Source of the DNA: Desulfovibrio gilichinskyi
GTDB taxonomy: Bacteria; Desulfobacterota; Desulfovibrionia; Desulfovibrionales; Desulfovibrionaceae
Assembly (NCBI RefSeq): GCF_900177375.1
Contig: NZ_FWZU01000005.1
Location: forward strand, 186,001-250,000
Reading direction: 5' to 3'
DNA: 64,000 bases
The notes under the pieces: model-generated
Databases searched by the model: none
What the model saw: the letters and a program-made list of their open reading frames with translations, nothing else
Told to the model about the DNA's origin: nothing
In this document: piece by piece, positions 1-64,000 of the stretch
How the letters are laid out: each line of letters opens with the position of its first letter
Position numbering within the stretch: position 1 is the first letter of the stretch
Translations under genes and position numbers: made by a program

Positions 1-1
1 G

Positions 2-349
2 GCTATTTCTGTCAGCAGTCTTGATTTTAATAATTCAGAAATAAATAAATTGAATCGGTGTGTTTTCGAAAATAGGAATACCGTAGATACTGTTTCTGTG
101 ATTATTAATCCGGACGGGGATTTAAAAAATAATTCAGCAAATGCAATCAAGCAAGAAACAAAACTTAGATACATGGTTATACTTGAAAGCAAAGATGGAA
201 TGAAGTTTTCACAGGAAGCAAAAAAATGCTCACGCAAAAAGCTGGTCGGTGAAATTTTATTTAGTTTCAACGATGGAGCTGGGGCCCTGAAAACGTATTT
301 AGATGACCCGGATTTAAAAGATAAAATTATCCATATTATAGATATATAA
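2..349 (+). CDS. Hypothetical protein, 5'-truncated by window edge
   Basis: The reading frame is open from the second base of the window to TAA at 347-349, so the gene starts upstream and only its last 115 codons are visible. The first possible internal start, a TTG at 50, has no convincing ribosome binding site. The visible part is hydrophilic and lysine/aspartate-rich, with no membrane segment or recognisable motif. It is followed at 386-420 by a strong hairpin, which supports this being the true 3' end of a transcription unit. I do not recognise the family. Confidence 0.55.
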   Translation, partial: AISVSSLDFNNSEINKLNRCVFENRNTVDTVSVIINPDGDLKNNSANAIKQETKLRYMVILESKDGMKFSQEAKKCSRKKLVGEILFSFNDGAGALKTYLDDPDLKDKIIHIIDI

Positions 350-385
350 AAAGCTTAAGAGATTCAATCTGATATATTTCAATAT

Positions 386-424
386 AATACCCCCTGATGG
401 AAACTCCATCAGGGGGTATTTGTA
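386..424. terminator. Bidirectional intrinsic terminator
   Basis: A perfect 15-bp inverted repeat (386-400 with 406-420) around a 5-nt loop, with an AT-rich flank on each side. It lies between the 3' end of the hypothetical gene (+) and the 3' end of the chemoreceptor (-), so it probably serves both convergent genes. Confidence 0.8.
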
Positions 425-460
425 TAAACGGCAATAGAGTCTATATGCTCATCTACAGTG

Positions 461-2716
461 TTATTCTTTCATATGGTTAATCAGCTTTTTCAGAATCTCG
501 GCTTGTTCCGCCATGGCTTCAACAGCTTCTGCAGATTCGTTCATGACCTTTGTGGTTTCAGTAGAAATCCTTGAAACCTCTGACAGAGATTGATTAATCT
601 GTTCACTTGCAGCGGATTGTTCTTCCGCAGCAGCTGCAATGTTTTGAGCCTGGTCGGAAGAGCTCTGGACAAATGAAACTATTGAGTTAAGAGCTTCTCC
701 GGACTGGCTTGACAGCTTTGTTGTCTCGTCAATTTTCAAAACAGCTTTTTCTACGTTCGTGATATTGTCTTTTGTGCCTTGCTGAATTTGAGAAATAGCC
801 TTGCCGACTTTTTGAGTTGCATCCATGGTTTTTTCTGCAAGCTTACGGACTTCGTCGGCAACTACGGCAAAACCTCTGCCAGCTTCTCCTGCTCTGGCTG
901 CCTCGATAGCAGCATTAAGTGCAAGCAGGTTTGTCTGGTCGGCTATGTCGGAAATTACTTCCATAACCGCTCCGATGCTTTCTGCGTCAGATCCAAGAGC
1001 TATAACATCCTTTTTAAGCTGGAGAGCCACTTTTTGCAGTTCTTCCATACTGGTCAAGACTTCAGTAACGACCTTTGATCCGCGTAGAGCTTCATCTTTG
1101 GCTTTGCCTGCTGTTTCTGCTGAATTTGAAGCAGTATGAGCAACTTCAAGAACAGTGGCATTCATTTCGATCATTGCTGTTGAAGTCTCAGTTATCTGAA
1201 CAGATTGTTCTTCAATACCATTTCGTGAATGTTCAATTTGATCGCTAAGTTCTTTGGATGCAGATGAAACAATATTAACTACTTCTTCCAGCTCATATGC
1301 TGCTTGAAGTTTTCCTTCTCTTTGAGCCTTGTCAGCCTGCAGTTTAGCTTCCGTTGCTTCGTCTACTGCAATATTGGCTCTTTCTGTTTCCTGTTCCGCC
1401 TGCCTGCTCTTTTCTTCTGCTGTAGAAATCATATTTTTCAGGTTTTCAACCATTGTCTTCAGTGCCCTGGCGAGAATTCCGACTTCATCTGCCTGATTGA
1501 CATCAAGGTTTTGATCAAAGTCTCCGGTCGCTACACTCTCTGCATAAGCAACGGTTTTTCTGATGGGGCCGACAATTCCATTTGCCAGGAACCATATAAC
1601 GAGGCAGCCCACTATGGCGGCAGCTCCTCCGGCCATGATTCCTGTTACAGTACTGCTGGAATTTTTTTCAGCTATAACTTCATCTAAATGTATTTGTTTT
1701 GCAAAGACGATGTCTCGTTTAACCTCGATTAAAGTGGCCCAAGGGGTTCCGGTTTTTCCAAGGGTTACTGGAGCTAATACTTGCACCAAACCGGATTCTT
1801 TACCTAGGCTGACAAATTCTTCACCATTTTTAACAAAGTCAATAATCTTGTCTGAGTTTTCGAGTTTCAGCTTGCTCAAAGGTTGGCCCACAGTACTTGG
1901 GTCTCCGCTATTAGCTACAACAATACCGCGGTTACTGATAACTTTTACAGTTGCCTGACCGTCATAAAGTGTTTTTGCAACTTCTTCACTCAGCTTCTGT
2001 ACGAACCCAAGCCTTAAATCTGTTCCGGCGATACCTAAAAATTTTCCATTAATTTTAATCGGGACAGACATTGTTGTCAGCCAATCAGTTGTTCCCTGAA
2101 CGATATAAGGGAACGGGTCTAGAATATTTTCTTTGCCGGTTTCTCTAGGGTATAAGTACCAGCCTCCCTTGCGGATGCCGTTTGGATGTGCACTGGAATC
2201 CTCGTAACCAACCAGCGCCTGACGGGCAATGTTGCCCTTAGTATCTCTATTCCAGTAGGGAACAAATCTGCCGGATGCATCATATCCTTCAGCCTTATTG
2301 TTCGCATAAAGGCTGTCATTGTCATCTATTCCATTAGGTTCCCACGCGCTATAGGTTCCCAGAAATTCATCATTATCTTTTAAGTTTGTCAGAAGGATAT
2401 CATTAAAAGCATTTCTTAAATTTATTGCGGAACTTACTTTTTCATCTTGGCGCAGGGCTTTAAATGAATTTGCGATTGTACGCGCTGTAATTATGTTAAT
2501 TTCAAGTTTTGATTGAATAAATCTAGCTTCAGCTTTTGCAGTACCTGTCAAATTGTCTCTAGTAGCTTCTTCAATAAGTGTACTTATTTCGCCTGTAATA
2601 AATTTTTGGGTGGCGTTTTGTTGAGAAATTTGCAGGAAAACCAAAATGAGAATCGTTGCTACAAGGCAGCACCCGGACATAATTACAATTTTTGTTTTAA
2701 TCGATTTCATTTCCAT
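461..2716 (-). CDS. Methyl-accepting chemotaxis protein (Cache, HAMP, MA domains)
   Basis: Membrane chemoreceptor that would signal through CheA/CheW. Order seen: N-terminal membrane segment (about residues 9-29), a long periplasmic region of double-Cache type (about 35-350), a second membrane segment (about 360-382, rich in Gly/Ala/Ile), HAMP (about 384-435), then a long cytoplasmic coiled coil with the conserved signalling tip ([19 protein letters not shown]) followed by the [15 protein letters not shown] stretch. The tip is the family hallmark. The ATG at 2716 is preceded by AGGAG at 5-nt spacing. It stands alone, with no che genes near. Ligand unknown; Cache domains often bind small organic molecules such as amino acids, but nothing here decides it. 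Confidence 0.95.
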
Positions 2717-2974
2717 TTTTACTCCTAGTCCAAGATGTTGCTTTATATAAAGAAAATTTGATTCTTATTACTTCATAAGAATTTACAGTTATACAAACGA
2801 TAAACTATTTAACGATATTGTAAAGTATATATGTACTTTTCAGCGAAGCTTTTTTATTTGGTAGAAATGTTTATTTTTCAATAGCTACTTTGAGATGCGG
2901 GTAAATTTTTTCATTGTTCAGAATAGATAAATTATCAGCTATTATAAATTAAAATATTTAGCTTTCTGGCTGCA

Positions 2975-3012
2975 AACAAAAAAGCCAGTCTCCACTTAAG
3001 GAAACTGGCTTT
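2975..3012 (-). terminator. Intrinsic terminator ending a minus-strand transcript
   Basis: Reading the minus strand, a 13-bp stem (3012-3000 with 2993-2981, one mismatch) is followed directly by a T run (2983-2975). No gene stop lies just before it; the nearest upstream gene, agcS, ends 365 nt away. This implies a long 3' UTR or a separate RNA. Confidence 0.75.
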
Positions 3013-3300
3013 ACTTAAAGCACGCCATTGTCATTGCCTCGAACTACGTAGTTCGGGAAAGAATCTTCTCTCTCTGTTTTTAAATCCTTTTGCCTAAGGT
3101 CTCGCCTGCAGTCAGAGTCTATCAAAGTCTATCTGATACTCGCAGGTGATCTCTTTAGATCAGTTAGTTATATATCAATAAAAGACCTCCTTGTTCATTT
3201 GACAGGTGCTTAAAGATTGCCCGGCAACGCTCGCAGAAGGTGGTGGTGAGGTCCGCCATGCAGCCCATTCCGTGAGGGCACGGTTTGCTATTGCTCTGAG
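2981..3300 (-). ncRNA. Candidate structured non-coding RNA (6S-like is one option)
   Basis: This stretch between agcS and the chemoreceptor has no supported ORF but is full of minus-strand secondary structure: CCGTG/CACGG hairpin (about 3275), TGATCT/AGATCA hairpin (about 3155), a CCTGC/GCAGG stem with an inner TATCAGA/TCTGA (about 3107-3144), the perfect palindrome CGAACTACGTAGTTCG (3040-3055), and a terminator at 2975-3012. TCAGAG near 3299 can pair with CTCTGA near 3113, closing a fold of about 187 nt, close to 6S RNA size, and a segment near 3210 resembles the downstream arm of 6S. An AGGCAAAAGGA stretch recalls glycine riboswitches, but it lies downstream of agcS, which argues against that. 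The identity is a guess; the existence of a structured RNA is better supported. Confidence 0.4.
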
Positions 3301-3377
3301 TTCGCAATTTTTATCTCCACTCGTTCAACTTTACCGAATGTCATACTCCATAACCTTATTGAGGTGATGAACACTGT

Positions 3378-4751
3378 CTAAAGAGAAGTATCCGCTTCAT
3401 CTTTTATTTTTTTAGCTTTAAAATACTTGTTCGTTTCTGCGACTACAACCGGAGTTAGTAATAACAACCCGATAAGGTTAGGAATAGCCATTAAGCCGTT
3501 CAGAGTGTCTGATATATTCCAGACCAGACTGAGTTTGGCTACAGCTCCGATCCCTACAAAGCATACGAAAGCCAGACGGTATGGCAATACAGCCTTGATG
3601 CCGAGCAGATATTCAATAGATTTTTCACCATAGTAACTCCAACCGAGAATGGTTGAGTATGCAAACAGAATTAAGCCGATGGTTACAACGTGTGCACCGC
3701 CGGGCATACCTGCAGCAAAAGCTATAGTTGTTAATTCAGCACCGGTTGCTCCGCCTGACCATGTTCCGGTAAGGATCAAAACAAGACCGGTCATTGTACA
3801 GACAATAATGGTATCGATGAATGTCTGAGTCATAGAAACCAAAGCCTGAGTGATCGGGCTTTTTGTTTGCGCTGCAGCTGCTGCGATAGGAGCACTGCCG
3901 AGACCAGATTCATTTGAGAATACACCTCTGGCAACACCCATGCGGATACACATCATAATCGATGCTCCGGCAAATCCGCCGACCGCAGCCGTAGGAGTAA
4001 ATGCCTGTTCAACGATAAGAAGCAAAGCTGCAGGAACTTCTGCGATATTGGCAATGATGATATAGGATGCCCCGGCCATGTAGAATACAATCATGATCGG
4101 AACGAGGAAGCCTGTTACGCGGCCGATGTTCTTGATTCCGCCAAGGATAACCGCGGCAGTACAGACCATGAGGACGATTCCGGTTACCATCGGTGATATC
4201 TGGTAAGTACTTTCAACAGCATCTGCCACTGAATTGGACTGCACCATATTACCTATGCCGAATGCAGCTATGGAAGCACAGATGGCGAATATAGTTCCAA
4301 GCCAAGGCATTTTCAGCCCCGTGGAAATATAATACATCGGTCCACCACTCATTTCTCCGTGTTCGTCAATAATTCTGTATTTTACAGCCAGAACTGCTTC
4401 TGAATACTTGGTGGCCATTCCCACAAGACCTGTTATCCACATCCAGAATAAAGCTCCGGGGCCTCCAACTGCAATCGCTGTGGCGACACCTGCAATGTTA
4501 CCGGTTCCGACTGTTGCCGAAAGGGCCGTCATCAAGGCTTGAAAGTGGGTGATATCCCCTGGTTGATCTGAAGGTTCATGGCGTTTGATAAGAGCTAGGT
4601 ACAGTGCGTACCATAATTTTCTAAACTGAAGACCGCGCAGAGAAAATGTGAGCCAAAATCCAGTTCCAACAAGCAAAATCAACATCGGTGGTCCCCACGC
4701 GAACGCACCAATTTTACCAACTATTCCATCCAGTGTAGTCAAAAAGTCCAT
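3378..4751 (-). CDS. agcS: Sodium:alanine (AgcS/AlsT-type) symporter
   Basis: Inner-membrane cation:amino-acid symporter of the AGCS family, probably importing alanine or glycine. 457 residues, the usual length, with about 11 hydrophobic segments. Family features include the [19 protein letters not shown] stretch (about residues 81-99) and an [17 protein letters not shown] stretch (about 275-291). An AAGGAGA sequence precedes the ATG at 4751. It lies 83 bp downstream of ald on the same strand, so transport and oxidative deamination of alanine are probably co-expressed from the sigma54 promoter upstream of ald. Confidence 0.93.
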
Positions 4752-4834
4752 AAGTAAGTAGTCTCCTTGGGCTTTTATATATAAAATATAAAAGCCCTTA
4801 TTGAGATTAATCGGAGGCGCTTACACGCTAAAAT

Positions 4835-5950
4835 CTATTGCAGTACTTTTTCAACGGGAACGTATTCAAGGTCGAAGGCGTCGGCAACACCTTTGAAGGT
4901 TACAGCGCCCTTAACCATGTTGATACCTGTTTTAACGCCGTGGTTGTCAAGAGCAGCCTGTTTCCAGCCTTTGTTTGCTATCTGTACAGCATAAGGAAGA
5001 GTTGCATTGGTTAGAGCCATGGTAGAAGTCATTGGAACTGCTCCCGGCATATTTGCAACGCAGTAATGAATTACGCCGTCGATTTCGTATACCGGATCTT
5101 TATGAGTAGTGGCTTTAGAAGTTTCGAAGCAACCACCCTGATCGATAGCAACGTCAACAATGACAGCACCGTCTTTCATGGATTTAAGCATTTCACGAGT
5201 TACGAGTTTGGGTGCTTTAGCTCCGGCAACAAGAACGGCTCCGATTACGACATCAGCGTCCAATACCAGTTCACGAAGAAGAGTTGGAGTGCTCATCATC
5301 GGGAAGCAGTTTTTAGGCATAACTTCTGACAGGTGACGGAGTCTGTCGAGGTTCATATCAAGAAGAGATACTTTTGCTCCGAGTCCGCAAGCCATCAGAG
5401 CTGCATTTGTTCCGACAACACCGCCGCCGATAACAACAACGTTAGCCGGAGCAACACCGGTTACGCCGCCCATGATAAGTCCTCTTCCTCCGTAGAAACG
5501 TTCGAGATATTTTGCTGCTTCCTGTATGGACATGCGTCCAGCAACTTCACTCATAGGAGTCAGCAGCGGAAGATCACCTGCGGCCCCTTCAACTGTTTCG
5601 TATGCAATGGCGATTGATTTATTTTTGATAAAGGCTTTTGTGAGCGGCTCATCAGGAGCAAAGTGGAAATATGTGAAAACAATCTGTCCTTCGCGAACCA
5701 TGTCATATTCAGAAGGCTGCGGTTCTTTAACATGCATTACCATTTCGCAGTTCTTGTATATTTCAGCAGGTTTATCAATAATTTTTGCCCCTGCTGCAAC
5801 ATAGGCTTCATCAGGAAAGTTGCTGCCGACGCCTGCAGATTTCTCGACCATAACTTCGTGGCCGTTTGCACGCATTACTTCCACTCCGGAAGGTGTCATT
5901 GCAACTCTGTTTTCTTCAGACTTAATTTCTTTTAGGATTCCTACTTTCAT
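4835..5950 (-). CDS. ald: Alanine dehydrogenase
   Basis: Catalyses NAD-dependent interconversion of L-alanine with pyruvate and ammonia. 371 residues, full length for the family. The N-terminus [20 protein letters not shown] is characteristic, as is the NAD-binding [10 protein letters not shown] fingerprint (about residues 174-183). A catalytic-lysine region ([12 protein letters not shown]) and a histidine near [12 protein letters not shown] are in the expected places. AGGAGA lies 6-8 nt before the ATG. First gene of an operon with agcS. A sigma54 promoter about 93 nt upstream and an adjacent sigma54 activator with an ACT domain suggest control by amino-acid availability. Confidence 0.95.
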
Positions 5951-6042
5951 TTTCTAATCTCCTGATAAGTAACTGTTTAACTAGTTATTTTGAGCGGTTG
6001 AAGTGAATACCTATATAATCAACACTTTGTCTACTTCTATAA

Positions 6043-6058
6043 GGCAATCCTCGTGCCA
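6043..6058 (-). promoter_or_regulatory. Sigma54 (-24/-12) promoter of ald-agcS
   Basis: On the minus strand the sequence reads TGGCACGAGGATTGCC: TGGCAC (-24), 5-nt spacer, TTGCC (-12), an almost perfect match to the RpoN consensus. Transcription would start near 6032, giving a leader of about 80 nt before the ald ATG at 5950. The neighbouring gene encodes a GAFTGA-containing sigma54 activator, which fits. Confidence 0.8.
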
Positions 6059-6211
6059 TATTAGAAAATTGCAGATGTTTTCCTTAAAAAGAATTGTAGA
6101 AAGGGTGCGGAACAGGCATGAGAGAAGGGTTTACCTAAATTGTTGTGACGGGATTTTTTGGTCAGAGCTGTCGTTGGAATGGGTTTAAATATGGTAACAA
6201 AAAGTAGGAAA

Positions 6212-6229
6212 TGGTATGTATTAGTACCA
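6212..6229. promoter_or_regulatory. Possible activator-binding dyad upstream of ald
   Basis: An inverted repeat TGGTA (6212-6216) / TACCA (6225-6229) lies about 155 bp upstream of the sigma54 promoter, in the distance range used by upstream activator sequences. A related half-site (TGGTAAC) is at 6192. It sits just beyond the stop of the activator gene. Assignment as a binding site is inference. Confidence 0.35.
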
Positions 6230-6268
6230 GGTAAAGATGATAATTACTTTAACACACTGTAATAATAG

Positions 6269-7948
6269 CTATTGTGCTAACGGTTCTATTTTGTTCCGGT
6301 GGTATGACTTGTTACCACATTGGATTTGGTATTTCTCAATCTTTTTGAGTAGAGCAGTGTGAGATATATTTAATTTCTTAGCGGCCTTGCGGATACTGGA
6401 GGTAGAATTGAGTGCTTCAATGAGTATGGCGGACTCGTAGTTAGCAATCAGATCCTTTAATGGTCTCCCTTCTATTTCAGCAGGGGCCGAGCATCCTCGT
6501 TTGCATTTTTTCTGAGGTTCAGAGCTTAGACATATTGCGCTTGCGCTGATTTCACTTGAATCGCTGAGAAGAGCGGCCCGTTCTATCACATTCTGCAATT
6601 CTCTGACATTTCCCGACCAATTGTGAGTATATAGTTTTTGTAAAGCGTCAGGGCTGATGGTCTGAGCTGCTTTATCTAATTTAAGGTTAAACTGCTGAAG
6701 GAATTTATCTACCAGAAGGGGAATATCTGTGAACCGTTCTCTTAAAGGAGGGATTTGAATGGTCAGTACGTTAATCCGGTAAAAAAGGTCTTCACGGAAT
6801 TCTCCGCGGTCAACCATTTCTTTAAGGTCCTTGTTGGTTGCTGTGATTACGCGGGCGTTGACGGGAATTTCTTCAAATCCGCCGATTCTACGCATAAGAC
6901 CTTCCTGTAATACTCGAAGGATTTTGGCTTGCGGTCCTGGTGGCATATCTCCTATTTCATCAAGAAATATTGTGCCGTTTTGGGCAGCCTCAAACAGTCC
7001 CGGTTTCCCTTTCTTTTTGGCTCCGGTAAATGCTCCGTCCACATAACCGAACAGTTCACTTTCAATAAGCGGTTCCGGCAGGGCTGCACAGTTTATAGGG
7101 ATGAAAGGTCCGGTTCTGCCACTTTCAAAGTGAAGGGCTTTGGCGAAAAGCTCCTTACCCGTGCCGCTCTCTCCGGTTATTGAAACGGTGGTGCTGGTTT
7201 CTGCAATTTTTCTGGCAAAAGCAATGAGGTTTTTGATGGATGGGCGTTGGCCGATAAAGTCGTCAAAAGTAAATTCCAGAGGAGTAGAAACCGCGTCGAC
7301 CATAGCTTTTACTTCTCTGAGGTCTTTCATCAAAAGTACTGCGCCGACAAAATTGCCCTGAGAATCATTTATAGGTTTTGCTGAACCATAGAATTCAACT
7401 CTGCCGGTACTTGTTACAACGGATTTTCTTCTGCTGACCGATACCCTTTTTTCAAGGCATTCCATGAGAATATTGTTACTTTTAGGGCTTGTTTCTTTAA
7501 CGTGGGTTCCGATGATGTTTTCATGGACCATGCCGAGAAGCCTGCATGCGACTTTATTGGCTGTATTTATTATACCGGTTGAATCAACAGAAAGAACTCC
7601 TTCACTCATACCGTCAAAAAGAGTCCGAAACCATTTGTCTCGCTTTTCTTGCGGTAATCTTCTCAGCTCACTCTGACTTTCAAGCTTCGGCAGGGTAGAA
7701 AAGAGGGAGAACAAAGCGTTCTTGTCGAAATTGCGATTCGTTTTTTCTATTTCAACAGAAATTTTTGCATAGCCGTTTTTCTGTTCTACTTCCATGCTGA
7801 CAATATTAAGTCCCTGCTCGGTCATCAACCTTGCTATATCAAAGACAATTCCTATCCTATCCTCAAAAAGAAGCTTGAATTTAAGGTTGCCTGTTTCTTC
7901 ATCTGAACGGCTTGTAAGATTTTCTCTGATACTTATCGGGGCCTTCAT
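6269..7948 (-). CDS. Sigma54-dependent activator, TyrR-like (ACT-PAS-AAA+-HTH)
   Basis: Bacterial enhancer-binding protein. Order: N-terminal ACT-type domain (about 20-95), PAS (about 105-215, with MSEGVLSVDSTGIINTANK), AAA+ domain with Walker A GESGTGKELF, the sigma54-contacting GAFTGA loop, Walker B-type GTIFLDEIGDM, and a C-terminal helix-turn-helix (SIRKAAKKLNISHTALLKKI) close to that of TyrR. Unlike E. coli TyrR it keeps the GAFTGA loop, so it should truly activate sigma54 promoters. The ACT domain suggests an amino-acid effector. It lies upstream of, and on the same strand as, the ald-agcS operon with its sigma54 promoter, the obvious candidate target. AAGGAAA precedes the ATG. Confidence 0.92.
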   Translation of the reverse strand: MKAPISIRENLTSRSDEETGNLKFKLLFEDRIGIVFDIARLMTEQGLNIVSMEVEQKNGYAKISVEIEKTNRNFDKNALFSLFSTLPKLESQSELRRLPQEKRDKWFRTLFDGMSEGVLSVDSTGIINTANKVACRLLGMVHENIIGTHVKETSPKSNNILMECLEKRVSVSRRKSVVTSTGRVEFYGSAKPINDSQGNFVGAVLLMKDLREVKAMVDAVSTPLEFTFDDFIGQRPSIKNLIAFARKIAETSTTVSITGESGTGKELFAKALHFESGRTGPFIPINCAALPEPLIESELFGYVDGAFTGAKKKGKPGLFEAAQNGTIFLDEIGDMPPGPQAKILRVLQEGLMRRIGGFEEIPVNARVITATNKDLKEMVDRGEFREDLFYRINVLTIQIPPLRERFTDIPLLVDKFLQQFNLKLDKAAQTISPDALQKLYTHNWSGNVRELQNVIERAALLSDSSEISASAICLSSEPQKKCKRGCSAPAEIEGRPLKDLIANYESAILIEALNSTSSIRKAAKKLNISHTALLKKIEKYQIQCGNKSYHRNKIEPLAQ

Positions 7949-8083
7949 AGTGAACGTTTTCCTTGATTGCAGGTTGCCGACTTAAATATGAAATTCAGGA
8001 AGGCAACCTTTTGTTTAAACGTGAACTAAATCAGCTTAATTGTGCAGTGTTAAAAGCAGAAAATTAAAATTGTATTGATTAAT

Positions 8084-8398
8084 TTAATTAATATATGAAC
8101 AACAGTAATCCACAAGTTCTTCAACTACCAGTTTGAATTTTGAGTTTTCCGGAACATTGAAACTTTCACCTGCTGTAACAGTTTGCCAGTCTTGTGCTTC
8201 GGGTAAGAGAACTTTCATCGTTCCCTGCATTATTTCCATCAGTTCTGCCTGGTTTGTTCCGAACTCATATTCGCCGGGAAGCATGATACCGAGTGTCTTG
8301 AATGAGCCGTCTGCAAAGAGGACCTTACGGCTGGTGACTTTTCCGTCAAAATATACATTGGCCTTTTTTACAACTGTTACATTTGAAAATTCAGACAT
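8084..8398 (-). CDS. ppnP: Pyrimidine/purine nucleoside phosphorylase (PpnP/YaiE family)
   Basis: Small cupin-fold enzyme (DUF1255) that in E. coli phosphorolyses several nucleosides. I use the ATG at 8398 (104 codons including start, beginning [20 protein letters not shown]), because GAGG lies 5 nt before it and this matches the family N-terminus; an in-frame ATG at 8416 would add six residues and lacks a good binding site. Conserved features seen: [19 protein letters not shown] and FNVPENSKF. It is 32 bp downstream of rimO on the same strand and may be co-transcribed. Confidence 0.88.
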
Positions 8399-8430
8399 TA
8401 TTTCCTCGCAGTACAAAGTTTTATTATTTT

Positions 8431-9747
8431 CTAAGACATGACCAAAGTGACAAGATCATAATCAGTTACACTTTCAACTTCAGCCTCGACCATCATTCCG
8501 GGAGCCAGTTTCAGTCCGCCTTCAGGTGCACTTATGTAGGTTATTCCGTCTACTTCCGGTGCTTGGAACCAGACTCTTCCGGTAAACAGACCATCCCACT
8601 CATCGCTTGGCTCTTCAACTAGAACTTGGATTGTTTCGCCAACTTTTTCATCCAGAATTTCACGGCTGACGGACGCTTGCAGTTCCATCAAAATATTACG
8701 TCGCTCTTCGCGCAGTTCTTCAGGAAGTTGTTCCATATCTCCCGCTGGAGTTCCTTCTTCTGCTTGATAAGCAAAAACGCCTAGATTTTGAAATCTGGTT
8801 TCTTTCACAAATTTTAGCAGTTCCTTAAAATGCTCATCCGTTTCACCCGGGTAACCAACGATAATGCTGGTGCGTAGTACAGCATTCGGAATATGTTTGC
8901 GTACCTTATCGATAACTTTTCTAGGATCGCGGGCAAAAGGACGGCCCATGGAGGAAAGTACATCCGGGTGGGCATGCTGAATAGGAATATCAAAATATGG
9001 TAAAAGAGGTTTTCCCGCTCCAGCCAGAAACTCCAACATGGAATCGGTCATTCCGGCAGGATACAAATACATAAGCCTGAGCCATTCAAGCCCCTTAAGC
9101 GGCAGAAGCTGCTCGATCAAAGTTTTTAAATTTGCATCAGGATTGTTTAGGTCTGCCCCGTAAGCTGTGGTATCCTGTCCGACAACGACAAGTTCAGGAA
9201 TACCTTGCGCCAGAATTTCTTTTGCTTCGGTAATAAGGCCGGAAGGTTCTCTGCTTATCTGTGGTCCGCGGATAGACGGGATTGTGCAGAATCTGCATGA
9301 ATGGGAGCAGCCTTCACTTATTTTAAGGTACGCAAAGGCGGGACCGGTGCTGATCGCCCTTTGATAAGTTTCCGGGAGCTGCCGTTTAAGAGCTTTGGCG
9401 GCCATTGCAGGCCATGCATCCAGATCAAAGGTTGAAAGCCATAGATCAACTTCAGGCAAATCTTCTTCCTGCTTGCCGTATCTGCTGACAAGGCATCCGG
9501 CTACAGCAAGAACTGGTTTCGGGGTGATGTCTGCGATGGCATCGGCTACTTCTAAGATGGACTGTACTGATTCTTCAACTGCCGGTCTGATGAAACCGCA
9601 TGTATTTATAAGGACAAGATCAGATTTTTCAGGAGTTTCAGCTGCGATCATATTGTTGCCCAAGGCTCCAAGCATTCTTTCTGTATCAACTCTGTTTTTC
9701 GGGCAACCGAGGCTTATGGTAAAAACTTTTAATTTTTTAGTAGGCAT
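8431..9747 (-). CDS. rimO: Ribosomal protein S12 methylthiotransferase RimO
   Basis: Radical-SAM enzyme adding a methylthio group to an aspartate of ribosomal protein S12. 438 residues. The N-terminal UPF0004 domain begins with [17 protein letters not shown] and includes the other cluster cysteines (INTCGF; AGCL). The radical SAM motif CxxxCxxC is in [17 protein letters not shown], and a C-terminal TRAM-like domain follows (about 370-438). The SLGCPKNxVD start separates RimO from MiaB. Divergent from the histidine kinase at 9946. Confidence 0.95.
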
Positions 9748-9945
9748 GAAATTTATTCCATTTGAGAAAATTATTTTAGATTTGTAATGATTCAGCGGTG
9801 AATTGTCTGTGAATCCGTGTTCCGCACTGTTTACCCCATTCTTTTATATCTGCAAAGCTGGAAATACGGAGATTAGAGATTGTTAATTTTTCTTAAAATA
9901 GTTTATTCTCAGCCATGACCATCGATATAGCCAGAGGGAGAGATT

Positions 9946-11400
9946 ATGCTTGATAGCCTATTGCGTGAAAAACATTGTGATTTCATCGGAATTCTAGGCA
10001 ATCCTATGGTGATATCTTCACTCCTCAATCTTCTGCGGGACCGCGAAAACGAAGTGGATGATATTAAATTGGTTGCAGGAGTACTTGTCGACTGTAAAAC
10101 AAACGATTCAAATGCTGAATTTGATATTCCCATATATGAACAGGTTGAGGAAATGCTTAAGTCTCATCCTGAAATAACTATGCTTTTTGAACTTTCAGGT
10201 GACCTTTCACGTGTAAAACTTCTTCGTGAAATTTTGCCTGCACATATATCTCTTGTTGAACTTCCGGCCGCGCGTTTTTTCTTAAAACTGCAAGCCACTG
10301 ATCGTCTATGGATAGCCTGTAAAGTCGACTTAATGCAGACTCAGGCCTTGTTTAAAAACGTGGTTGATCAGCTTCCTGAAGATATTTTGATTGTAGGTTC
10401 TAATGGAATGATCGTGGACTGTAATAAACATTTTTCAAATTTAATCGGGGAAGACACTAGAAACATACGGGGTAACAATCCTTTAAAATATTATAAGTTT
10501 CTTGCAAATGTCTGCCCTATAAAAGATGGGATTATTGATGTTAAGTCCATGGCAAAAGGAAAACTCGAAGAATTGATGTTCTCGGAAGAAGATTCTGAAG
10601 GTAAACTTAATTTTTATAGAATTTATATTTATCCTATCTCCGATGAGCAACGAGGAGAGGTTGTTCAGCTTGTTGTGATGCGCAGAAATATTACTGAAAG
10701 AACTCTTATGGAGCAAAGAGTACGGCAGTCTGAAAGGATGGCTACTGTCGGTGAACTTGCTGCATACGTTGCCCATGAGATTCGTAACCCTCTTGTGGCT
10801 ATGGGGGGATTCGCAAAAGTTTTGATGAATAATACGTCTATTGATCAGGACGGTCATAAAAAAATAGGTATAATTTTTGAAGAGTCTAAGCGTCTGGAGA
10901 CTCTCTTAAAAGAAGTTTTGAGTTTCGTACGGTCACATGAAGGTGAAATAACAGCTTTTAATCTTAATGATGAAGCTGAAAGCGCAGTAAATTTGATGGC
11001 ACTTGAATGTAAAGAAAAAGGGATTGAGCTTGAACTGGATCTTGACTCGCAAAATCCGGCAGGACAAGGCGGGGCTGAACAAGTAAAGCAATGCTTAATT
11101 AATTTGATAATGAATGCCATGGAAGCTATGGATGAAGGTGGGGTGATCCGTGTTGCAACCGGAGTGACCAAAGATAAAGTATGGCTGAAAGTCAGTGACA
11201 ACGGCCCCGGAATTCCGGCCGCAAAGCGCGATTTGGTCTTTGATCCTTTCTATTCTACTAAAATTAATGGAAATGGTTTAGGGTTGCCGATGGTTAAAAA
11301 AATAATGGAAGAGTTCGGAGGCGAAATTGAAATGGTAAGCCGTGAGGGAGAAGGAACAACCGTATCATTGATTTTGCCGCCGCCTCTGACGGTTGCGTAA
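9946..11400 (+). CDS. Soluble PAS-domain sensor histidine kinase
   Basis: Cytoplasmic histidine kinase with no membrane segment. Residues 1-135 form a domain with alternating beta/alpha pattern (IGILGNPMVISSLL..., MLFELSGD) that I cannot assign; it may be Rossmann-like. A PAS domain follows (about 140-250), then HisKA with phospho-acceptor His in AAYVAHEIRNPLVAMGGF, and HATPase with N box (NLIMNAMEAMDEGG), G1 (DNGPGIP) and G2 (GNGLGLPMVKK). GGGAGAG precedes the ATG. No response regulator is adjacent, so it is an orphan kinase here. Divergent from rimO. Confidence 0.88.
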   Translation: MLDSLLREKHCDFIGILGNPMVISSLLNLLRDRENEVDDIKLVAGVLVDCKTNDSNAEFDIPIYEQVEEMLKSHPEITMLFELSGDLSRVKLLREILPAHISLVELPAARFFLKLQATDRLWIACKVDLMQTQALFKNVVDQLPEDILIVGSNGMIVDCNKHFSNLIGEDTRNIRGNNPLKYYKFLANVCPIKDGIIDVKSMAKGKLEELMFSEEDSEGKLNFYRIYIYPISDEQRGEVVQLVVMRRNITERTLMEQRVRQSERMATVGELAAYVAHEIRNPLVAMGGFAKVLMNNTSIDQDGHKKIGIIFEESKRLETLLKEVLSFVRSHEGEITAFNLNDEAESAVNLMALECKEKGIELELDLDSQNPAGQGGAEQVKQCLINLIMNAMEAMDEGGVIRVATGVTKDKVWLKVSDNGPGIPAAKRDLVFDPFYSTKINGNGLGLPMVKKIMEEFGGEIEMVSREGEGTTVSLILPPPLTVA

Positions 11401-11501
11401 AAATCGGCTAACGAGTAATAGTCTCACATCATATTAATGATAAAATGATGGATGCAGATGTTTGCATCTTTAGATTTTAATATATTGCATGGGAGACGGG
11501 T

Positions 11502-12110
11502 TTGAAAACAGTAGTTCTTGCTACCAGTAATAAAGGAAAGATCGCTGAATTTAAAGAGCTTCTTAAAGACTTCGATCTCACAGTGAAAGGTCTTGATGAT
11601 TATCCCGAGATCGGTGAAATCCCTGAACCCGGTGAGACTTTTCTGGAAAATTCCATAATCAAGGCTCAGACTGTCGCTAATATAACAGGTCTTATTGCCG
11701 TTGCTGACGATTCCGGTCTGGAAGTTGATGCACTTGACGGAAGGCCGGGTGTATATTCCGCAAGATACAGCGGAGAAGGTGCAACTCCCGCAAAGAATAA
11801 TTGTAAACTTCTTGAAGAACTTAAAGGTGTGGAGGAAGCAAAACGCACGGCCCGTTTCGTGTGTGTGATGGTTGCCGCCACTCCTGACAATATCCGTATA
11901 CAAAGCCGCGGAGAATGGAACGGGCGTATCGCTTTTGAGCTTTCAGGAGCTGAAGGGTTCGGCTACGATCCGTTATTTTTTGACCCTGAACTCGGCTGCG
12001 TTGCTGCTGAAATGACGCGCGAAACTAAAAATTCACGTTCACACAGAGGCAAGGCTTTAAGATCGCTTATGGCTCAATGGGCTGATTTTCAAAAGAAGGT
12101 CAACGGTTGA
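11502..12110 (+). CDS. rdgB: XTP/dITP diphosphatase (RdgB/HAM1)
   Basis: House-cleaning pyrophosphatase for inosine and xanthosine triphosphates. Starts with TTG at 11502 preceded by GGGAG; this gives the family N-terminus MKTVVLATSNKGKIAEFKEL. Other hallmarks are VADDSGLEVDALDGRPGVYSAR split over residues 65-86 and GFGYDPLFF near 150. 202 residues, typical length. It lies 47 bp upstream of glmS on the same strand. Confidence 0.94.
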   Translation: MKTVVLATSNKGKIAEFKELLKDFDLTVKGLDDYPEIGEIPEPGETFLENSIIKAQTVANITGLIAVADDSGLEVDALDGRPGVYSARYSGEGATPAKNNCKLLEELKGVEEAKRTARFVCVMVAATPDNIRIQSRGEWNGRIAFELSGAEGFGYDPLFFDPELGCVAAEMTRETKNSRSHRGKALRSLMAQWADFQKKVNG

Positions 12111-12157
12111 TAATTTTTTGACCTGCTTACCATAATAATAATCAGGAGAATTTATAT

Positions 12158-13981
12158 ATGTGCGGAATTATAGGATATGCCGGACACCGTCCTGCGGTGC
12201 CTTTGATAGTTGAAGGGTTAAGAAGGCTTGAGTATCGCGGATATGATTCTGCGGGTGTTGCAACTGTACAGAATAAAGAAATTGATCTTGTCCGTGCATC
12301 AGGCAAGCTTGCCGCGCTTGACGAGAAACTGGCTCATATCAATGTAACCAATTCCACTTTCGGAGTCGGGCATACACGCTGGGCCACTCACGGTATTCCT
12401 GTTGAAAAAAATGCTCACCCTCATCTTGATCATGATAAAAAAATAGCCATGATCCATAACGGGATTATTGAGAATTATCAGGAAATTAAAGCAGACCTCC
12501 TTACTAAAGGGTATGAATTCCGCTCTGATACTGATTCAGAAGTTTTGGTGAACCTTATTGCCGAGGGCCGTAAACATACTGAAACCATGCTTAAAGCGAT
12601 TTCGTGGGCTCTTAATCAGGTTGAAGGCGCGTATGCAATTGCGCTTGTCTGTGTTGATGAGCCCGGAATAGTCTATGCCGCCCGTGTTTCCAGCCCGCTG
12701 GTCATGGGTGTCGGAGTCGGTGAAAATTTCGTGGCTTCCGATATTCCTGCATTCCTTCCTTACACTCGCGAAGTTGTTTTCATCGAGGACGGAGAACTGG
12801 TCAAGATTACTTCCGCATCATGGGAGGTCTTCAGGGCTGACACTCTTGAGCCTGTTGAAAAAGAAGTCCGTACTATAAACTGGGATGTTCAGGCCGCGCA
12901 AAAGGGCGGGCATAAACATTTCATGATTAAAGAAATTTTTGAACAGCCTAAAGTCATTTCAGACTGTCTGGCCGGTCGTATCGATACTAATAAGTGTGAA
13001 GTTGTCCTGCCTGAAATTGCAGAGATGGAGCCGCCGGAAAGGTTGCACATCATTGCTTGCGGAACTTCATACCATGCCGGACTCTGGGGTAAAAATCTCA
13101 TTGAACAGTGGGCAAAAATCCCGGTAGATGTCGAAATTGCTTCGGAATTCCGCTATCGCGATCCTATTTTGAGCAAAGGAAGTCTTGCACTTGCGATCAG
13201 TCAGTCCGGCGAAACTGCCGACACCTTGGCAGGTATCAAACTTGCTAAACAAAAAGGTCTGCAGATTCTAGGTCTTTGTAATGTTGTCGGTTCCAGTGTT
13301 GCCCGTGAATCTGATTATATTATGTATACACAGGCCGGTCCTGAGATAAGTGTTGCATCCACCAAGGCCATGTGCAGCCAGCTAACAGCATTGCTTTTGC
13401 TGGCTCTTTACTGGGGAAGACGCAAAGGAACGATTGATGATGAAACCTACAATCGCGCGGTTAAAGATTTACGCAATATTCCTTCAATACTTGACGCAGA
13501 ACTTCCTGCAATGCGCAGTAGGGCAAAAGAACTATGCCGTGAATATTCCGAGGCAAGCAGCTTTTTCTATTTAGGACGCGGGCTATGTTTCCCGCTTGCT
13601 CTTGAAGGAGCTTTGAAGCTTAAGGAAATTTCATATATTCACGCAGAAGGATACGCCGCCGGCGAAATGAAGCACGGTCCAATCGCGTTGATTGATCCTA
13701 ATTTCCCGACATTTGCTTTGGCCTTAAAGGATGATCTGTTTCCTAAAGTGAAATCCAATCTCGTAGAAGTTCAGGCCAGAGGCGGAGAAATTATAGCCCT
13801 CACCAATCCCGGAGTGGAACTTGATGTTGAACACCGCTGGATCCTGCCGGAAGTTTGGGGACCGCTCAATGCGTTCATGGCACTTCCGGCATTACAGCTG
13901 TTTGCATACGAAACAGCTGACTACTTAGGAAAAGATGTTGACCAGCCTCGAAACCTCGCAAAATCCGTAACTGTTGAATAA
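12158..13981 (+). CDS. glmS: Glutamine-fructose-6-phosphate aminotransferase GlmS
   Basis: Makes glucosamine-6-phosphate, the first step to UDP-GlcNAc. 607 residues. Cys2 of CGIIGYAG is the N-terminal glutaminase nucleophile; two SIS isomerase domains follow (ACGTSYHAG; SQSGETADTLA; the EGALKLKEISYIHAE region), ending in KSVTVE. CAGGAG precedes the ATG. The last codons are the sequence that Tn7-type TnsD proteins bind as attTn7, and a Tn7-family element is inserted 23 bp past the stop. The gene is intact, as expected for this safe-harbour insertion. Confidence 0.97.
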   Translation: MCGIIGYAGHRPAVPLIVEGLRRLEYRGYDSAGVATVQNKEIDLVRASGKLAALDEKLAHINVTNSTFGVGHTRWATHGIPVEKNAHPHLDHDKKIAMIHNGIIENYQEIKADLLTKGYEFRSDTDSEVLVNLIAEGRKHTETMLKAISWALNQVEGAYAIALVCVDEPGIVYAARVSSPLVMGVGVGENFVASDIPAFLPYTREVVFIEDGELVKITSASWEVFRADTLEPVEKEVRTINWDVQAAQKGGHKHFMIKEIFEQPKVISDCLAGRIDTNKCEVVLPEIAEMEPPERLHIIACGTSYHAGLWGKNLIEQWAKIPVDVEIASEFRYRDPILSKGSLALAISQSGETADTLAGIKLAKQKGLQILGLCNVVGSSVARESDYIMYTQAGPEISVASTKAMCSQLTALLLLALYWGRRKGTIDDETYNRAVKDLRNIPSILDAELPAMRSRAKELCREYSEASSFFYLGRGLCFPLALEGALKLKEISYIHAEGYAAGEMKHGPIALIDPNFPTFALALKDDLFPKVKSNLVEVQARGGEIIALTNPGVELDVEHRWILPEVWGPLNAFMALPALQLFAYETADYLGKDVDQPRNLAKSVTVE

Positions 13982-13999
13982 CATTGATTAAATTTGTGT

Positions 14000-14004
14000 A
14001 TGGG
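14000..14004. repeat. Target-site duplication, glmS-proximal copy (ATGGG)
   Basis: The five bases immediately before the transposon right end are ATGGG; the same five bases follow the left end at 40267-40271. A 5-bp duplication is the hallmark of Tn7 transposition. The junction is 23 bp after the glmS stop, as in attTn7. Confidence 0.93.
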
Positions 14005-14070
14005 TGTGGGTGAGTAATAAAGATGGAAACTGAGTATTAAAGTTGGAAACCAAGTAATAAAGTTGGAAAC
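14005..14070 (+). repeat. Tn7 right end with three abutting TnsB-type repeats
   Basis: After the terminal TGTGGG come three head-to-tail 20-bp repeats (14011-14030, 14031-14050, 14051-14070), each of the form NNAGTAWTAAAGWTGGAAAC. Tn7 right ends carry overlapping or abutting TnsB sites, left ends carry spaced ones; this arrangement therefore identifies the right end. The repeats also sit where the tnsA promoter should be, which would allow TnsB autoregulation as in Tn7 (inference). Confidence 0.88.
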
Positions 14071-14071
14071 T

Positions 14072-14121
14072 AAAGCCGTTCGTGATACGCTCTATAAAAG
14101 AGTAATCAGGAGCGGCTTTTT
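14072..14121 (+). promoter_or_regulatory. Hairpin in the tnsA leader, terminator-like
   Basis: AAAGCCG (14072-14078) can pair with CGGCTTT (14113-14119), with inner TGAT/ATCA and CTC/GAG pairs, and the stem is followed by T residues and then the tnsA ATG at 14123. The tnsA ribosome binding site (AGGAG) lies in its 3' arm. The fossil copy at 40302-40349 has a different but perfectly paired stem at the same place, so pairing rather than sequence is kept. It could limit read-through from glmS into tns or mask the tnsA start (inference). Confidence 0.6.
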
Positions 14122-14122
14122 T

Positions 14123-14941
14123 ATGGCAAAAATTAAGAGTGAAAAAATTGAATTGAAGTTTCAAAGATGGATCAAAGAGGGACGTGGTACCGGACATGGC
14201 CATGAATATATTCCGTGGATCAAGGTTAGGGATATTTCATCGCGAGGAAGGTCTCATAGAATTTATGGATTTAAATCTCAACGAACGCACCATCTTCTTT
14301 CAGATCTGGAATTAGCCATTTTCTTGTCTCTTGAATGGGGGGAGCACACGGTTGATATCAGGGAGCAGTTTCCATTAAGAAGGGAGGAAACTCTTGAGCT
14401 TGCTGCCGAAGCACGAATAGACCACCCCTCCTTTTGTGGAACCCCTCATTACATGACTTCTGATTTTCTTGTGAATACAAAAAGGGATTCGCTACCGAAG
14501 TTTGTCATACAGGCAAAATATACCAAGGATTTTTCTGATCCAAGAACAGTTGAAAAACTTGAATTAGAAAGACGGTATTGGGTTACAAAGCAAATCCCTT
14601 GGTTTCTTATTACTGAGTTGGAGATCTCTCAGGCTGTTTTTAGCAATATTGAATGGTTGTATCCATCGCAAGGTGACGAAATATCTGCTAAAACGTTGGT
14701 CAAACAGGCTGAAAATTACGCTTATTGTTTTGAACAGGAACCAGATTCAAAGATTATTGACATAACAAAGTCGTTGGATGTCGCATACCAATTACCGAAA
14801 GGAGAGTCTTTATTGGAATTGCGACAACTGTTAGCAAAAAGATTTTTTGTTTTTGATATATCGAAGTCATACCTGAAGCTAAGAGCAAATGAGTTAGAAA
14901 TGGCAGATTTCGATATGTTGCTGGAGGCTGTAAATGTTTAG
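14123..14941 (+). CDS. tnsA: Tn7 transposase subunit TnsA (endonuclease)
   Basis: Restriction-endonuclease-like subunit that cuts the 5' strands at transposon ends, working with TnsB. 272 residues from ATG 14123 (start MAKIKSEKIE, as in Tn7 MAKANSS); an in-frame ATG at 14063 would begin inside the TnsB repeats and is rejected. Catalytic residues fall at E63 (SDLELAIFLSLEWG), D114 (MTSDFLVN) and K132 (FVIQAKY), the same numbers as recalled for Tn7 TnsA. The motif RIKEGRG-like WIKEGRGTGHGHEYIPW is conserved. Overlaps tnsB by 8 bp. Confidence 0.96.
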   Translation: MAKIKSEKIELKFQRWIKEGRGTGHGHEYIPWIKVRDISSRGRSHRIYGFKSQRTHHLLSDLELAIFLSLEWGEHTVDIREQFPLRREETLELAAEARIDHPSFCGTPHYMTSDFLVNTKRDSLPKFVIQAKYTKDFSDPRTVEKLELERRYWVTKQIPWFLITELEISQAVFSNIEWLYPSQGDEISAKTLVKQAENYAYCFEQEPDSKIIDITKSLDVAYQLPKGESLLELRQLLAKRFFVFDISKSYLKLRANELEMADFDMLLEAVNV

Positions 14942-17024
14942 AGTCAATGAGGTCCTCAATTATGGAGGCTTGAAATATAGGGTCTTAGCTCTTGCTGGCG
15001 ATCAAGTTGTCTGGATTTGTATTGATAAAACTTCTGGCATGCCCTCCGCTGTGTACTTGAATGATTTATCAAACTCAATCGAGCAAGGCATGTTGTCCCG
15101 CTCTGAAGATCCTTATGAAGAGTTGGCGTATATTGTTCCAGAGCTAGAGAGTTCCTCATACAATAAGCGTGATAAAAATTATGAACTAATAAAGCCTATT
15201 GTTGTTCATCCTCAGTTTTTTGAGCCTAAGATAAGAGCCGCTTTGATAAAAGGGGTTGTTGCTGAAAATGGAACTATAAAAAAGACCTTGTACAATTTGT
15301 TGCGTCGTTATTGGCAGCGTGGACAAACTCCCAATGCCCTCCTTCCAGATTATAAAAAATCAGGGGCCAAGGGCAAAAAGCGTAAGGCTGTAGGCAAAAA
15401 ACTAGGTAGACCACGGAAGTATACTCCGGGTGTTGGTGTCGGAGTGGATAAACAGGTTGAGCGACTCTTCAGGATAGCTATTGATAGATATCTTTTGAAA
15501 GATAATGGTCTTAGTTTTCCCTATGCGCATAGAAGATTCATGGAGCTTTATAAAAATTATTTCCCTGACACTCCTGAGTCTGAAATTCCGACAAAGTGGC
15601 AGATGCTCCATTTTTATAAACGTGAGTATGGGCAGGTTGAGAAGCTGAAGAAAAGAACCTGTCTCATCGAGTACAATAAGGATAAACGTCCACTAATAGG
15701 AACGGCTAATAGCAACGTGCTCGGTCCGGGGTCTCGTTTTGAAATTGATGCTACAATTGCAGATATATATCTCGTCTCTGACAGCGATAGAGGAAATATT
15801 GTCGGACGCCCAGTGATCTATATGGTGATTGACGTTTTCAGCAGGATGGTTGCAGGGTTTTATGTTGGGTTTGAATCCCCTTCTTATGCGGCTGCGATGC
15901 AAGCTCTTGCTTCTGCCATGACTGATAAAGTTGAATGGTGCAAGCTGTATGGATTAGATATTACCTATGATGATTGGCCTATTGTGGGATTACCTAACGC
16001 AATTCTTGCTGATCGCGGCGAGTTGCTTGGACATCAGATCGAAGCCTTGGAGAGTAGCTTTGGGGTACGGATTGAGAATGCTCCTCCTTATCGAGGCGAT
16101 GCAAAAGGGATTGTTGAACGTAGTTTCCGAACCATACAGTCCGATTTTAAACCTTTTGCTCCTGGTGTTGTAGGGAAGACATTGATCAAGAAACGCGGAG
16201 GAAAGGACTACCGCCTTGAAGCATCTCTTTCTGTCAGTGAATTTAAAAAAATCATCCTTAATTCGGTCTGGTATCACAATAATTTTCATGTTCTTGAAAA
16301 GTATGATCGTAATATTGATATGCCCGTGGATTTAGATATGACCCCATTGTCACTTTGGAACTGGGGAATCCAGCATAGAACCGGACGATTGCGAGCTGCT
16401 TCTGAGGATGCTCTTAGGATAAGTTTGTTGCCCAGAACTAAAGCTACTATTTCTGATTTAGGAATTTCTGTTTTTGGTGTATATTATACATCTCCAGAAA
16501 TAGTTGAAAGTGGGTGGATGCACCGCTCAAAGGACATCCGTAGACCTGTAGGATTGTATGCTGCATATGATCCTGCTTCAGCGGACTGCATCTATCTTTT
16601 TCCTTTCAAAGGGAAGAATGATTACTGGGTCTGTAAGCTGACTACTCGCTCAAGAGAATTTCAAGAGTGTTCTTTTTGGGATGTATGGCAGGTCAAAAAT
16701 GAGCAAAAGCAAGCTGTAGCAGAGAGTAAACTGAAGGCATCGGCGCAAAAAAGGCAGCTTGAAAGTTTAGTAGCTCAAACAATTAAAGAAGCAGGGCGTA
16801 ACGCGCCAGATAAAAGTCATATGAGTAATGCCGCACGCTTACGTGGAATCCAAAGCAATAAGGCTCAAGAAAAAGATAAAGAAAGGGGTATTCAGTTTTA
16901 TAAACCTAAAACGGAGTCGAAAGATATTCCTGCAAAAGTAATTTTATTAGAGGGGAATCGGCAGGAAGAAGATTACAGTTATCCTGATTATATCGATGAA
17001 CTTTTTGATACTGAGGATAGTTAA
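14934..17024 (+). CDS. tnsB: Tn7 transposase subunit TnsB (DDE)
   Basis: DDE integrase-fold transposase that binds the end repeats, cleaves the 3' strands and joins them to target. 696 residues. The triad is D272 (RFEIDATIADIY), D360 (NAILADRGELLG) and E395 (KGIVERSFRTIQ), within one residue of Tn7 TnsB positions as I recall them (273/361/396). An N-terminal DNA-binding region precedes the core, and a beta-barrel and a charged C-terminal tail follow; in Tn7 the tail contacts TnsC. GGAGG precedes the ATG within tnsA. Confidence 0.96.
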   Translation: MFRVNEVLNYGGLKYRVLALAGDQVVWICIDKTSGMPSAVYLNDLSNSIEQGMLSRSEDPYEELAYIVPELESSSYNKRDKNYELIKPIVVHPQFFEPKIRAALIKGVVAENGTIKKTLYNLLRRYWQRGQTPNALLPDYKKSGAKGKKRKAVGKKLGRPRKYTPGVGVGVDKQVERLFRIAIDRYLLKDNGLSFPYAHRRFMELYKNYFPDTPESEIPTKWQMLHFYKREYGQVEKLKKRTCLIEYNKDKRPLIGTANSNVLGPGSRFEIDATIADIYLVSDSDRGNIVGRPVIYMVIDVFSRMVAGFYVGFESPSYAAAMQALASAMTDKVEWCKLYGLDITYDDWPIVGLPNAILADRGELLGHQIEALESSFGVRIENAPPYRGDAKGIVERSFRTIQSDFKPFAPGVVGKTLIKKRGGKDYRLEASLSVSEFKKIILNSVWYHNNFHVLEKYDRNIDMPVDLDMTPLSLWNWGIQHRTGRLRAASEDALRISLLPRTKATISDLGISVFGVYYTSPEIVESGWMHRSKDIRRPVGLYAAYDPASADCIYLFPFKGKNDYWVCKLTTRSREFQECSFWDVWQVKNEQKQAVAESKLKASAQKRQLESLVAQTIKEAGRNAPDKSHMSNAARLRGIQSNKAQEKDKERGIQFYKPKTESKDIPAKVILLEGNRQEEDYSYPDYIDELFDTEDS

Positions 17025-18695
17025 ATGGCACTCCCGGAAAATATGATTAAAGCAGTTTATATCGAGTCAGTTATTCCTAGCTATGTGGGTAATCCTTATA
17101 TTGAAGCGTTGCCTCCTGAAATGACCTTTGAACAGGTTAAGGCAGGACTGATTGGCAAAGTTAAGTTTGATGCTCAAGATATTTTTGTTGATGGTCGTCT
17201 ACGCGCCCATATGATCCCTGCGCTACTCGATGATTTTTTCCAACCTTTATCCGCACATATCAGTCTTGAGCAAAAGCTATCCATAATGATTAGACGTGGG
17301 TACGTTGGTAGGAATCTTAGTGACGGCTCCCGCAACAAGCACATGCAAAATGGTTATGAGAGGATTCTGAGTGGTGATATGGAATCTTTTAGATTCAATC
17401 ATGCCATTTCAACTGCCTCCAGCCTTTTGCTATTAGGGTGTTCTGGAAGTGGAAAAACCACAACTCTCCAGCGCATTCTATCCACATATCCAACAGTAAT
17501 TTTTCATGAAAAATATAATTTAACTCAAGTAGTATACTTGAAAATAGACTGTCCACATGATGGTAGTCTTAAAAGTTTGTGCATTCATTTCTTTCGAGCT
17601 TTAGATAAGGTATTACATACAGATTATGAGACAAAATATGTAAAGAAAAGACATAGTATTGAGACATTGCTCAGCCTTATGTCACATGTGGCCAACCAGT
17701 TTTCGTTGGGTGTTCTGGTAATTGATGAAATTCAGCATCTTAGCATAGGGAGGTCTGGCGGTGTAGACATGATGCTTAATTTCTTCGTTACATTGGTCAA
17801 TACAATTGGTCTGCCTGTAATTTTAGTTGGAACTCCCAAGGCTAGACCCATTTTTGAGAATGATTTGCGCTCGGCTCGGAGGAGCTCAGGTTTTGGGGCC
17901 TTACTTTGGGAGCCTATGGAAAATCCAACGCCTACGATTGATCCTCAGACAGGAGTGCCTTCCAAGACTGCATGGAGAGCATTTACTGATGTTCTATGGA
18001 AGTACCAGTGGTTGCAGAAACGAGATGAGGTGCTAAGTGATGAGGTGCGAGAGTGCTGGTATGACTTGTCTCAGGGCGTTCTCGATATTGTAGTTAAGCT
18101 GTTTGTTCTGGCGCAACTCAGGGCAATTTCCACGAGAACAGAACGGATAACACCTAAACTCTTAGAAAAGGTTTACGAAGAGGAATTCAAGCCTGTTCAC
18201 CCTATGCTGGCGGCTCTTCGGTCTAAAGATCCAGAAAGAATTGCACAATACTCGGACCTGACGTTACCCGGAATAGATAAAAAAATGCTTGAGCTCTCTT
18301 CAGCAATAGCTGACGTGGCAAATAGAGATGATTCCCCCCATGTCATTTATGAAGGGAATGAACAGGCAGAAAGGTTGCATACTCTACTTATCGGCATGGG
18401 GTGTGAGGCTTCACGGGTAATTCCCCTTGTGAAAAAGGTCTTTGTTCAGTCGCCAGAGCTCTCTGTGCGTGAGTTAGTGCCAACTGTTTTGGATTGGTAC
18501 GAATCGGGTAATTATGAACCTGAAAAGGCAAAGCATAAAAGAGCAACGTCTGTTCCTAAGAAAGATTGGAATACATTGGATTCAAGTGACTTACGTTTTA
18601 CTTTTTCACAAGTCGACGGAGATGGCATGTATACGCAGTTGAAAAATGAGTCCCTTATTTTTGATGTGGATTCTTGGCTGCAAGAGGTGATTTAA
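17025..18695 (+). CDS. tnsC: Tn7 AAA+ regulator TnsC
   Basis: ATP-dependent matchmaker joining the TnsAB transposase to TnsD- or TnsE-marked targets and providing target immunity. 556 residues, almost identical in length to Tn7 TnsC. Walker A GCSGSGKTT at about 138-146 and Walker B VLVIDEIQHL with D234/E235. The ATG directly follows the tnsB stop with GAGGA upstream, implying translational coupling. Confidence 0.95.
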   Translation: MALPENMIKAVYIESVIPSYVGNPYIEALPPEMTFEQVKAGLIGKVKFDAQDIFVDGRLRAHMIPALLDDFFQPLSAHISLEQKLSIMIRRGYVGRNLSDGSRNKHMQNGYERILSGDMESFRFNHAISTASSLLLLGCSGSGKTTTLQRILSTYPTVIFHEKYNLTQVVYLKIDCPHDGSLKSLCIHFFRALDKVLHTDYETKYVKKRHSIETLLSLMSHVANQFSLGVLVIDEIQHLSIGRSGGVDMMLNFFVTLVNTIGLPVILVGTPKARPIFENDLRSARRSSGFGALLWEPMENPTPTIDPQTGVPSKTAWRAFTDVLWKYQWLQKRDEVLSDEVRECWYDLSQGVLDIVVKLFVLAQLRAISTRTERITPKLLEKVYEEEFKPVHPMLAALRSKDPERIAQYSDLTLPGIDKKMLELSSAIADVANRDDSPHVIYEGNEQAERLHTLLIGMGCEASRVIPLVKKVFVQSPELSVRELVPTVLDWYESGNYEPEKAKHKRATSVPKKDWNTLDSSDLRFTFSQVDGDGMYTQLKNESLIFDVDSWLQEVI

Positions 18696-18697
18696 TC

Positions 18698-20206
18698 ATG
18701 CTCAATTTCCCCGTGCCATACCCTGATGAGCTAATATACAGCACTGTGGCGCGGGCAGGTGTGCATATGGGGTTAACCAGTCCCAAACAGTTGCTTGATG
18801 AAGTCTTTGCCAACCGCAAGGTTATTGCTACACCGGATCTGCCGTGTCACCTTGGAAGGATTTCAGGCTTGTATCCTGAATCGCTGAAGCTTGATGTTAA
18901 AAATATCATATACAAGCACACCCTTTTCCCTCTCTACGCTCCTTTTGTTCCTGAAGAAAGGAGAATTCAGTGTTTAAAATGGATGGCTGGACAGTCTAAA
19001 GGAGCGGTTCACCTAGCGCTTGGAGTGGCCGCCTCTCGTATAAAGCAAATACGTTTTTTGAGATATTGTCCTAAATGTCTTGAGACGCAACTGGACCATT
19101 ATGGCGAATATTACTGGAAACGTGGTTGGCAGGTAACTGGCGCAGATGTGTGCCAGCACCATGCCAGATTGAAAAAGTCTCATGTTGAATTGCACAGCCG
19201 ACATCGCCACCAATTTTTTGATCTCGCTCCCCATAAACATGATGACCTTTTTTTTATACCCAGTAGTACAGAAGAATTCCGTGTAGCGATACGTATTGAT
19301 GAGCTTTTGAATCTCCCCCCAATCAAATCACCATCTTTTGAGCAATGGGGAGCCTACTACAAATCCTTGGCTGAAGATGCGGGCTGCACAAAAGGAAAGA
19401 ATGTCTTGCATGATATTATTTTTGAGAAAGTTATATCAAATTGGTCTGCAGGATGGCTTAAAAAACACGGCCTATTCCCAATAGATTCTAATTCGTGTTG
19501 GTTGAAATCAATTTTTAGAAAACATCGAAAATCTTTTAGCTACTTGGAACATATAGTTACCTTAGGGACTCTCCTAGGTGACAGATGGAATTTTAGATCT
19601 GTTTTCAAGGAAGCCTTGAGTTTAACTCCAAAGAATATTGTCACGTGCCCTGTGGATTTTTCAGCTCATACTCCTTGTCAAGAGACACTCGACATACGCA
19701 AATCATGGGAAGTTTTTCTTAAAGAGTTTGGGGTGAAGAAGGCCCGTTCTTCAGGTGGAGCAGCTATATATGCTTGGTTGTACCGGAATGATCGGGCTTG
19801 GTTGATGAAAATAAACGGTCAGCATCGTAGGTCTTCGCGATCGAAAAACAAACGTGTTGATTGGACAAAGCGGGATCAGAATGTTTTGAAGAAGCTGGAA
19901 GATATTCATCAAAGTTCTTTGGAGGACTTCGAAGGGCCAAGGCGTTCTAGAAATTGGTATTTGAATCAACTTGGAGCTAAGGCTACTATTGAAACGAATC
20001 TCAGTAAGCTTCCATTGGCAGTAAACTTTTTTGAAAAAAATTGTGAAGACATTCCTAGTTACCAAATTCGAAGATTAGCTCTTACTATTCGAAAGTTAAA
20101 CTCTGCGAAGGAATCGTTGCAGAGATGGAAAATATTAAGGTTGGCTGGCCTGAGTGATGAGCGGATTTGTGCTGAAGCAGAATTGTATTTGAAGCATATG
20201 AGATAG
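18698..20206 (+). CDS. tnsD: Tn7 target selector TnsD (TniQ family)
   Basis: Sequence-specific DNA-binding protein that recognises the 3' end of glmS and recruits TnsC. The start is ATG 18698 (MLNFPVPYPDELIYS, as in Tn7 MRNFPVPY), with AGAGGTGA upstream; an in-frame extension to 18674 lies inside tnsC and is rejected. 502 residues versus 508 in Tn7. The CCCH zinc motif is at C124, C127, C152, H155, same register as Tn7. The position of the element 23 bp after glmS is direct evidence that this pathway was used. Confidence 0.95.
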   Translation: MLNFPVPYPDELIYSTVARAGVHMGLTSPKQLLDEVFANRKVIATPDLPCHLGRISGLYPESLKLDVKNIIYKHTLFPLYAPFVPEERRIQCLKWMAGQSKGAVHLALGVAASRIKQIRFLRYCPKCLETQLDHYGEYYWKRGWQVTGADVCQHHARLKKSHVELHSRHRHQFFDLAPHKHDDLFFIPSSTEEFRVAIRIDELLNLPPIKSPSFEQWGAYYKSLAEDAGCTKGKNVLHDIIFEKVISNWSAGWLKKHGLFPIDSNSCWLKSIFRKHRKSFSYLEHIVTLGTLLGDRWNFRSVFKEALSLTPKNIVTCPVDFSAHTPCQETLDIRKSWEVFLKEFGVKKARSSGGAAIYAWLYRNDRAWLMKINGQHRRSSRSKNKRVDWTKRDQNVLKKLEDIHQSSLEDFEGPRRSRNWYLNQLGAKATIETNLSKLPLAVNFFEKNCEDIPSYQIRRLALTIRKLNSAKESLQRWKILRLAGLSDERICAEAELYLKHMR

Positions 20207-20209
20207 ATT

Positions 20210-21826
20210 GTGAGCAATTATATATTTGATAAGTTTAAGCCTGATGCCATCATTAACTATCTAGGATCTTTATGCAGAAGAATTAAAGGTTCTCGGTGGT
20301 GGATTAGTATCAGTTTTTCAGGTCAGAAAGGTAGCGATTCGGTAACTCTATCCAATGCATCCGCAATAGCTCGCAAAAGGGTTGTGAATCCAACATGTAT
20401 AGCGAAGGCTGCGGGGAGCCATATTAACTTAAGTATTATTTCAACTAAGGGCTGGTGCGTTAAGAAAATTAAAGATTGCCCGATTGAAGGATTTTCTTCG
20501 CGAAAAGATTGTGAACAATTTTGTTTTGTCCTTAAAACGAAAAATGGTTTGACTATCTACTTGCCGCAGCTTGAATTGGCTCGAGCTTTGTTTTTTCGTG
20601 ATTCATATCTTGCAAGAGCTGCAATGGAACCAGATACCTTAGATTTTGATTTTCAAATTGTTCGTGAGGGAAACTGCGAAGTTATACGTATTAATATTAT
20701 GCCAACTTCTTGTTATCCCCTTGAACTTTTTCGTGAATTAAGTAGTCGCAATTACTTAAGTTGGATATTGTTGGATGATCAAGCTCGTAAGTCTTATGAA
20801 AGTATTGGACGTAACCAAAAAACGTCGGGTTATCAGGTTGGAGATTATTGGAAATGGGACTTTCATTTTGATCCTCCAGAACTTCCAGATGCAAATTTAG
20901 GTCTGCGAGGATATCATGACAAAAAAACTAAATGCTTTTTTGTCTATGAAATTGAGAGCATAAAGAATATCAGCGCAAATATACCTGAGAAAATTGAGAT
21001 GTATCACCCTAATTTTAATACTCCAAGTGCCGAATCTACGCATGGTGGCACTTCGGTCGCTCCAAGTACTATTGATCAATATAATGTGCATGATGACGAA
21101 GTTGCAAATGCTGATGCGGCCCGGCGTCTGATAGACGGAGATAAAGTTGTTTTTGAATTTTCTAAACCCTTTGTAACTCTCAGAGTTTCGGAAAAAAAGA
21201 AGCCTATTACTTCACAAAAGCCACAGGAGGAAGGAGGCGATTCCCATCATCTTGACGTGAGCGCTGAAGAGTCTGTTGCCGGACAAGGTTTTCCGGGGGG
21301 AGAATGGGACACGACTAATGATCAAACGGAGAATGATCATTTGTTTGAAAGCAAATTCAGTTGCTTTTTAAATATGGTTGAAAATTTAGTAGATACTCAC
21401 GATTGTAAGATGCTCTCTAAGAATACTAGAAAATTACCCGCAGTTTCGCGTTGTAAAAAGCACCTGCTTTCAACAGACGGAAATCCTAGATGTATGGCTG
21501 TGGTAGTGATTGAGGTTAAAGGAAAAGTTTTTCATCTGTTGGAGGTTGATACATCCGATGCGGATAAGCCTCTGTCGACAAGAATTTTGATGGTAAGAAG
21601 CTATGCTACGTGGGAAAAGGATCTTGAACATCTTGAATATGAACTTGTGCGGACCTCTCTTACTTGGCCGGTACAGTTACTAACTCAATTTTGTGGTAAA
21701 AAAGGCCACTTGAGAATTTCACATCCTAAAACACCTTCAAATAACAAAGGGCTAATTCTCCCTGATTCTATAGAGGGATGGGCTAATAGAACTTATGATA
21801 GAATGGACGATATGTCTCAGATTTAA
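20210..21826 (+). CDS. tnsE: Tn7 target selector TnsE
   Basis: TnsE directs Tn7 to replicating conjugal plasmids and lagging-strand structures through the sliding clamp. 538 residues, the same length as I recall for Tn7 TnsE. Matches by eye include YLPQLELARALFFRDSYL and a C-terminal LLEVDTSDADKPLSTRIL block and WANRTYD. Start is GTG 20210, three bases after the tnsD stop. The middle (about 290-400) is acidic and diverged, as is usual. Its presence shows a full Tn7 rather than a Tn6022- or CRISPR-associated relative, and implies plasmid mobility of the island. Confidence 0.9.
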   Translation: MSNYIFDKFKPDAIINYLGSLCRRIKGSRWWISISFSGQKGSDSVTLSNASAIARKRVVNPTCIAKAAGSHINLSIISTKGWCVKKIKDCPIEGFSSRKDCEQFCFVLKTKNGLTIYLPQLELARALFFRDSYLARAAMEPDTLDFDFQIVREGNCEVIRINIMPTSCYPLELFRELSSRNYLSWILLDDQARKSYESIGRNQKTSGYQVGDYWKWDFHFDPPELPDANLGLRGYHDKKTKCFFVYEIESIKNISANIPEKIEMYHPNFNTPSAESTHGGTSVAPSTIDQYNVHDDEVANADAARRLIDGDKVVFEFSKPFVTLRVSEKKKPITSQKPQEEGGDSHHLDVSAEESVAGQGFPGGEWDTTNDQTENDHLFESKFSCFLNMVENLVDTHDCKMLSKNTRKLPAVSRCKKHLLSTDGNPRCMAVVVIEVKGKVFHLLEVDTSDADKPLSTRILMVRSYATWEKDLEHLEYELVRTSLTWPVQLLTQFCGKKGHLRISHPKTPSNNKGLILPDSIEGWANRTYDRMDDMSQI

Positions 21827-21917
21827 GTAGGTTATTAAGTAGCTTGAGTTTTGTAAGGGTTTATTCGGAATTGAATTACCTGCAGTTATTAATGTACTGT
21901 GGAAAGGGAGAAATAAT

Positions 21918-22067
21918 ATGGAAATCAATTCGATAGTACTTTGTAGTATACTGGTTTTTGTGGTTGGTGTCTGTTCATGGGCTTTGTGGGATGATAAGCG
22001 TGAAAAGGCCCATAAAAGGAAGGAGAATAGGCGACAAAGAACACCACAAAAACCGTTTGGAATTTAA
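21918..22067 (+). CDS. Small single-pass membrane protein (49 aa)
   Basis: ATG at 21918 preceded by AAGGGAG at good spacing. The product has one hydrophobic segment (about residues 5-24) followed by a strongly basic tail rich in Lys, Arg and Gln. First gene after tnsE in the cargo. No family recognised; could be a short regulatory or bitopic membrane peptide. Support rests on the ribosome binding site and the clean membrane-plus-charged-tail layout. Confidence 0.5.
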   Translation: MEINSIVLCSILVFVVGVCSWALWDDKREKAHKRKENRRQRTPQKPFGI

Positions 22068-22090
22068 TAGTTAGGATTTTATAAAGTTTT

Positions 22091-22777
22091 TTACAACTCA
22101 GCCCACCAAGTTTCTTCATCATCTAAAGGGACCGCAAGGGCCATCCAGTCTGTGTTTTGAAACTTGCCAACTTGGTGAATGTGAAAGTGACCGAAAAACC
22201 ATTGTGCGGGCTCATATTTTTGTAAAATAAGGTCAAGAATATCTCGTGTTGGATCATCGGCTTTAGCAAGCCATGGAACTTTGCTGTATCCTAGTGGTGG
22301 TGTGCGTCTGAGTACAAATGAACTCGGGCAAGTGTGGCTCACAACAATATCTATGTGTTGGTTCGGATCAAGTTTTTCAAAGTCATTTGCAGCCGGGATT
22401 TCATTTGAAAACCAACTCTTCCCTTCAATTTTAGACTCTTTGTCCGTAGAGTCTGCTCCTCCGAAGAAAAGCACATTCCGACCATCAGGCAGAGCTAATA
22501 TTGAGCCTCGCGGTTGATAGAAACAGTTTGGTGCAACTTCAAGTTGTCCGGATTCAGTTATGTTTGCCAGCTCCTCATGATCTTCATGATTACCTTCACA
22601 CCAGTATAGTTTTGTGTTGCCGAGCTTTAAAGGTGGATCTGCCGGCGGCCAACCATTTTGATGTGGCCAGTAGCCAAAATCTCCGCATTGGATAATTATG
22701 TCTGGCTGCTCAGTTGTAACCAGGTGGTTGATGACTTGAAAGTCTCCGTGGATGTCGCCTAGAATAATGGTTTTCAT
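22091..22777 (-). CDS. Calcineurin-like metallophosphoesterase
   Basis: 228 residues with the standard motif series: GDIHGDFQ (residues 8-15), CGDFGYW, WCEGNHEDHEE, VSHTCPS and GHFHIH. These supply the two-metal site of the family. Substrate not predictable; relatives include nucleotide phosphodiesterases and protein phosphatases. Read towards tnsE from inside the cargo; its start is near 22777 with an AT-rich upstream region. May be a cargo function unrelated to the glycan genes. Confidence 0.88.
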   Translation of the reverse strand: MKTIILGDIHGDFQVINHLVTTEQPDIIIQCGDFGYWPHQNGWPPADPPLKLGNTKLYWCEGNHEDHEELANITESGQLEVAPNCFYQPRGSILALPDGRNVLFFGGADSTDKESKIEGKSWFSNEIPAANDFEKLDPNQHIDIVVSHTCPSSFVLRRTPPLGYSKVPWLAKADDPTRDILDLILQKYEPAQWFFGHFHIHQVGKFQNTDWMALAVPLDDEETWWAEL

Positions 22778-23376
22778 GGATGATAATTTAATTTATTTTT
22801 AATTTGCCGTCATCTATATTGAAGCGAACTATAAATAAAACAGAATTGTGAGTATATAGAATGGTTAACTTCTATTTGTAAGCTTGTAGGTGGCATCGGT
22901 TTTCAGGAGTTTTAGCCGTGACGTTGCTTCATGTATTGAAAAGTACGCTTGAGCCGGATAAACCGAAAAAAGAGAGAGAGCGAGGGCACGGCTAAAACTC
23001 ATCCGCGTCGTCATTAACCATCTATTGACATGCAGCGACAGTGCATGGCTACAGAAAAAACTCCGTAAAATTAGCTCTAGCTCGGTGGTAATATTGCCCT
23101 TCACTATTGCACCGTCACCTTGTCTAGAGTGACCCGATAATCTCCGCCTGCAGTTGCTCACGCGATTAAGTATTATGTATGTCACATTTCAGCAGCCACC
23201 TACTCCTCAAAAAGGCGAGCAGCAAATGCTCAGCCACTTGCGGGTGAGTTCCTCTAAATGCACGTGTATCGCGCTGAGAAGAGTTGGCTTGTAAGGCTTT
23301 AGATATGGAGACGGTCTGCGGGAAGTGTTTTTTTACACTGAACAAGGGAGTTCGTACACCATTATTCTTTTTACCA

Positions 23377-23640
23377 GCTCTTCGTAGATACGGCTGTATA
23401 AGAATTATGAATCGTAGAGGAAATTGTTAGGATAATGCTGGTGCAGAGAATTTTTTCAGTAAGCTGAAAAGAGAACGTGTTTACCGTACGACGTACAAAG
23501 CTCGAGAACAAGCAAGGCAGGATGTTTTTATCTACCTTGGGATCGTTTTACAGCAGAAAACGGAGACATGTCGGTCTTGGTTCTGTTTCCCAGAACGATT
23601 TGAGCAGGAATATTACCGTAAACAAAAACTAGTTGCTTAA
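23377..23640 (+). pseudogene. IS3-family transposase OrfB, C-terminal remnant
   Basis: Translating from 23377 gives ALRRYGCIRIMNRRGNC, stop, then DNAGAENFFSKLKRERVYR and later FPERFEQEYYRKQKLVA before TAA. This is the C-terminal part of an IS3 OrfB (consensus GNCWDNA...FF..LK.ERVYR), with the Trp codon of the WDNA motif changed to TAG. The DDE glutamate (AEN) is present but the first two acidic residues are missing, so it is dead. The N-terminal half and OrfA are not recognisable. Confidence 0.85.
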
Positions 23641-23676
23641 CCTAAAGCGGACTGTCCGTTACTTATGTAGCATTTC
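23641..23676 (+). repeat. IS3-type right-end sequence, copy 1
   Basis: These 36 bases directly after the OrfB stop match, in inverted orientation and with 3 mismatches, 40546-40581 next to the other IS3 remnant. Shared core: CTGTCCGTTA. They mark the outer end of the same or a closely related IS. Confidence 0.75.
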
Positions 23677-24157
23677 AGAGTAGGTTAACACAGAAAGACT
23701 CTTTTATGAAATATAAAGAAATTAAATTTGGAAAACTATTTTAGAGTTACTACATAACGGGCTTAAAATAGGGGCGTTGACGAAGTGGAAAGTAGTAAAA
23801 TGATATATACGCAAGTTCAAGATTTATATGGTATCCAATGTCGAAGTATGTTTTTAACATAGTTCAGGATATGTGGAACATTAAGTTGGAGTGGTCTGTT
23901 GTTAAGTTCGAATGCATTTTTTAGGTTGCAGTTGTCGCGATATCTTCAGGGTATGTAGGAGCTGTATTCCGCTTGAATTGATAGAAATTCATACTGATGC
24001 ATGTTTAGGAGAAAATTAAATTGTGCGGTATGAGGATGTGTACGGTCGAATGAATTAAGTCGCAATGTGCACGTGTCATTTTATTTGAATGTGATAAGTT
24101 TGTATTTTTTGTTTTGTATAAATTGATTAAAAAAACAGGGTATTTAGCGAGGTGGGC

Positions 24158-25249
24158 ATGTCTTATATTGCAGAACGCGAAGTTTATAGGTGCTGTAAAA
24201 AAATTGTTTTTACAATGGATGTGTTCCGGATTGATCCAAATTCTAGCAATTTATCTCTGACTCCTAATAAGAACAATGTTAAGTGGTTAAATAGATTATT
24301 GGGAGACATATACTCTTCCTTGCTTGGGGGGGGGCATATAATGCTTTTTGGTGATGAGCATGGGACTTCTAGCTTGAGGTGGCGAGTTTATTCAAATGCA
24401 GATTTGCCCTATTCTGTCGAAGCTTGGGCTCGTCTATATTCAGTTGGACAGTATCAGTCAATTATTGAAGAGGAAGTGCTATCTTCCATTGAAAATTCTT
24501 TGGTGGTCACTTTTGAAGCGAGTGAATCTTTAATTGAAGTCTTTTTGGCCAACGGCATCCCATATATAGATTTAGCTATACACCCTGTCAGGTTTCTTGA
24601 TGACTATATGTTTGCAGTCCGTACAAATGTCAGTGAGTGGAGCCAGCGTCTTTTTGAATTACAAACACCTGAACATATATTTTACGATTTTGCTAAAGTT
24701 ATATCTGCCAAAGCTGTACGATTGTCTTGTTTCGAAGCTATTCCTGAAGGATCAGTCCTTTTTCTAGCACAGACGGCTGTGGATTCATCGTTAATTAGCG
24801 ATGGTGTTATGGTGGACGATGACATGATTATTGAAAAATTGATTAAGATGGGTCAAGTATATCCGACTGTATATTACAAACATCACCCTTATTATACAAA
24901 CAGTAAGGCGGCTCGGCTGGTTGAAAGAAGTAAAAATATGGCAATTGCTGATTACAATATTTATATGGCTTTGGGGTCTCAGGCTTTTCCAAAGGTGTGT
25001 AGTTTTTCTTCGGGGACATTGCATGAAGCAAAGTATTTTGGTCTAGAAAGTGAAAAAATTCTTTCATCTCCTAATCGGTTTGCGAATGAACTTTCACCAT
25101 ATTCTTATGTTCCAATTTATAGGGATGCCTTAAAATATGAATTTTGGAGCTATGTTATGGGAGATATTAAGATTTTTAAAGAAAAGAGTCTTCCGGATCC
25201 TTTTTTCGGAGCTGTGAAGGATTCTAGTGGTATGAAGTGGGGTAAGTAA
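24158..25249 (+). CDS. Putative GT-B-like surface-glycan protein (HP/SS motif)
   Basis: 363 residues from ATG 24158 with GAGG 5 nt upstream (a GTG at 24152 is the alternative). No membrane segment. A KHHPYY motif (about residue 249) and a CSFSSGTLHEAKYFG motif (about 290) resemble the His-Pro and Ser motifs of bacterial sialyltransferase- and Kdo-transferase-like GT-B enzymes. First gene of a run of glycan genes, one base before the next start. Function is inferred from these motifs and context; acceptor and donor unknown. Confidence 0.5.
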   Translation: MSYIAEREVYRCCKKIVFTMDVFRIDPNSSNLSLTPNKNNVKWLNRLLGDIYSSLLGGGHIMLFGDEHGTSSLRWRVYSNADLPYSVEAWARLYSVGQYQSIIEEEVLSSIENSLVVTFEASESLIEVFLANGIPYIDLAIHPVRFLDDYMFAVRTNVSEWSQRLFELQTPEHIFYDFAKVISAKAVRLSCFEAIPEGSVLFLAQTAVDSSLISDGVMVDDDMIIEKLIKMGQVYPTVYYKHHPYYTNSKAARLVERSKNMAIADYNIYMALGSQAFPKVCSFSSGTLHEAKYFGLESEKILSSPNRFANELSPYSYVPIYRDALKYEFWSYVMGDIKIFKEKSLPDPFFGAVKDSSGMKWGK

Positions 25250-25250
25250 C

Positions 25251-26732
25251 ATGAGTAAAAAAGTTATTTATTATGATTTGAGCCGCTTACTCAACCGATC
25301 TGTGGCCTCTCATGCTACAGGGATTGATCGGGTTGATATAAGGTATGCTATGTATTTTTTGGAGGATAAAGAAAGTGAATTTAACGGTTTGATTCAGATT
25401 GCTGGATTTTATTTTGTAGTGGAAATTGGCATTGTGGCTCTTTTTTTAAATGCTCTTTTTGATAAATGGATGGGGAATGGGTGCATAGATTTTAATTTCG
25501 AAAAATTCAAGCGAGCGCAATATGATTATGGTAAAAAGGGGGCTCAGGGAAGTTACGAATCAATTAATGTTGAATTATTAAATATTTTTGAAAGGAATCG
25601 TACTTGTAATTGTTTATATTTTAATTGCTCCCATTATGGCATAGCTGATAATATTAAGGTTATTCAGACTATGAAAGTGCTAGGGCGTATTAAATTTTGC
25701 TATTATTTGCATGATATAATTCCAATTGAGTTTCCTGAATATGTTCGCGATGGGGATGATCTAATACATTTTGATCGTGTAAAAGTGATGTTAACTTATG
25801 GTGACATCATTTATGTCAATTCAAATTACACCAGAAAACAACTTCAAAATTTTTGTAATCGTTACAGTTTTGAGCCCCCTTTCGTTGTTGTTACTAGAAT
25901 AGGAGTAGAAGATTGTTTTTTACAAAAAGAGATTTGTAAGCCGCGTTTTTTAGATAAGAAGATTTTGAGCAAGTATTTTGTTTATGTAAGTACAATTGAG
26001 CCAAGGAAAAATCACCTGCTTTTACTGAATGTCTGGCGTCAGATCGTAGAAGATGTTGTGGACCCTCCTTATCTGGTTTTAGTGGGGCATCGTGGATGGA
26101 ATAACCAAATTGTGTTTGATATGTTGGACCGTGCACTTGCTTTAAAAGAATATGTCATTGAGTTAAATGATATTGCGGATGCTGATCTTGTTAGCTTAAT
26201 TAAAAATGCTAAAGCAATGCTTTTCCCCTCTTTTTCAGAGGGATGGGGCATGCCTCTTGTCGAGTCTGCAGCTCTCCAAGTGCCCGTGATCTGTTCTGAT
26301 ATCGATGTTTTTCATGAAGCAGGTCAAAATATGATGAAATATATTAATAGTATTGACGGGGGACAATGGAAAAAAACTTTAATACAATTTGGTGATTGTA
26401 CGGAAGAGCGGGAATTAATTGTTAGATCCTTGGTTACTTTTGACGTGCCTACGTGGCAAGATCATTTTGAGCAAGTTGAAAAAGGGATTAGCTGTCTAGA
26501 ATATCACTATTCTGAGGCTAAAGTTACAAATTTAAGTGTGTTGGACGATTTTAAGAATCATTTAAGGCAAATGCCTAAAGCTAGTGGCAATGCCAAAGTT
26601 AATGTCTTACGGAGCTTAGAACTTTATGAAATCAAGATTGCAAAATTCCTGCAACACGTTGAGTTTAAGCAGCCAAAGTGTAAAATTATTTTCGACCTTT
26701 TGCGAAAGGTCTATTGGTCATTTAAGAATTAA
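25251..26732 (+). CDS. Glycosyltransferase family 4
   Basis: 493 residues. The C-terminal half is a GT4 (Glycos_transf_1) domain: YVSTIEPRKNHLLLL (about 244), LVLVGHRGWNN, and FPSFSEGWGMPLVESAA, carrying the E-x7-E nucleotide-sugar motif. The N-terminal domain starts with YYDLSRLLNRSVASHATGID, common in GTs of O-antigen and similar loci. Retaining enzyme expected; sugar unknown. Starts one base after the previous stop, so likely in one operon. Confidence 0.9.
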   Translation: MSKKVIYYDLSRLLNRSVASHATGIDRVDIRYAMYFLEDKESEFNGLIQIAGFYFVVEIGIVALFLNALFDKWMGNGCIDFNFEKFKRAQYDYGKKGAQGSYESINVELLNIFERNRTCNCLYFNCSHYGIADNIKVIQTMKVLGRIKFCYYLHDIIPIEFPEYVRDGDDLIHFDRVKVMLTYGDIIYVNSNYTRKQLQNFCNRYSFEPPFVVVTRIGVEDCFLQKEICKPRFLDKKILSKYFVYVSTIEPRKNHLLLLNVWRQIVEDVVDPPYLVLVGHRGWNNQIVFDMLDRALALKEYVIELNDIADADLVSLIKNAKAMLFPSFSEGWGMPLVESAALQVPVICSDIDVFHEAGQNMMKYINSIDGGQWKKTLIQFGDCTEERELIVRSLVTFDVPTWQDHFEQVEKGISCLEYHYSEAKVTNLSVLDDFKNHLRQMPKASGNAKVNVLRSLELYEIKIAKFLQHVEFKQPKCKIIFDLLRKVYWSFKN

Positions 26733-26752
26733 AATAGTATCGTGGGGCTTTG

Positions 26753-27517
26753 ATGGAAAAAATTACACTGACAGCAGATAAGCTCGTAGAAAATTTAGTG
26801 GGCCAATATGGGGATGCCGCCACGGCTCGCTTTTTGTTAAATTGTTTGCAACAAATTAAAGTGCTACCAGAAGAGGCTTCTAATGGTTTATTAGATAATA
26901 GTGGTGTAAAAACAGCTGATCCTCGTTTATATGGTAATTTTCGCACTGATGTGCGAAATACGCTTGAGGTATACTGGGATTCCGTTGCTTGCGGTGAAAT
27001 GCATGGTGAGCTTCCTATTATGCTTGATATCGGTGGGGGTAAGGGGGAAGGCGATGGATTTAGAAAGGGGACAAAGTACATTGTTCTAGATTTTGATCCA
27101 GACGATCCTTCAGCTATAAATCTACAGCATGATTTGAATAAACCATTACCCTTTGAAGATAAAGAAATCTCATTTATATATTCAAATCAAGTTCTTGAAC
27201 ATATAGAAAAACCATGGTTACTGGCTCAAGAAATTGGCCGTGTTTTGAAGCCCGGTGGGGTGGCTTTTATTTCGACTGTTTTTGCTTACCGTTACCATCC
27301 CTATCCTCGTGATTATTGGCGTTTTACTCATGAAGGGTTAGCTAAGTTATTAACAGAGTATGCTTGTCTTAAAACAGCTTATTGTAAGTATGAATTGACT
27401 CACCGAAGAGATGATAGACGAGGTGCTCTTTCTTCTCCAGATGAAGTTCATATTGATTGGCTTGGCGGATTTAGAGAGAATTGGTTCGTTTATTTTATTG
27501 GTTTTAAAGAGGCTTAA
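26753..27517 (+). CDS. SAM-dependent methyltransferase (class I)
   Basis: 254 residues from ATG 26753 (a TTG at 26750 is also possible). Motif I is present as MLDIGGGKGEGDG, then YIVLDFDPDDPSAIN, QHDLNKPLPFED, and the Methyltransf_11 signature SNQVLEHIEKPW and GRVLKPGGVAFIST. A YHPYPRDYWRFT motif is typical of methyltransferases in polysaccharide clusters. Probably methylates a sugar or lipid-linked intermediate of this locus (inference). Confidence 0.85.
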   Translation: MEKITLTADKLVENLVGQYGDAATARFLLNCLQQIKVLPEEASNGLLDNSGVKTADPRLYGNFRTDVRNTLEVYWDSVACGEMHGELPIMLDIGGGKGEGDGFRKGTKYIVLDFDPDDPSAINLQHDLNKPLPFEDKEISFIYSNQVLEHIEKPWLLAQEIGRVLKPGGVAFISTVFAYRYHPYPRDYWRFTHEGLAKLLTEYACLKTAYCKYELTHRRDDRRGALSSPDEVHIDWLGGFRENWFVYFIGFKEA

Positions 27518-27562
27518 CGGGGTTTGACAAACCTTCTCAAAGTAATTTTATCCGGAGCAAAT

Positions 27563-28183
27563 ATGTTGAGACAAAGTGGTGATTTGACTATTACAATGCT
27601 TGATAATGTTCCGGTTTTTGCTGATAGGTTGGAACAGTTAAGGTTTTCTTGCGGGCTTGCATCGCATGCCGGAGCTTTTATGGAATTTGGAGTTTTTGAG
27701 GGGGGGGCAATAAACCATCTTGCGAATAATTTTCCAAGTAGAAGTTTTACTGGTTTTGATTCTTTTACTGGTCTCCCTAAAGACTGGGTTCGTTCCAATG
27801 AAAGTATTTACCCCAAGGGGTATTTTTCGCTAGAAAAGCTTCCTTCTGTTGCTAAAAATGTAACTTTGGTTTCTGTTTTTTTTAGGCAAAGTTTGCAGCC
27901 ATGGTTAGAGCATAATCAAGTTGAAGTTTCTTTTGTGCATATTGACTGTGACTTATATTCTTCGGCTGCGGATGTACTGTTGTATATCACTCCATATTTA
28001 CGTGATGCCGCAATAATTGTTTTTGATGAGCTTTGTGACTGGAGCGATTCAGGGGTTTATCCTAATTGGCCAGAGGGAGAATGGCGGGCCTTGTGTGAAT
28101 GGTCAAATGCAGAGTCTTTGATCATTGAACCGATAAGTAGAGACCGTTTGTTTAGTGCTACGATTAGAGTTTGTAAAGTTTGA
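27563..28183 (+). CDS. TylF/MycF-type methyltransferase
   Basis: TylF-family proteins methylate sugar hydroxyls with SAM and a divalent metal. Seen here: MEFGVFEGGAINHLA (SAM-binding), FTGFDSFTGLPKDW, and FVHIDCDLYSS, the family metal/catalytic motif, then VFDELCDW. I chose ATG 27563, preceded by CCGGAG at 6-nt spacing; the frame is open back to a TTG at 27524, 13 codons earlier. Fits terminal methylation of an exported glycan, which in some ABC-dependent O-antigen systems controls chain length (inference). Confidence 0.8.
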   Translation: MLRQSGDLTITMLDNVPVFADRLEQLRFSCGLASHAGAFMEFGVFEGGAINHLANNFPSRSFTGFDSFTGLPKDWVRSNESIYPKGYFSLEKLPSVAKNVTLVSVFFRQSLQPWLEHNQVEVSFVHIDCDLYSSAADVLLYITPYLRDAAIIVFDELCDWSDSGVYPNWPEGEWRALCEWSNAESLIIEPISRDRLFSATIRVCKV

Positions 28184-28185
28184 CT

Positions 28186-28950
28186 ATGAGAGCTATTTGT
28201 GAACTTCTCGCTGTTAAAGCCTACGCAAACCTTCGTACTGAAGTTTCGTGCTATTATCTTAACTATTTATGGTGGGTGATTGAGCCCGTTCTTACTATGT
28301 CTACATTTTACCTCGTTTTTGGGGTTTTTTTGAACAAGGGGACAGAGCATTTTGTGGCATTTTTGTTGACAGGACTTGTGCCGTGGCAATGGTTTGCAAA
28401 TGCAATAAATCAGGCTTCAGGAAGCATTCTTAATGGAAGAGAACTAATGCTACAAGTTTATATTCCCAAGTTTTTTTTCCCTTTTGAGGTAATATTGCGT
28501 GGAACATTTAAACATCTATTTGTTTTGATTTTACTGTTGTTTTTTTTAGTTTTTTATCCAACACCAGTTGCTGTTACTTGGGTTGCTCTCCCTGTTTTGA
28601 TGCTGATACAATTTTTATTTATTGTGTCAATAGGTACTCTTTGTGCTGCTTTTGTTCCATTTGTTCCTGACCTCAAATTTATTGTTTCAACAATCTTGCA
28701 GCTAGCAATGTATGCTAGTGGTATTTTTTACAATATTGACTCTGTAATACTTCCTAAGCACCGCACTATTATTTACATGAATCCTATGGCTGGTTTGATT
28801 AAGAACTACAGGGAAGTTCTCATGTATGCACATTGGCCTGATTGGCAATATCTTGGATATTTGACTTTGGCCGGATTAGTGTTGCTTATGATTTCCGTTA
28901 CAGTGTTATTCAAGCTTGACCATGTTTACCCAAGGTTGGGTCAGAAATGA
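28186..28950 (+). CDS. ABC-2 type polysaccharide export permease (Wzm-like)
   Basis: Inner-membrane subunit of an ABC exporter for polysaccharide. 254 residues from ATG 28186, with about six hydrophobic segments and the family motif EPVLTMSTFYLVFGVFL near the N-terminus and LTGLVPWQWF. YIPKFFFPFEVI matches the conserved cytoplasmic stretch of ABC-2 permeases. Overlaps the downstream ATPase gene by 4 bp, a pairing typical of wzm-wzt. Confidence 0.9.
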   Translation: MRAICELLAVKAYANLRTEVSCYYLNYLWWVIEPVLTMSTFYLVFGVFLNKGTEHFVAFLLTGLVPWQWFANAINQASGSILNGRELMLQVYIPKFFFPFEVILRGTFKHLFVLILLLFFLVFYPTPVAVTWVALPVLMLIQFLFIVSIGTLCAAFVPFVPDLKFIVSTILQLAMYASGIFYNIDSVILPKHRTIIYMNPMAGLIKNYREVLMYAHWPDWQYLGYLTLAGLVLLMISVTVLFKLDHVYPRLGQK

Positions 28951-29648
28951 CTCATGATACAATTTTAACTCTTCAAAATGTTGGATGCCAATATTCCGTT
29001 CGAAAAGGTTTTTTAAAAGTCGGTTTATATACAGCCTTGAAGGATGTTTCTTTTGAAATTAGAAGAGGTGAAACGATAGGTGTTATCGGAAGAAACGGTG
29101 CAGGAAAATCAACTCTTTTACGGCTAGTCGCAGGGGTTATACTACCTGATTCCGGGGTGATCGTCAGGCATGAGCCTGTTTCTATTTCTCTGCTGACTTT
29201 GCAGCTGGGATTTTCAGCTGAGCTTAGTGGAAGAGACAATGCAGTGTTAAGCGCTATGCTTTTGGGGCACAGATATAAAGAGGCCAAGGCAAGTCTTGAT
29301 GAAATCAATGAATTTGCTGAACTTGGCGGTTGGTTTGATGAACCTTTAAAGACTTATTCTTCCGGTATGCGGGCTAGGCTGGGTTTTGCTGTTGCTATGA
29401 TGATGTCGCCCGATGTTCTGCTTATCGATGAAGTTTTAGGGGTTGGAGACGAGTCTTTCAGGATAAAGTCAACTAAGGTCATGAAAGAGAAAATGCTTTC
29501 TGGGCAGACTGTGCTCTTTGTGTCTCATAATGCCGCGACCATTCGCGAGCTTTGCTCCTCGGTTGTCTGGATTGAAAACGGTGTGACCCAAATGGTGGGA
29601 GAGACTGAGGAGGTCTTGTCTACTTATTTTGAGTCTTTGAAAAAATAG
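28947..29648 (+). CDS. ABC polysaccharide export ATPase (Wzt-like, short)
   Basis: 233 residues. Walker A GRNGAGKST, signature YSSGMRARLGFAVA, Walker B VLLIDEVLGVGD and H-loop FVSHN. The LPS/teichoic-acid exporter subclass is indicated by the LGFSAELSGRDNA stretch. It ends after the nucleotide-binding domain, so it lacks the C-terminal carbohydrate-binding domain of E. coli O9a Wzt; substrate recognition would then be independent of a capped end. Confidence 0.92.
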   Translation: MTHDTILTLQNVGCQYSVRKGFLKVGLYTALKDVSFEIRRGETIGVIGRNGAGKSTLLRLVAGVILPDSGVIVRHEPVSISLLTLQLGFSAELSGRDNAVLSAMLLGHRYKEAKASLDEINEFAELGGWFDEPLKTYSSGMRARLGFAVAMMMSPDVLLIDEVLGVGDESFRIKSTKVMKEKMLSGQTVLFVSHNAATIRELCSSVVWIENGVTQMVGETEEVLSTYFESLKK

Positions 29649-29666
29649 GGAGCTGAAAGCCAAATC

Positions 29667-30839
29667 GTGCGAATCCTCCTTTATGAATCTATTCCTGATA
29701 TTACAAGATCAGCTTTTCTCGTCAGATTACGAAAGTATTTGAGGGGAAAGGGGGGTAATGTCTTCTGTCTACTTGATGATCGGGTTTATTCTCGTTTGCA
29801 GGGTGGGCAGGGGGATTATGGGATAGTAAATTGTTCTGGACCGATGACCCATAATCTGGTTTTGGGGAACCGTGATACCTCTTATGTCTATTGCCCTAGG
29901 GACGAAGATCTTAAGGTTATTACATCCGGGAAAAGAAGAGCCTTTTATAAAAAGTCACTAAGAAAGATCAAACCTGACAGAATTATAGTCTGGAATGGGC
30001 TTTCTAGTCATCATGAAGACTTTATGACAGTGCTGAATGAAGTAGGTTTTGCGGATAAAGTTTTTTTTATGGAGATGGGTTGGCTACCCCAAAAGGATTA
30101 TTTCTGCTGTGATAATTTAGGAGTTAATGCTAGAAGCTCCATCTCTCAAAATGATTATTCAAAATCTCTTTCACTTGAGCGGCAAGTTCTTTTAAAACAA
30201 GCTATTTCTAATTATTGTAAAATTATTCCTGCAAAAAAAAAGAAGTTAATTCTGGTTCCTCTTCAAATTGAATCTGACTCCAATATTATCCATTTCTCTC
30301 CTTATAAAACGAATCAAGAATTCATTACTATGCTCGAAAAATGGATTCCTGATGGCTACGAAGTCATCATAAGACCCCACCCTTTGTCTGTTTCAAAAAT
30401 TCCGAAGTGGAGTCGGGCAGATTTTGTTCTGGATTGTAGCCATGATTTATATCAAACTCTTGCTGTCGCCCAGCTGGTTATCGGTATTAACAGTACTGTT
30501 TTGATTGAGGCCATGGCCTATGGGGCAAAGGTAATGGCTTTTGGTAAAGTTTTTTTTTCTTCATTGGGCGGTGTTTCTGTTTCCGAGGATGACAGGTTTG
30601 AAAAAGTCGTAGGGAGTGATTTGAATGTTGACAGTTTACTTTATGATCTGATTTTTAATAGACAGATATCAATTCACTCCATGGAAGGCGTTGAAAGACA
30701 TCTTAATTGGGAACATAAATGTATGCCTTACCATGCATCTGAACCATTTCTTAATAAATATCCTCTTTTAAAGGTATTCAACGGTGAAATCAGGTTTTTA
30801 GCCGCTACTGTTGCAAAAAAACTGGGATTTTTAAAATGA
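29667..30839 (+). CDS. Capsule_synth-like (KpsC/KpsS-type) protein
   Basis: 390 residues starting at GTG 29667. Features resembling KpsS/KpsC proteins, which build the Kdo linker of capsules: IVWNGLSSHHEDF, FFMEMGWLPQKDYF, LVPLQIESDSNI, IIRPHPLS and GINSTVLIEAMAYGAKV, the last two being the His-Pro and Ser motifs of this GT-B group. No membrane segment. Immediately follows the ABC exporter genes, as expected for a linker transferase of an ABC-dependent capsule. The exact sugar is unknown. Confidence 0.7.
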   Translation: MRILLYESIPDITRSAFLVRLRKYLRGKGGNVFCLLDDRVYSRLQGGQGDYGIVNCSGPMTHNLVLGNRDTSYVYCPRDEDLKVITSGKRRAFYKKSLRKIKPDRIIVWNGLSSHHEDFMTVLNEVGFADKVFFMEMGWLPQKDYFCCDNLGVNARSSISQNDYSKSLSLERQVLLKQAISNYCKIIPAKKKKLILVPLQIESDSNIIHFSPYKTNQEFITMLEKWIPDGYEVIIRPHPLSVSKIPKWSRADFVLDCSHDLYQTLAVAQLVIGINSTVLIEAMAYGAKVMAFGKVFFSSLGGVSVSEDDRFEKVVGSDLNVDSLLYDLIFNRQISIHSMEGVERHLNWEHKCMPYHASEPFLNKYPLLKVFNGEIRFLAATVAKKLGFLK

Positions 30840-31131
30840 ACTTTGGCAGGAAGCTGTATGATATTTGACAAGTTTAAAAATGCGTCATTACCCGCTGAGC
30901 AGATCTGAAAATCTTGTTTGGATAAATTGAAACTTTTGGAGAAGGATCAGTTATTATTCAGCCTATCCTGTTGTTTTGTCTTTGTTGGGCAAGTTGTTTT
31001 CAGAGTGATTTTTTCAAACGAACATATATTACTAATCTAGGATGATTGGGGTAAAAAAGTCATAGTCAAGATTTGATTTCATAGTCTGTGCATAAATTTT
31101 AACTTAAATTTTAATTTCTAGGGTTAGGTAC
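30840..31131. other. Intergenic 292 bp, no gene seen
   Basis: AT-rich spacer between the Capsule_synth-like gene and the GT8 gene. A 16-codon ORF at 30858 has an AGGAAG upstream but is too short to call. No clear terminator; the GT8 start may have its own promoter here. Confidence 0.5.
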
Positions 31132-32160
31132 ATGATAATTCCTTATTTCAAGAACAGACACGTTCCAATCTGTTTTTCAGCTGATGAAAACTATGTTCCT
31201 TATCTGTGTGTCGCAATTCAATCAGTTATAGAGAATACTTTGGATGAGCTAAATTATGATATTGTGGTTCTTTACGAAGGCCTTTCTTTCTATCATGTTA
31301 AAAACATTGAGTCCTTATCCTCAGCAAAAAATATCTCTGTAAGGTGTTATGACGTAAAAGAGTATATGAAAGCGGGTTTGCGGGGGCTGTTCGAGACTAA
31401 GGCTTATTATACACTAGCAACATATTACCGATTTTTTATTCCTGATATATTTAAGAAATATAAAAAAGTATTATATCTGGATTGCGATATTATCGCACTA
31501 CAAGATGTGTCTGTTTTGCTCGATATAGACTTGGGGGATAATTTTGTTGGTGCCGTCAGAGATTTGGGAGTTGTTCAGCAAATTAACACGATCGATGGCT
31601 GGGAAAAGTATTTCAGAGAAGATCTCAAGATTAATAATCTTGAAAACATCTTTCAAGCCGGGGTTTTGATCTTTAATGTTGTAAAGTTTAATGATTATAA
31701 TCTGCTTGAGAAATGTGTTGAAAAAATCCATATACTACCAAATCCTCGTGTACTGGATCAGTGCATATTAAATTCTGTTTGCGAGTACCGGGTTCATTTT
31801 TTAGAGCCGGAATGGAATGTTATGTGGAACCTTCCGTTTTTGGCAAAAGATCTTAAGAGTGAACTTGGGGGTGATGTCTATGAAAAGTATATGGAAGCTA
31901 GAAGGAATCCATATATTTTACATTATGCTTCATTCATAAAACCATGGTTTGAGCCAGACAGAGAACTTGCGAGTTTTTTCTGGAATTATGCCCGCAGGAC
32001 ACCCTATTATGAATCGATTTTGTTTTTAAATCTTATTCATAGGAAGGTTCCCTTTCGTGAGCGTTTCTTCAATTTCAAATTTTTGCATCAGATATACAGA
32101 ATTCTTCCAAATAGCCTCCAGGGAAAACTTAGCGAAGTTAAGATAGCTATATTGAAATAA
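31132..32160 (+). CDS. Glycosyltransferase family 8
   Basis: 342 residues. GT8 hallmarks: VPICFSADENYVPYLCVAI at the start, YYRFFIPDIF, the metal-binding DxD in VLYLDCDIIAL (about residue 121), FQAGVLIFNV and LHYASFIKPW. Relatives are LPS galactosyl- and glucosyltransferases. Last gene of the plus-strand glycan run; faces the convergent GT4 gene at 32164. Confidence 0.9.
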   Translation: MIIPYFKNRHVPICFSADENYVPYLCVAIQSVIENTLDELNYDIVVLYEGLSFYHVKNIESLSSAKNISVRCYDVKEYMKAGLRGLFETKAYYTLATYYRFFIPDIFKKYKKVLYLDCDIIALQDVSVLLDIDLGDNFVGAVRDLGVVQQINTIDGWEKYFREDLKINNLENIFQAGVLIFNVVKFNDYNLLEKCVEKIHILPNPRVLDQCILNSVCEYRVHFLEPEWNVMWNLPFLAKDLKSELGGDVYEKYMEARRNPYILHYASFIKPWFEPDRELASFFWNYARRTPYYESILFLNLIHRKVPFRERFFNFKFLHQIYRILPNSLQGKLSEVKIAILK

Positions 32161-32163
32161 GGA

Positions 32164-33249
32164 CTAAATACATACTTTTCTAATTTTTGAGACAAAATCA
32201 TCGGTTTTAAACTTCTGGGCTCTTTTTTCACAGTCTCTTTTCATGCTTAGTGCTTTTGATGAGTCCAATGATATTACCGCATTAATGATTTCCACTGACT
32301 TTGGCTTAATAAGTAATCCAGTTTTTTTATCTAGAATGGTTTCAAGTATCCCGCCTTCCTGAGCTCCAATAGTCGGTTTTCCTGCAGCCATAGACTCAAC
32401 AGGACTAATTCCAAAATCTTCATCTTTAGGAAGATATATAGTCGCAATGGCTTTACCAATAAGATCTTTAAGTTTATCTTCATTGGTCCATCCGGTAAAG
32501 TTTATATTTGGGGCATTATTGGATAGCGTTTTTAAATTTTCTAATTCAGACCCACCAGATGTCACAACAAGCTTTTTGCTAGGCATTTTTTTGAATGCAT
32601 CGATAATCAGATCTACTCGTTTGTATTTTTCGAGTCTTGCTGTTGAGAGATAGTAGTCTTCTTGACCAAGCCATTTAAATTTTTTCACATCAACTGGAGG
32701 ATGGATAACGAGAGCATTAACTCCCAAATATCTTTGAATGCGGTTTCGAACATTTTGAGAATTGGCAATAATCAAATCCATTTTTTTGAATGCTGCTTCA
32801 TAGTTTTTTCTGGTATGATAAACTAGAGCTTTAAAAGCTGGCCTGAAAGCAACGTTTAAGTTCTCAAGATAGTATTCGTAGAGATCATAAGCAAAACGGG
32901 GTAGAGTATGGCAGTATAAAATTCGATAACCCTTTTTTTGATTGTGAACAGCTAACAATGCATATGAGCCACTGTAAATTACCATGTCATAGTTTTTTAA
33001 GAATTTGGTTTTTGATTTGAAATTATAAAATCCTTTTATAGCATTAAAAGGCTGGCAGGTGGAAGGTTTGCCCAGCTCTATGATGCTTGAAGGTAGACTA
33101 ATATCTGTAAAATTTTCCCGGTTGATAAAGTCAACGCATAACTCAGACTCTGGAAATGCTTCGTGTAAATTGAGGGATGTTTTTTCAGCCCCTCCCATGC
33201 AATAGAGGAAGTCATAAAGGATACATATTTTTTTATTTGAGTCAGGCAT
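32164..33249 (-). CDS. Glycosyltransferase family 4
   Basis: 361 residues, GT-B fold. N-terminal GGAEKTSLNL loop, C-terminal YYLSTARLEKYKRVDLIIDA, VVTSGGSELENL and the E-x7-E region DFGISPVESMAAGKPTIG. Such enzymes extend glycans using a nucleotide sugar. Convergent with the GT8 gene, 3 bp apart. No strong binding site seen before ATG 33249. Confidence 0.88.
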   Translation of the reverse strand: MPDSNKKICILYDFLYCMGGAEKTSLNLHEAFPESELCVDFINRENFTDISLPSSIIELGKPSTCQPFNAIKGFYNFKSKTKFLKNYDMVIYSGSYALLAVHNQKKGYRILYCHTLPRFAYDLYEYYLENLNVAFRPAFKALVYHTRKNYEAAFKKMDLIIANSQNVRNRIQRYLGVNALVIHPPVDVKKFKWLGQEDYYLSTARLEKYKRVDLIIDAFKKMPSKKLVVTSGGSELENLKTLSNNAPNINFTGWTNEDKLKDLIGKAIATIYLPKDEDFGISPVESMAAGKPTIGAQEGGILETILDKKTGLLIKPKSVEIINAVISLDSSKALSMKRDCEKRAQKFKTDDFVSKIRKVCI

Positions 33250-33466
33250 TTATATTTAAGGTTAAAGTTACCAGTTAAATCACTGGCGGAGAAAGGTACA
33301 TATGCACATTTTGCTTTTATAGCGAGTATATGGCCGTTGTTCAATCATCTAATCTTAATCTCTTTCACGAGGTTACTAAAATAAAATTATATTTACTATG
33401 GTGACAATATAAAATGTGCGTTATTAATTTCAGATAAATCTGCATGACTAAAAAACGGGAGTTAGT

Positions 33467-33622
33467 ATGAGATATCTATTTGTTCTTATTTTTATAATGA
33501 GTTTGTTCGTAGGCTGTTCATCCCATAATCAGACAGATTCAAATACTGACAACGCAATTCGAAAGCCTAAAACATCTACAATTGTTAATGACATTATCAG
33601 CCGAGGAGCCCGAGTTCCATAA
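33467..33622 (+). CDS. Small lipoprotein (51 aa)
   Basis: Too short for most gene finders. ATG 33467 is preceded by GGGAG at 5-nt spacing. The first 16 residues are a signal peptide ending in a lipobox (LFVGC), so the mature lipid-anchored peptide would have about 34 hydrophilic residues, ending RGARVP. Lies alone between two minus-strand glycosyltransferase genes. No family recognised. The lipobox plus a good binding site make it credible. Confidence 0.6.
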   Translation: MRYLFVLIFIMSLFVGCSSHNQTDSNTDNAIRKPKTSTIVNDIISRGARVP

Positions 33623-33671
33623 GAGTTTGAATCTTTGGCTGCGTACTCTGAGTTTAAGGGATCATCCTTCT

Positions 33672-34793
33672 CTATTGCGATATGACATCCAAGTATATTT
33701 GCTCAATTGCTTGAGCAGAGCGTAGTATTGTAAATAGATTGTTAAATTTCAATTTTCCCGCTTGGCCATATTGAACTGCTTTTTGTGGTTGAGTTATAAT
33801 CTCCTTTATAGCTTCAGCTAAAGCTTCTGAGGAAGCTACCGGTACAATTGTTCCGGTGATACCATTCTGATTCACCCAACTTGTACCTGATCCATTAATA
33901 CTGGTGGTCACAAGTGGAACGCCATAGCGCATAGCTTCAAGAAGGACCATACCAAAAGCTTCACCACGATCAATGGAAGGTAGACAGAATACAGATGCCC
34001 GCTGTAGTAATACGAATAACTCTCTGTCAGAGATTTTCCCCGGTAGACTCACTCGATTTTCCAATCCTAATTTTTTAACTTCACGAGTAATTCTGGAATG
34101 TTCAGGGCCGTCTCCAGCTATAATGAACCTTGCTTCAGGCAGAAGGACTGCAGCGCGAACAAGATATTTAAACCCCTTGTAAAATGCGAATCGTCCTACA
34201 CTAAGAACTAATGGTGTTTCGTCTGGGGGAATTTGTCTTGGAGGATATTTATTCTGGTCAAGTCCCAACGGAACAATTCTGCATTTGTCCAACCATGGTC
34301 TTAATGAATGGCTTGATTCCAAATAGAGGGGAGATGTCGCTATTATACACTTGGCTTTAGAAAGGATGCGTTGCTCAAACTGACGATAAAAAGGATACAG
34401 TATTTTAATCACCAGGTTTGGAGATCCTTTTACATCGGCGTGCCAGTGGACAATATAAGGGATTTCGGAAGGGAAAAAACAGTTAAACAGAATTGCCGGA
34501 TTTGGCAGATGGATATGGATAATTTGCGGACGATGGAGTGAAACTATTTTCTGCAGAGACATTGGGAAAAAGGGAGAAATAGGAGCGAACGCAGTGTTGC
34601 AAATAGTACTGGATCGAGTAATTTTGACACCGTCAATTTGACGGGCATCCGTTTTTCTAAAAGGCAATGTGTGATGGCATAACACACTTACGGAGTGTCC
34701 CATCTTTACTTGTTCAGCCGTTAGATCCCGAACAAATGTTTCTATGCCACCTCTTTCAGGGTAGGAATACTTACTTATGTGAAGAATGCGCAT
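33672..34793 (-). CDS. Glycosyltransferase family 4
   Basis: 373 residues with a full GT4 layout: MRILHISKYSYPERGGIET at the start (acceptor domain), LVLSVGRFAFYKGFKYLVRA (donor domain), FIIAGDGPEHSRI, and EAFGMVLLEAMRYGVPLV with the E-x7-E pair. IHIHLPNP is a typical family motif. Probably a hexosyl- or mannosyltransferase. Separately oriented from the main run, suggesting piecemeal assembly of the locus. Confidence 0.9.
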   Translation of the reverse strand: MRILHISKYSYPERGGIETFVRDLTAEQVKMGHSVSVLCHHTLPFRKTDARQIDGVKITRSSTICNTAFAPISPFFPMSLQKIVSLHRPQIIHIHLPNPAILFNCFFPSEIPYIVHWHADVKGSPNLVIKILYPFYRQFEQRILSKAKCIIATSPLYLESSHSLRPWLDKCRIVPLGLDQNKYPPRQIPPDETPLVLSVGRFAFYKGFKYLVRAAVLLPEARFIIAGDGPEHSRITREVKKLGLENRVSLPGKISDRELFVLLQRASVFCLPSIDRGEAFGMVLLEAMRYGVPLVTTSINGSGTSWVNQNGITGTIVPVASSEALAEAIKEIITQPQKAVQYGQAGKLKFNNLFTILRSAQAIEQIYLDVISQ

Positions 34794-34958
34794 TGTTCAA
34801 AAGCTATGACAGGCAAGGGATTAAATCAAGCCAATGTTTAAGTATGAATTAATACAAGATGGCATTACTAATCCTGAATTATAAATAGAGATATTAAATT
34901 TCTAATTTTCGAGATAGTTCTTAGGAGAGAAAAAATAACATTTAATTATTTATATATG

Positions 34959-34987
34959 TTGACATGCTGAATTGTTTTATGTTTAAA
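34959..34987 (+). promoter_or_regulatory. Likely sigma70 promoter of the beta-barrel gene
   Basis: TTGACA (34959-34964), 17-bp spacer, TTTAAA (34982-34987), in a very AT-rich region 57 bp before the ATG at 35044. The -35 is perfect; the -10 is weaker. Confidence 0.5.
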
Positions 34988-35043
34988 AATATTAATTATT
35001 TTGAAATTCATATAAATAATATAATTAACAGGTAGTAGCCAGT

Positions 35044-36069
35044 ATGAAGTATTTATTTTCATTAATTGTCTTGTTGGTAACACTCGCTGCAGTATCAGCC
35101 TTTGCCGAAACTAATGGACAGCAACAGGCGACTAGTGATGTTGCCCGCTCCAGTAGTCAGGCATTAAGTACAATGGTTCAAGGGCGAGTTGCTACAATTG
35201 CTGCTCCTAAACCTGCTGGGTTAAAAAGAGTTTCTCATAATAGTATTGATAATAATGGTAATATAGATATTTCCCTGAATGCGGAAGATTTGGGACTTGC
35301 CTCAGGTGAAGCTGCCAATGACTTTGGTGTTTGGGCTATGGGATCTTACACACAGTTTTCTAACACTGCGACAGGATCCAAATATGACGCTGAAACCTAT
35401 AATTTCCTTGCTGGGGCGGATTGGCGTGCAACTCCGGATTTATTAATAGGATTAGCCGGTGGTTACGGTGTGCTTGATCTTGATAAAAAAGACTGGTCAG
35501 GCGGAGCTGATACTGGAACACTCAAAACTGACTCAGAGTGGACAGTGATGCCTTATTTGGCCTACAATTTTACTGACTACACCATCTTAGATACAGCTTT
35601 TGCTTATACAAATTCCCGCTATAAAGACAACGATGGTACAAGTACTGGTAAATACGATTCCAATCGTTATTTGACGAACATAGGTGTTTCTCAATATTTT
35701 ATGCTTGATGAATGGACTCTCAGTGGTCGTCTTGGATATATGTATGTAAGTGGTGATTTAGGTTCTTATTCTCGTGGCGGAACTGACATTGCAAATCCAG
35801 ATAGTTATTTGAGTCAGATGAACGTTGAAGCAAAAGCAGCGTATCTTTTTGACAGATGGATTGAACCATACACTGCGATCCGCTACTATTATGACCTTGG
35901 AGTTTCAACTAGACCTGTAGACTCTGATTATGATGAGTTTGAGGGCGTTCTTGGTTTGAATCTGTATGCTAGTGATGTGTGGACAGTTGGTTTAGAGGGT
36001 GGAGCAAGTGCAGGACGTGCTAAGTACGAATCCTACCGAGGTCAAGCAACTGTCCGTTTTGAATTTTAA
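35044..36069 (+). CDS. Outer-membrane beta-barrel protein (autotransporter-barrel type)
   Basis: 341 residues. A signal peptide (about 1-21, ending AFA) is followed by a Gln/Ser-rich linker and, from about residue 90, a barrel domain with alternating aromatic strands and a C-terminal phenylalanine (ATVRFEF), the outer-membrane insertion signal. It looks like the translocator half of an autotransporter with hardly any passenger, so it is more likely a plain porin-like or receptor barrel. A strong terminator follows, so it is a single-gene unit at the start of the glycosylation cluster. Confidence 0.75.
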   Translation: MKYLFSLIVLLVTLAAVSAFAETNGQQQATSDVARSSSQALSTMVQGRVATIAAPKPAGLKRVSHNSIDNNGNIDISLNAEDLGLASGEAANDFGVWAMGSYTQFSNTATGSKYDAETYNFLAGADWRATPDLLIGLAGGYGVLDLDKKDWSGGADTGTLKTDSEWTVMPYLAYNFTDYTILDTAFAYTNSRYKDNDGTSTGKYDSNRYLTNIGVSQYFMLDEWTLSGRLGYMYVSGDLGSYSRGGTDIANPDSYLSQMNVEAKAAYLFDRWIEPYTAIRYYYDLGVSTRPVDSDYDEFEGVLGLNLYASDVWTVGLEGGASAGRAKYESYRGQATVRFEF

Positions 36070-36094
36070 AACTACTTTTATAGCCTGATATAAA

Positions 36095-36129
36095 AGAAGT
36101 GGCTCGCTTTGAGCCGCTTCTTTTTTTTT
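36095..36129 (+). terminator. Intrinsic terminator after the beta-barrel gene
   Basis: A 10-bp stem (36096-36105 with 36111-36120, one G-T pair), 5-nt loop, then nine T residues. It isolates the barrel gene from the GT2 gene that follows. Confidence 0.88.
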
Positions 36130-36158
36130 GTTTAATGATACTTTATTAAGGAGGAGGA

Positions 36159-36884
36159 GTGCAAAAATATAAAAATGTTGCTGTAATAATACCTGCTCTT
36201 AATGAAGCTTTGACTATCTCTAAAATTATCAGAAAAGTAGGCGGCTATGGGGTGGATACTTATGTTGTGGATGATAATAGCCAAGATGGAACTGTCGCTA
36301 AATCCCGCAATGCAGGGGCCGAAGTTTTAGTATTACCTTTTAGATCTGGATCTTGGGGTGCTACACAGGCCGGAATGCTACACTCCATAAAAAAAGATAA
36401 ATATGATTTTTTTATAACGATGGATGCTGACGGGCAACATGAACCTGATTATATTCCATTGTTGATTGAGCGATATTTGTCGAGTAAAGTAAACGTTGTT
36501 ATTGGGAGCTGTATACAACGTGGTAGCTTTGCAAGACGGATAACGTGGAGTGTTTTCTTTTTTCTAACCCGTTTAAAAATACATGATATGACTTCTGGTT
36601 TTAAACTGTATGATAAGAAAGCCGTTCAGGCTCTTTTATCTAAAGAAGCCGCAATGTTCGATTATCAAGATCTAGGTCCATTACTTTTGTTTAGAAGAAA
36701 GAATATTAAATGTATTGAAATTCCAATCTCCATGTGTGCTAGAAAAAATGGATGTTCTCGCATTTTTGATTCTTGGCTATCAGTGTCAATCTATTTAGTT
36801 AAAACTTGTATATGGGTGATCGTTGATTGGATTTCCAAATCAGACAATTCGTTAGGTAAACTGGATGATTATGACTCTATTTGA
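36159..36884 (+). CDS. Glycosyltransferase family 2, dolichol-phosphate-mannose-synthase-like
   Basis: 241 residues from GTG 36159 with AAGGAGG just upstream. The N-terminus VAVIIPALNEALTISKIIRK, VDDNSQDGT, and the metal motif MDADGQHEPDYIPLL are those of the polyprenyl-phosphate sugar synthase branch. MTSGFKLYDK is also conserved. No C-terminal membrane segments clear enough to call. It would load a sugar on undecaprenyl phosphate; the oligosaccharyltransferase three genes downstream could use such a product (inference). Confidence 0.88.
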   Translation: MQKYKNVAVIIPALNEALTISKIIRKVGGYGVDTYVVDDNSQDGTVAKSRNAGAEVLVLPFRSGSWGATQAGMLHSIKKDKYDFFITMDADGQHEPDYIPLLIERYLSSKVNVVIGSCIQRGSFARRITWSVFFFLTRLKIHDMTSGFKLYDKKAVQALLSKEAAMFDYQDLGPLLLFRRKNIKCIEIPISMCARKNGCSRIFDSWLSVSIYLVKTCIWVIVDWISKSDNSLGKLDDYDSI

Positions 36885-37257
36885 TCTTGTTGCTCCCGCG
36901 ATTTCTTTCTTAAGTGTTGTAATAATTCTCGTGCTTATTAGGCGGCAGCGCTTAGGAATATTTCATTCTCTTTGGTGGTTATTTGCTGTTTTTAGTATGC
37001 TTTTTATTGGTTTTTTCCCTACCGTGGTAGATAGAATCGGATGGTTTTTAGGAGTGCATTATCCTCCCGTATTACCAATTCTTTTGGCTCTTTGTTTTTT
37101 ATTTGTTAAAGTACTGACTATGGATATCGAACGGACTCAGCAGGAAATTAAAATTCGGATTATTGCTCAAAAAATGGCAGCTTATGAAGCAGAGTTATAC
37201 AGTTTAAAAGCTGAACAATCTGTTGAAAAGGCAGAAATAAAGATCCATGAAAACTGA
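36865..37257 (+). CDS. DUF2304-type membrane protein
   Basis: 130 residues, overlapping the GT2 gene by 20 bp (an ATG at 36871 is also possible). Three hydrophobic segments (about 8-24, 35-52, 68-85), then a charged coiled-coil-like tail. Layout and position match DUF2304 proteins, which are regularly encoded beside polyprenyl-phosphate GT2 enzymes and may anchor them at the membrane. Function otherwise unknown. Confidence 0.75.
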   Translation: MIMTLFDLVAPAISFLSVVIILVLIRRQRLGIFHSLWWLFAVFSMLFIGFFPTVVDRIGWFLGVHYPPVLPILLALCFLFVKVLTMDIERTQQEIKIRIIAQKMAAYEAELYSLKAEQSVEKAEIKIHEN

Positions 37258-37309
37258 TATATTTATTTCATGGTGTTGCTTTAGTTAATACCTATTGTTT
37301 GGAGGAGGC

Positions 37310-38116
37310 ATGATCTTTCGAATTGGGTTGATTTTTTTTCTTTTTGTCTTCTCGGGATGTACTTCCTTTTCTCCTCGTTTATTTGCAGAGCAACATGGCT
37401 TCCTTGAACATATTTTTGTTGCAGATACTTTTGACATCGCAGGCTACATGCGTGGTAAATCCTCAATTCTTCGTGTCTATTTTGAGGGTGATGGTAAAGC
37501 ATGGTTGAATAGAAGACGCCCTTCTACTAATCCTACCCCCCAGAATCCTGTTTCTTTTTATTTAGCGGCAGTCGATACTAACCCGGCGGTGTTATACCTT
37601 GCGCGTCCTTGCCAGTTTGTTGAGGGGCCGCATTTAAGAAGTTGTTCTACACCTTTTTGGACATCAGCACGGTTTTCCGAACCTGTAATACACGATTTAA
37701 ATCAAGCTTTGGATCAGGCTAAATCATTAGTTGGGGCAAAAATCCTTGAGCTGGTTGGGTATTCTGGAGGTGGAGCGGTTGCCTTGCTACTCGCCGCACG
37801 AAGGGATGATGTTGATTTGGTTGTGACAATTGCAGGCAACTTGGACCATGATTACTGGACTCGCTATCATCACGTCTCGCCATTACGCGATTCGTTGAAT
37901 CCTGCTGATTATGCTGTTCAAAACCAAGTCATCAAGCAAGTACATATTGTAAGTACTGAGGACTTAATTATACCTCCTTCTGTCAGTCAGAGTTATCTAA
38001 GTAAAATGAACGAGACTAGTATGGTTCGAATTGTTACGGTGCACGGGGTAAAGCACATGGACGATTGGAGTCAAGTTGTCCCGAGTATTTTAAAAAAGGT
38101 TGATCAACACAAATAG
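37310..38116 (+). CDS. Lipoprotein alpha/beta-hydrolase
   Basis: 268 residues from ATG 37310, directly after GGAGGAGG (the 5-residue extension to 37295 is rejected). Signal peptide with lipobox FSGC, so the mature Cys would be near residue 17. Hydrolase fold features: nucleophile elbow GYSGGG, an acid in STEDLIIPPS and the terminal His in GVKHMDDW. RPCQFVEGPHL is seen in a family of secreted lipase-like lipoproteins. May deacylate or de-esterify a lipid or glycan outside the inner membrane (inference). Sits between DUF2304 and the oligosaccharyltransferase. Confidence 0.75.
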   Translation: MIFRIGLIFFLFVFSGCTSFSPRLFAEQHGFLEHIFVADTFDIAGYMRGKSSILRVYFEGDGKAWLNRRRPSTNPTPQNPVSFYLAAVDTNPAVLYLARPCQFVEGPHLRSCSTPFWTSARFSEPVIHDLNQALDQAKSLVGAKILELVGYSGGGAVALLLAARRDDVDLVVTIAGNLDHDYWTRYHHVSPLRDSLNPADYAVQNQVIKQVHIVSTEDLIIPPSVSQSYLSKMNETSMVRIVTVHGVKHMDDWSQVVPSILKKVDQHK

Positions 38117-38122
38117 CGAGTT

Positions 38123-40072
38123 ATGAGAACTTTACGATTTACTACCACGACATGGGCAACTATCGCCGTCATAATAATTTCTGTAACTCTAAGCGGAATT
38201 CTAGCACTTCATCATTCGCAATTACTGGTAGAGCAGGGTATTCATATACAGGGGGTCCCGCTGATTGGAAATAATGATGGATATTATTATTTGGATCAGG
38301 CTTATAAGCTAGCTGAGCAGGGTGTTGGGGTTAATGATGTAATTAATGACAGTCATCAATCAATGCTTCTTTCTTATTTCCTTGCTGCAGTTGCTGGTCT
38401 TGATAAAATGCGATTACAAAGAGTTTCCGCATACCTTGGGCCTATTCTAAGCTTATCTATGTTATTAGCGGTGCTTCCATGGGGTATAAAAATTCGTTCT
38501 CCTTTTGTTATGGTTTCTTCAACTTTACTTGCTCTTTTCGCTCCATATTGGGTAACGCGTACCCATGTTGGTTTTCTTGATACTGATAGCTTAGTTCCAG
38601 GATTATGCTTCTTTGCCCTATTCTGTGTTTTCCAGTTTTCTACCAAAAAAGTTTCGCGATTGCCTTGGGTAGGTTTATATATATTGATACTTTTTTTTCT
38701 GTGGTTTTGGTGGCGACCAGGGGCGTTACTGTCTGCAGGATTTATTCTTTGCTATTTAGTTTATCCAACTCGGAATAGGCTTGATATTTCGCTAAAGGTT
38801 TTATTCCTGTGCGGGATTATTGCTGTTACAGGTTTGATGGTTGCTGGACTTGAACCCTTTTCACAATATGCGGCGTACATAAAAGATCATGCTTCTCTTG
38901 CCTTTGGCGGGACCACCAATTCTCTTTTAAGCTTATCGATTATTGAATTGAGAGGAGTATACCTGTGGCAGTTGGGGCAAAAATCTCTTGGAAGTGGTTG
39001 GCTGTTGATCCCTGCTATATATGGAACCATATGCTACTGCGTGCATTATCGTACGAAAGCTATTTTTCTGGCCGTTGCATGGGGGTTCGGGTTCGCATCG
39101 ATTATATCGCAACGGTTTATTCCTTTATTTATACCAGCAGTCGCTTTTTTTGCCGCATATGGCTGCATAATTCTTTGTTCATGGGTAAGTCGCCAAATTA
39201 CGTTGCGATTCATGCTGCAAACGAACAAGATTGAATATTTATTAAAAGTAGCATGCTTACCTCTTTTGTTTGGATGTGTAATTGTAAATACCGTCACATA
39301 TCAACCTAAAACATATTTTAGCCGAAATGATTTCGTGCTCGCTAAAAAAATTCGAGCCACATTCCCATCAAATACACTTCTATGGACTTGGTGGGACTAT
39401 GGGTATTTTTTTAAATACCTTACAGGAATGGATGTTTTCTTTGACGGCGGATCGCAGACAGAATTAACTTGTTTCACAGCAGCTTACCCGCTAGTTCAGA
39501 ATGATATGGCTGTAGCAGCTAGTTGGATAAAATACTTTGCGTTTTCATCTCCAGATCAGCTCAATACAAATAAAAAAGAACAATGGCTTGCGTTTTTAAC
39601 TGCATTTACTAAAAAAATTATGAGCACGGCTGAAACCTCTGAACGCTCAGTAGCATTATGTTTGCCTGCAAGGGTTTATACCACTAGCGGCTATTTATAC
39701 TCATTTGCTCATGTTTTTGAGTATAAAATGCCACCAATTGTTAACCATTTGGATTTGTACTCAAAGAAAGGATTTAGATATGAACCTCGCTCCAGCTCCG
39801 TGGTTGTTCCTGAAGAAATGGTTAGCAATGGATACGATAGCTTTGGTGGGGTTCTGGATGCAACGAACAAGCTCCCTAAGCAGTTAGATTTAGACACAGT
39901 TCCTGATCCATATCTTGTGTTTTCAGATAACTCTAATTTTTTGGCGGTTACGGATCGTGCTTTGGTTGAGTCTGTACTGTTTCGTCTTCTAGGATTGTTT
40001 GATGGTGATATAAGATATTTTTCACCTATTTTCTTTGATTATCGATTTGGTGGAATTTGGAGTGTACATTAA
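38123..40072 (+). CDS. STT3/PglB-family oligosaccharyltransferase
   Basis: 649 residues: about 12-13 hydrophobic segments to residue 405, then a periplasmic C-terminal domain. Catalytic features in register with Campylobacter PglB: acidic residue D52 in GNNDGYYYL, D153/D155 in GFLDTDSL, and the acceptor-sequon motif WWDYG at 423-427. Such enzymes transfer lipid-linked glycans to asparagine in the periplasm; a Desulfovibrio PglB homologue is known to be active. Starts 6 bp after the hydrolase stop, so one operon with GT2, DUF2304 and the hydrolase. Last cargo gene before the Tn7 left end. Confidence 0.88.
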   Translation: MRTLRFTTTTWATIAVIIISVTLSGILALHHSQLLVEQGIHIQGVPLIGNNDGYYYLDQAYKLAEQGVGVNDVINDSHQSMLLSYFLAAVAGLDKMRLQRVSAYLGPILSLSMLLAVLPWGIKIRSPFVMVSSTLLALFAPYWVTRTHVGFLDTDSLVPGLCFFALFCVFQFSTKKVSRLPWVGLYILILFFLWFWWRPGALLSAGFILCYLVYPTRNRLDISLKVLFLCGIIAVTGLMVAGLEPFSQYAAYIKDHASLAFGGTTNSLLSLSIIELRGVYLWQLGQKSLGSGWLLIPAIYGTICYCVHYRTKAIFLAVAWGFGFASIISQRFIPLFIPAVAFFAAYGCIILCSWVSRQITLRFMLQTNKIEYLLKVACLPLLFGCVIVNTVTYQPKTYFSRNDFVLAKKIRATFPSNTLLWTWWDYGYFFKYLTGMDVFFDGGSQTELTCFTAAYPLVQNDMAVAASWIKYFAFSSPDQLNTNKKEQWLAFLTAFTKKIMSTAETSERSVALCLPARVYTTSGYLYSFAHVFEYKMPPIVNHLDLYSKKGFRYEPRSSSVVVPEEMVSNGYDSFGGVLDATNKLPKQLDLDTVPDPYLVFSDNSNFLAVTDRALVESVLFRLLGLFDGDIRYFSPIFFDYRFGGIWSVH

Positions 40073-40119
40073 GAAAGGTTGAATTTATCTTTATATAGTT
40101 CGTTTCAATCATAGTTTTA

Positions 40120-40266
40120 GTTTCCAACTTTATTACTCAGGATTTATTCTTCAAAAGTTAGAATTATAATTTAGTTTCCAACTTTATTTTTAAAAATAAA
40201 AAATCGGTTCATGTAAAATCAAGTAGTTATAAAAAAATTAGTTCCCAACTTTATTACTCACCCACA
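40120..40266 (-). repeat. Tn7 left end with three spaced TnsB-type repeats
   Basis: Three copies of GTTTCCAACTTTATTACTCA or close variants lie at 40120-40139, 40174-40193 and 40241-40260, all inverted relative to those in the right end, and the last runs into the terminal CCCACA at 40266. Wide spacing is typical of Tn7 left ends, unlike the abutting sites on the right. Confidence 0.88.
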
Positions 40267-40271
40267 ATGGG
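40267..40271. repeat. Target-site duplication, distal copy (ATGGG)
   Basis: Identical to 14000-14004. Confirms that both transposon ends belong to one insertion event and that neither junction has been altered since. Confidence 0.93.
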
Positions 40272-40274
40272 TTT

Positions 40275-40353
40275 TGTGGGTAAGTAATAAAGTTGTATAC
40301 TAAAGCCGTTCCTTTTAGACTGTTAATATTGTCTAAAAGGAACGGCTTTTCTT
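40275..40353 (+). repeat. Fossil right end of an older Tn7-type insertion
   Basis: Three bases beyond the target duplication a second TGTGGGTAAGTAATAAAG begins, followed by one TnsB-like repeat ending in TGTATAC (the other two repeats are lost), then a perfectly paired leader hairpin (AAAGCCGTTCCTTTTAGAC, 40302-40320, with its complement at 40331-40349). Without the younger element this end would lie about 26 bp after glmS, again attTn7. Hence an older Tn7 occupied the same site, and the younger one inserted between it and glmS. Confidence 0.85.
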
Positions 40354-40563
40354 ATAGCAAAAAGAAATGGTGGATTATCAGAGGTAAAGATTTCGAATAT
40401 GATAAAGGAAGGACGTGGGGGCGGGCATGGTCATGAATATATTCCGTGGATCAAAGTTAGGGATATTTCATCGCGAGGAAGGTCTCATAGAATTTATGGA
40501 TTTAAATCTCAACGAACGCACCATCTTCTTTCAGATCTGGAATTTGAAATGCTACATAAATAA
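40354..40563 (+). pseudogene. tnsA 5' fragment from the older Tn7
   Basis: The frame IAKRNGGLSEVKISNMIKEG and then RGGGHGHEYIPW through HHLLSDLE matches the first 63 residues of TnsA. The start codon is ATA instead of ATG, and after codon 63 the frame runs into an inverted IS3 end and stops at 40561. From 40432 to 40544 it differs from the intact tnsA (14201-14313) at only one of 113 bases, while the preceding 30 bases differ at 8. Confidence 0.9.
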
Positions 40564-40715
40564 CGGACAGCCCGTTTTAGGTTAGGCGGCTATTTTCAGT
40601 TTACTGAAAAAATTCTCTGCGACAGCATTATCCCAACAGTTTCCCCTACTTACTCATACTGCTTATACCGATCCCGTTGCGCTGGATAAAGCCTATTCGG
40701 TATCGGCAGCAAAAA
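40546..40715 (-). pseudogene. IS3-family element remnant, inverted, inside the fossil tnsA
   Basis: On the minus strand, 40650 to 40594 encodes SRGNCWDNAVAENFFSKLK, the IS3 OrfB C-terminal motif, here with the Trp intact. Upstream (40700-40650, shifted frame) GFIQRNGIGISSMSK also fits OrfB. After SKLK an internal deletion joins directly to the IS end (40581-40546), which matches 23641-23676 at 33 of 36 bases. The outer IS end abuts the broken tnsA. The other boundary is unclear, somewhere before 40810. Confidence 0.78.
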
Positions 40716-40809
40716 GTACACAATGGCCTGCATTGATGCAGAACCTACAGTTACCGGAGCGATCAACAGATTGACCGTTAAGGTTGCTTATCAATCAAGG
40801 ATAATTACA

Positions 40810-41958
40810 TTGCTTTACAGAACTATGCCTAAGAATGGAGACAAACTTTCCGCACTTGGATTCGGGTGCATGCGTCTGCCTATGCTGGACGGAGAAATTG
40901 ATGAGAAACGTGCTATCGCACAAATCCGTCAGGCTATTGATAACGGAGTCAATTATGTTGATACCGCATGGCCTTATCATGACGGAGAAAGCGAGCCGTT
41001 GCTGGGCAAGGCTTTGAAAGACGGGTATCGCGAGAAGGTTAAAATTGCAACCAAACTTCCGACTTGGCTGGTTGAAAATCGCGAAGATATGGATAAATTC
41101 CTGGATGCACAGCTGGAGAAACTCGGAACTGATCACATTGATTACTACCTTATTCACGCTCTCAGCGGTCCTTCATGGAAAAGCGTTGAAGATCTTGGAA
41201 TAAAAGAATTTCTTGATCAGGCACAGAAAGACGGACGGATCGTTAATCCCGGTTTTTCATTCCATGGACTTGCAGAAGATTTTCAGCCCATTGTTGATGC
41301 ATACTCATGGGTGTTCTGTCAGATTCAGTATAACTATCTGGATCAGGAATTTCAGGCAGGCACTAAAGGGCTCAAGTATGCCGCTTCTAAAGATATCGGC
41401 GTGATTATTATGGAGCCGTTGCGCGGCGGGAACCTTGCTCTTCCAGAAGCTCCTCCTGCTATTGCCGAACTATGGGCTCAGGCTGAGGTTAAACGTCCTC
41501 CTGTTGAGTGGGCTTTGCGCTGGGTTTGGAACCATCCTGAAGTTACAGTAGTTCTGTCAGGAATGAATAGCGAGGAACAGATATCGCAGAATATGGCTGT
41601 CGCAAGTGATGCATCCGCCAATTATCTTTCGCCGGCAGAGCTTGAATTAATTGAGCGTGTAAGTATTACCTATAGAAAACTCATGCAGGTTGGATGTACC
41701 GGTTGCGGTTATTGCCTGCCTTGTCCTGCCGGGGTGCAAATTCCGATATGCTTCGATTTTTTTAATAAGCTCCACATGTTCGGAAATCTTGATGAAGCTA
41801 AACATCTTTACAAAGTATTCGGTAGCGGAGATGTTTTGCAGCGTGAACCTGGATTTGCTTCACAGTGTGTGGAATGCGGTATGTGTCTCGAAAAATGTCC
41901 ACAGCAGATCAATATCCCTGAAGTCCTCAAACGTGTTGTCGCTGAGCTTGAAGATTAA
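40810..41958 (+). CDS. Aldo/keto reductase with C-terminal Fe-S motifs
   Basis: NAD(P)H-dependent oxidoreductase of the subfamily with ferredoxin-like cysteines. From TTG 40810 the product starts MLYRTMPKNGDKLSALGFG, matching relatives; ATG 40825 is the alternative. A longer frame back to 40723 reads antisense through IS3 debris and is rejected. Catalytic Asp/Tyr in NYVDTAWPYHDGES, Lys in KIATKLPT, His in YYLIHAL. Two cysteine clusters, GCTGCGYCLPCP and CVECGMCLEKCPQ, suggest a [4Fe-4S] centre. The island debris ends right at its start, so its native promoter is probably gone. Confidence 0.85.
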   Translation: MLYRTMPKNGDKLSALGFGCMRLPMLDGEIDEKRAIAQIRQAIDNGVNYVDTAWPYHDGESEPLLGKALKDGYREKVKIATKLPTWLVENREDMDKFLDAQLEKLGTDHIDYYLIHALSGPSWKSVEDLGIKEFLDQAQKDGRIVNPGFSFHGLAEDFQPIVDAYSWVFCQIQYNYLDQEFQAGTKGLKYAASKDIGVIIMEPLRGGNLALPEAPPAIAELWAQAEVKRPPVEWALRWVWNHPEVTVVLSGMNSEEQISQNMAVASDASANYLSPAELELIERVSITYRKLMQVGCTGCGYCLPCPAGVQIPICFDFFNKLHMFGNLDEAKHLYKVFGSGDVLQREPGFASQCVECGMCLEKCPQQINIPEVLKRVVAELED

Positions 41959-42017
41959 TTCAGCTGTAACAGTATGAAATTCATACTTAAGTTGCGGGTG
42001 GCGCTGACCATAATGAG

Positions 42018-42043
42018 CCTTCCGCAATATTGAAGGTTTTTTT
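42018..42043 (+). terminator. Weak terminator-like hairpin
   Basis: A 5-bp stem (CCTTC 42018-42022 / GAAGG 42032-42036) followed by seven T residues, between the aldo/keto reductase and larB. The short stem makes it uncertain. Confidence 0.4.
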
Positions 42044-42108
42044 AGCCATTTCTCACATGGGTAGCCTCAACGAACCTGCAAAATAATTCTTATGAAAGGG
42101 AACCAGAT

Positions 42109-42852
42109 ATGACTGATCTGTTAACTAAACTTTTGTCCGATATCAGGGATGGTAATGTTGATGTTGAAGAAGGGCTTCAATGTTTGCGGGATCTTCCGTT
42201 TATGGATTTGGGGCACACCAAATTCGACCTGCACCGTTCGCTGAGAACCGGTTTTCCCGAGGTCGTTTACGGTGAAGGGAAAACCCCTGAACAGATTGGT
42301 GAGATCTTTGATAAAATGGGTAAGCATACAAATATTCTGGCAACCCGTGTTTCTCCTGAAAAGGCTGAATATGTACAGTCTGTTTGCGCCGAAGCAAAGT
42401 ATAATACCCTAGGAAGAACTCTCTCGCTTGTTAAGAAACCTATCTCCTACAATAAAGGAGAGGTTGCCATTATTACTGCCGGAACATCCGACATTTCTGT
42501 TGCGGAGGAAGCTCTGGAAACTTGTGAGATGTTTGGGAGTCATGCAAAAATTATTTCTGATGTTGGAGTTGCCGGTATTCATCGTTTACTTGATCGTCTG
42601 TCTGCGATCCGTCAGGCGCGCATTCTTATTGTAATTGCAGGTATGGAAGGAGCTTTGGCCAGCGTTATTGGCGGACTTGTTTCGCAACCGATTATTGCGG
42701 TACCTACTTCTGTCGGTTACGGAGCATCTTTTTCAGGATTATCTGCCTTGCTCGGCATGCTGACATCCTGCGCCAGTGGCGTCACTGTGGTGAATATTGA
42801 TAACGGTTTCGGAGCAGCTTGCGCAGCGTGTAAGATCAATAATATCCTCTAA
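42109..42852 (+). CDS. larB: Nickel-pincer cofactor biosynthesis protein LarB
   Basis: LarB carboxylates and hydrolyses nicotinic acid adenine dinucleotide to start the nickel-pincer nucleotide cofactor of lactate racemase-type enzymes. 247 residues; the C-terminal half is PurE-like, with the signature AIITAGTSDISVAEEA, SDVGVAGIHRLL, VIAGMEGALASVIGGL and VPTSVGYGASFSGLSALL. AAGGGA precedes the ATG. larC and larE are not in the window, so they must be elsewhere or absent. Confidence 0.92.
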   Translation: MTDLLTKLLSDIRDGNVDVEEGLQCLRDLPFMDLGHTKFDLHRSLRTGFPEVVYGEGKTPEQIGEIFDKMGKHTNILATRVSPEKAEYVQSVCAEAKYNTLGRTLSLVKKPISYNKGEVAIITAGTSDISVAEEALETCEMFGSHAKIISDVGVAGIHRLLDRLSAIRQARILIVIAGMEGALASVIGGLVSQPIIAVPTSVGYGASFSGLSALLGMLTSCASGVTVVNIDNGFGAACAACKINNIL

Positions 42853-42897
42853 GTATGTAGATGTTAACGAGTAATCAGGGGCGATTTTTTGTCAATT

Positions 42898-45800
42898 TTA
42901 TTTTCGTCTGAACTTAATCTCTTCAGCTCCGCAGTACAGCACCGGAACTACAAACACGGTAAGTATCGCTATGGTCATGCCCCCGAATGAAGGGATTGCC
43001 ATAGGTACCATGATGTCTGATCCGCGCCCTGTTGAGGTCAGGATAGGGAGTAGTGCAAGGATGGTTGTTGCCGAGGTCATCAGAGCCGGGCGGATTCTCC
43101 TTTGTGCCCCTTTAATGATGGCCTGTCTGATTTCGGGAATGCTGGTAGCTTTGCGATCGTTTTTGGTCTCATCCAGATAAGTTGCCATGATAACGCCGTC
43201 GTCCGAGGCTATACCGAACAGAGCCAGAAAGCCGACCCATATGGCAACGCTTAAGTTGATTGGTGCTACTTGAAACAATTCGCGCATCGGCGTGCCAAAC
43301 ATGGTAAAGTTCATAAACCACGGCTGGCCGTACATCCACACCATAAGAAATCCGCCGGACCACGCAACGAAAATACCTGAAAAGACCATTAATGTTGTCG
43401 CCATGGATTTGAACTGCAAATATAGAATTAACACTATGAACATCAGGGCCAGCGGCAGGATTACTGCGAGTTTCTTCTGTGCTCTGATCTGATTTTCATA
43501 ACTGCCTGCAAACTCGTATGAAACTCCGGCAGGAATAACCAGCTCGCCTGATTTAATTTTCGAATTAAGAAAGTTTTGAGCCTGTTCAACTACATCCACT
43601 TCGGCAAATCCGGGTTTCTTGTCAAAGAGAACGTAACCGACAAGAAATGTATCCTCACTTTTGATGACCTGCGGCCCGCGGATATATTTTATCTCTGCCA
43701 GCTGGCTGAGGGGGATTTGTTCTCCGGACGGAGTGCTTACAAGAATATTTCCAAGGTCGTCTATGTTATCACGCAGCTCTCTCATGTAGCGAACCCTGAC
43801 AGGATAGCGTTCACGACCTTCGACTGTAGTTGTCACCACTTTGCCGCCGACTGCCACTTCAATAACATCCTGTACCTGTGAAAGCATAATTCCGTATCTT
43901 GCAATGGCTTCACGATCTATGACAATCTCAAGATATGGTTTACCCACTATGCGGTCGGCAATAACAGCTTCCGGCTGTATTGATCCCACCTGTTTGAGCA
44001 GTCTTTCCAGATCAAGAGCTACTTTTTCCAGTGTTTCCAGATTTGGGCCTTTAACTTTGATGCCCATGGGAGCGCGCATACCGGATTGCAGCATTACAAT
44101 TCTTGCGGCAATGGGTTGCAGTTTCGGCGCGGAAGTTACTCCGGGTATTTTAGCTGCTTTGACTATTTCATCCCATATATCATCCGGCGAAGTTACCCCT
44201 TTCCAGCTCTTGCGGTTTGGATTCAGCTCCTGATTAAGTGCAGATCTCCATATTCTGAAAGGTTTACCGTTTTCATCAGGAATCAGTTTTCCATTGTAGT
44301 CTCTTGCATAGTATCCCTGCACTAAATAAGGGTATCCGTCTTTTGCCGGAACAAGGTCACCGTTGACATTGCGAAAGTAGTCTTTTTGATCGGGATCAAA
44401 TTTAAAACGGAGTCTCTCTCCTGATTTATTAACAACGTACTCAGATTTATAATTAATGACAGTTTCGATCATGGAAATAGGCGCTGGATCAAGAGGAGTT
44501 TCTGCTCTGCCAAGCTTACCAACTGCGGACTCCACTTCCGGAATAGATTGGATCATCATATCCTGCTTGCGCAGCACATCATGAGCTTCGCCTATGGATG
44601 CATGGGGCATAGTGGTCGGCATGAATAAAAATGCGCCTTCATCAAGGTCCGGCATGAATTCTTTACCTAAGCCGGGAAAGGTATGATCCAGCTTGACGTA
44701 AGGAGCAGAGGTCCTGATTGTGTCCGGTAGAAATGAGGTCAGGTTGCCGAATCCGAGCCAGATAGACATTCCTAAAGCAATGATAAAAGCTGGCAAAGAT
44801 AAAAAGAGCAATTTATGATTAAGACACCACCACAGCATTCTGGCATAGTTGTACCGGAATAATTCGAAAAAGAGCATTAAACTGCCGATAACCAAGGCTA
44901 CAAAAGCATAATTATTGGTCATGCCTTTTTCCGGTCCCAGCGGCAGCCATGAACTTGTAAGAACGAAGGCGACCAGACCTACAATTGTCCATGTTTCCGC
45001 GTAACCTATAAATGTGTGCGCCTTCTCCGGAACAAATGGCAATATAAAGTGTTTTATACCTAGATAGATGAAGAAAATACCAACCCACCATTTCAGCATT
45101 ATGGAAAGAGCAACTCCTGAAAGGATGTAGAGGACCGAGCGAATATAGGTCTGTTTTCCCTTGGTAAATTTTTTACGCGCAGTAAACAGAAGTTGAGCTA
45201 AAGGCGGTAAAATAGTCAAAGCTACAATGATAGATGACAGTAACGCGAAGGTCTTGGTATAAGCTAACGGTTTGAATAGTTTGCCTTCGGCCCCGTCCAT
45301 GGCAAATACAGGCATAAAGCTGACAATTGTAGTCGCAACGGCAGTCATTACTGCACTGCCTACTTCTGTTGTCCCATTGTAAATAAGTTTAAGACGGCTG
45401 ACTCCCTCTTCTGCCGTTTCGAGCTTTTTCAGTATATTTTCACAGATGATAATCCCCATGTCGACCATGGTTCCGATCGCAATTGCAATTCCTGACAGAG
45501 CTACAATATTAGCATCGACTTTGAAGACTCGCATACCCATAAAGCTCATGAGTACGGCAAGAGGTAATAATGAAGAAATAAGTAATGAACTTTTAAGGTG
45601 CATGACCGCAATAAGAACTACAATGATAGTAATCAGTATTTCTTCAGTCAGGGCGGTGTTAAGCGTGCCGAGGGTTTCATGAATCAGGTTTGAGCGGTCA
45701 TAAAAAGGAACAATAGTCAGTTTGCTTTCTGTTCCGTCCGGCAGGATTTTTGAGGGCAATCCAGGTGAAATAGCTATTATCTTGCTTTTGATATTATCAA

Positions 45801-46797
45801 TGACCTGCAGTGGATTTTCTCCGTAGCGGACAACTGCAACTCCGCCCACAACCTCTGCGCCGCCTTTGTCCAGTACTCCACGACGCAGGGCCGGACCCTC
45901 CGCCACCCGCGCGACATCGCGGACATGGATGGGGATGTTGTTTACAACTTTAACAACTGAGCTTTCAATATCAGATATTTTTTTGATGAATCCGATACCT
46001 CGGATAACATATTCGGCGTTGTTAATTTCGATAGTACGTGCGCCAACATCTAGGTTGGAATTTTTTACAGCGCGATATACTTCGCTAAGAGTTACATTTG
46101 CGGCTCTCATGGCATCGGGATCGACATCAATCTGATACTCTTTTACAAAGCCTCCAACCGAGGCAACTTCACTGACTCCTTCAGCAGAGAGCAAAGCGTA
46201 ACGGACGTACCAGTCCTGTATTGAACGCAATTCATCAAGGTCCCACCCTCCGGTAGGATTGCCGTCAGGATCGCGACCTTCAATTGTGTACCAATAGACT
46301 TGTCCGAGGGCGGTTGCATCTGGTCCCAGTGACGGTTTTATCCCCGCGGGGAGAGTGCCTGCCGGAAGACTGTTAAGCTTTTCGAGCAATCGCGAACGGG
46401 ACCAGTAAAAGTCTACATCTTCTTTAAAAATGACATAAATTGTTGAGAAACCGAACATGGAGTAACTGCGAACTGTCTTTACTCCGGGAACTCCTAGCAA
46501 GGCCACGGTCAGCGGGTAACTTATCTGATCTTCCACGTCTTGCGGAGAACGTCCGAGCCATTTGGTGAAAATAATCTGCTGATTTTCACCGATATCTGGA
46601 ATTGCATCCACGGGGACTGGAGACCTGTCTATTCCGTCAATTTTCCAGTTGAAAGGCGCGGTATATATCCCCCCGCAAATGACCATAATCAAGAGGATGG
46701 CAACAATCAGTTTCTGCTCAAGGCAAAACAGTATGACCTTTTCTGTTAAGGTGCGGGGTACAGGGCGTTTTGGTTCAGGTTTTAAATTATCACTCAT
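42898..46797 (-). CDS. CusA/CzcA-type heavy-metal RND efflux pump, oversized
   Basis: Inner-membrane proton-driven pump of a tripartite metal exporter. 1299 residues versus about 1040 usual. The excess includes extra hydrophobic helices around residues 555-700 and a hydrophilic insert around 790-860. Core motifs fit CusA: FGFSTIYVIFKEDVDFYWSR, the TM4 motif GIAIAIGTMVDMGIIICENI, GRAETPLDPAPISMIETVI. By comparison with recalled CusA, the M672 position is kept (RIVMLQSGM) but M573 appears to be Ala (MPHASIGEA), so metal preference may differ. Last gene of the minus-strand operon OMF-MFP-RND. Confidence 0.9.
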   Translation of the reverse strand: MSDNLKPEPKRPVPRTLTEKVILFCLEQKLIVAILLIMVICGGIYTAPFNWKIDGIDRSPVPVDAIPDIGENQQIIFTKWLGRSPQDVEDQISYPLTVALLGVPGVKTVRSYSMFGFSTIYVIFKEDVDFYWSRSRLLEKLNSLPAGTLPAGIKPSLGPDATALGQVYWYTIEGRDPDGNPTGGWDLDELRSIQDWYVRYALLSAEGVSEVASVGGFVKEYQIDVDPDAMRAANVTLSEVYRAVKNSNLDVGARTIEINNAEYVIRGIGFIKKISDIESSVVKVVNNIPIHVRDVARVAEGPALRRGVLDKGGAEVVGGVAVVRYGENPLQVIDNIKSKIIAISPGLPSKILPDGTESKLTIVPFYDRSNLIHETLGTLNTALTEEILITIIVVLIAVMHLKSSLLISSLLPLAVLMSFMGMRVFKVDANIVALSGIAIAIGTMVDMGIIICENILKKLETAEEGVSRLKLIYNGTTEVGSAVMTAVATTIVSFMPVFAMDGAEGKLFKPLAYTKTFALLSSIIVALTILPPLAQLLFTARKKFTKGKQTYIRSVLYILSGVALSIMLKWWVGIFFIYLGIKHFILPFVPEKAHTFIGYAETWTIVGLVAFVLTSSWLPLGPEKGMTNNYAFVALVIGSLMLFFELFRYNYARMLWWCLNHKLLFLSLPAFIIALGMSIWLGFGNLTSFLPDTIRTSAPYVKLDHTFPGLGKEFMPDLDEGAFLFMPTTMPHASIGEAHDVLRKQDMMIQSIPEVESAVGKLGRAETPLDPAPISMIETVINYKSEYVVNKSGERLRFKFDPDQKDYFRNVNGDLVPAKDGYPYLVQGYYARDYNGKLIPDENGKPFRIWRSALNQELNPNRKSWKGVTSPDDIWDEIVKAAKIPGVTSAPKLQPIAARIVMLQSGMRAPMGIKVKGPNLETLEKVALDLERLLKQVGSIQPEAVIADRIVGKPYLEIVIDREAIARYGIMLSQVQDVIEVAVGGKVVTTTVEGRERYPVRVRYMRELRDNIDDLGNILVSTPSGEQIPLSQLAEIKYIRGPQVIKSEDTFLVGYVLFDKKPGFAEVDVVEQAQNFLNSKIKSGELVIPAGVSYEFAGSYENQIRAQKKLAVILPLALMFIVLILYLQFKSMATTLMVFSGIFVAWSGGFLMVWMYGQPWFMNFTMFGTPMRELFQVAPINLSVAIWVGFLALFGIASDDGVIMATYLDETKNDRKATSIPEIRQAIIKGAQRRIRPALMTSATTILALLPILTSTGRGSDIMVPMAIPSFGGMTIAILTVFVVPVLYCGAEEIKFRRK

Positions 46798-46809
46798 GGC
46801 TGTTACGCT

Positions 46810-48972
46810 CTATTCCTTATCTTTGAGCTGACGCTTAATTTCACCGCACTGGAGCATCGTTTCTCCAAAGTATGGATTTCGAATATTCTCGTCGCTTTGC
46901 AGCCACATAGCTCCTTTAAAATCAAAAGCCATAGGGCAGAATATTTCGTAGACAGGCTGAGACGATTTGATTCCTAGTTTGCTCACAACGTCGATCATTC
47001 CGTACGAAAGAGGTTCCAGTCCGGCGCGCACTCCCACAATATCCTTTGCACCGCGTATGGAATCAATTCCGTCGTTAATATTTTTGAGGGCGTCCATCCA
47101 GATTTTATGAGCTTCACTGCCGAGAGACCCGTGATCTATCTTTTTAAGTTCCGCAGCCATAAGTTCTGCCTGCGTTTGCGCTAAGAGCATATTATCTGAC
47201 GCAAGAGCCTCGGTAAAAGCGGAATATGAAGCATAGACTTTTCCCATTTGAATTTTGAAAGTTTCAGGGGTGTCTACTTTGTTTCCAGTGTTTTTTGCGA
47301 GGCTTGATATATCAAAAGCTTTATCAAGACGCGTAAAATGTTTTGCAGTTTCATCTGTAATTGATTTCAGTCTAAAGGAGTCCTTTGCATCGCGACCTAT
47401 TACGGCATCATCAGTAAGAAGCATGGATAATTCTTTCCAGACAAGCGAGTTGTCTCCTTTGAGCCCTGCACTGTCTATTGCTTTAAGACTGTCAAAAAAC
47501 TTGGAATAGAGCATGCGGGTTTCGTCAAGACTGCCCGCTTTTGCTGAATTAGTCAGGACATCGAAACTTTTTTTCAGGTTTACTAATTTAGAAACAAAGA
47601 TAGGAGGCAGCGAGTGTTCATATCCTTTGTTGTCTAGAACTGTTTTTACGCCGCTTTCCGGATTCATCATGCTTGGTTTAGCAATAATTTGAAGAGCACT
47701 GTCTATTTTGAAATTTCCGTTTGTAACCACTTGTTCGCCGTCTGCCAGACCATATTTTACCACGTAGAAATCACCGGCTTTGGGTCCGAGCACTATTTCA
47801 CGCCCTTCGTAAACGCCTTCTTTGCCTGGTACGGCAATATAGACTACGGCACGTTTTCCGGTAATGAGCGGGGCTGATGCGGGGATAACAAGCTGTGCGA
47901 CTGCTTTTTTGTCAGCCTGACTGACAGCGCGCACAAACATACCGGGTTTAAGTTTGAATTCCTCGTTCGGTACTTCAAGACGGATTCTGATTGTTCTGGT
48001 TTTTTCATTAACAACCGGATCTATGTAAGCGACTTTTCCTTGAAAGGATTTGCCGGGATATGCCTCTGTGGTGAAATCAACCAGCATACCCATTTTAATC
48101 CACGGCAGGTCGGATTCATAAGCTTCAAGAAAGACCCAGACTCTTGAGAGGTCGGCAATGGTGTAAATGGGCGTTCCTGTTTTAACATAAACCCCTTCAA
48201 CTACGTCTTTTTTTAGAACAATTCCGCTCATTGGAGAATAAAGGATAATGTGTTCGGCTGCTTTGCCGTTTTTTATGATATCTGCAATTTGAGATTTGGA
48301 AAGGCCGAGTAGGCGAAGCTTTTCACGGGAAGCTTTTTCAGTACGCGCAGCAGTGTCTTTTACGATCTGCATGGAACTTCCGCGTAATGCTTCTTTTGCT
48401 TTCACAGACTGGATAAGTTCCACTTGTGCTGTAAGAAGTTCGGGACTGTATATGGAGGCCATGGCCTGTCCTTTACGGACTGAGCTTCCAGTATAATCAA
48501 TGTAGAGTTTGTCTATCCGTCCTCCGGTCCATGCCGTGATGGTTCCCATGCGGGTTTCATCATAATCAACCTTTCCCACCATGCGGGTTTCAACGCCGAC
48601 ATTTCTTTTTTCTACTTTGCTGGTTTCAATACCGGCAAGCGTGCGAGCCTGATCCGTCAGGCTTATCTGTCTTAGGCTGAGTACCTCTTCACCTGATTTT
48701 CCGCCTTTTTCAAGGGGGATCAGGTCCATAAAACAAATGGGACATTTGCCGGGGTTGGGCAACTGAATCTGCGGGTGCATTGAGCAGGTCCAGACTACTT
48801 TTCCTGTTTCAGTTGCTTCGGCTTCAAGTTCATGCCCGATGTGTTCATCCACAAGCTGTTTGCCCATGTTCGGGTCGTCATTTCCGGAAAACCAGTATCC
48901 GGCCCCGAATGCGACCAGTATGATAACAATGACCGGTATAATCGATGATTTTATGTCTTTAAATTTTTTCAT
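46810..48972 (-). CDS. CusB-like periplasmic adaptor with metal-binding domains
   Basis: 720 residues from ATG 48972 (MKKFKDIKSS; an in-frame extension to 49053 overlaps the upstream gene and is rejected). One N-terminal membrane anchor, a heavy-metal-binding domain with CSMHP and GKCPICFMDLIP, then the HlyD-type hairpin and barrel (GGRIDKLYIDYTGSSVRKGQ; LYSPMSGIVLKKDV). The C-terminal third (about 490-720) resembles DUF3347, with FCPMAFDFKGAMWL. Two Cys/Met/His-rich modules suggest Cu(I), Ag(I) or similar soft metal. 23 bp after the outer-membrane gene. Confidence 0.9.
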   Translation of the reverse strand: MKKFKDIKSSIIPVIVIILVAFGAGYWFSGNDDPNMGKQLVDEHIGHELEAEATETGKVVWTCSMHPQIQLPNPGKCPICFMDLIPLEKGGKSGEEVLSLRQISLTDQARTLAGIETSKVEKRNVGVETRMVGKVDYDETRMGTITAWTGGRIDKLYIDYTGSSVRKGQAMASIYSPELLTAQVELIQSVKAKEALRGSSMQIVKDTAARTEKASREKLRLLGLSKSQIADIIKNGKAAEHIILYSPMSGIVLKKDVVEGVYVKTGTPIYTIADLSRVWVFLEAYESDLPWIKMGMLVDFTTEAYPGKSFQGKVAYIDPVVNEKTRTIRIRLEVPNEEFKLKPGMFVRAVSQADKKAVAQLVIPASAPLITGKRAVVYIAVPGKEGVYEGREIVLGPKAGDFYVVKYGLADGEQVVTNGNFKIDSALQIIAKPSMMNPESGVKTVLDNKGYEHSLPPIFVSKLVNLKKSFDVLTNSAKAGSLDETRMLYSKFFDSLKAIDSAGLKGDNSLVWKELSMLLTDDAVIGRDAKDSFRLKSITDETAKHFTRLDKAFDISSLAKNTGNKVDTPETFKIQMGKVYASYSAFTEALASDNMLLAQTQAELMAAELKKIDHGSLGSEAHKIWMDALKNINDGIDSIRGAKDIVGVRAGLEPLSYGMIDVVSKLGIKSSQPVYEIFCPMAFDFKGAMWLQSDENIRNPYFGETMLQCGEIKRQLKDKE

Positions 48973-48995
48973 GATATCTTCTGTGATATATGGGG

Positions 48996-50363
48996 TTATT
49001 TTACTGGTGGAGATACTGCTGTCTTGGGCAGTAAAGATCCATGAATTGTGCATGGTATTTCATGGCCGACTAAGTATTCAATTGCGGCAACTCTTTTGGC
49101 CTGTTCCGCCAGCGACTGGTAATAGACAAGTTGAAATTCAATAAGTGTTCTTTCTGCATCAATCAGATCGGTGGATGAAGCGGTGCCTGACTGAAAGCCT
49201 TCAATAGAAACAGAAAGCGACTGTTCTGCTTTGGGAGTAAGTGAGTCCCTGTAAAGATTCACTTTGCGGATAGCATCTTCGTAGCGGTATATTTCCAGTT
49301 CAAGATCGGCAGAAAGACTTCGCTCAAGTCCTGTTCTTTCACGGCTTGCTGACTTAACGTTCTGCTGAGCCTCGACAAGCTGAGCTTCTTGTTTATCGAA
49401 CCAGATAGGAAGGTTTATAGACATCCCCGCAACCACAGGATCTTTGTTTTCGTTGGTAACATTAGGAGATCTGGATTTCCCTGTCTGGATATATTCAACC
49501 CCGAAGGAAAAGTCCGGGAAGTAATCTTTTTCTGCCAGTTCAACAGAAAGTTTTTCTTTATTAATTTTATGGGTAAGAGCCATCAGATTAGGATTGGCTT
49601 CTTTAAAATCCTGTTTGAGCTGCCGGGTGTCGGCTTCTATTTTCATAACCGGGATAAATGCAGGCAGTGGCAAGGATTGTCCGTCCGGCCTGTTTATGGC
49701 GGCAAGCAGTTTAGCTACTGTAGGCCTTTTGCGTTCTTCCAGTGAGCGGAGTCTGTCTTCAAGTTTACCGAGTTCTACTTGGGTTTTTATGAGTCCGTCA
49801 TACTTACCTGAGCTGGTGGAGTATTTGGAGCTGGCAACGGATTCGAGATATTTCATAAGCTCAATATTTTCACGTGTAATGCGGATGGCCTGTGCAAGGT
49901 AGGCGTAGTCGTAGTAATTAGTTTTAACTTGGTAGAATATCTTGAGTTTAAGGGCATCAAATTTTGCTTTTTTAATATCTGCATCACGCAATGCCTGTTC
50001 ACCTTTAAGATTAAGTTTGCCGAACCATGGAAGAGTCTGACTTAACCCATATTTAAATTCCTGCGGTCCGGTTCGCGTTTCTACCGGCTGAATGAACCAT
50101 GCAAAACTGAATCTAGGGTCCGGCAGGCTTGAAACACTTGTTTCGCGTTGCAAGGCGGCTTTCCAGCTGTAGAATGCGGCGTAGAGATCATCATTATTGC
50201 GTGCAGCTTCAACCAGATATTCTGTAAGCTCTTTAATTTCGCCGTGCTCGGTTTTGTACTCAGCCATGCTGTTATTTGAGCTGTTTTGAGCTCTTCCCGT
50301 ACTTGGCAATAAGATAAGCACTGCTATAATTAAGAGTGGGGTATATTTAAAAATTTTAGACAC
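48996..50363 (-). CDS. Outer-membrane efflux protein (CusC/TolC type)
   Basis: 455 residues with a signal peptide (ending about TGRA, residue 25) and two OEP repeats rich in long helices (GLSQTLPWFGKLNLKGEQAL; NLPIWFDKQEAQLVEAQQN). No lipobox, unlike NodT-type proteins. First gene of the minus-strand metal-efflux operon. The PDPRFSFAWF motif is typical of Cus/Czc partners. Confidence 0.9.
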   Translation of the reverse strand: MSKIFKYTPLLIIAVLILLPSTGRAQNSSNNSMAEYKTEHGEIKELTEYLVEAARNNDDLYAAFYSWKAALQRETSVSSLPDPRFSFAWFIQPVETRTGPQEFKYGLSQTLPWFGKLNLKGEQALRDADIKKAKFDALKLKIFYQVKTNYYDYAYLAQAIRITRENIELMKYLESVASSKYSTSSGKYDGLIKTQVELGKLEDRLRSLEERKRPTVAKLLAAINRPDGQSLPLPAFIPVMKIEADTRQLKQDFKEANPNLMALTHKINKEKLSVELAEKDYFPDFSFGVEYIQTGKSRSPNVTNENKDPVVAGMSINLPIWFDKQEAQLVEAQQNVKSASRERTGLERSLSADLELEIYRYEDAIRKVNLYRDSLTPKAEQSLSVSIEGFQSGTASSTDLIDAERTLIEFQLVYYQSLAEQAKRVAAIEYLVGHEIPCTIHGSLLPKTAVSPPVK

Positions 50364-50560
50364 TGGTTCTCCTGCACGTTTTCATATGATGATCATTTTG
50401 AGTTTGAGCAATTACTGTTCCATATCACATATAAAGCCTGATAAATAGGTTCTAGTCTGACTATAGTCTATTTAAAGAGGTTATAGCCAGACTTAATTTA
50501 AAAAAAAGTGCAATTCCTGTCGTGCTGGAGTTCATTATTACAGGTAGTTATAAATATATT

Positions 50561-50671
50561 TTGCACTTTTTGCACATATTTACTGTTGCAACTTGTTGTT
50601 AATTTATACTAAAATAGTATGGAATAGTCAAAGTAAGGAAAAAGGAAAGGTTATGTGCATTATTTTGCACA
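50561..50671. promoter_or_regulatory. Repeated TTGCAC/TGTGCA motifs between divergent units
   Basis: The divergent intergenic region 50364-50865 (502 bp, AT-rich) holds TTGCACTTTTTGCACA at 50561-50576 and the dyad TGTGCATTATTTTGCACA at 50654-50671. The shared half-site TTGCAC suggests an operator controlling the metal-efflux operon and/or the phosphatase gene. No known regulator is recognised, and no regulator gene is adjacent. Confidence 0.4.
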
Positions 50672-50865
50672 CACATTGCCATAAATAAATATTGATAACT
50701 GGTTATCCCATTTAATATCTTGATATACTGAATTAAATTTTATTTGGAATGTAAAATGTATTATCTGTGAAAAATTGTTGGGGAAATGTTCAAATTTAAT
50801 GTATAACTGATTTAACCTTTTATCACTTCTTTTCAGTGTCGCTGCTTTCACAAAACAGGAATTTT

Positions 50866-53004
50866 ATGAAGATTAGATTTAAACTGCTTTTACTCTTGTT
50901 GCTTGTTTCAATAGTACCTCTTGTTGCCGTACAGACCGGGGTGCTTGAATCGCTGCATTCTCTTTCTGAAGAGATCGGCGGCGAAGTTCGCAGTGAGTTG
51001 GTAAACAAAAGCAGTGTTGAATTAAAAAGATTGGTGGAAGATCATGCAAGAGTTCTTTCCAAGCAGCGTAAAATTGTTGAGTTGAATCTGCAGCAGCTCT
51101 CCGCCGAATTGACTGCATGGATTGAAGAAGGGACCATGTTTGTGCCGCCTGAGATTCTTATAGGCATATCAGCTCAGGATGCTGAGAGTGAAAATGAACG
51201 ACTTCAGCAAAAGTATGGACAGCCTGATTTTGTCATGCACGGTGAAAGCGGTATCAACTTTAACTATCTCGGTTATGATTCAGGGCGTCATGGCACAGCT
51301 GATAGAATTATTCCTCAGAGATCAACGGATGTTATATTTCCTCTTTTCAAAACAATAGAGAACAGAAATCCTGACTTGGCTTTATGGATTGAAGCTAATT
51401 TTATTTCAGGGGAATCACTTACTTATCCGGCGCGTTATACTGGCATGTCTATGGGGCGGATGATGAATGCACCACAACCTCAGGCTGCTTCAATTATCCC
51501 TGAAAATTTGCTCCCTGCATGGTCGCTTCCGAAAAAAGATCCCGTGACAGGGAGAACTGTTCTTACCGCTTCGCTGGCAATAATAGTACATGGAAATATT
51601 GTTGGATCAGTTTCTATTGATGTTCCGCTCGGGACTTTATTGTCCGGCAATAACCATCTTAATATGTTCTCTCACAATATTGATTCAATGTTAGTCCGGA
51701 TTGAATCTAATACTGACAGCACAAATGATGTGGAAATTGTTGCGAAAGAAATTTCCGGTACCGGCAGTAAAACTATGATGCATATGTGGGAACCTCCAAC
51801 GGTCCAGACCATGCTCTCGTCATCTGATTCTGTATTGTTTTCCAAGTTTAAAGATCTGCTTAAAGAAAGAAAATCCGGCGTTATAAGTATGCCGTATAAA
51901 GGGCGTGACAGTATCTGGGCTTTTTCATCACCTGATAAGCGCGGTATCTCACTGGTTTTAATTCTTCTTCATGATGACGTGGTTAAACCGGCTGAGAATG
52001 CGAAAAAATTTGTAACTTCCGTTATATCGCAGCAATATCGCAATACTTCTTTAGTGCTTGTGGCCGTAGTTCTGCTTGTTTCAGTCATTGCCTTTATGCT
52101 TTCCCGTCGTTTTACAAAAAACATTTTGATTCTTGCCAAGGGCGTAAAGCGTATTGCCTCCGGTGATTTTGCTGCTAAAGTTGAAATTTCAAATGCTGAT
52201 GAAATTGGTGAACTTGCGGATAATTTTAATAAAATGGTTCCCAGCCTTCAGGAGCATATTGAGATTAAAAGTGCTCTTGATGTTGCGATGGAGGTTCAGA
52301 CAAATCTGCTGCCGCAGAGTTCTCCTGAACTTTCAGGGTACGATATTCATGGAGAGAGCAGGTATTGTGATGAACTCGGGGGAGATTATTTTGACTACAT
52401 CAAACCTTATGCCGATCAGGATAATATCCGTTTTGCAGTGGGAGATGTCAGCGGGCATGGCGTTTCGGCGGCAATGCTTATGGGATCTATCAGGGGGTAT
52501 GTACGGGCGCGGAGTTTAAGCCGCGGCACTCTCGGAGAAGTTTTGATTGATGTGAATAAGCTTGTAGCAGAGGACACCTGTAAAACAGCTCAATTCATGA
52601 CTATGGTTATGGTGGAACTTGATCCTTTAAAAAATGAATTGCGCTGGGTAAGAGCAGGACATGACCCTGCATTGATATTTGATCCTGGGCAAGATGATTT
52701 TACCCAACTTGAAGGGGACGGAATTGCCCTTGGAGCTGTTGCAGAGGCAACATATGCCGAGAGCTGCTGTTTCGATTTGGATGCCGGGCAGATTTTAATT
52801 CTGGGAACTGATGGAATCTGGGAAGCTTCCAACGGCGATGGAGAATTTTTCGGAAAAGAGAGGCTGTGGAGAGTGGTAAATTCTGCAAAGGATTTGCCTG
52901 CTAAGGTTCTTGTTAAAACCATTTTTGATGCTGTGCATACGTTCACAGGCAGAAGCAAACAGGAAGATGATCTCACTGTTGTGGTTGTTAAAAGAAATAA
53001 TTAA
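50866..53004 (+). CDS. Membrane PP2C/SpoIIE phosphatase with sensor and HAMP domains
   Basis: 712 residues from ATG 50866 (AGGA upstream; a GTG at 50836 is the alternative). N-terminal membrane segment, periplasmic Cache-like region (about 35-385), second membrane segment (about 393-413), HAMP (about 415-470) and a C-terminal SpoIIE/RsbU phosphatase: QTNLLPQSSPELSGYDI, CDELGGDYFDYI, VGDVSGHGVSAAMLM, RAGHDPALIFDP, TDGIWEASNGDGEFFG, DDLTVVVVKRN. The metal-ligand aspartates are in place. It should dephosphorylate an anti-sigma-factor antagonist; no such partner is adjacent. Confidence 0.9.
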   Translation: MKIRFKLLLLLLLVSIVPLVAVQTGVLESLHSLSEEIGGEVRSELVNKSSVELKRLVEDHARVLSKQRKIVELNLQQLSAELTAWIEEGTMFVPPEILIGISAQDAESENERLQQKYGQPDFVMHGESGINFNYLGYDSGRHGTADRIIPQRSTDVIFPLFKTIENRNPDLALWIEANFISGESLTYPARYTGMSMGRMMNAPQPQAASIIPENLLPAWSLPKKDPVTGRTVLTASLAIIVHGNIVGSVSIDVPLGTLLSGNNHLNMFSHNIDSMLVRIESNTDSTNDVEIVAKEISGTGSKTMMHMWEPPTVQTMLSSSDSVLFSKFKDLLKERKSGVISMPYKGRDSIWAFSSPDKRGISLVLILLHDDVVKPAENAKKFVTSVISQQYRNTSLVLVAVVLLVSVIAFMLSRRFTKNILILAKGVKRIASGDFAAKVEISNADEIGELADNFNKMVPSLQEHIEIKSALDVAMEVQTNLLPQSSPELSGYDIHGESRYCDELGGDYFDYIKPYADQDNIRFAVGDVSGHGVSAAMLMGSIRGYVRARSLSRGTLGEVLIDVNKLVAEDTCKTAQFMTMVMVELDPLKNELRWVRAGHDPALIFDPGQDDFTQLEGDGIALGAVAEATYAESCCFDLDAGQILILGTDGIWEASNGDGEFFGKERLWRVVNSAKDLPAKVLVKTIFDAVHTFTGRSKQEDDLTVVVVKRNN

Positions 53005-53031
53005 TAAAATAAAAAATTAAGGGGTTATCAG

Positions 53032-53502
53032 ATGAAAAAGATTTTAAATATTACTATGCTGGTCGCATTTATTGTTGCAATGTCTACAGTCGCTTTTGCC
53101 ATGGATATGAACATGGATCACAGCGCCATGCAAGGTAATGACAAAGTTACAGGGTCCATGCATGAAGGAATCATGATTATGGAGAAGGGGCTTGAAGATA
53201 TGAAGAGTGGAGCGGGCATGATGAAAGATTCTGCCACCATGAAAGAAGGAATGGCTATGATGAGCAAAAAAATGATGCCCATGCATAACGGTATGAAAAT
53301 GATTGAAAAAGCTGCCGAAGGAACTCCTCATATGTCCATGATTGAAAATTCTATGAGCAATGCCAACAAGGGCATGATAGAAATGATGAAAGGCATGGGC
53401 ATGATGAAAAAAGGTTCCGCTGATGGCATGACTATGATTAATGGCGGCTTGCAGACAATGGAAAAGTCTCTTGAAGAAGTAAAGGCCATGTCCGGCATGT
53501 AG
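53032..53502 (+). CDS. Methionine-rich secreted protein
   Basis: 156 residues: signal peptide (about 1-23, ending AFA), then a mature part in which roughly a quarter of residues are Met, with some His (MDMNMDHSAM; MMSKKMMPMHNGMKM). The Met residues recur in short helical repeats such as GMIEMMKGMGMMKKGSADGM. AGGGG precedes the ATG, 27 bp after the phosphatase gene. Met-rich periplasmic proteins often bind Cu(I) or Ag(I); proximity to the metal-efflux operon supports that, but it is inference. No defined family recognised. Confidence 0.8.
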   Translation: MKKILNITMLVAFIVAMSTVAFAMDMNMDHSAMQGNDKVTGSMHEGIMIMEKGLEDMKSGAGMMKDSATMKEGMAMMSKKMMPMHNGMKMIEKAAEGTPHMSMIENSMSNANKGMIEMMKGMGMMKKGSADGMTMINGGLQTMEKSLEEVKAMSGM

Positions 53503-53529
53503 TATTCAGTAAGTTGTCATGTTCTTACA

Positions 53530-53576
53530 AGAAAATCCGGAAGAGTTGTTTATAACCTTCCGGATTTTCTTTTTTA
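53530..53576. terminator. Intrinsic terminator (bidirectional)
   Basis: A 14-bp perfect stem (53530-53543 with 53557-53570), 13-nt loop and a run of T residues. Ends the phosphatase/Met-rich unit and could also serve the tiny lipoprotein on the other strand. Confidence 0.85.
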
Positions 53577-53602
53577 AAAACTAGAAAGTTGTGATGTGCT
53601 GT

Positions 53603-53677
53603 TTAAAATATCCAGCTCAGAGGACAACACCCGGAGAGGAAAACAAGGATTGTAATAGCTAGTGCCAGTTTTTTCAT
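53603..53677 (-). CDS. Tiny lipoprotein, entericidin-like (24 aa)
   Basis: ATG at 53677 preceded by AAGGGGTGAG. Encodes MKKLALAITILVFLSGCC plus six residues; LSGC is a textbook lipobox, so the mature peptide would be only about eight residues. Such minimal lipoproteins resemble entericidins in layout. Below usual gene-calling limits. Flanked by a terminator on its 3' side, which supports expression. Confidence 0.5.
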   Translation of the reverse strand: MKKLALAITILVFLSGCCPLSWIF

Positions 53678-53789
53678 TCTCACCCCTTAAAAATTAAGTT
53701 TAACATTAATTATACTGCCGACCACACTTAATTGTTTATTAAACGGCAATGTTGAGCCGCTTTAGCTAAGTGCATAGATCAAAGTTTTA

Positions 53790-55178
53790 TTAGTCTTTAC
53801 TTTCTTCTACCTCAGAGGTTTCTAAGGGAAGAGTGATGAAAACGCTTAATCCTCCTCCAGCTCTATTCTCTGCATAGATGCTTCCTTTATGTACGACTAT
53901 TGCACGTTTAGCTATTGCTAACCCAAGGCCAGTACTATGGCTGTTACTCTTTTTCAGCCGGACGAAAGGTTCAAATATTTGTTTAAGAGATTCTGATGGT
54001 ACACCTGGGCCATGGTCTTCAACCGTGATGGTGCAAGTCTTTTTGTCATTGTATGCGAAGAGTGTCACATCAACGGAGGCTTCGCATGGGCTATGACGAA
54101 CAGCATTACGAATTACATTTTCCAAAGCTCGTCGAACCAGTTCTGCATCACCACGTACTGTGAGACTGCTTGCAGTCTCGGTTATAGTGGAGCTGTGCAG
54201 TTTGATTTGAATTTTATCCTGCTCTGATTCAAACTGAGAATTGTTGACAATTATGCGAGCAAGCTCTTGGAGATCGAAATATTCATCGGTAACAATTTCT
54301 CCTGACTCCACTCGAGAAAGAATGAGTAGTTCTCCAACGAGTTCATCCATGCGAACCGTTTCTAACTCAATCCGATCCAATAACTCTGGTGTTCGTGGAG
54401 GAATCTGACGGGCAAGTTCAATAGCTACCTGCTGCCGCGCAAGAGGAGATCTTAATTCGTGAGAAACGTCATGGAGTAATTGCTCACGAGATTCAACCAA
54501 AAATTGTAGTCGTTGAGCCATCAAGTCAAAATCTCGGGCCAAATCCGCTATTTCATCGCGGCGGCGGCCCATAAACGGTTTTAACCTTACATTTAGCACT
54601 CCATTGGTTAATTGCTTAAACCCCATGCGCAGCCGCCAGACTGGAGCGATAAGATACCATGCCAGCAAAGAGCTGAAAATAAGCCCACCCAAAATCCCTA
54701 TGATAACAAGTTCTGGTGGGACTCCGGAGGGCCCCAGTTTCTTTCCCTGTCCCATTTTAGCAGTGTTATAAGTCAGGCGAATAAACGTACCATCAGGTAA
54801 TTTCTCGACTCGGGAATAGACTCGAGACTCTTGTAAGTCAGGCTTTTCCATTTTATTTGCGACTACAATTTTGTCTTGTATAGAATCTGTAATTACTCCG
54901 TCTGGTAATTTATTGGGCAGTCGCTTGTATGATAATCGCAGACGTTCTTTTTCAGGCCATGATTCTATCAGTGTTAATAGCCCGTTTTCCCCATCAAGGT
55001 GGAAAGCTGCAGAAGCTGAAGCAAGTTGAACTTCGGCAAAAGATCGTTCAAATTCAATCTCCATTGGGTTATTATGAGGAGCACCGTTAATAGTTAATAT
55101 TACCCATATGCCCACTACAATGCAGATGAATGTCAGCCAGAAGCCGAAAAGTATTTTCCAGAACAATCTGAATTTCAT
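53790..55178 (-). CDS. CpxA-like sensor histidine kinase
   Basis: 462 residues: membrane segment (about 10-30), periplasmic domain (about 31-155), second membrane segment (about 157-177), HAMP (about 180-235), HisKA with LLHDVSHELRSPLARQQVAI, and HATPase with NVIRNAVRHSP, DHGPGVP and STGLGLAIAKR. The overall layout and the EVR-like coupling to the CpxR-like regulator next door indicate an envelope-stress sensor. Its start overlaps the stop of the regulator gene by one base. Confidence 0.88.
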   Translation of the reverse strand: MKFRLFWKILFGFWLTFICIVVGIWVILTINGAPHNNPMEIEFERSFAEVQLASASAAFHLDGENGLLTLIESWPEKERLRLSYKRLPNKLPDGVITDSIQDKIVVANKMEKPDLQESRVYSRVEKLPDGTFIRLTYNTAKMGQGKKLGPSGVPPELVIIGILGGLIFSSLLAWYLIAPVWRLRMGFKQLTNGVLNVRLKPFMGRRRDEIADLARDFDLMAQRLQFLVESREQLLHDVSHELRSPLARQQVAIELARQIPPRTPELLDRIELETVRMDELVGELLILSRVESGEIVTDEYFDLQELARIIVNNSQFESEQDKIQIKLHSSTITETASSLTVRGDAELVRRALENVIRNAVRHSPCEASVDVTLFAYNDKKTCTITVEDHGPGVPSESLKQIFEPFVRLKKSNSHSTGLGLAIAKRAIVVHKGSIYAENRAGGGLSVFITLPLETSEVEESKD

Positions 55179-55870
55179 TAGAGATGTACCCTATAGCCTA
55201 CGCCGCGAACCGTTTTTATAGTTATTTTTTCCCCGGCAACCTTGGCCAGCTTTTGGCGGAGGTTGCTTATGTGGACATCAACACTGCGGTCATATGGTTC
55301 GCGAGCACGACCTAAAACTTTTTCTGAAAGCTCATCCTTGCTAACCACCCGTTCCCCCATTCTTAATAATATTTCCAGACAGTTAAATTCTGAAAGAGTC
55401 AGTTCAACGGGAATTTCATCCCAGTGAACTTTTCGTTGTGGAACTTGCATTTTGAGAAGTCCGAGACGCAGTTCATCATCTTTCCATATATCTGTCATTT
55501 CATCCGTACGGCGCAACACCGCTCTCAAGCGAGCCACCAGCTCTCGTGGGTAGCATGGTTTCGGCATATAGTCGTCAGCGCCCATTTCCAATCCCAGCAC
55601 GCGGTCAATTTGATCGCCTTTGGCGGTAAGCATGATTATCGGAACACGGCTGGATCGTCTTATCTCATGTAAAACTTCAATTCCATCTTGGCCGGGGAGC
55701 ATTATATCAAGGAGGACTACGTCATACATGCCGGAGAGAGCTTCGGCAGCACCTTCTATACCGTTATGAACGACATGCGGATTGAATCCTTCGGCTTCAA
55801 GATATTCAGTTAATAAAATTCCCAAGTCGATATCATCATCAACAATAAGAATGCGGTTCGTTTTTTTCAT
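55178..55870 (-). CDS. CpxR-like OmpR-family response regulator
   Basis: 230 residues. Receiver domain with acidic DDD pocket (residues 11-13), phospho-acceptor D55 (VVLLDIMLPGQDG), and Lys in MPKP; C-terminal winged helix (LTLSEFNCLEILL; YDRSVDVHISNLRQKL; VRGVGYRVHL). Blocks such as DRVLGLEMGADDYMPKP and RSVDVHISNLRQKL are strikingly close to CpxR. Divergent from the macAB-tolC operon. A GTAAA-N6-GTAAA direct repeat upstream fits CpxR binding. Confidence 0.9.
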   Translation of the reverse strand: MKKTNRILIVDDDIDLGILLTEYLEAEGFNPHVVHNGIEGAAEALSGMYDVVLLDIMLPGQDGIEVLHEIRRSSRVPIIMLTAKGDQIDRVLGLEMGADDYMPKPCYPRELVARLRAVLRRTDEMTDIWKDDELRLGLLKMQVPQRKVHWDEIPVELTLSEFNCLEILLRMGERVVSKDELSEKVLGRAREPYDRSVDVHISNLRQKLAKVAGEKITIKTVRGVGYRVHL

Positions 55871-55921
55871 GTCAGTACCCTTATATAATTTTTCGCTATA
55901 TGCGAAGTTCCTAATCCATAA

Positions 55922-55937
55922 TTTACAATCTCTTTAC
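55922..55937 (-). promoter_or_regulatory. CpxR-type box (GTAAA-N6-GTAAA)
   Basis: On the minus strand GTAAAGAGATTGTAAA lies 52 bp before the start of the CpxR-like gene and about 160 bp before macA on the other strand. It matches the known CpxR consensus of two GTAAA repeats with a short spacer. Suggests autoregulation and possibly control of the divergent efflux operon (inference). Confidence 0.6.
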
Positions 55938-55994
55938 AGTTTCTTGTCTAATATTTAACCCCCAAAGGGGTTTTGATGGACTATAACTAAAAAA

Positions 55995-56064
55995 GAAACA
56001 GCGTCCCCACCTAACTTCATTTAAGTGTACCATTACCCCCTCCCTCTCACGGGGACGGTGTTTC
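55995..56064. repeat. Inverted-repeat element, REP/MITE-like
   Basis: GAAACAGCGTCCCC (55995-56008) is mirrored by GGGGACGGTGTTTC (56051-56064) with one mismatch, enclosing 42 bases including a TTAAGTG motif. This resembles the GGGGAC-ended palindromes mobilised by REP-associated (IS200-like) tyrosine transposases. It sits 30 bp before macA, so as RNA it would form a hairpin in the macA leader. Confidence 0.55.
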
Positions 56065-56094
56065 TTATGAATAATAACAACTACAGGATATACA

Positions 56095-57279
56095 ATGAAT
56101 AAGTTTTTTAAAATAGGCATTATTGCCAGCATCTGCGTTATTGGAATAGGGATGAAATTTATACTTTTCCCTGCGAATCAGTCTGTGCAGTATCTGACGA
56201 CCAAGGTAGTCAAAAGCGACATTCAAGAAACTGTATTGGCAACAGGAACCCTTGAAGCTTTCAAACAGGTCAGCGTTGGAGCTCAGGCCTCAGGACAGGT
56301 TAAGTCTCTTAACGTTTCCCTTGGCGATGAAGTGAAAAAAGGAGACCTGATAGCGGAGATAGATTCGCAATCTCAGGAAAATAATTTGCATATAGCCGAA
56401 GCGGATCTGGAAAATGTCAAAGCTCAGCTGACTGCTAAGAAAGCAGAACTCAATCTGGCCGAATCAGAATATAAACGTCAAAAGGGTATGCTCGGCGCAA
56501 AAGCAACCTCTATACAAGATTATGAAAGTGCTTTGGCTACTCTGGCAGAGACCAAGGCAGAGATTGCAGCTCTTGATGCACAAATCGTGGCAGCTTCTAT
56601 TGATGTGGATACAGCGCGGGTAACTCTTGGATATACCTCCATTACTGCGCCAATGGATGGCATTGTCGTGGCTATTGTGACCAAGGAAGGCCAGACTGTT
56701 AACGCAGCTCAGGCAACCCCGACGATAGTTAAACTTGCCCAGCTTGATACAATGACCGTTAAGGCTGAAGTGTCGGAAGCTGATGTGGTCAAAGTCTATC
56801 CCGGACAAAAAGTTTATTTTACTATTCTCGGTGAACCGGACCACAAATATAAAGCGACACTTAGAAGTATCGAGCCCGCGCCAGATTCCATCGAAGATGA
56901 GGACAGTAACGACACAACCAGCTCAGAGGATGAAGCTATTTATTACAATGCTCTGTTCGATGTGCCTAATCCAGATCACAAATTGCGCATTTCCATGACT
57001 GTTGAAGCGACTATCATTCTTAATGAGGCTACGAATGTATGCATCATTCCAGAGGGGGCTTTGGGTGCTAAAGATGAACAAGGGCGGTCTTCTGTACAAA
57101 TTCTCAGTGCTGACGGCAAACCAGAAACTCTGAAGGTGCATACAGGTCTGAGTGATTCAGTCAATATTCAAATCATAGATGGCTTGAAAGAAGGTGATAG
57201 CGTGATACTTGGAGAAGCTGATGCTGATTCTGTTATCAAGGAAGAATCAAATCGGCCTCGCCAGCCTATGGGACTATAA
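56095..57279 (+). CDS. macA: MacA-like periplasmic adaptor
   Basis: 394 residues of the HlyD/MacA family, joining MacB to an outer-membrane channel. N-terminal membrane anchor (about 6-26), lipoyl half-motifs ([20 protein letters not shown]), a long helical hairpin (about 95-180), then [20 protein letters not shown] and barrel domains. An acidic insert (about 262-278, [17 protein letters not shown]) is unusual. First gene of macA-macB-nodT; 2-bp gap to macB. Transports macrolides, peptides or lipid-like molecules in relatives. Confidence 0.92.
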
Positions 57280-57281
57280 TT

Positions 57282-59225
57282 ATGCCATTACTTCAAATAA
57301 AAAATCTCAGAAAAGAATATCCCGCCGGGGATCAGACCATGATGGTGCTTAAAGACGTGAATATAAGCATCGAAGCCGGAGAGATGGTTGCGATTGTAGG
57401 AGCTTCAGGCTCCGGTAAGTCCACGCTTATGAATATTATTGGCTGTCTTGATCAGCCGACAAGTGGCACATATTGCATCTCCGGTCGGGATGTTGGCGAA
57501 CTCGACGCCAACGAACTCGCAAAACTTCGACGAGAACATTTTGGTTTTATTTTTCAACGCTATCATCTGTTGTCTTCGCTTACAGCTTTGGAAAATGTCG
57601 AAATACCCGCTATTTATGCTGGAATGGCTCAAGCAGCACGGCATGAACGGGCCGCTCAACTCCTTGCCAGATTAGGACTTGAAGAACGTGTTCATTATCG
57701 TCCCGGTCAACTTTCCGGGGGGCAGCAGCAGCGGGTAAGTATCTCTCGGGCTCTGATGAATGGCGGGCAGGTAATTCTGGCTGACGAACCAACAGGAGCT
57801 CTTGATAGTACCAGTAGTAAAGAAACCATGAAACTGCTGACGGAATTAAATTCTGAAGGGCATACTCTTATAGTTGTCACGCACGATATGGAAGTGGCCG
57901 CCTATGCCCGAAGAATTATTGAAATCCGTGATGGGGAAGTCGTTTCCGATCGTTTGAATACAACCGACTCCGGCCTTGTTTTTAAAAAGAGTAAAACTCT
58001 TTCTGTCAAAAGAGCAAAGGTAGCATGGCTGGATCAGTCGATGGAATTACTGCGGATGGCTTTATCCTCTATGATGGCCCATAAACTACGTACATTTTTG
58101 ACCATGCTCGGGATTATTATAGGGATTGCATCAGTTGTATCTGTCGTGGCTTTGGGAAAGGGGTCAGAGCAGAGTGTCCTTAAAAATATTAGCTCAATAG
58201 GCACTAACGTTATCGATATTTTCCCTGGTGCTGATTTTGGCGACCGAAGGGCCGGCAATGTTCATACATTGATCCCTGCCGATGCCTCGGCATTGTCTCA
58301 ACAACCTTATGTCGACAGTGTAACTCCAAAACTTTCAACTACATTGGAATTGCGTTACCGAAATATAGATGTCTCTGCATCTGTAAGTGGTGTTGGTGAC
58401 CAATATTTCAGAGTTTACGGCTATGAAATAGCAGAGGGTAGTGCCTTTAATAAAGATATGGTCACGAGTATCAAACAGGTGGCCGTCATTGATCAGAACA
58501 CGCGGAAGAGACTGTTTGGAACGGATAAAGATGTTCTCGGCAAGGTCATCATTCTTGGCAGCGTGCCCTGCCGGATAATAGGTGTAACCAAGAAAAAACA
58601 ATCTTTCTTTGGGAATAGTGACTCCCTCAACATTTGGGTTCCGTACACAACGGCCATGCACCGTATCATCGGCCAGGCATATCTGGCGAACATTACTGTA
58701 CGCGTTAAGGATGGAATGCCTATGCAGGCTGCTGAAAAAGGCATTCAAAAGATGCTTGTCCGAAGGCATAATCTCAAAGATTTTTTTATAATGAACACTG
58801 ATACTATTCGCAAGACCATTGAAAGTACGACACAGACCATGACGCTGCTTATCTCCGCTATTGCAATTATTTCATTGGTAGTCGGCGGGATAGGAGTCAT
58901 GAATATCATGCTTGTTTCGGTAACGGAACGAACAGGAGAAATAGGAGTCCGAATGGCTGTAGGGGCCAGATGCAGTGATATTATGATTCAGTTCCTTATC
59001 GAAGCCGTGTTGGTCTGTTTACTGGGTGGAATTTTCGGAATTGTCCTGTCTCTGATAGTCGGGGTAATTTTTTCATACAGCGGAAGTAGCTACACAATGG
59101 TTTATTCCTCTACATCAATGATTTTAGCTTTTGTTTGCTCAACAATTATCGGAGTTGTCTTTGGGTATCTTCCGGCTCGTAGCGCCGCAAGTCTTAATCC
59201 AGTGGATGCTCTTGTACGTGAATAG
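57282..59225 (+). CDS. macB: MacB-like ABC transporter (fused ATPase-permease)
   Basis: 647 residues, the standard MacB fusion. ATPase domain with Walker [10 protein letters not shown], signature [15 protein letters not shown], Walker [13 protein letters not shown] and H-loop VVTHD; then a first membrane helix (about 272-292), a large periplasmic domain (about 295-515), and three C-terminal helices of FtsX type, with the [17 protein letters not shown] stalk motif. Mechanotransmission pump working with MacA and the downstream outer-membrane factor. Confidence 0.94.
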
Positions 59226-59240
59226 CAAAGAAGGAACATA

Positions 59241-60659
59241 ATGACTCGTTTTATCATTTATATAGTAAGTATCTCTTTCCTACTTAGTGGTTGCGGACCT
59301 CTGTTACGAACAGACTTCACTCCACCAGAAGTAGTTATCCCAACAGGGTGGAATGCCACAGGAAACAGTACTGACAAAGTTACGTCCAATGTCGAAAAAT
59401 GGCCCGACAGTTTCGGAGACCCTAAGCTTTCGAGCTTGGTGACGCTTGCTTTAAAACGCAACAATAACCTCGCGGCTGCATCTTTTCGAGTGAGACAGGC
59501 ACAGATAAAAGCCGGACTCGACTATAATAGTTTATGGCCGCAACTTTCAGGCGGTGTCGCCGGCAATAATCAGAATAATTTTAATAAAGGCGATTGGGAC
59601 AACTCATATTCGACTAATTTTGATATCAGCTACGAAGCAGATCTCTGGGGTAAACTATCCCGAACCCATGATTCATCTAAATGGGAAGCTGAGGCTACAA
59701 ATGAAGATAGATTAAGTACCGCTTTGACTTTGGTAGGAACCACTATGAAGCTGTATTGGAAGATAGCTTACCATAACGTGCTCCTTGATCTTAGTAAAAG
59801 TAATATCGATTCATCCAAAGAAACATTGGGGCTGATGATAGCGCAGAAGAAGTTTGGTGCCAGTTCGGAGCTGGAAGTTAGCGAAGCAAAACAAGATTTG
59901 GCTAATTTACTGGCTGAGCACCAAAGTCTTGTGCAGGATAAGCAGGAAGATCTTAACGCTTTGGCTGTACTCTTTGATATGCCTCCAGGTAAAGTTATGG
60001 CTGATCCGAATAAACTTATAAGCACAAAACTTCCAACCATTCCAGTCGGTTTGCCCGTGGAGCTGTTAGGACGCCGACCGGACTTACGCGCTGCGGAAAT
60101 GCGGTTGCGTAAACTTTTGGCAAATACAGATGTTGCCCACGCTAACTTTTACCCGACGCTTTCGCTTACAGGCAGCTTAGGAACTTCAAGCACAGAACTT
60201 TCAAATTTTCTTGATAATCCCTTTGCGGCGGTTGCTTCAAGCATTGCCTTTCCATTTCTCAACTGGAACAGGTTACAGTTAAACCTTGATGAATCGCAGG
60301 CAGAATATGATGAAGCCGTAGTTAATTTCAGACAAACTCTGTACGAGTCGATGAAAGAGGTTGAGAATGCTCTTTCCAATCAAAAAAATCTGACCGAAAA
60401 GGGAAAATATTTAAAAGATAATTTTGAAGCCGCCCTTGCAGTAGAACAGATATATGAGGTCCGTTACAAGTCCGGATTCGGAACGTTGAAGGACTGGCTT
60501 GACTCGCAAGATACAAGGCGTAAGGCCGAAGAAGCATTGGCTGAAAATATATATAACCGTTTAGTCAACTATATTAACTTGTATCAGGCTCTTGGTGGTG
60601 AACCGGAAGAAAAGGATTTAAAAAACGGTCTTCCATTGCAACAAGAGCAACATATATAA
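59241..60659 (+). CDS. NodT-family outer-membrane efflux lipoprotein
   Basis: 472 residues. Signal peptide with lipobox (LLSGC, Cys at about 18), then two OEP repeats: PDLRAAEMRLRKLLANTDVA and LGRRP are typical of NodT/RND-type outer-membrane factors. Completes the MacAB-TolC type pump, 15 bp after macB. Anchored to the outer membrane by lipid. Confidence 0.92.
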   Translation: MTRFIIYIVSISFLLSGCGPLLRTDFTPPEVVIPTGWNATGNSTDKVTSNVEKWPDSFGDPKLSSLVTLALKRNNNLAAASFRVRQAQIKAGLDYNSLWPQLSGGVAGNNQNNFNKGDWDNSYSTNFDISYEADLWGKLSRTHDSSKWEAEATNEDRLSTALTLVGTTMKLYWKIAYHNVLLDLSKSNIDSSKETLGLMIAQKKFGASSELEVSEAKQDLANLLAEHQSLVQDKQEDLNALAVLFDMPPGKVMADPNKLISTKLPTIPVGLPVELLGRRPDLRAAEMRLRKLLANTDVAHANFYPTLSLTGSLGTSSTELSNFLDNPFAAVASSIAFPFLNWNRLQLNLDESQAEYDEAVVNFRQTLYESMKEVENALSNQKNLTEKGKYLKDNFEAALAVEQIYEVRYKSGFGTLKDWLDSQDTRRKAEEALAENIYNRLVNYINLYQALGGEPEEKDLKNGLPLQQEQHI

Positions 60660-60846
60660 GCTATTTCATTTACGAGCATCGATATATGCTGAATCTTATC
60701 TTTGATTTCAAATTAATACAGGATTTTTAATCTATAGTGCTCTTAGCATGACAATATGTGATTTTATCAATGTAAGCCAAAACATCAAAGAACAGGTAGA
60801 AGTCGGTTAATAATTAGTTTTAAGCATAATTAATGGGAAATAAGAT

Positions 60847-61521
60847 ATGAGAACTGTTAAGATCACCGGTTGTTTTTCGCTTTTATTTATTCTCGCTGCT
60901 TGCGGAAACGATCTGGTTATATTGAAACAGGAGATTCCTATTTCAACTGTACCTATGAATTCAACTGTATATGTTGATGGGAATTTTACCTGCACGACCC
61001 CTTGCAAGCTCAATTTGACTAGAAATTTTGACCACATTCTAACTTTTTATAAAGATGGTTATAAGCAAGAGGATGTAATTATTAAAAGAGAATATCAACA
61101 ATCTAAAGTTCTAGCTAGCGCCGTTTCAAGCGGGATTTACTCTACAGACATCAGCCTAAGTCAATCGGTATTTCTAGGAGTTGAAAAAGGAGTAGAATCA
61201 ATTAAAGAGCAAGAAATTACGGGTGAAGCGTACTTGCTGACACCTTCAGCTGTTTCATTAAAAATGAGGCTGAATAACGCTACAGATTTTTCGGAGATGG
61301 TCGCAGAGAATGAAACCGTTAGTTATGCTCCGCGACCAATTCGTTATGCTCCGCCACCAAAAGGGTTTGTGGATTATCTTTCCGATATGCCGAAGGCTAA
61401 AGTTGTATTCAGCAAAGACCAATATATGCAGACATGCGAACCTGCCAGAATTACACGTGAGGTTTTAGAAAGGTTTATAAATTCTATAATAATGAGAACG
61501 TATATAAACTTTCCTCAGTAA
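60847..61521 (+). CDS. Lipoprotein with PEGA-like domain
   Basis: 224 residues. Signal peptide and lipobox LAAC (Cys about 19). Residues 32-75 (VPMNSTVYVDGNFTCTTPCK, then a DHILTFYKDGYKQEDVIIKR stretch) match a PEGA-type carbohydrate- or surface-associated repeat. The rest is unassigned, with a proline-rich patch (RPIRYAPPPKGF). Follows the efflux operon after 187 bp that hold nothing else recognised, and ends before a terminator. Confidence 0.7.
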   Translation: MRTVKITGCFSLLFILAACGNDLVILKQEIPISTVPMNSTVYVDGNFTCTTPCKLNLTRNFDHILTFYKDGYKQEDVIIKREYQQSKVLASAVSSGIYSTDISLSQSVFLGVEKGVESIKEQEITGEAYLLTPSAVSLKMRLNNATDFSEMVAENETVSYAPRPIRYAPPPKGFVDYLSDMPKAKVVFSKDQYMQTCEPARITREVLERFINSIIMRTYINFPQ

Positions 61522-61590
61522 TAAAGTCGGTAACTCAAATGAAGACAGTTTTTATTGCTGGATAGATTTTATTTTTATCTCTACCAACAA

Positions 61591-61627
61591 AAAAAGGCTT
61601 AGAAGTTAAATCTTCTAAGCCTTTATT
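61591..61627. terminator. Bidirectional intrinsic terminator
   Basis: A 13-bp perfect stem (61593-61605 with 61612-61624) with a 6-nt loop, A run on the left and T-rich right side. Lies between the convergent lipoprotein and dehydratase genes. Confidence 0.85.
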
Positions 61628-61659
61628 CGTCATGTCAAAGGAGATACAAACTGCTCAGG

Positions 61660-63381
61660 TTAAGCCATGTAGGCCCCTTTCATAGCGGAAACTGCGCTGT
61701 CGGAATAACGCTTAAGGACACCGCGTTTCTGCGGACGTTCCGGCAGAGTCCAGTTTTTTCTGCGCTGAGCAAGGATGTCGGTAATTTCCTGAGGAGATTT
61801 TTTTTCTCCGTTCACTCCGACGATCTGGAGAGCTCTATTCGGGATGTTAATTTCAATTAGATCGTTATTTTCGATCAGTGCGATCGGTCCACCATCCACA
61901 GCTTCAGGGGAGACGTGACCGATGCAGGGACCGCTTGTGGCTCCTGAGAAACGGCCGTCTGTCACTATTGCAACCGTGCCGTTAAGAGTCTCATCATAGA
62001 CGATTGCGTCAGTTGTCATGAACATTTCAGGCATACCGCTTCCCTTAGGACCTTCGTAGCGGATGACTACTACGGAACCGGGCTTGATATTGCCGGCAAT
62101 GATGCTGGTTTGAGCCTCTTCTTCACTGTCGAAGACCATAGCCGGGCCGACATGCTGGTGCATGTCAGGCAGTACTGCCGCATATTTCACAACTGCGCCT
62201 TCAGGGGCTATATTGCCTTCCAAAACAGCTATGGAACCACTTTTCTTGGATTGTTCAGGAGTACGGATAACATCGTTCAGCGGGATGCTGTAACTTTTCA
62301 GATAACCGTGGCAGCGGTCAAAGAAACCGTCTTTTTCTAGGATTTCCAGAGAATCACCGAGAGTACGGCCGGTAACAGTCATAACGTCAAGGTCAAGCTG
62401 ATCCCGCAGCAAATGCTGCACCATGGGAACGCCTCCTGCAAACCAGAAAAGTTCAGCTGTATACTTTCCGCTAGGCTGTATGTTGGTTAGATATTTGATT
62501 TCCTGGCCAATGGCATCAAATTCTTTAGGATCTATATCTATGCCGACTTCATGGGCAATTGCCGGCATATGGATGAAAGCATTGGTGCTGCCGCCGATGG
62601 CTGCGTGAACTTTCATGGCGTTGATGAAGTTTGCTTTTGTGAGGATCTTGCGTGCAGTAATGCCTTTTTCGGCCAGATACATGATTTGCTTACCTGCCGC
62701 ACGGGCCATGCGTCTAATTTCAGACATGGTTGCCGGCATGAGTGCTGTTCCCGGTAAGGCCATGCCCAGAGCTTCGGACATGCACTGCATTGTGCTTGCA
62801 GTTCCCATGAATTGGCATGCACCACAGGACGGGCAGCCTGTGAGCTGATAATTTTTCATTTCCGCGAGGTCAACATGCCCTTTTTTCTTGCGTGCTGAGA
62901 GCGGTCCGGCAAGGCCGGAAGTGGAGTTATTCGGTCCTGAGCGCATGGCTCCGCCGGGAATATGAATGGTAGGTATATCCATTCTGGCTGCGGCCATAAG
63001 GTGGGCTGGAGTGGATTTATCGCATCCTGACAGCAATAGCATGCCGTCCCAAGGGATGACGGAAGCATGAATTTCGACCATATCCGCAATGATACCGCGG
63101 GAGCAGAGGATGAAGTTCATGCCTTCATGACCCTGTGCCCAGCCGTCGCATATATCCGTGACGTGGAACTTAGCAGGGCGTCCGCCGGCTTCATATACTC
63201 CGATAGAGGCTTCTTCGCTCAGGACATCTAAATGATAACTTCCGGGGTGGCTGTCTCCTTGAACATCATCAATAATAATCTGGGGCTTGTTAACATCTTC
63301 TCTTGTCCAGTTCATACCCATCATAAGGGCATCAATCTGCGACCATAGGTCTCGCACGCGTTCGCATTTTTGTTTTTGCAT
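61660..63381 (-). CDS. IlvD/EDD-family dehydratase, probably sugar-acid type
   Basis: Fe-S dehydratase of the dihydroxy-acid/phosphogluconate family. 573 residues. Cluster cysteines in LSGCDKSTPAHL and GCPSCGACQFMGTA; signature TDGRFSGATSGPCIGHVSPE. The family includes DHAD (IlvD) and aldonate dehydratases. A DapA-family gene lies immediately upstream; such pairs usually serve aldonic-acid catabolism (dehydratase, then 2-keto-3-deoxy aldolase or dehydratase). I therefore favour a sugar-acid role over valine/isoleucine synthesis, but cannot exclude IlvD. AAGGA precedes the ATG. Confidence 0.85.
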   Translation of the reverse strand: MQKQKCERVRDLWSQIDALMMGMNWTREDVNKPQIIIDDVQGDSHPGSYHLDVLSEEASIGVYEAGGRPAKFHVTDICDGWAQGHEGMNFILCSRGIIADMVEIHASVIPWDGMLLLSGCDKSTPAHLMAAARMDIPTIHIPGGAMRSGPNNSTSGLAGPLSARKKKGHVDLAEMKNYQLTGCPSCGACQFMGTASTMQCMSEALGMALPGTALMPATMSEIRRMARAAGKQIMYLAEKGITARKILTKANFINAMKVHAAIGGSTNAFIHMPAIAHEVGIDIDPKEFDAIGQEIKYLTNIQPSGKYTAELFWFAGGVPMVQHLLRDQLDLDVMTVTGRTLGDSLEILEKDGFFDRCHGYLKSYSIPLNDVIRTPEQSKKSGSIAVLEGNIAPEGAVVKYAAVLPDMHQHVGPAMVFDSEEEAQTSIIAGNIKPGSVVVIRYEGPKGSGMPEMFMTTDAIVYDETLNGTVAIVTDGRFSGATSGPCIGHVSPEAVDGGPIALIENNDLIEINIPNRALQIVGVNGEKKSPQEITDILAQRRKNWTLPERPQKRGVLKRYSDSAVSAMKGAYMA

Positions 63382-63398
63382 AGCTTTCTATCCTTTGC

Positions 63399-63425
63399 CC
63401 CCCCCCTAAAGAGGGGGCTTTCTTT
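63399..63425. promoter_or_regulatory. C/G-rich hairpin before the dehydratase gene
   Basis: A run of nine C residues pairs with GGGGG around TAAAGA, located between the DapA-family gene and the dehydratase start. It could stabilise mRNA ends or attenuate transcription; the homopolymer may also vary in length. Low information. Confidence 0.35.
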
Positions 63426-63515
63426 ACTGTCATTCGTTATAAACGGATGGGAATGATCAAATAACATCATGGACTATCGGATTACATCCGAAGAGCGTCC
63501 ATTTTTTTAAGATAA

Positions 63516-64000
63516 TTAGAGGCCAGCCTCTGCGAGGATTTCTGTGAAGCGTTTTTTAATATCTTCTTCTGGCTCAGTAGCAGGAGCTGCAACGCCTGTC
63601 GGAATATCTGATCCAGTGAACCGGACAGCTTCTTTGAGTAGCCAGGAGAATGGTACGTCCAGCGTGTAAAGCTGCGAAAGAATGCTGAGGCGCGGAATCA
63701 GTGTTTTTAAGCTCTCCATGTCATTATTTTTGAAAGCCTTGTATATGCCGCAGGTTATTTCAGGTGCAAAGTTTGATGTTCCAGGAATAGCACCGTCACC
63801 ACCGAGCATTAAGGTAGTAAACAGGTATTCATCGAATCCGCAGATGATTTTAAAATCTTTACGTGCGCTTTTGACTTGGAAAATAAGGTCACGGATGTGG
63901 CTGATGCAATCTACCGTATCCTTGATGCCGATGATGTTCGGGCAGTCTAAGGCAATGCGTTTAACCAGTGCAGGGGACAAATCTTGTCCTGTCAGAGCGG
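63516..64000 (-). CDS. DapA-family (class I aldolase-type) protein, partial
   Basis: C-terminal 161 codons; the frame stays open to the window end, so the gene continues beyond it. Seen: LTGQDLSPALVKRIALDCPN, then IIGIKDTVD with the Schiff-base lysine, ICGFDEYLFTTLMLGGDGAI and SWLLKEAVRF. These are dihydrodipicolinate synthase/N-acetylneuraminate lyase superfamily features. With the dehydratase downstream it may cleave or dehydrate a 2-keto-3-deoxy sugar acid (inference). Confidence 0.85.
   Translation of the reverse strand, partial: ALTGQDLSPALVKRIALDCPNIIGIKDTVDCISHIRDLIFQVKSARKDFKIICGFDEYLFTTLMLGGDGAIPGTSNFAPEITCGIYKAFKNNDMESLKTLIPRLSILSQLYTLDVPFSWLLKEAVRFTGSDIPTGVAAPATEPEEDIKKRFTEILAEAGL

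Follow-up and report, generated by a model that had tools for sequence, protein, structure and literature searches.

Tn7 carries tnsABCDE in that order between TGT...ACA ends, is flanked by a 5-bp target duplication, and inserts right after glmS with its tnsA end proximal to that gene. Its cargo is an integron with resistance genes. Parks and Peters are said to have described in 2007 how Tn7 forms genomic islands. According to the report on Tn6171 of Acinetobacter baumannii (PMC8190619), this large Tn7-family element lies 25 bp after glmS, has a 5-bp duplication, and carries a whole biosynthetic pathway, that of the siderophore fimsbactin, and a relative was found off glmS. In the survey of Benler et al. 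2021 (PMC8649781), 6,549 Tn7-like elements with diverse cargo were described, restriction-modification was the commonest defence cargo, and insertion sequences were proposed as a route of cargo capture; its main text does not contain the words glycosyl, polysaccharide, capsul, or cell wall. In Acinetobacter variabilis, a Tn7 remnant lies beside a capsule locus, which is not a case of glycan cargo within Tn7. Our literature search, which reached few subscription papers, found no paper on Tn7 with glycan or oligosaccharyltransferase (OST) cargo or on Tn7 in Desulfovibrio. As far as searched, the transposon described below is known in kind and its combination of cargo is new.

In a 64-kb stretch of Desulfovibrio gilichinskyi DNA (the window), a canonical glmS-type Tn7 was found at 14005-40266 (Table 1). 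Its ends, target duplication, full tns genes, and the Pfam assignments of its cargo support the claim of an earlier note on this DNA that an apparently intact Tn7 with glycan and OST cargo is present. We are highly confident that this is a complete, probably transposition-competent, canonical glmS-targeting Tn7 with a predicted glycan and protein-glycosylation cargo, stacked on an older Tn7. The order of tnsA, tnsB, and tnsC is shared with the stretch examined of Tn7 on the E. coli plasmid R721. Boxes of the TnsB type are likewise common to both, as is a hairpin that precedes tnsA. On the other hand, TnsB is 48% identical to that of R721, the tnsA end has three boxes whereas that of Tn7 has four, and the cargo is predicted to serve glycan synthesis and protein glycosylation instead of being a resistance integron. 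It also differs from the siderophore cargo of Tn6171 (PMC8190619).

Table 1. Features in and around the Tn7 element of the window.
Feature	Position	Strand	Evidence or remark
glmS, attTn7 target sequence at 3' end	12158..13981	+	Pfam SIS and GATase; match in 40 of 40 relatives
ATGGG target duplication, glmS side	14000..14004		Sequence
Tn7 R-end, tip TGTGGGTGAG, three TnsB-type boxes at 20-bp spacing	14005..14071	+	Sequence, box pattern
Hairpin AAAGCCG...CGGCTTT in the leader, around the likely tnsA ribosome-binding site	14072..14121	+	z -5.1; 96.6% of cells paired, 16 sequences
tnsA, ATG start (ORF opens at 14063)	14123..14941	+	Pfam TnsA N/C; PDB TnsA E 1e-76
tnsB, DDE transposase	14934..17024	+	PDB Tn7 TnsB E 2e-223; Pfam Mu-transposase C
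tnsC, AAA+ ATPase	17025..18695	+	Pfam TniB/Tn7_TnsC_Int; PDB Tn7 TnsC E 2e-170
tnsD, glmS-site selector	18698..20206	+	Pfam TniQ and TnsD; PDB Tn7 TnsD E 7e-83
tnsE	20210..21826	+	Pfam TnsE_C E 1e-43; PDB TnsE C-terminal domain E 5e-26
Metallophosphoesterase, first cargo gene	22091..22777	-	Pfam Metallophos
IS3-family-like transposase relic, border of core and glycan cargo	23396..23677	+	Similarity to 40545-40668 relic and C7 copy
Cargo protein, 365 aa, no Pfam or NCBIfam match	24152..25249	+	Pfam and NCBIfam scans
GT4-type glycosyltransferase	25251..26732	+	Pfam
Methyltransferase	26750..27517	+	Pfam
TylF/Methyltransf_24 family methyltransferase	27524..28183	+	Pfam
Wzm-like ABC-2 permease	28180..28950	+	Pfam; NCBIfam galactan Wzm 23 bits, cut-off 380
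Wzt-like ATPase	28947..29648	+	Pfam; NCBIfam teichoic-acid/galactan export ATPases, under cut-offs
Capsule-synthesis-like protein	29667..30839	+	Pfam Capsule_synth
GT8 glycosyltransferase	31132..32160	+	Pfam
GT4 glycosyltransferase	32164..33249	-	Pfam
OST module: GT4 glycosyltransferase	33672..34793	-	Pfam; adjoins module also in G013, G014, L137
OST module: outer-membrane beta-barrel, autotransporter beta-domain family	35044..36069	+	Pfam
OST module: GT2, probable polyprenyl-phosphate sugar synthase type	36159..36884	+	Pfam Glycos_transf_2
OST module: DUF2304 membrane protein	36865..37257	+	Pfam
OST module: alpha/beta-hydrolase-like lipoprotein	37295..38116	+	Kept in G013, G014; no Pfam family
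OST module: PglB/STT3-like oligosaccharyltransferase, WWDYG motif	38123..40072	+	Pfam STT3-PglB core; PDB PglB sequence matches; Foldseek; motif
Tn7 L-end, three spaced TnsB-type boxes, terminus CACCCACA	40119..40266	-	Sequence, box pattern
ATGGG target duplication, distal side	40267..40271		Sequence
Remains of older Tn7: R-end with boxes of type GTTGTATACT and part of tnsA, interrupted by IS3-like relic at 40545	40275..40544	+	83% identity with 14052-14313 across 265 bp
RND efflux block, probable older-stratum cargo	42877..53503		RND by Pfam; 88.9% to G009; partner genes named by eye

The 5-bp duplication was identical on both flanks, and the tnsA end is proximal to glmS, with 23 bp between the end of the glmS stop codon and the tip of the element. 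The tips are TGT...ACA, and pattern matching located repeated TnsB-type boxes at 14013, 14033, and 14053 in the R-end and at 40119, 40173, and 40240 in the L-end. When the window was scanned with up to 3 mismatches allowed, the only boxes outside the element were at 40283, in the adjoining relic, and at 61517. By analogy with the Tn7 family, these end boxes would be bound by TnsB. The R-ends in genomes G011 and G014 likewise have three boxes spaced 20 bp apart. A chance match was ruled out by the matched ends together with the duplication and five full genes.

All five tns genes are full length and in canonical order according to Pfam and PDB comparisons, with the Pfam Mu-transposase C match of TnsB (19.9 bits) slightly below the cut-off of 21.7. 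In alignments with the solved Tn7 proteins, E/D/K of TnsA and D/D/E of TnsB, which we take to be the catalytic residues, were in register, and TnsC has Walker A and Walker B motifs. Thus, the termini, the duplication, the coordinates, the gene order, and the catalytic register were all as the earlier note had described them. As judged from the Tn7 family, TnsA and TnsB would excise the element and paste it elsewhere, TnsD with TnsC would steer insertion downstream of glmS, and TnsE would steer it to replicating, chiefly conjugating, DNA; from the last of these analogies we infer plasmid targeting. No Cas family was detected in a Pfam scan of the 22 ORFs inside the element, and a CAST identity was rejected. 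In the leader hairpin, three pairs were changed on both sides, a number that 23 of 500 shuffles and one slid control also reached, and the other measures stood out. The second, distant Tn7-like elements that G010 and G014 carry lack the hairpin; among four Tn7 relatives on plasmids, it was not evident in two.

The cargo appears to consist of two functional blocks joined to the tns core at the IS3-type relic, which the earlier note had overlooked. We assign this relic to an IS3-like family from the peptide WDNA..ENFFSKLK; it matched the relic at 40545-40668 in two pieces (85%) and a copy on contig C7 (84%). The metallophosphoesterase has a 77% identical homologue farther out in the island of G014 and an 83% identical fragment in a relic in G009. 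The first block would be a glycan synthesis cluster with an ABC exporter: the ABC-2 permease and ATPase genes are paired inside a glycan gene cluster, as in Wzm/Wzt-type export, and their products did not reach the equivalog cut-offs. Homologues of the two proteins (70% and 72% identical, respectively) occur in G002, where they adjoin a different OST, GT2, and DUF2304 (23, 44, and 34%) and where no Tn7 end was found in 36 kb. No other Tn7 was seen to carry the first block. The earlier cargo calls (ABC-2 permease/ATPase, capsule-synthesis-like protein, GT4/GT8/GT2, two methyltransferases, and STT3/PglB core) agree with Pfam.

The OST at the end of the second block carries WWDYG, which we take to be the motif of PglB/STT3 oligosaccharyltransferases, and has the STT3/PglB fold in a structural model of low confidence (mean pLDDT 58; Foldseek E 4e-14 against PglB). 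Its best structural and sequence matches were to C. jejuni PglB (6gxc/5ogl/3rce), with which it shares a membrane part and a soluble domain with this motif; it differs in that the structural alignment has only about 15% identity and in the set of genes around it. It scored 42 bits against the curated PglB equivalog model, for which the cut-off is 1300. Judged by its sequence, the OST is a divergent relative of PglB and not PglB itself. We propose that GT2 and DUF2304 make a lipid-linked sugar, that GT4 extends it, and that the OST transfers it in the periplasm to a protein, perhaps the outer-membrane beta-barrel of the same module. The hydrolase-like lipoprotein is so called from a GYSGGG motif and an SGC lipobox. 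The barrel has homologues in G013 (90%), G014 (72%), and the distant Desulfovibrio MAG L137 (43%). Its N-X-S/T sites number one in the window, one in G013, and three in G014, and because of the single site in the first two, the sequences lend weak support to the barrel as acceptor. If the cargo works in this way, a site-specific, low-cost transposon could install a new surface sugar and a route of protein glycosylation together, by a single insertion into a neutral place in the chromosome. This would help to explain how close relatives come to differ in the surface traits on which interactions with phages and predators and in biofilms depend.

The comparison of glmS downstream regions that the earlier note had proposed was made on 18 stretches, most of 20 kb, 16 of them from the same genus and 2 from other genera. 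All five tns genes were matched in four stretches, every one of the same genus (4 of 16), fragments in two, and none in 12; several stretches retain relics of an end or leader and are not all pristine empty sites. TnsE was present in 5 of 17 genus genomes and in 4 of the 99 genomes of a family sample, which included five genus members with only the window's own positive. The site is polymorphic. The cargo of the window was found in none of the 18 stretches, where the matches below 30% identity were six ATPase matches to wzt and one to RND. A fixed resident cargo locus at glmS was accordingly rejected, and the same cargo was not seen at glmS without Tn7 ends. Ten proteins were picked from the glmS-proximal elements of G009, G010, and G014: seven had clear matches to defence models (type II methyltransferase and NucC-like nuclease; SspB and SspC; type I R-M and PrrC), and three had none or marginal ones. 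The contrast drawn earlier with usual Tn7 cargo thus applies even among elements inserted at this site. Phages commonly use surface glycans as receptors. Given the defence-type genes of these sister elements, the cargo might act chiefly in anti-phage defence or surface variation, with altered glycans and a glycosylated barrel hiding phage receptors and so doing the same job as restriction in the sister elements; we regard this as somewhat unlikely as its chief role, and it is compatible with our preferred reading.

The OST module was also found elsewhere. It is syntenic in G013 (contig C3; 75-90% from barrel to OST, 71% for GT4) and G014 (contig C6; 51-72%), and all six genes occur together, rearranged, in L137 (30-45%). 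In G013, a three-box L-end immediately follows the OST, the neighbouring glycan genes differ from those of the window, and G007 lacks some 26 kb that G013 has at roughly 255-281 kb. Because neither TnsB nor TnsE was detected there and no R-end was found in 108 kb, another island, one with a tyrosine recombinase, may have carried this copy or may be where it was left behind. By comparison, the off-glmS relative of Tn6171 has a broken tnsD (PMC8190619). The G009 relic, which sits further out in the glmS stack, consists of a tnsA relic, a phosphoesterase fragment, an OST fragment, and a full L-end, the glycan genes being gone. Thus, the module or its remains adjoin Tn7 ends at three places, which supports the view that it sat beside such ends more than once and moved with them. 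In G014, no tns genes or Tn7 ends accompany the module in 60 kb of sequence, and it is therefore not confined to Tn7. This copy, the rearrangement in L137, and the border IS relic, suggestive of later capture, would fit a resident surface-polysaccharide locus beside which Tn7 landed, or which it took up by recombination, its genes being unrelated to Tn7 mobility. Nevertheless, all cargo of the window is enclosed by matched ends with a perfect duplication, it is missing from the 18 glmS stretches, and the OST gene abuts the L-end in G013 and G009 just as in the window, so that such an origin is mostly refuted and very improbable.

The closest copy of the module, that in G009, was 89.0% identical over 761 bp, about as similar as the chromosomes (glmS 91.3%, flanks 84-89%), and no recent transfer is therefore seen. 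The G013 module was 79.6% identical, near the glmS value of 81.4%. Searches of genomes, plasmids, and contigs yielded no near-identical OST, where the plasmid and named-genome scans may omit near relatives; the named-genome scan gave 46 loci, none above 30% over a long stretch, with short segments up to 50%. These values would be expected of a genuine but static element, an ordinary island that no longer moves glycotypes and whose vertical inheritance at glmS predates the divergence from G009. Against this stand the five full tns genes, the full ends, and the perfect duplication, which argue against great age, the different order of the G009 stack, and the location of the G013 copy on another contig; a static element is a real possibility that we do not favour, and it is compatible with the transposition-competent Tn7 that we prefer. 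The earlier proposal that whole glycotypes move between strains is thus only partly supported: the OST module or its remains lie beside Tn7 ends at three places, but the glycan and OST halves occur together only in the window. A Tn7 with a 61% identical TnsB was found on a mobilizable Shewanella plasmid, whereas the only OST match on plasmids was remote (25%). It is doubtful, but conceivable, that the Tn7 elements of the genus trade the OST, GT2, DUF2304, hydrolase lipoprotein, GT4, and beta-barrel as a self-contained glycosylation cassette, swapping the partner glycan genes, with the barrel as its own acceptor. If so, a sugar and the protein bearing it would travel on one transposon, as a portable and exchangeable outer-membrane glycoprotein.

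The earlier note was right about the intact Tn7 but missed the decayed second R-end and tnsA fragment next to it, which start 3 bp past the distal duplication. The element was inserted directly against this older Tn7 relic, which has a different box sequence, and the glmS site is therefore a stack of successive Tn7 insertions, the youngest next to glmS. The efflux block of G009 lies between a Tn7 R-relic and an L-tip. The aldo/keto reductase and AIR-carboxylase-like genes between the relic and the efflux block of the window had no match in the G009 stretch, and the strata are therefore not fully collinear. Furthermore, the order is glmS, efflux block, and OST relic in G009 and glmS, OST element, and efflux block in the window, which implies that something was relocated or inserted separately at least once. 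No paper on stacked Tn7 and target immunity was found in the literature search. The relics stacked at glmS form a natural time series of the cargos acquired by this lineage: efflux, glycan, and restriction. Among the elements of relatives, the proximal one of G014 has its own duplication, GTTTG, and that of G009 has ends of two box types with no duplication and looks like a hybrid. The flanks of the G011 element agree in 4 of 5 bases, and tnsD of G010 and tnsA of G011 each match in two frames.

The window spans positions 186001-250000 of contig C5 in a 3.96-Mb genome. The earlier note's observation of a Tn7 was borne out: ATGGG borders both tips of the element downstream of glmS (table), tnsA, tnsB, tnsC, tnsD, and tnsE are all full length, each product matches a solved Tn7 protein, and the catalytic residues are in register in the alignment. 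The tight boxes (TnsB-type repeats) on the tnsA side and the spaced boxes on the other side match the Tn7 right end (R-end) and left end (L-end), respectively; four boxes are visible in R721. Judged from its sequence, the element is a Tn7 of the ordinary, canonical kind. By analogy with Tn7 biology, TnsA and TnsB would excise and insert it by cut-and-paste, and TnsD and TnsE would choose the target.

The earlier note had missed several features inside and beyond the element. A second R-end with a tnsA fragment begins three bases past the duplication (83% over 265 bp); its box is GTTGTATACT, as against GTTGGAAACT in the intact element, and the fragment abuts an IS3-like relic. An insertion sequence relic of the same kind separates the tns core and a phosphoesterase gene from the glycan cargo, and an additional copy is found on contig C7. 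Insertion sequences have been proposed as an aid to cargo capture (PMC8649781). Distal to the second R-end, genes for an aldo/keto reductase and an AIR-carboxylase-like protein precede an RND efflux block.

The first cargo block encodes an unknown 365-aa protein, a GT4, two methyltransferases, a Wzm/Wzt-like pair, a capsule-synthesis-like protein, a GT8, and a GT4, families that point to glycan synthesis and export. The oligosaccharyltransferase (OST) module consists of genes for a GT4 (reverse strand), an outer-membrane beta-barrel, a GT2, a DUF2304 protein, a hydrolase-like lipoprotein, and the OST, and is predicted from these families to glycosylate proteins. The OST contains a WWDYG motif and the Pfam STT3-PglB core. 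Sequence searches against PglB structures gave weak matches (E 1e-4 and 3e-3), the top structural match of its model (mean pLDDT 58) was PglB (E 4e-14), and the curated PglB cut-off was not reached. The beta-barrel might conceivably be an acceptor of the OST. Canonical Tn7 is known in kind, and the cargo is unusual: no glycan and OST cargo in a delimited Tn7 was found in a search of literature outside subscription, and a word search of the main text of a large cargo survey (PMC8649781) returned none. Whole-pathway cargo at glmS has precedent in Tn6171 (PMC8190619).

The glmS site is polymorphic. Eighteen glmS-downstream stretches (16 from the same genus, two from other genera) were compared, 15 of them 20 kb long and the others shorter (L036, 5.0 kb; L044, 19.1 kb; L052, 5.6 kb). 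Matches to the full set of five tns genes were found in four (genomes G009, G010, G011, and G014; TnsB 68-76% and TnsE 44-52% identical to the window), with the matches to tnsD of G010 and tnsA of G011 split over two frames. Only tns fragments were present in two (G008 and G015), and no tns match was found in the remaining 12, several of which (G005, G006, G012, and G013) retain end or leader relics. The window's cargo was found in none of the 18, a comparison suggested by the earlier note; the sole match at 30% identity or more was that of the efflux pump, in G009, and below 30% there were just ATPase matches and one RND match. A phosphoesterase homologue (77%) lies farther out in the G014 island, 39 kb from glmS. 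Ten cargo proteins were chosen from the elements of G009, G010, and G014, three of the four; seven of them clearly matched defence models, and three had a marginal match or none. TnsE was found in 5 of the 17 genomes of the genus. A family sample of 99 genomes gave 4 with TnsE, and of its five genus members only the window's own genome was positive. Immediately behind the glmS-type element, G010 and G014 each have a second, distant Tn7-like set (TnsB 38-39%; L120 and L119) that lacks the tnsA leader hairpin. In G102, tnsD is in two pieces about 1.2 kb apart (L091).

Coordinates of features in the window and in related genomes (G009 positions are C4 coordinates minus 197730)
Genome	Feature	Position	Remarks
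Window	glmS 3' end	13981	
Window	ATGGG, first copy	14000-14004	directly 5' of the tip; from sequence
Window	proximal tip, TGTGGGTGAGTAATAAAG	14005	from sequence
Window	R-end boxes	14013, 14033, 14053	pattern scan
Window	tnsA leader hairpin	14072-14121	
Window	IS relic	23396-23677	
Window	intergenic stretch, 257 bp	33379-33635	
Window	L-end boxes	40119, 40173, 40240	pattern scan
Window	distal tip, CTTTATTACTCACCCACA	to 40266	from sequence
Window	ATGGG, second copy	40267-40271	from sequence
Window	second R-end and tnsA fragment	40275-40544	
Window	only other boxes in 64 kb	40283, 61517	pattern scan; first lies in the adjoining relic
Window	RND efflux block, end	~53503	
G009	stratum 1, tnsABCDE element after glmS	R-tip 1029, L-end to 17656	ends of two box types
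G009	stratum 1 cargo: type II methyltransferase, NucC-like nuclease		defence-model match
G009	R-relic	17662	
G009	efflux block	17727-28357	88.9% identical to window's
G009	L-tip	near 28440	
G009	third stratum: R-tip, tnsA relic, phosphoesterase fragment, OST fragment, complete three-box L-end	L-end 29805-29951	
G009	following stratum: GTATAC-type R-end, tnsA and tnsE fragments, ORFs resembling the type I R-M set of G014, L-end	L-end 45822-45969	
G009	further out: tnsABC relics, second OST fragment		
G010	element cargo: SspB, SspC		defence-model match
G014	element cargo: type I R-M, PrrC		defence-model match
G013	tyrosine recombinase set	C3:255142-260312	
G013	lone Tn7-like L-tip	260611	
G013	three-box L-end	C3:279926-280072	
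G002	Wzm/Wzt locus (L083)	C14:66.5-71.4 kb	
G102	split tnsD	C1:2733587-2736344	

Downstream of one glmS in G009 (C4:197731-257000; L035, L103, and L104), no fewer than five Tn7 strata follow one another, most of them decayed; among their cargo are defence, efflux, OST, and restriction-type genes. The third of these strata is related to the window's element and has decayed. The efflux block is proximal and the OST distal in G009, whereas the order is the reverse in the window, which suggests that a relocation or a separate insertion took place at least once. Target immunity is described in PMC11406308; a difference in box type may allow a new element to settle beside an old one despite it.

OST genes recurrently adjoin Tn7 ends. 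A search of 17 genus genomes gave some OST match in 16; the only full-length close homologues besides the window's were in G013 (79%) and G014 (51%), with fragments in G009 and remote matches in the rest. In G013, the module is syntenic (75-90%; GT4 71%) and is directly followed by a three-box L-end. TnsB and TnsE were not found in this genome, nor was an R-end between 198 and 306 kb. The glycan genes upstream of the module differ from those of the window (GT4s, a different Wzm/Wzt pair at 27 and 40%, a sulfotransferase, and radical SAM proteins), and a stretch of ~26 kb (roughly 255-281 kb), tyrosine recombinase included, is missing from G007. At the island edge, the tyrosine recombinase gene is followed by three ORFs (601, 591, and 162 aa), a set that resembles a Tn554-type recombinase set, and then by a lone Tn7-like L-tip. 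The 257-bp intergenic stretch of the window is 92% identical in G013, there on the opposite side of the GT4 gene, which is a local reshuffle within the module.

In G014, ~614 kb separate the module from glmS. A remote Wzm/Wzt pair (23 and 41%) is 13 kb from the module, and no tns genes or Tn7 ends were found within 60 kb. When 99 family genomes were searched with the permease, the closest homologue found of the window's Wzm/Wzt was in G002 (70-72%), adjoining a different OST, GT2, and DUF2304 (23, 44, and 34%), with no Tn7 ends within 36 kb. ABC exporters thus recur in the vicinity of OST sets, outside Tn7 too. The window's two cargo halves occur together only in the window. All six module genes also lie together, though rearranged, in a Desulfovibrio MAG (L137; 30-45% identity), and another locus (L138) has three of them. 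That the module genes, the barrel included, have stayed together for so long suggests that they may work together.

Over 761 bp, identity between the G009 relic and window positions 39507-40266 is 89.0%, against 91.3% for glmS and 84-89% for the flanks; in G013 the OST module is 79.6% identical, against 81.4% for glmS. No recent transfer is therefore visible in these comparisons, the earlier note having envisaged glycotypes moving between strains. Plasmids gave a single remote OST match (25%). A mobilizable Shewanella plasmid (NZ_CP143083; L133) carries a tnsA-E element (TnsB 61%) beside transfer genes; its tnsD is split, with two cargo genes between the pieces.

A conserved hairpin enclosing the GGAG ribosome-binding site and ending in a T-run just 5' of the tnsA ATG is shared by the window and 16 further leaders, each belonging to an element or a relic. 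In the window, its fold has a z of -5.1. In 16 of the 17 aligned leaders, 96.6% of cells were paired, a value reached by none of 500 shuffles, the structure being derived from the same sequences that were scored. Three pairs were changed on both sides, a number also reached by 23 of the 500 shuffles and by a single slid control. Among four plasmid-borne Tn7 relatives examined, no clear leader hairpin was found in Proteus and Acidithiobacillus, whereas R721 and Shewanella have one at the same place but of different sequence. The hairpin may block read-through from glmS and mask the tnsA start; older work in E. coli reported that glmS transcripts terminate inside Tn7.
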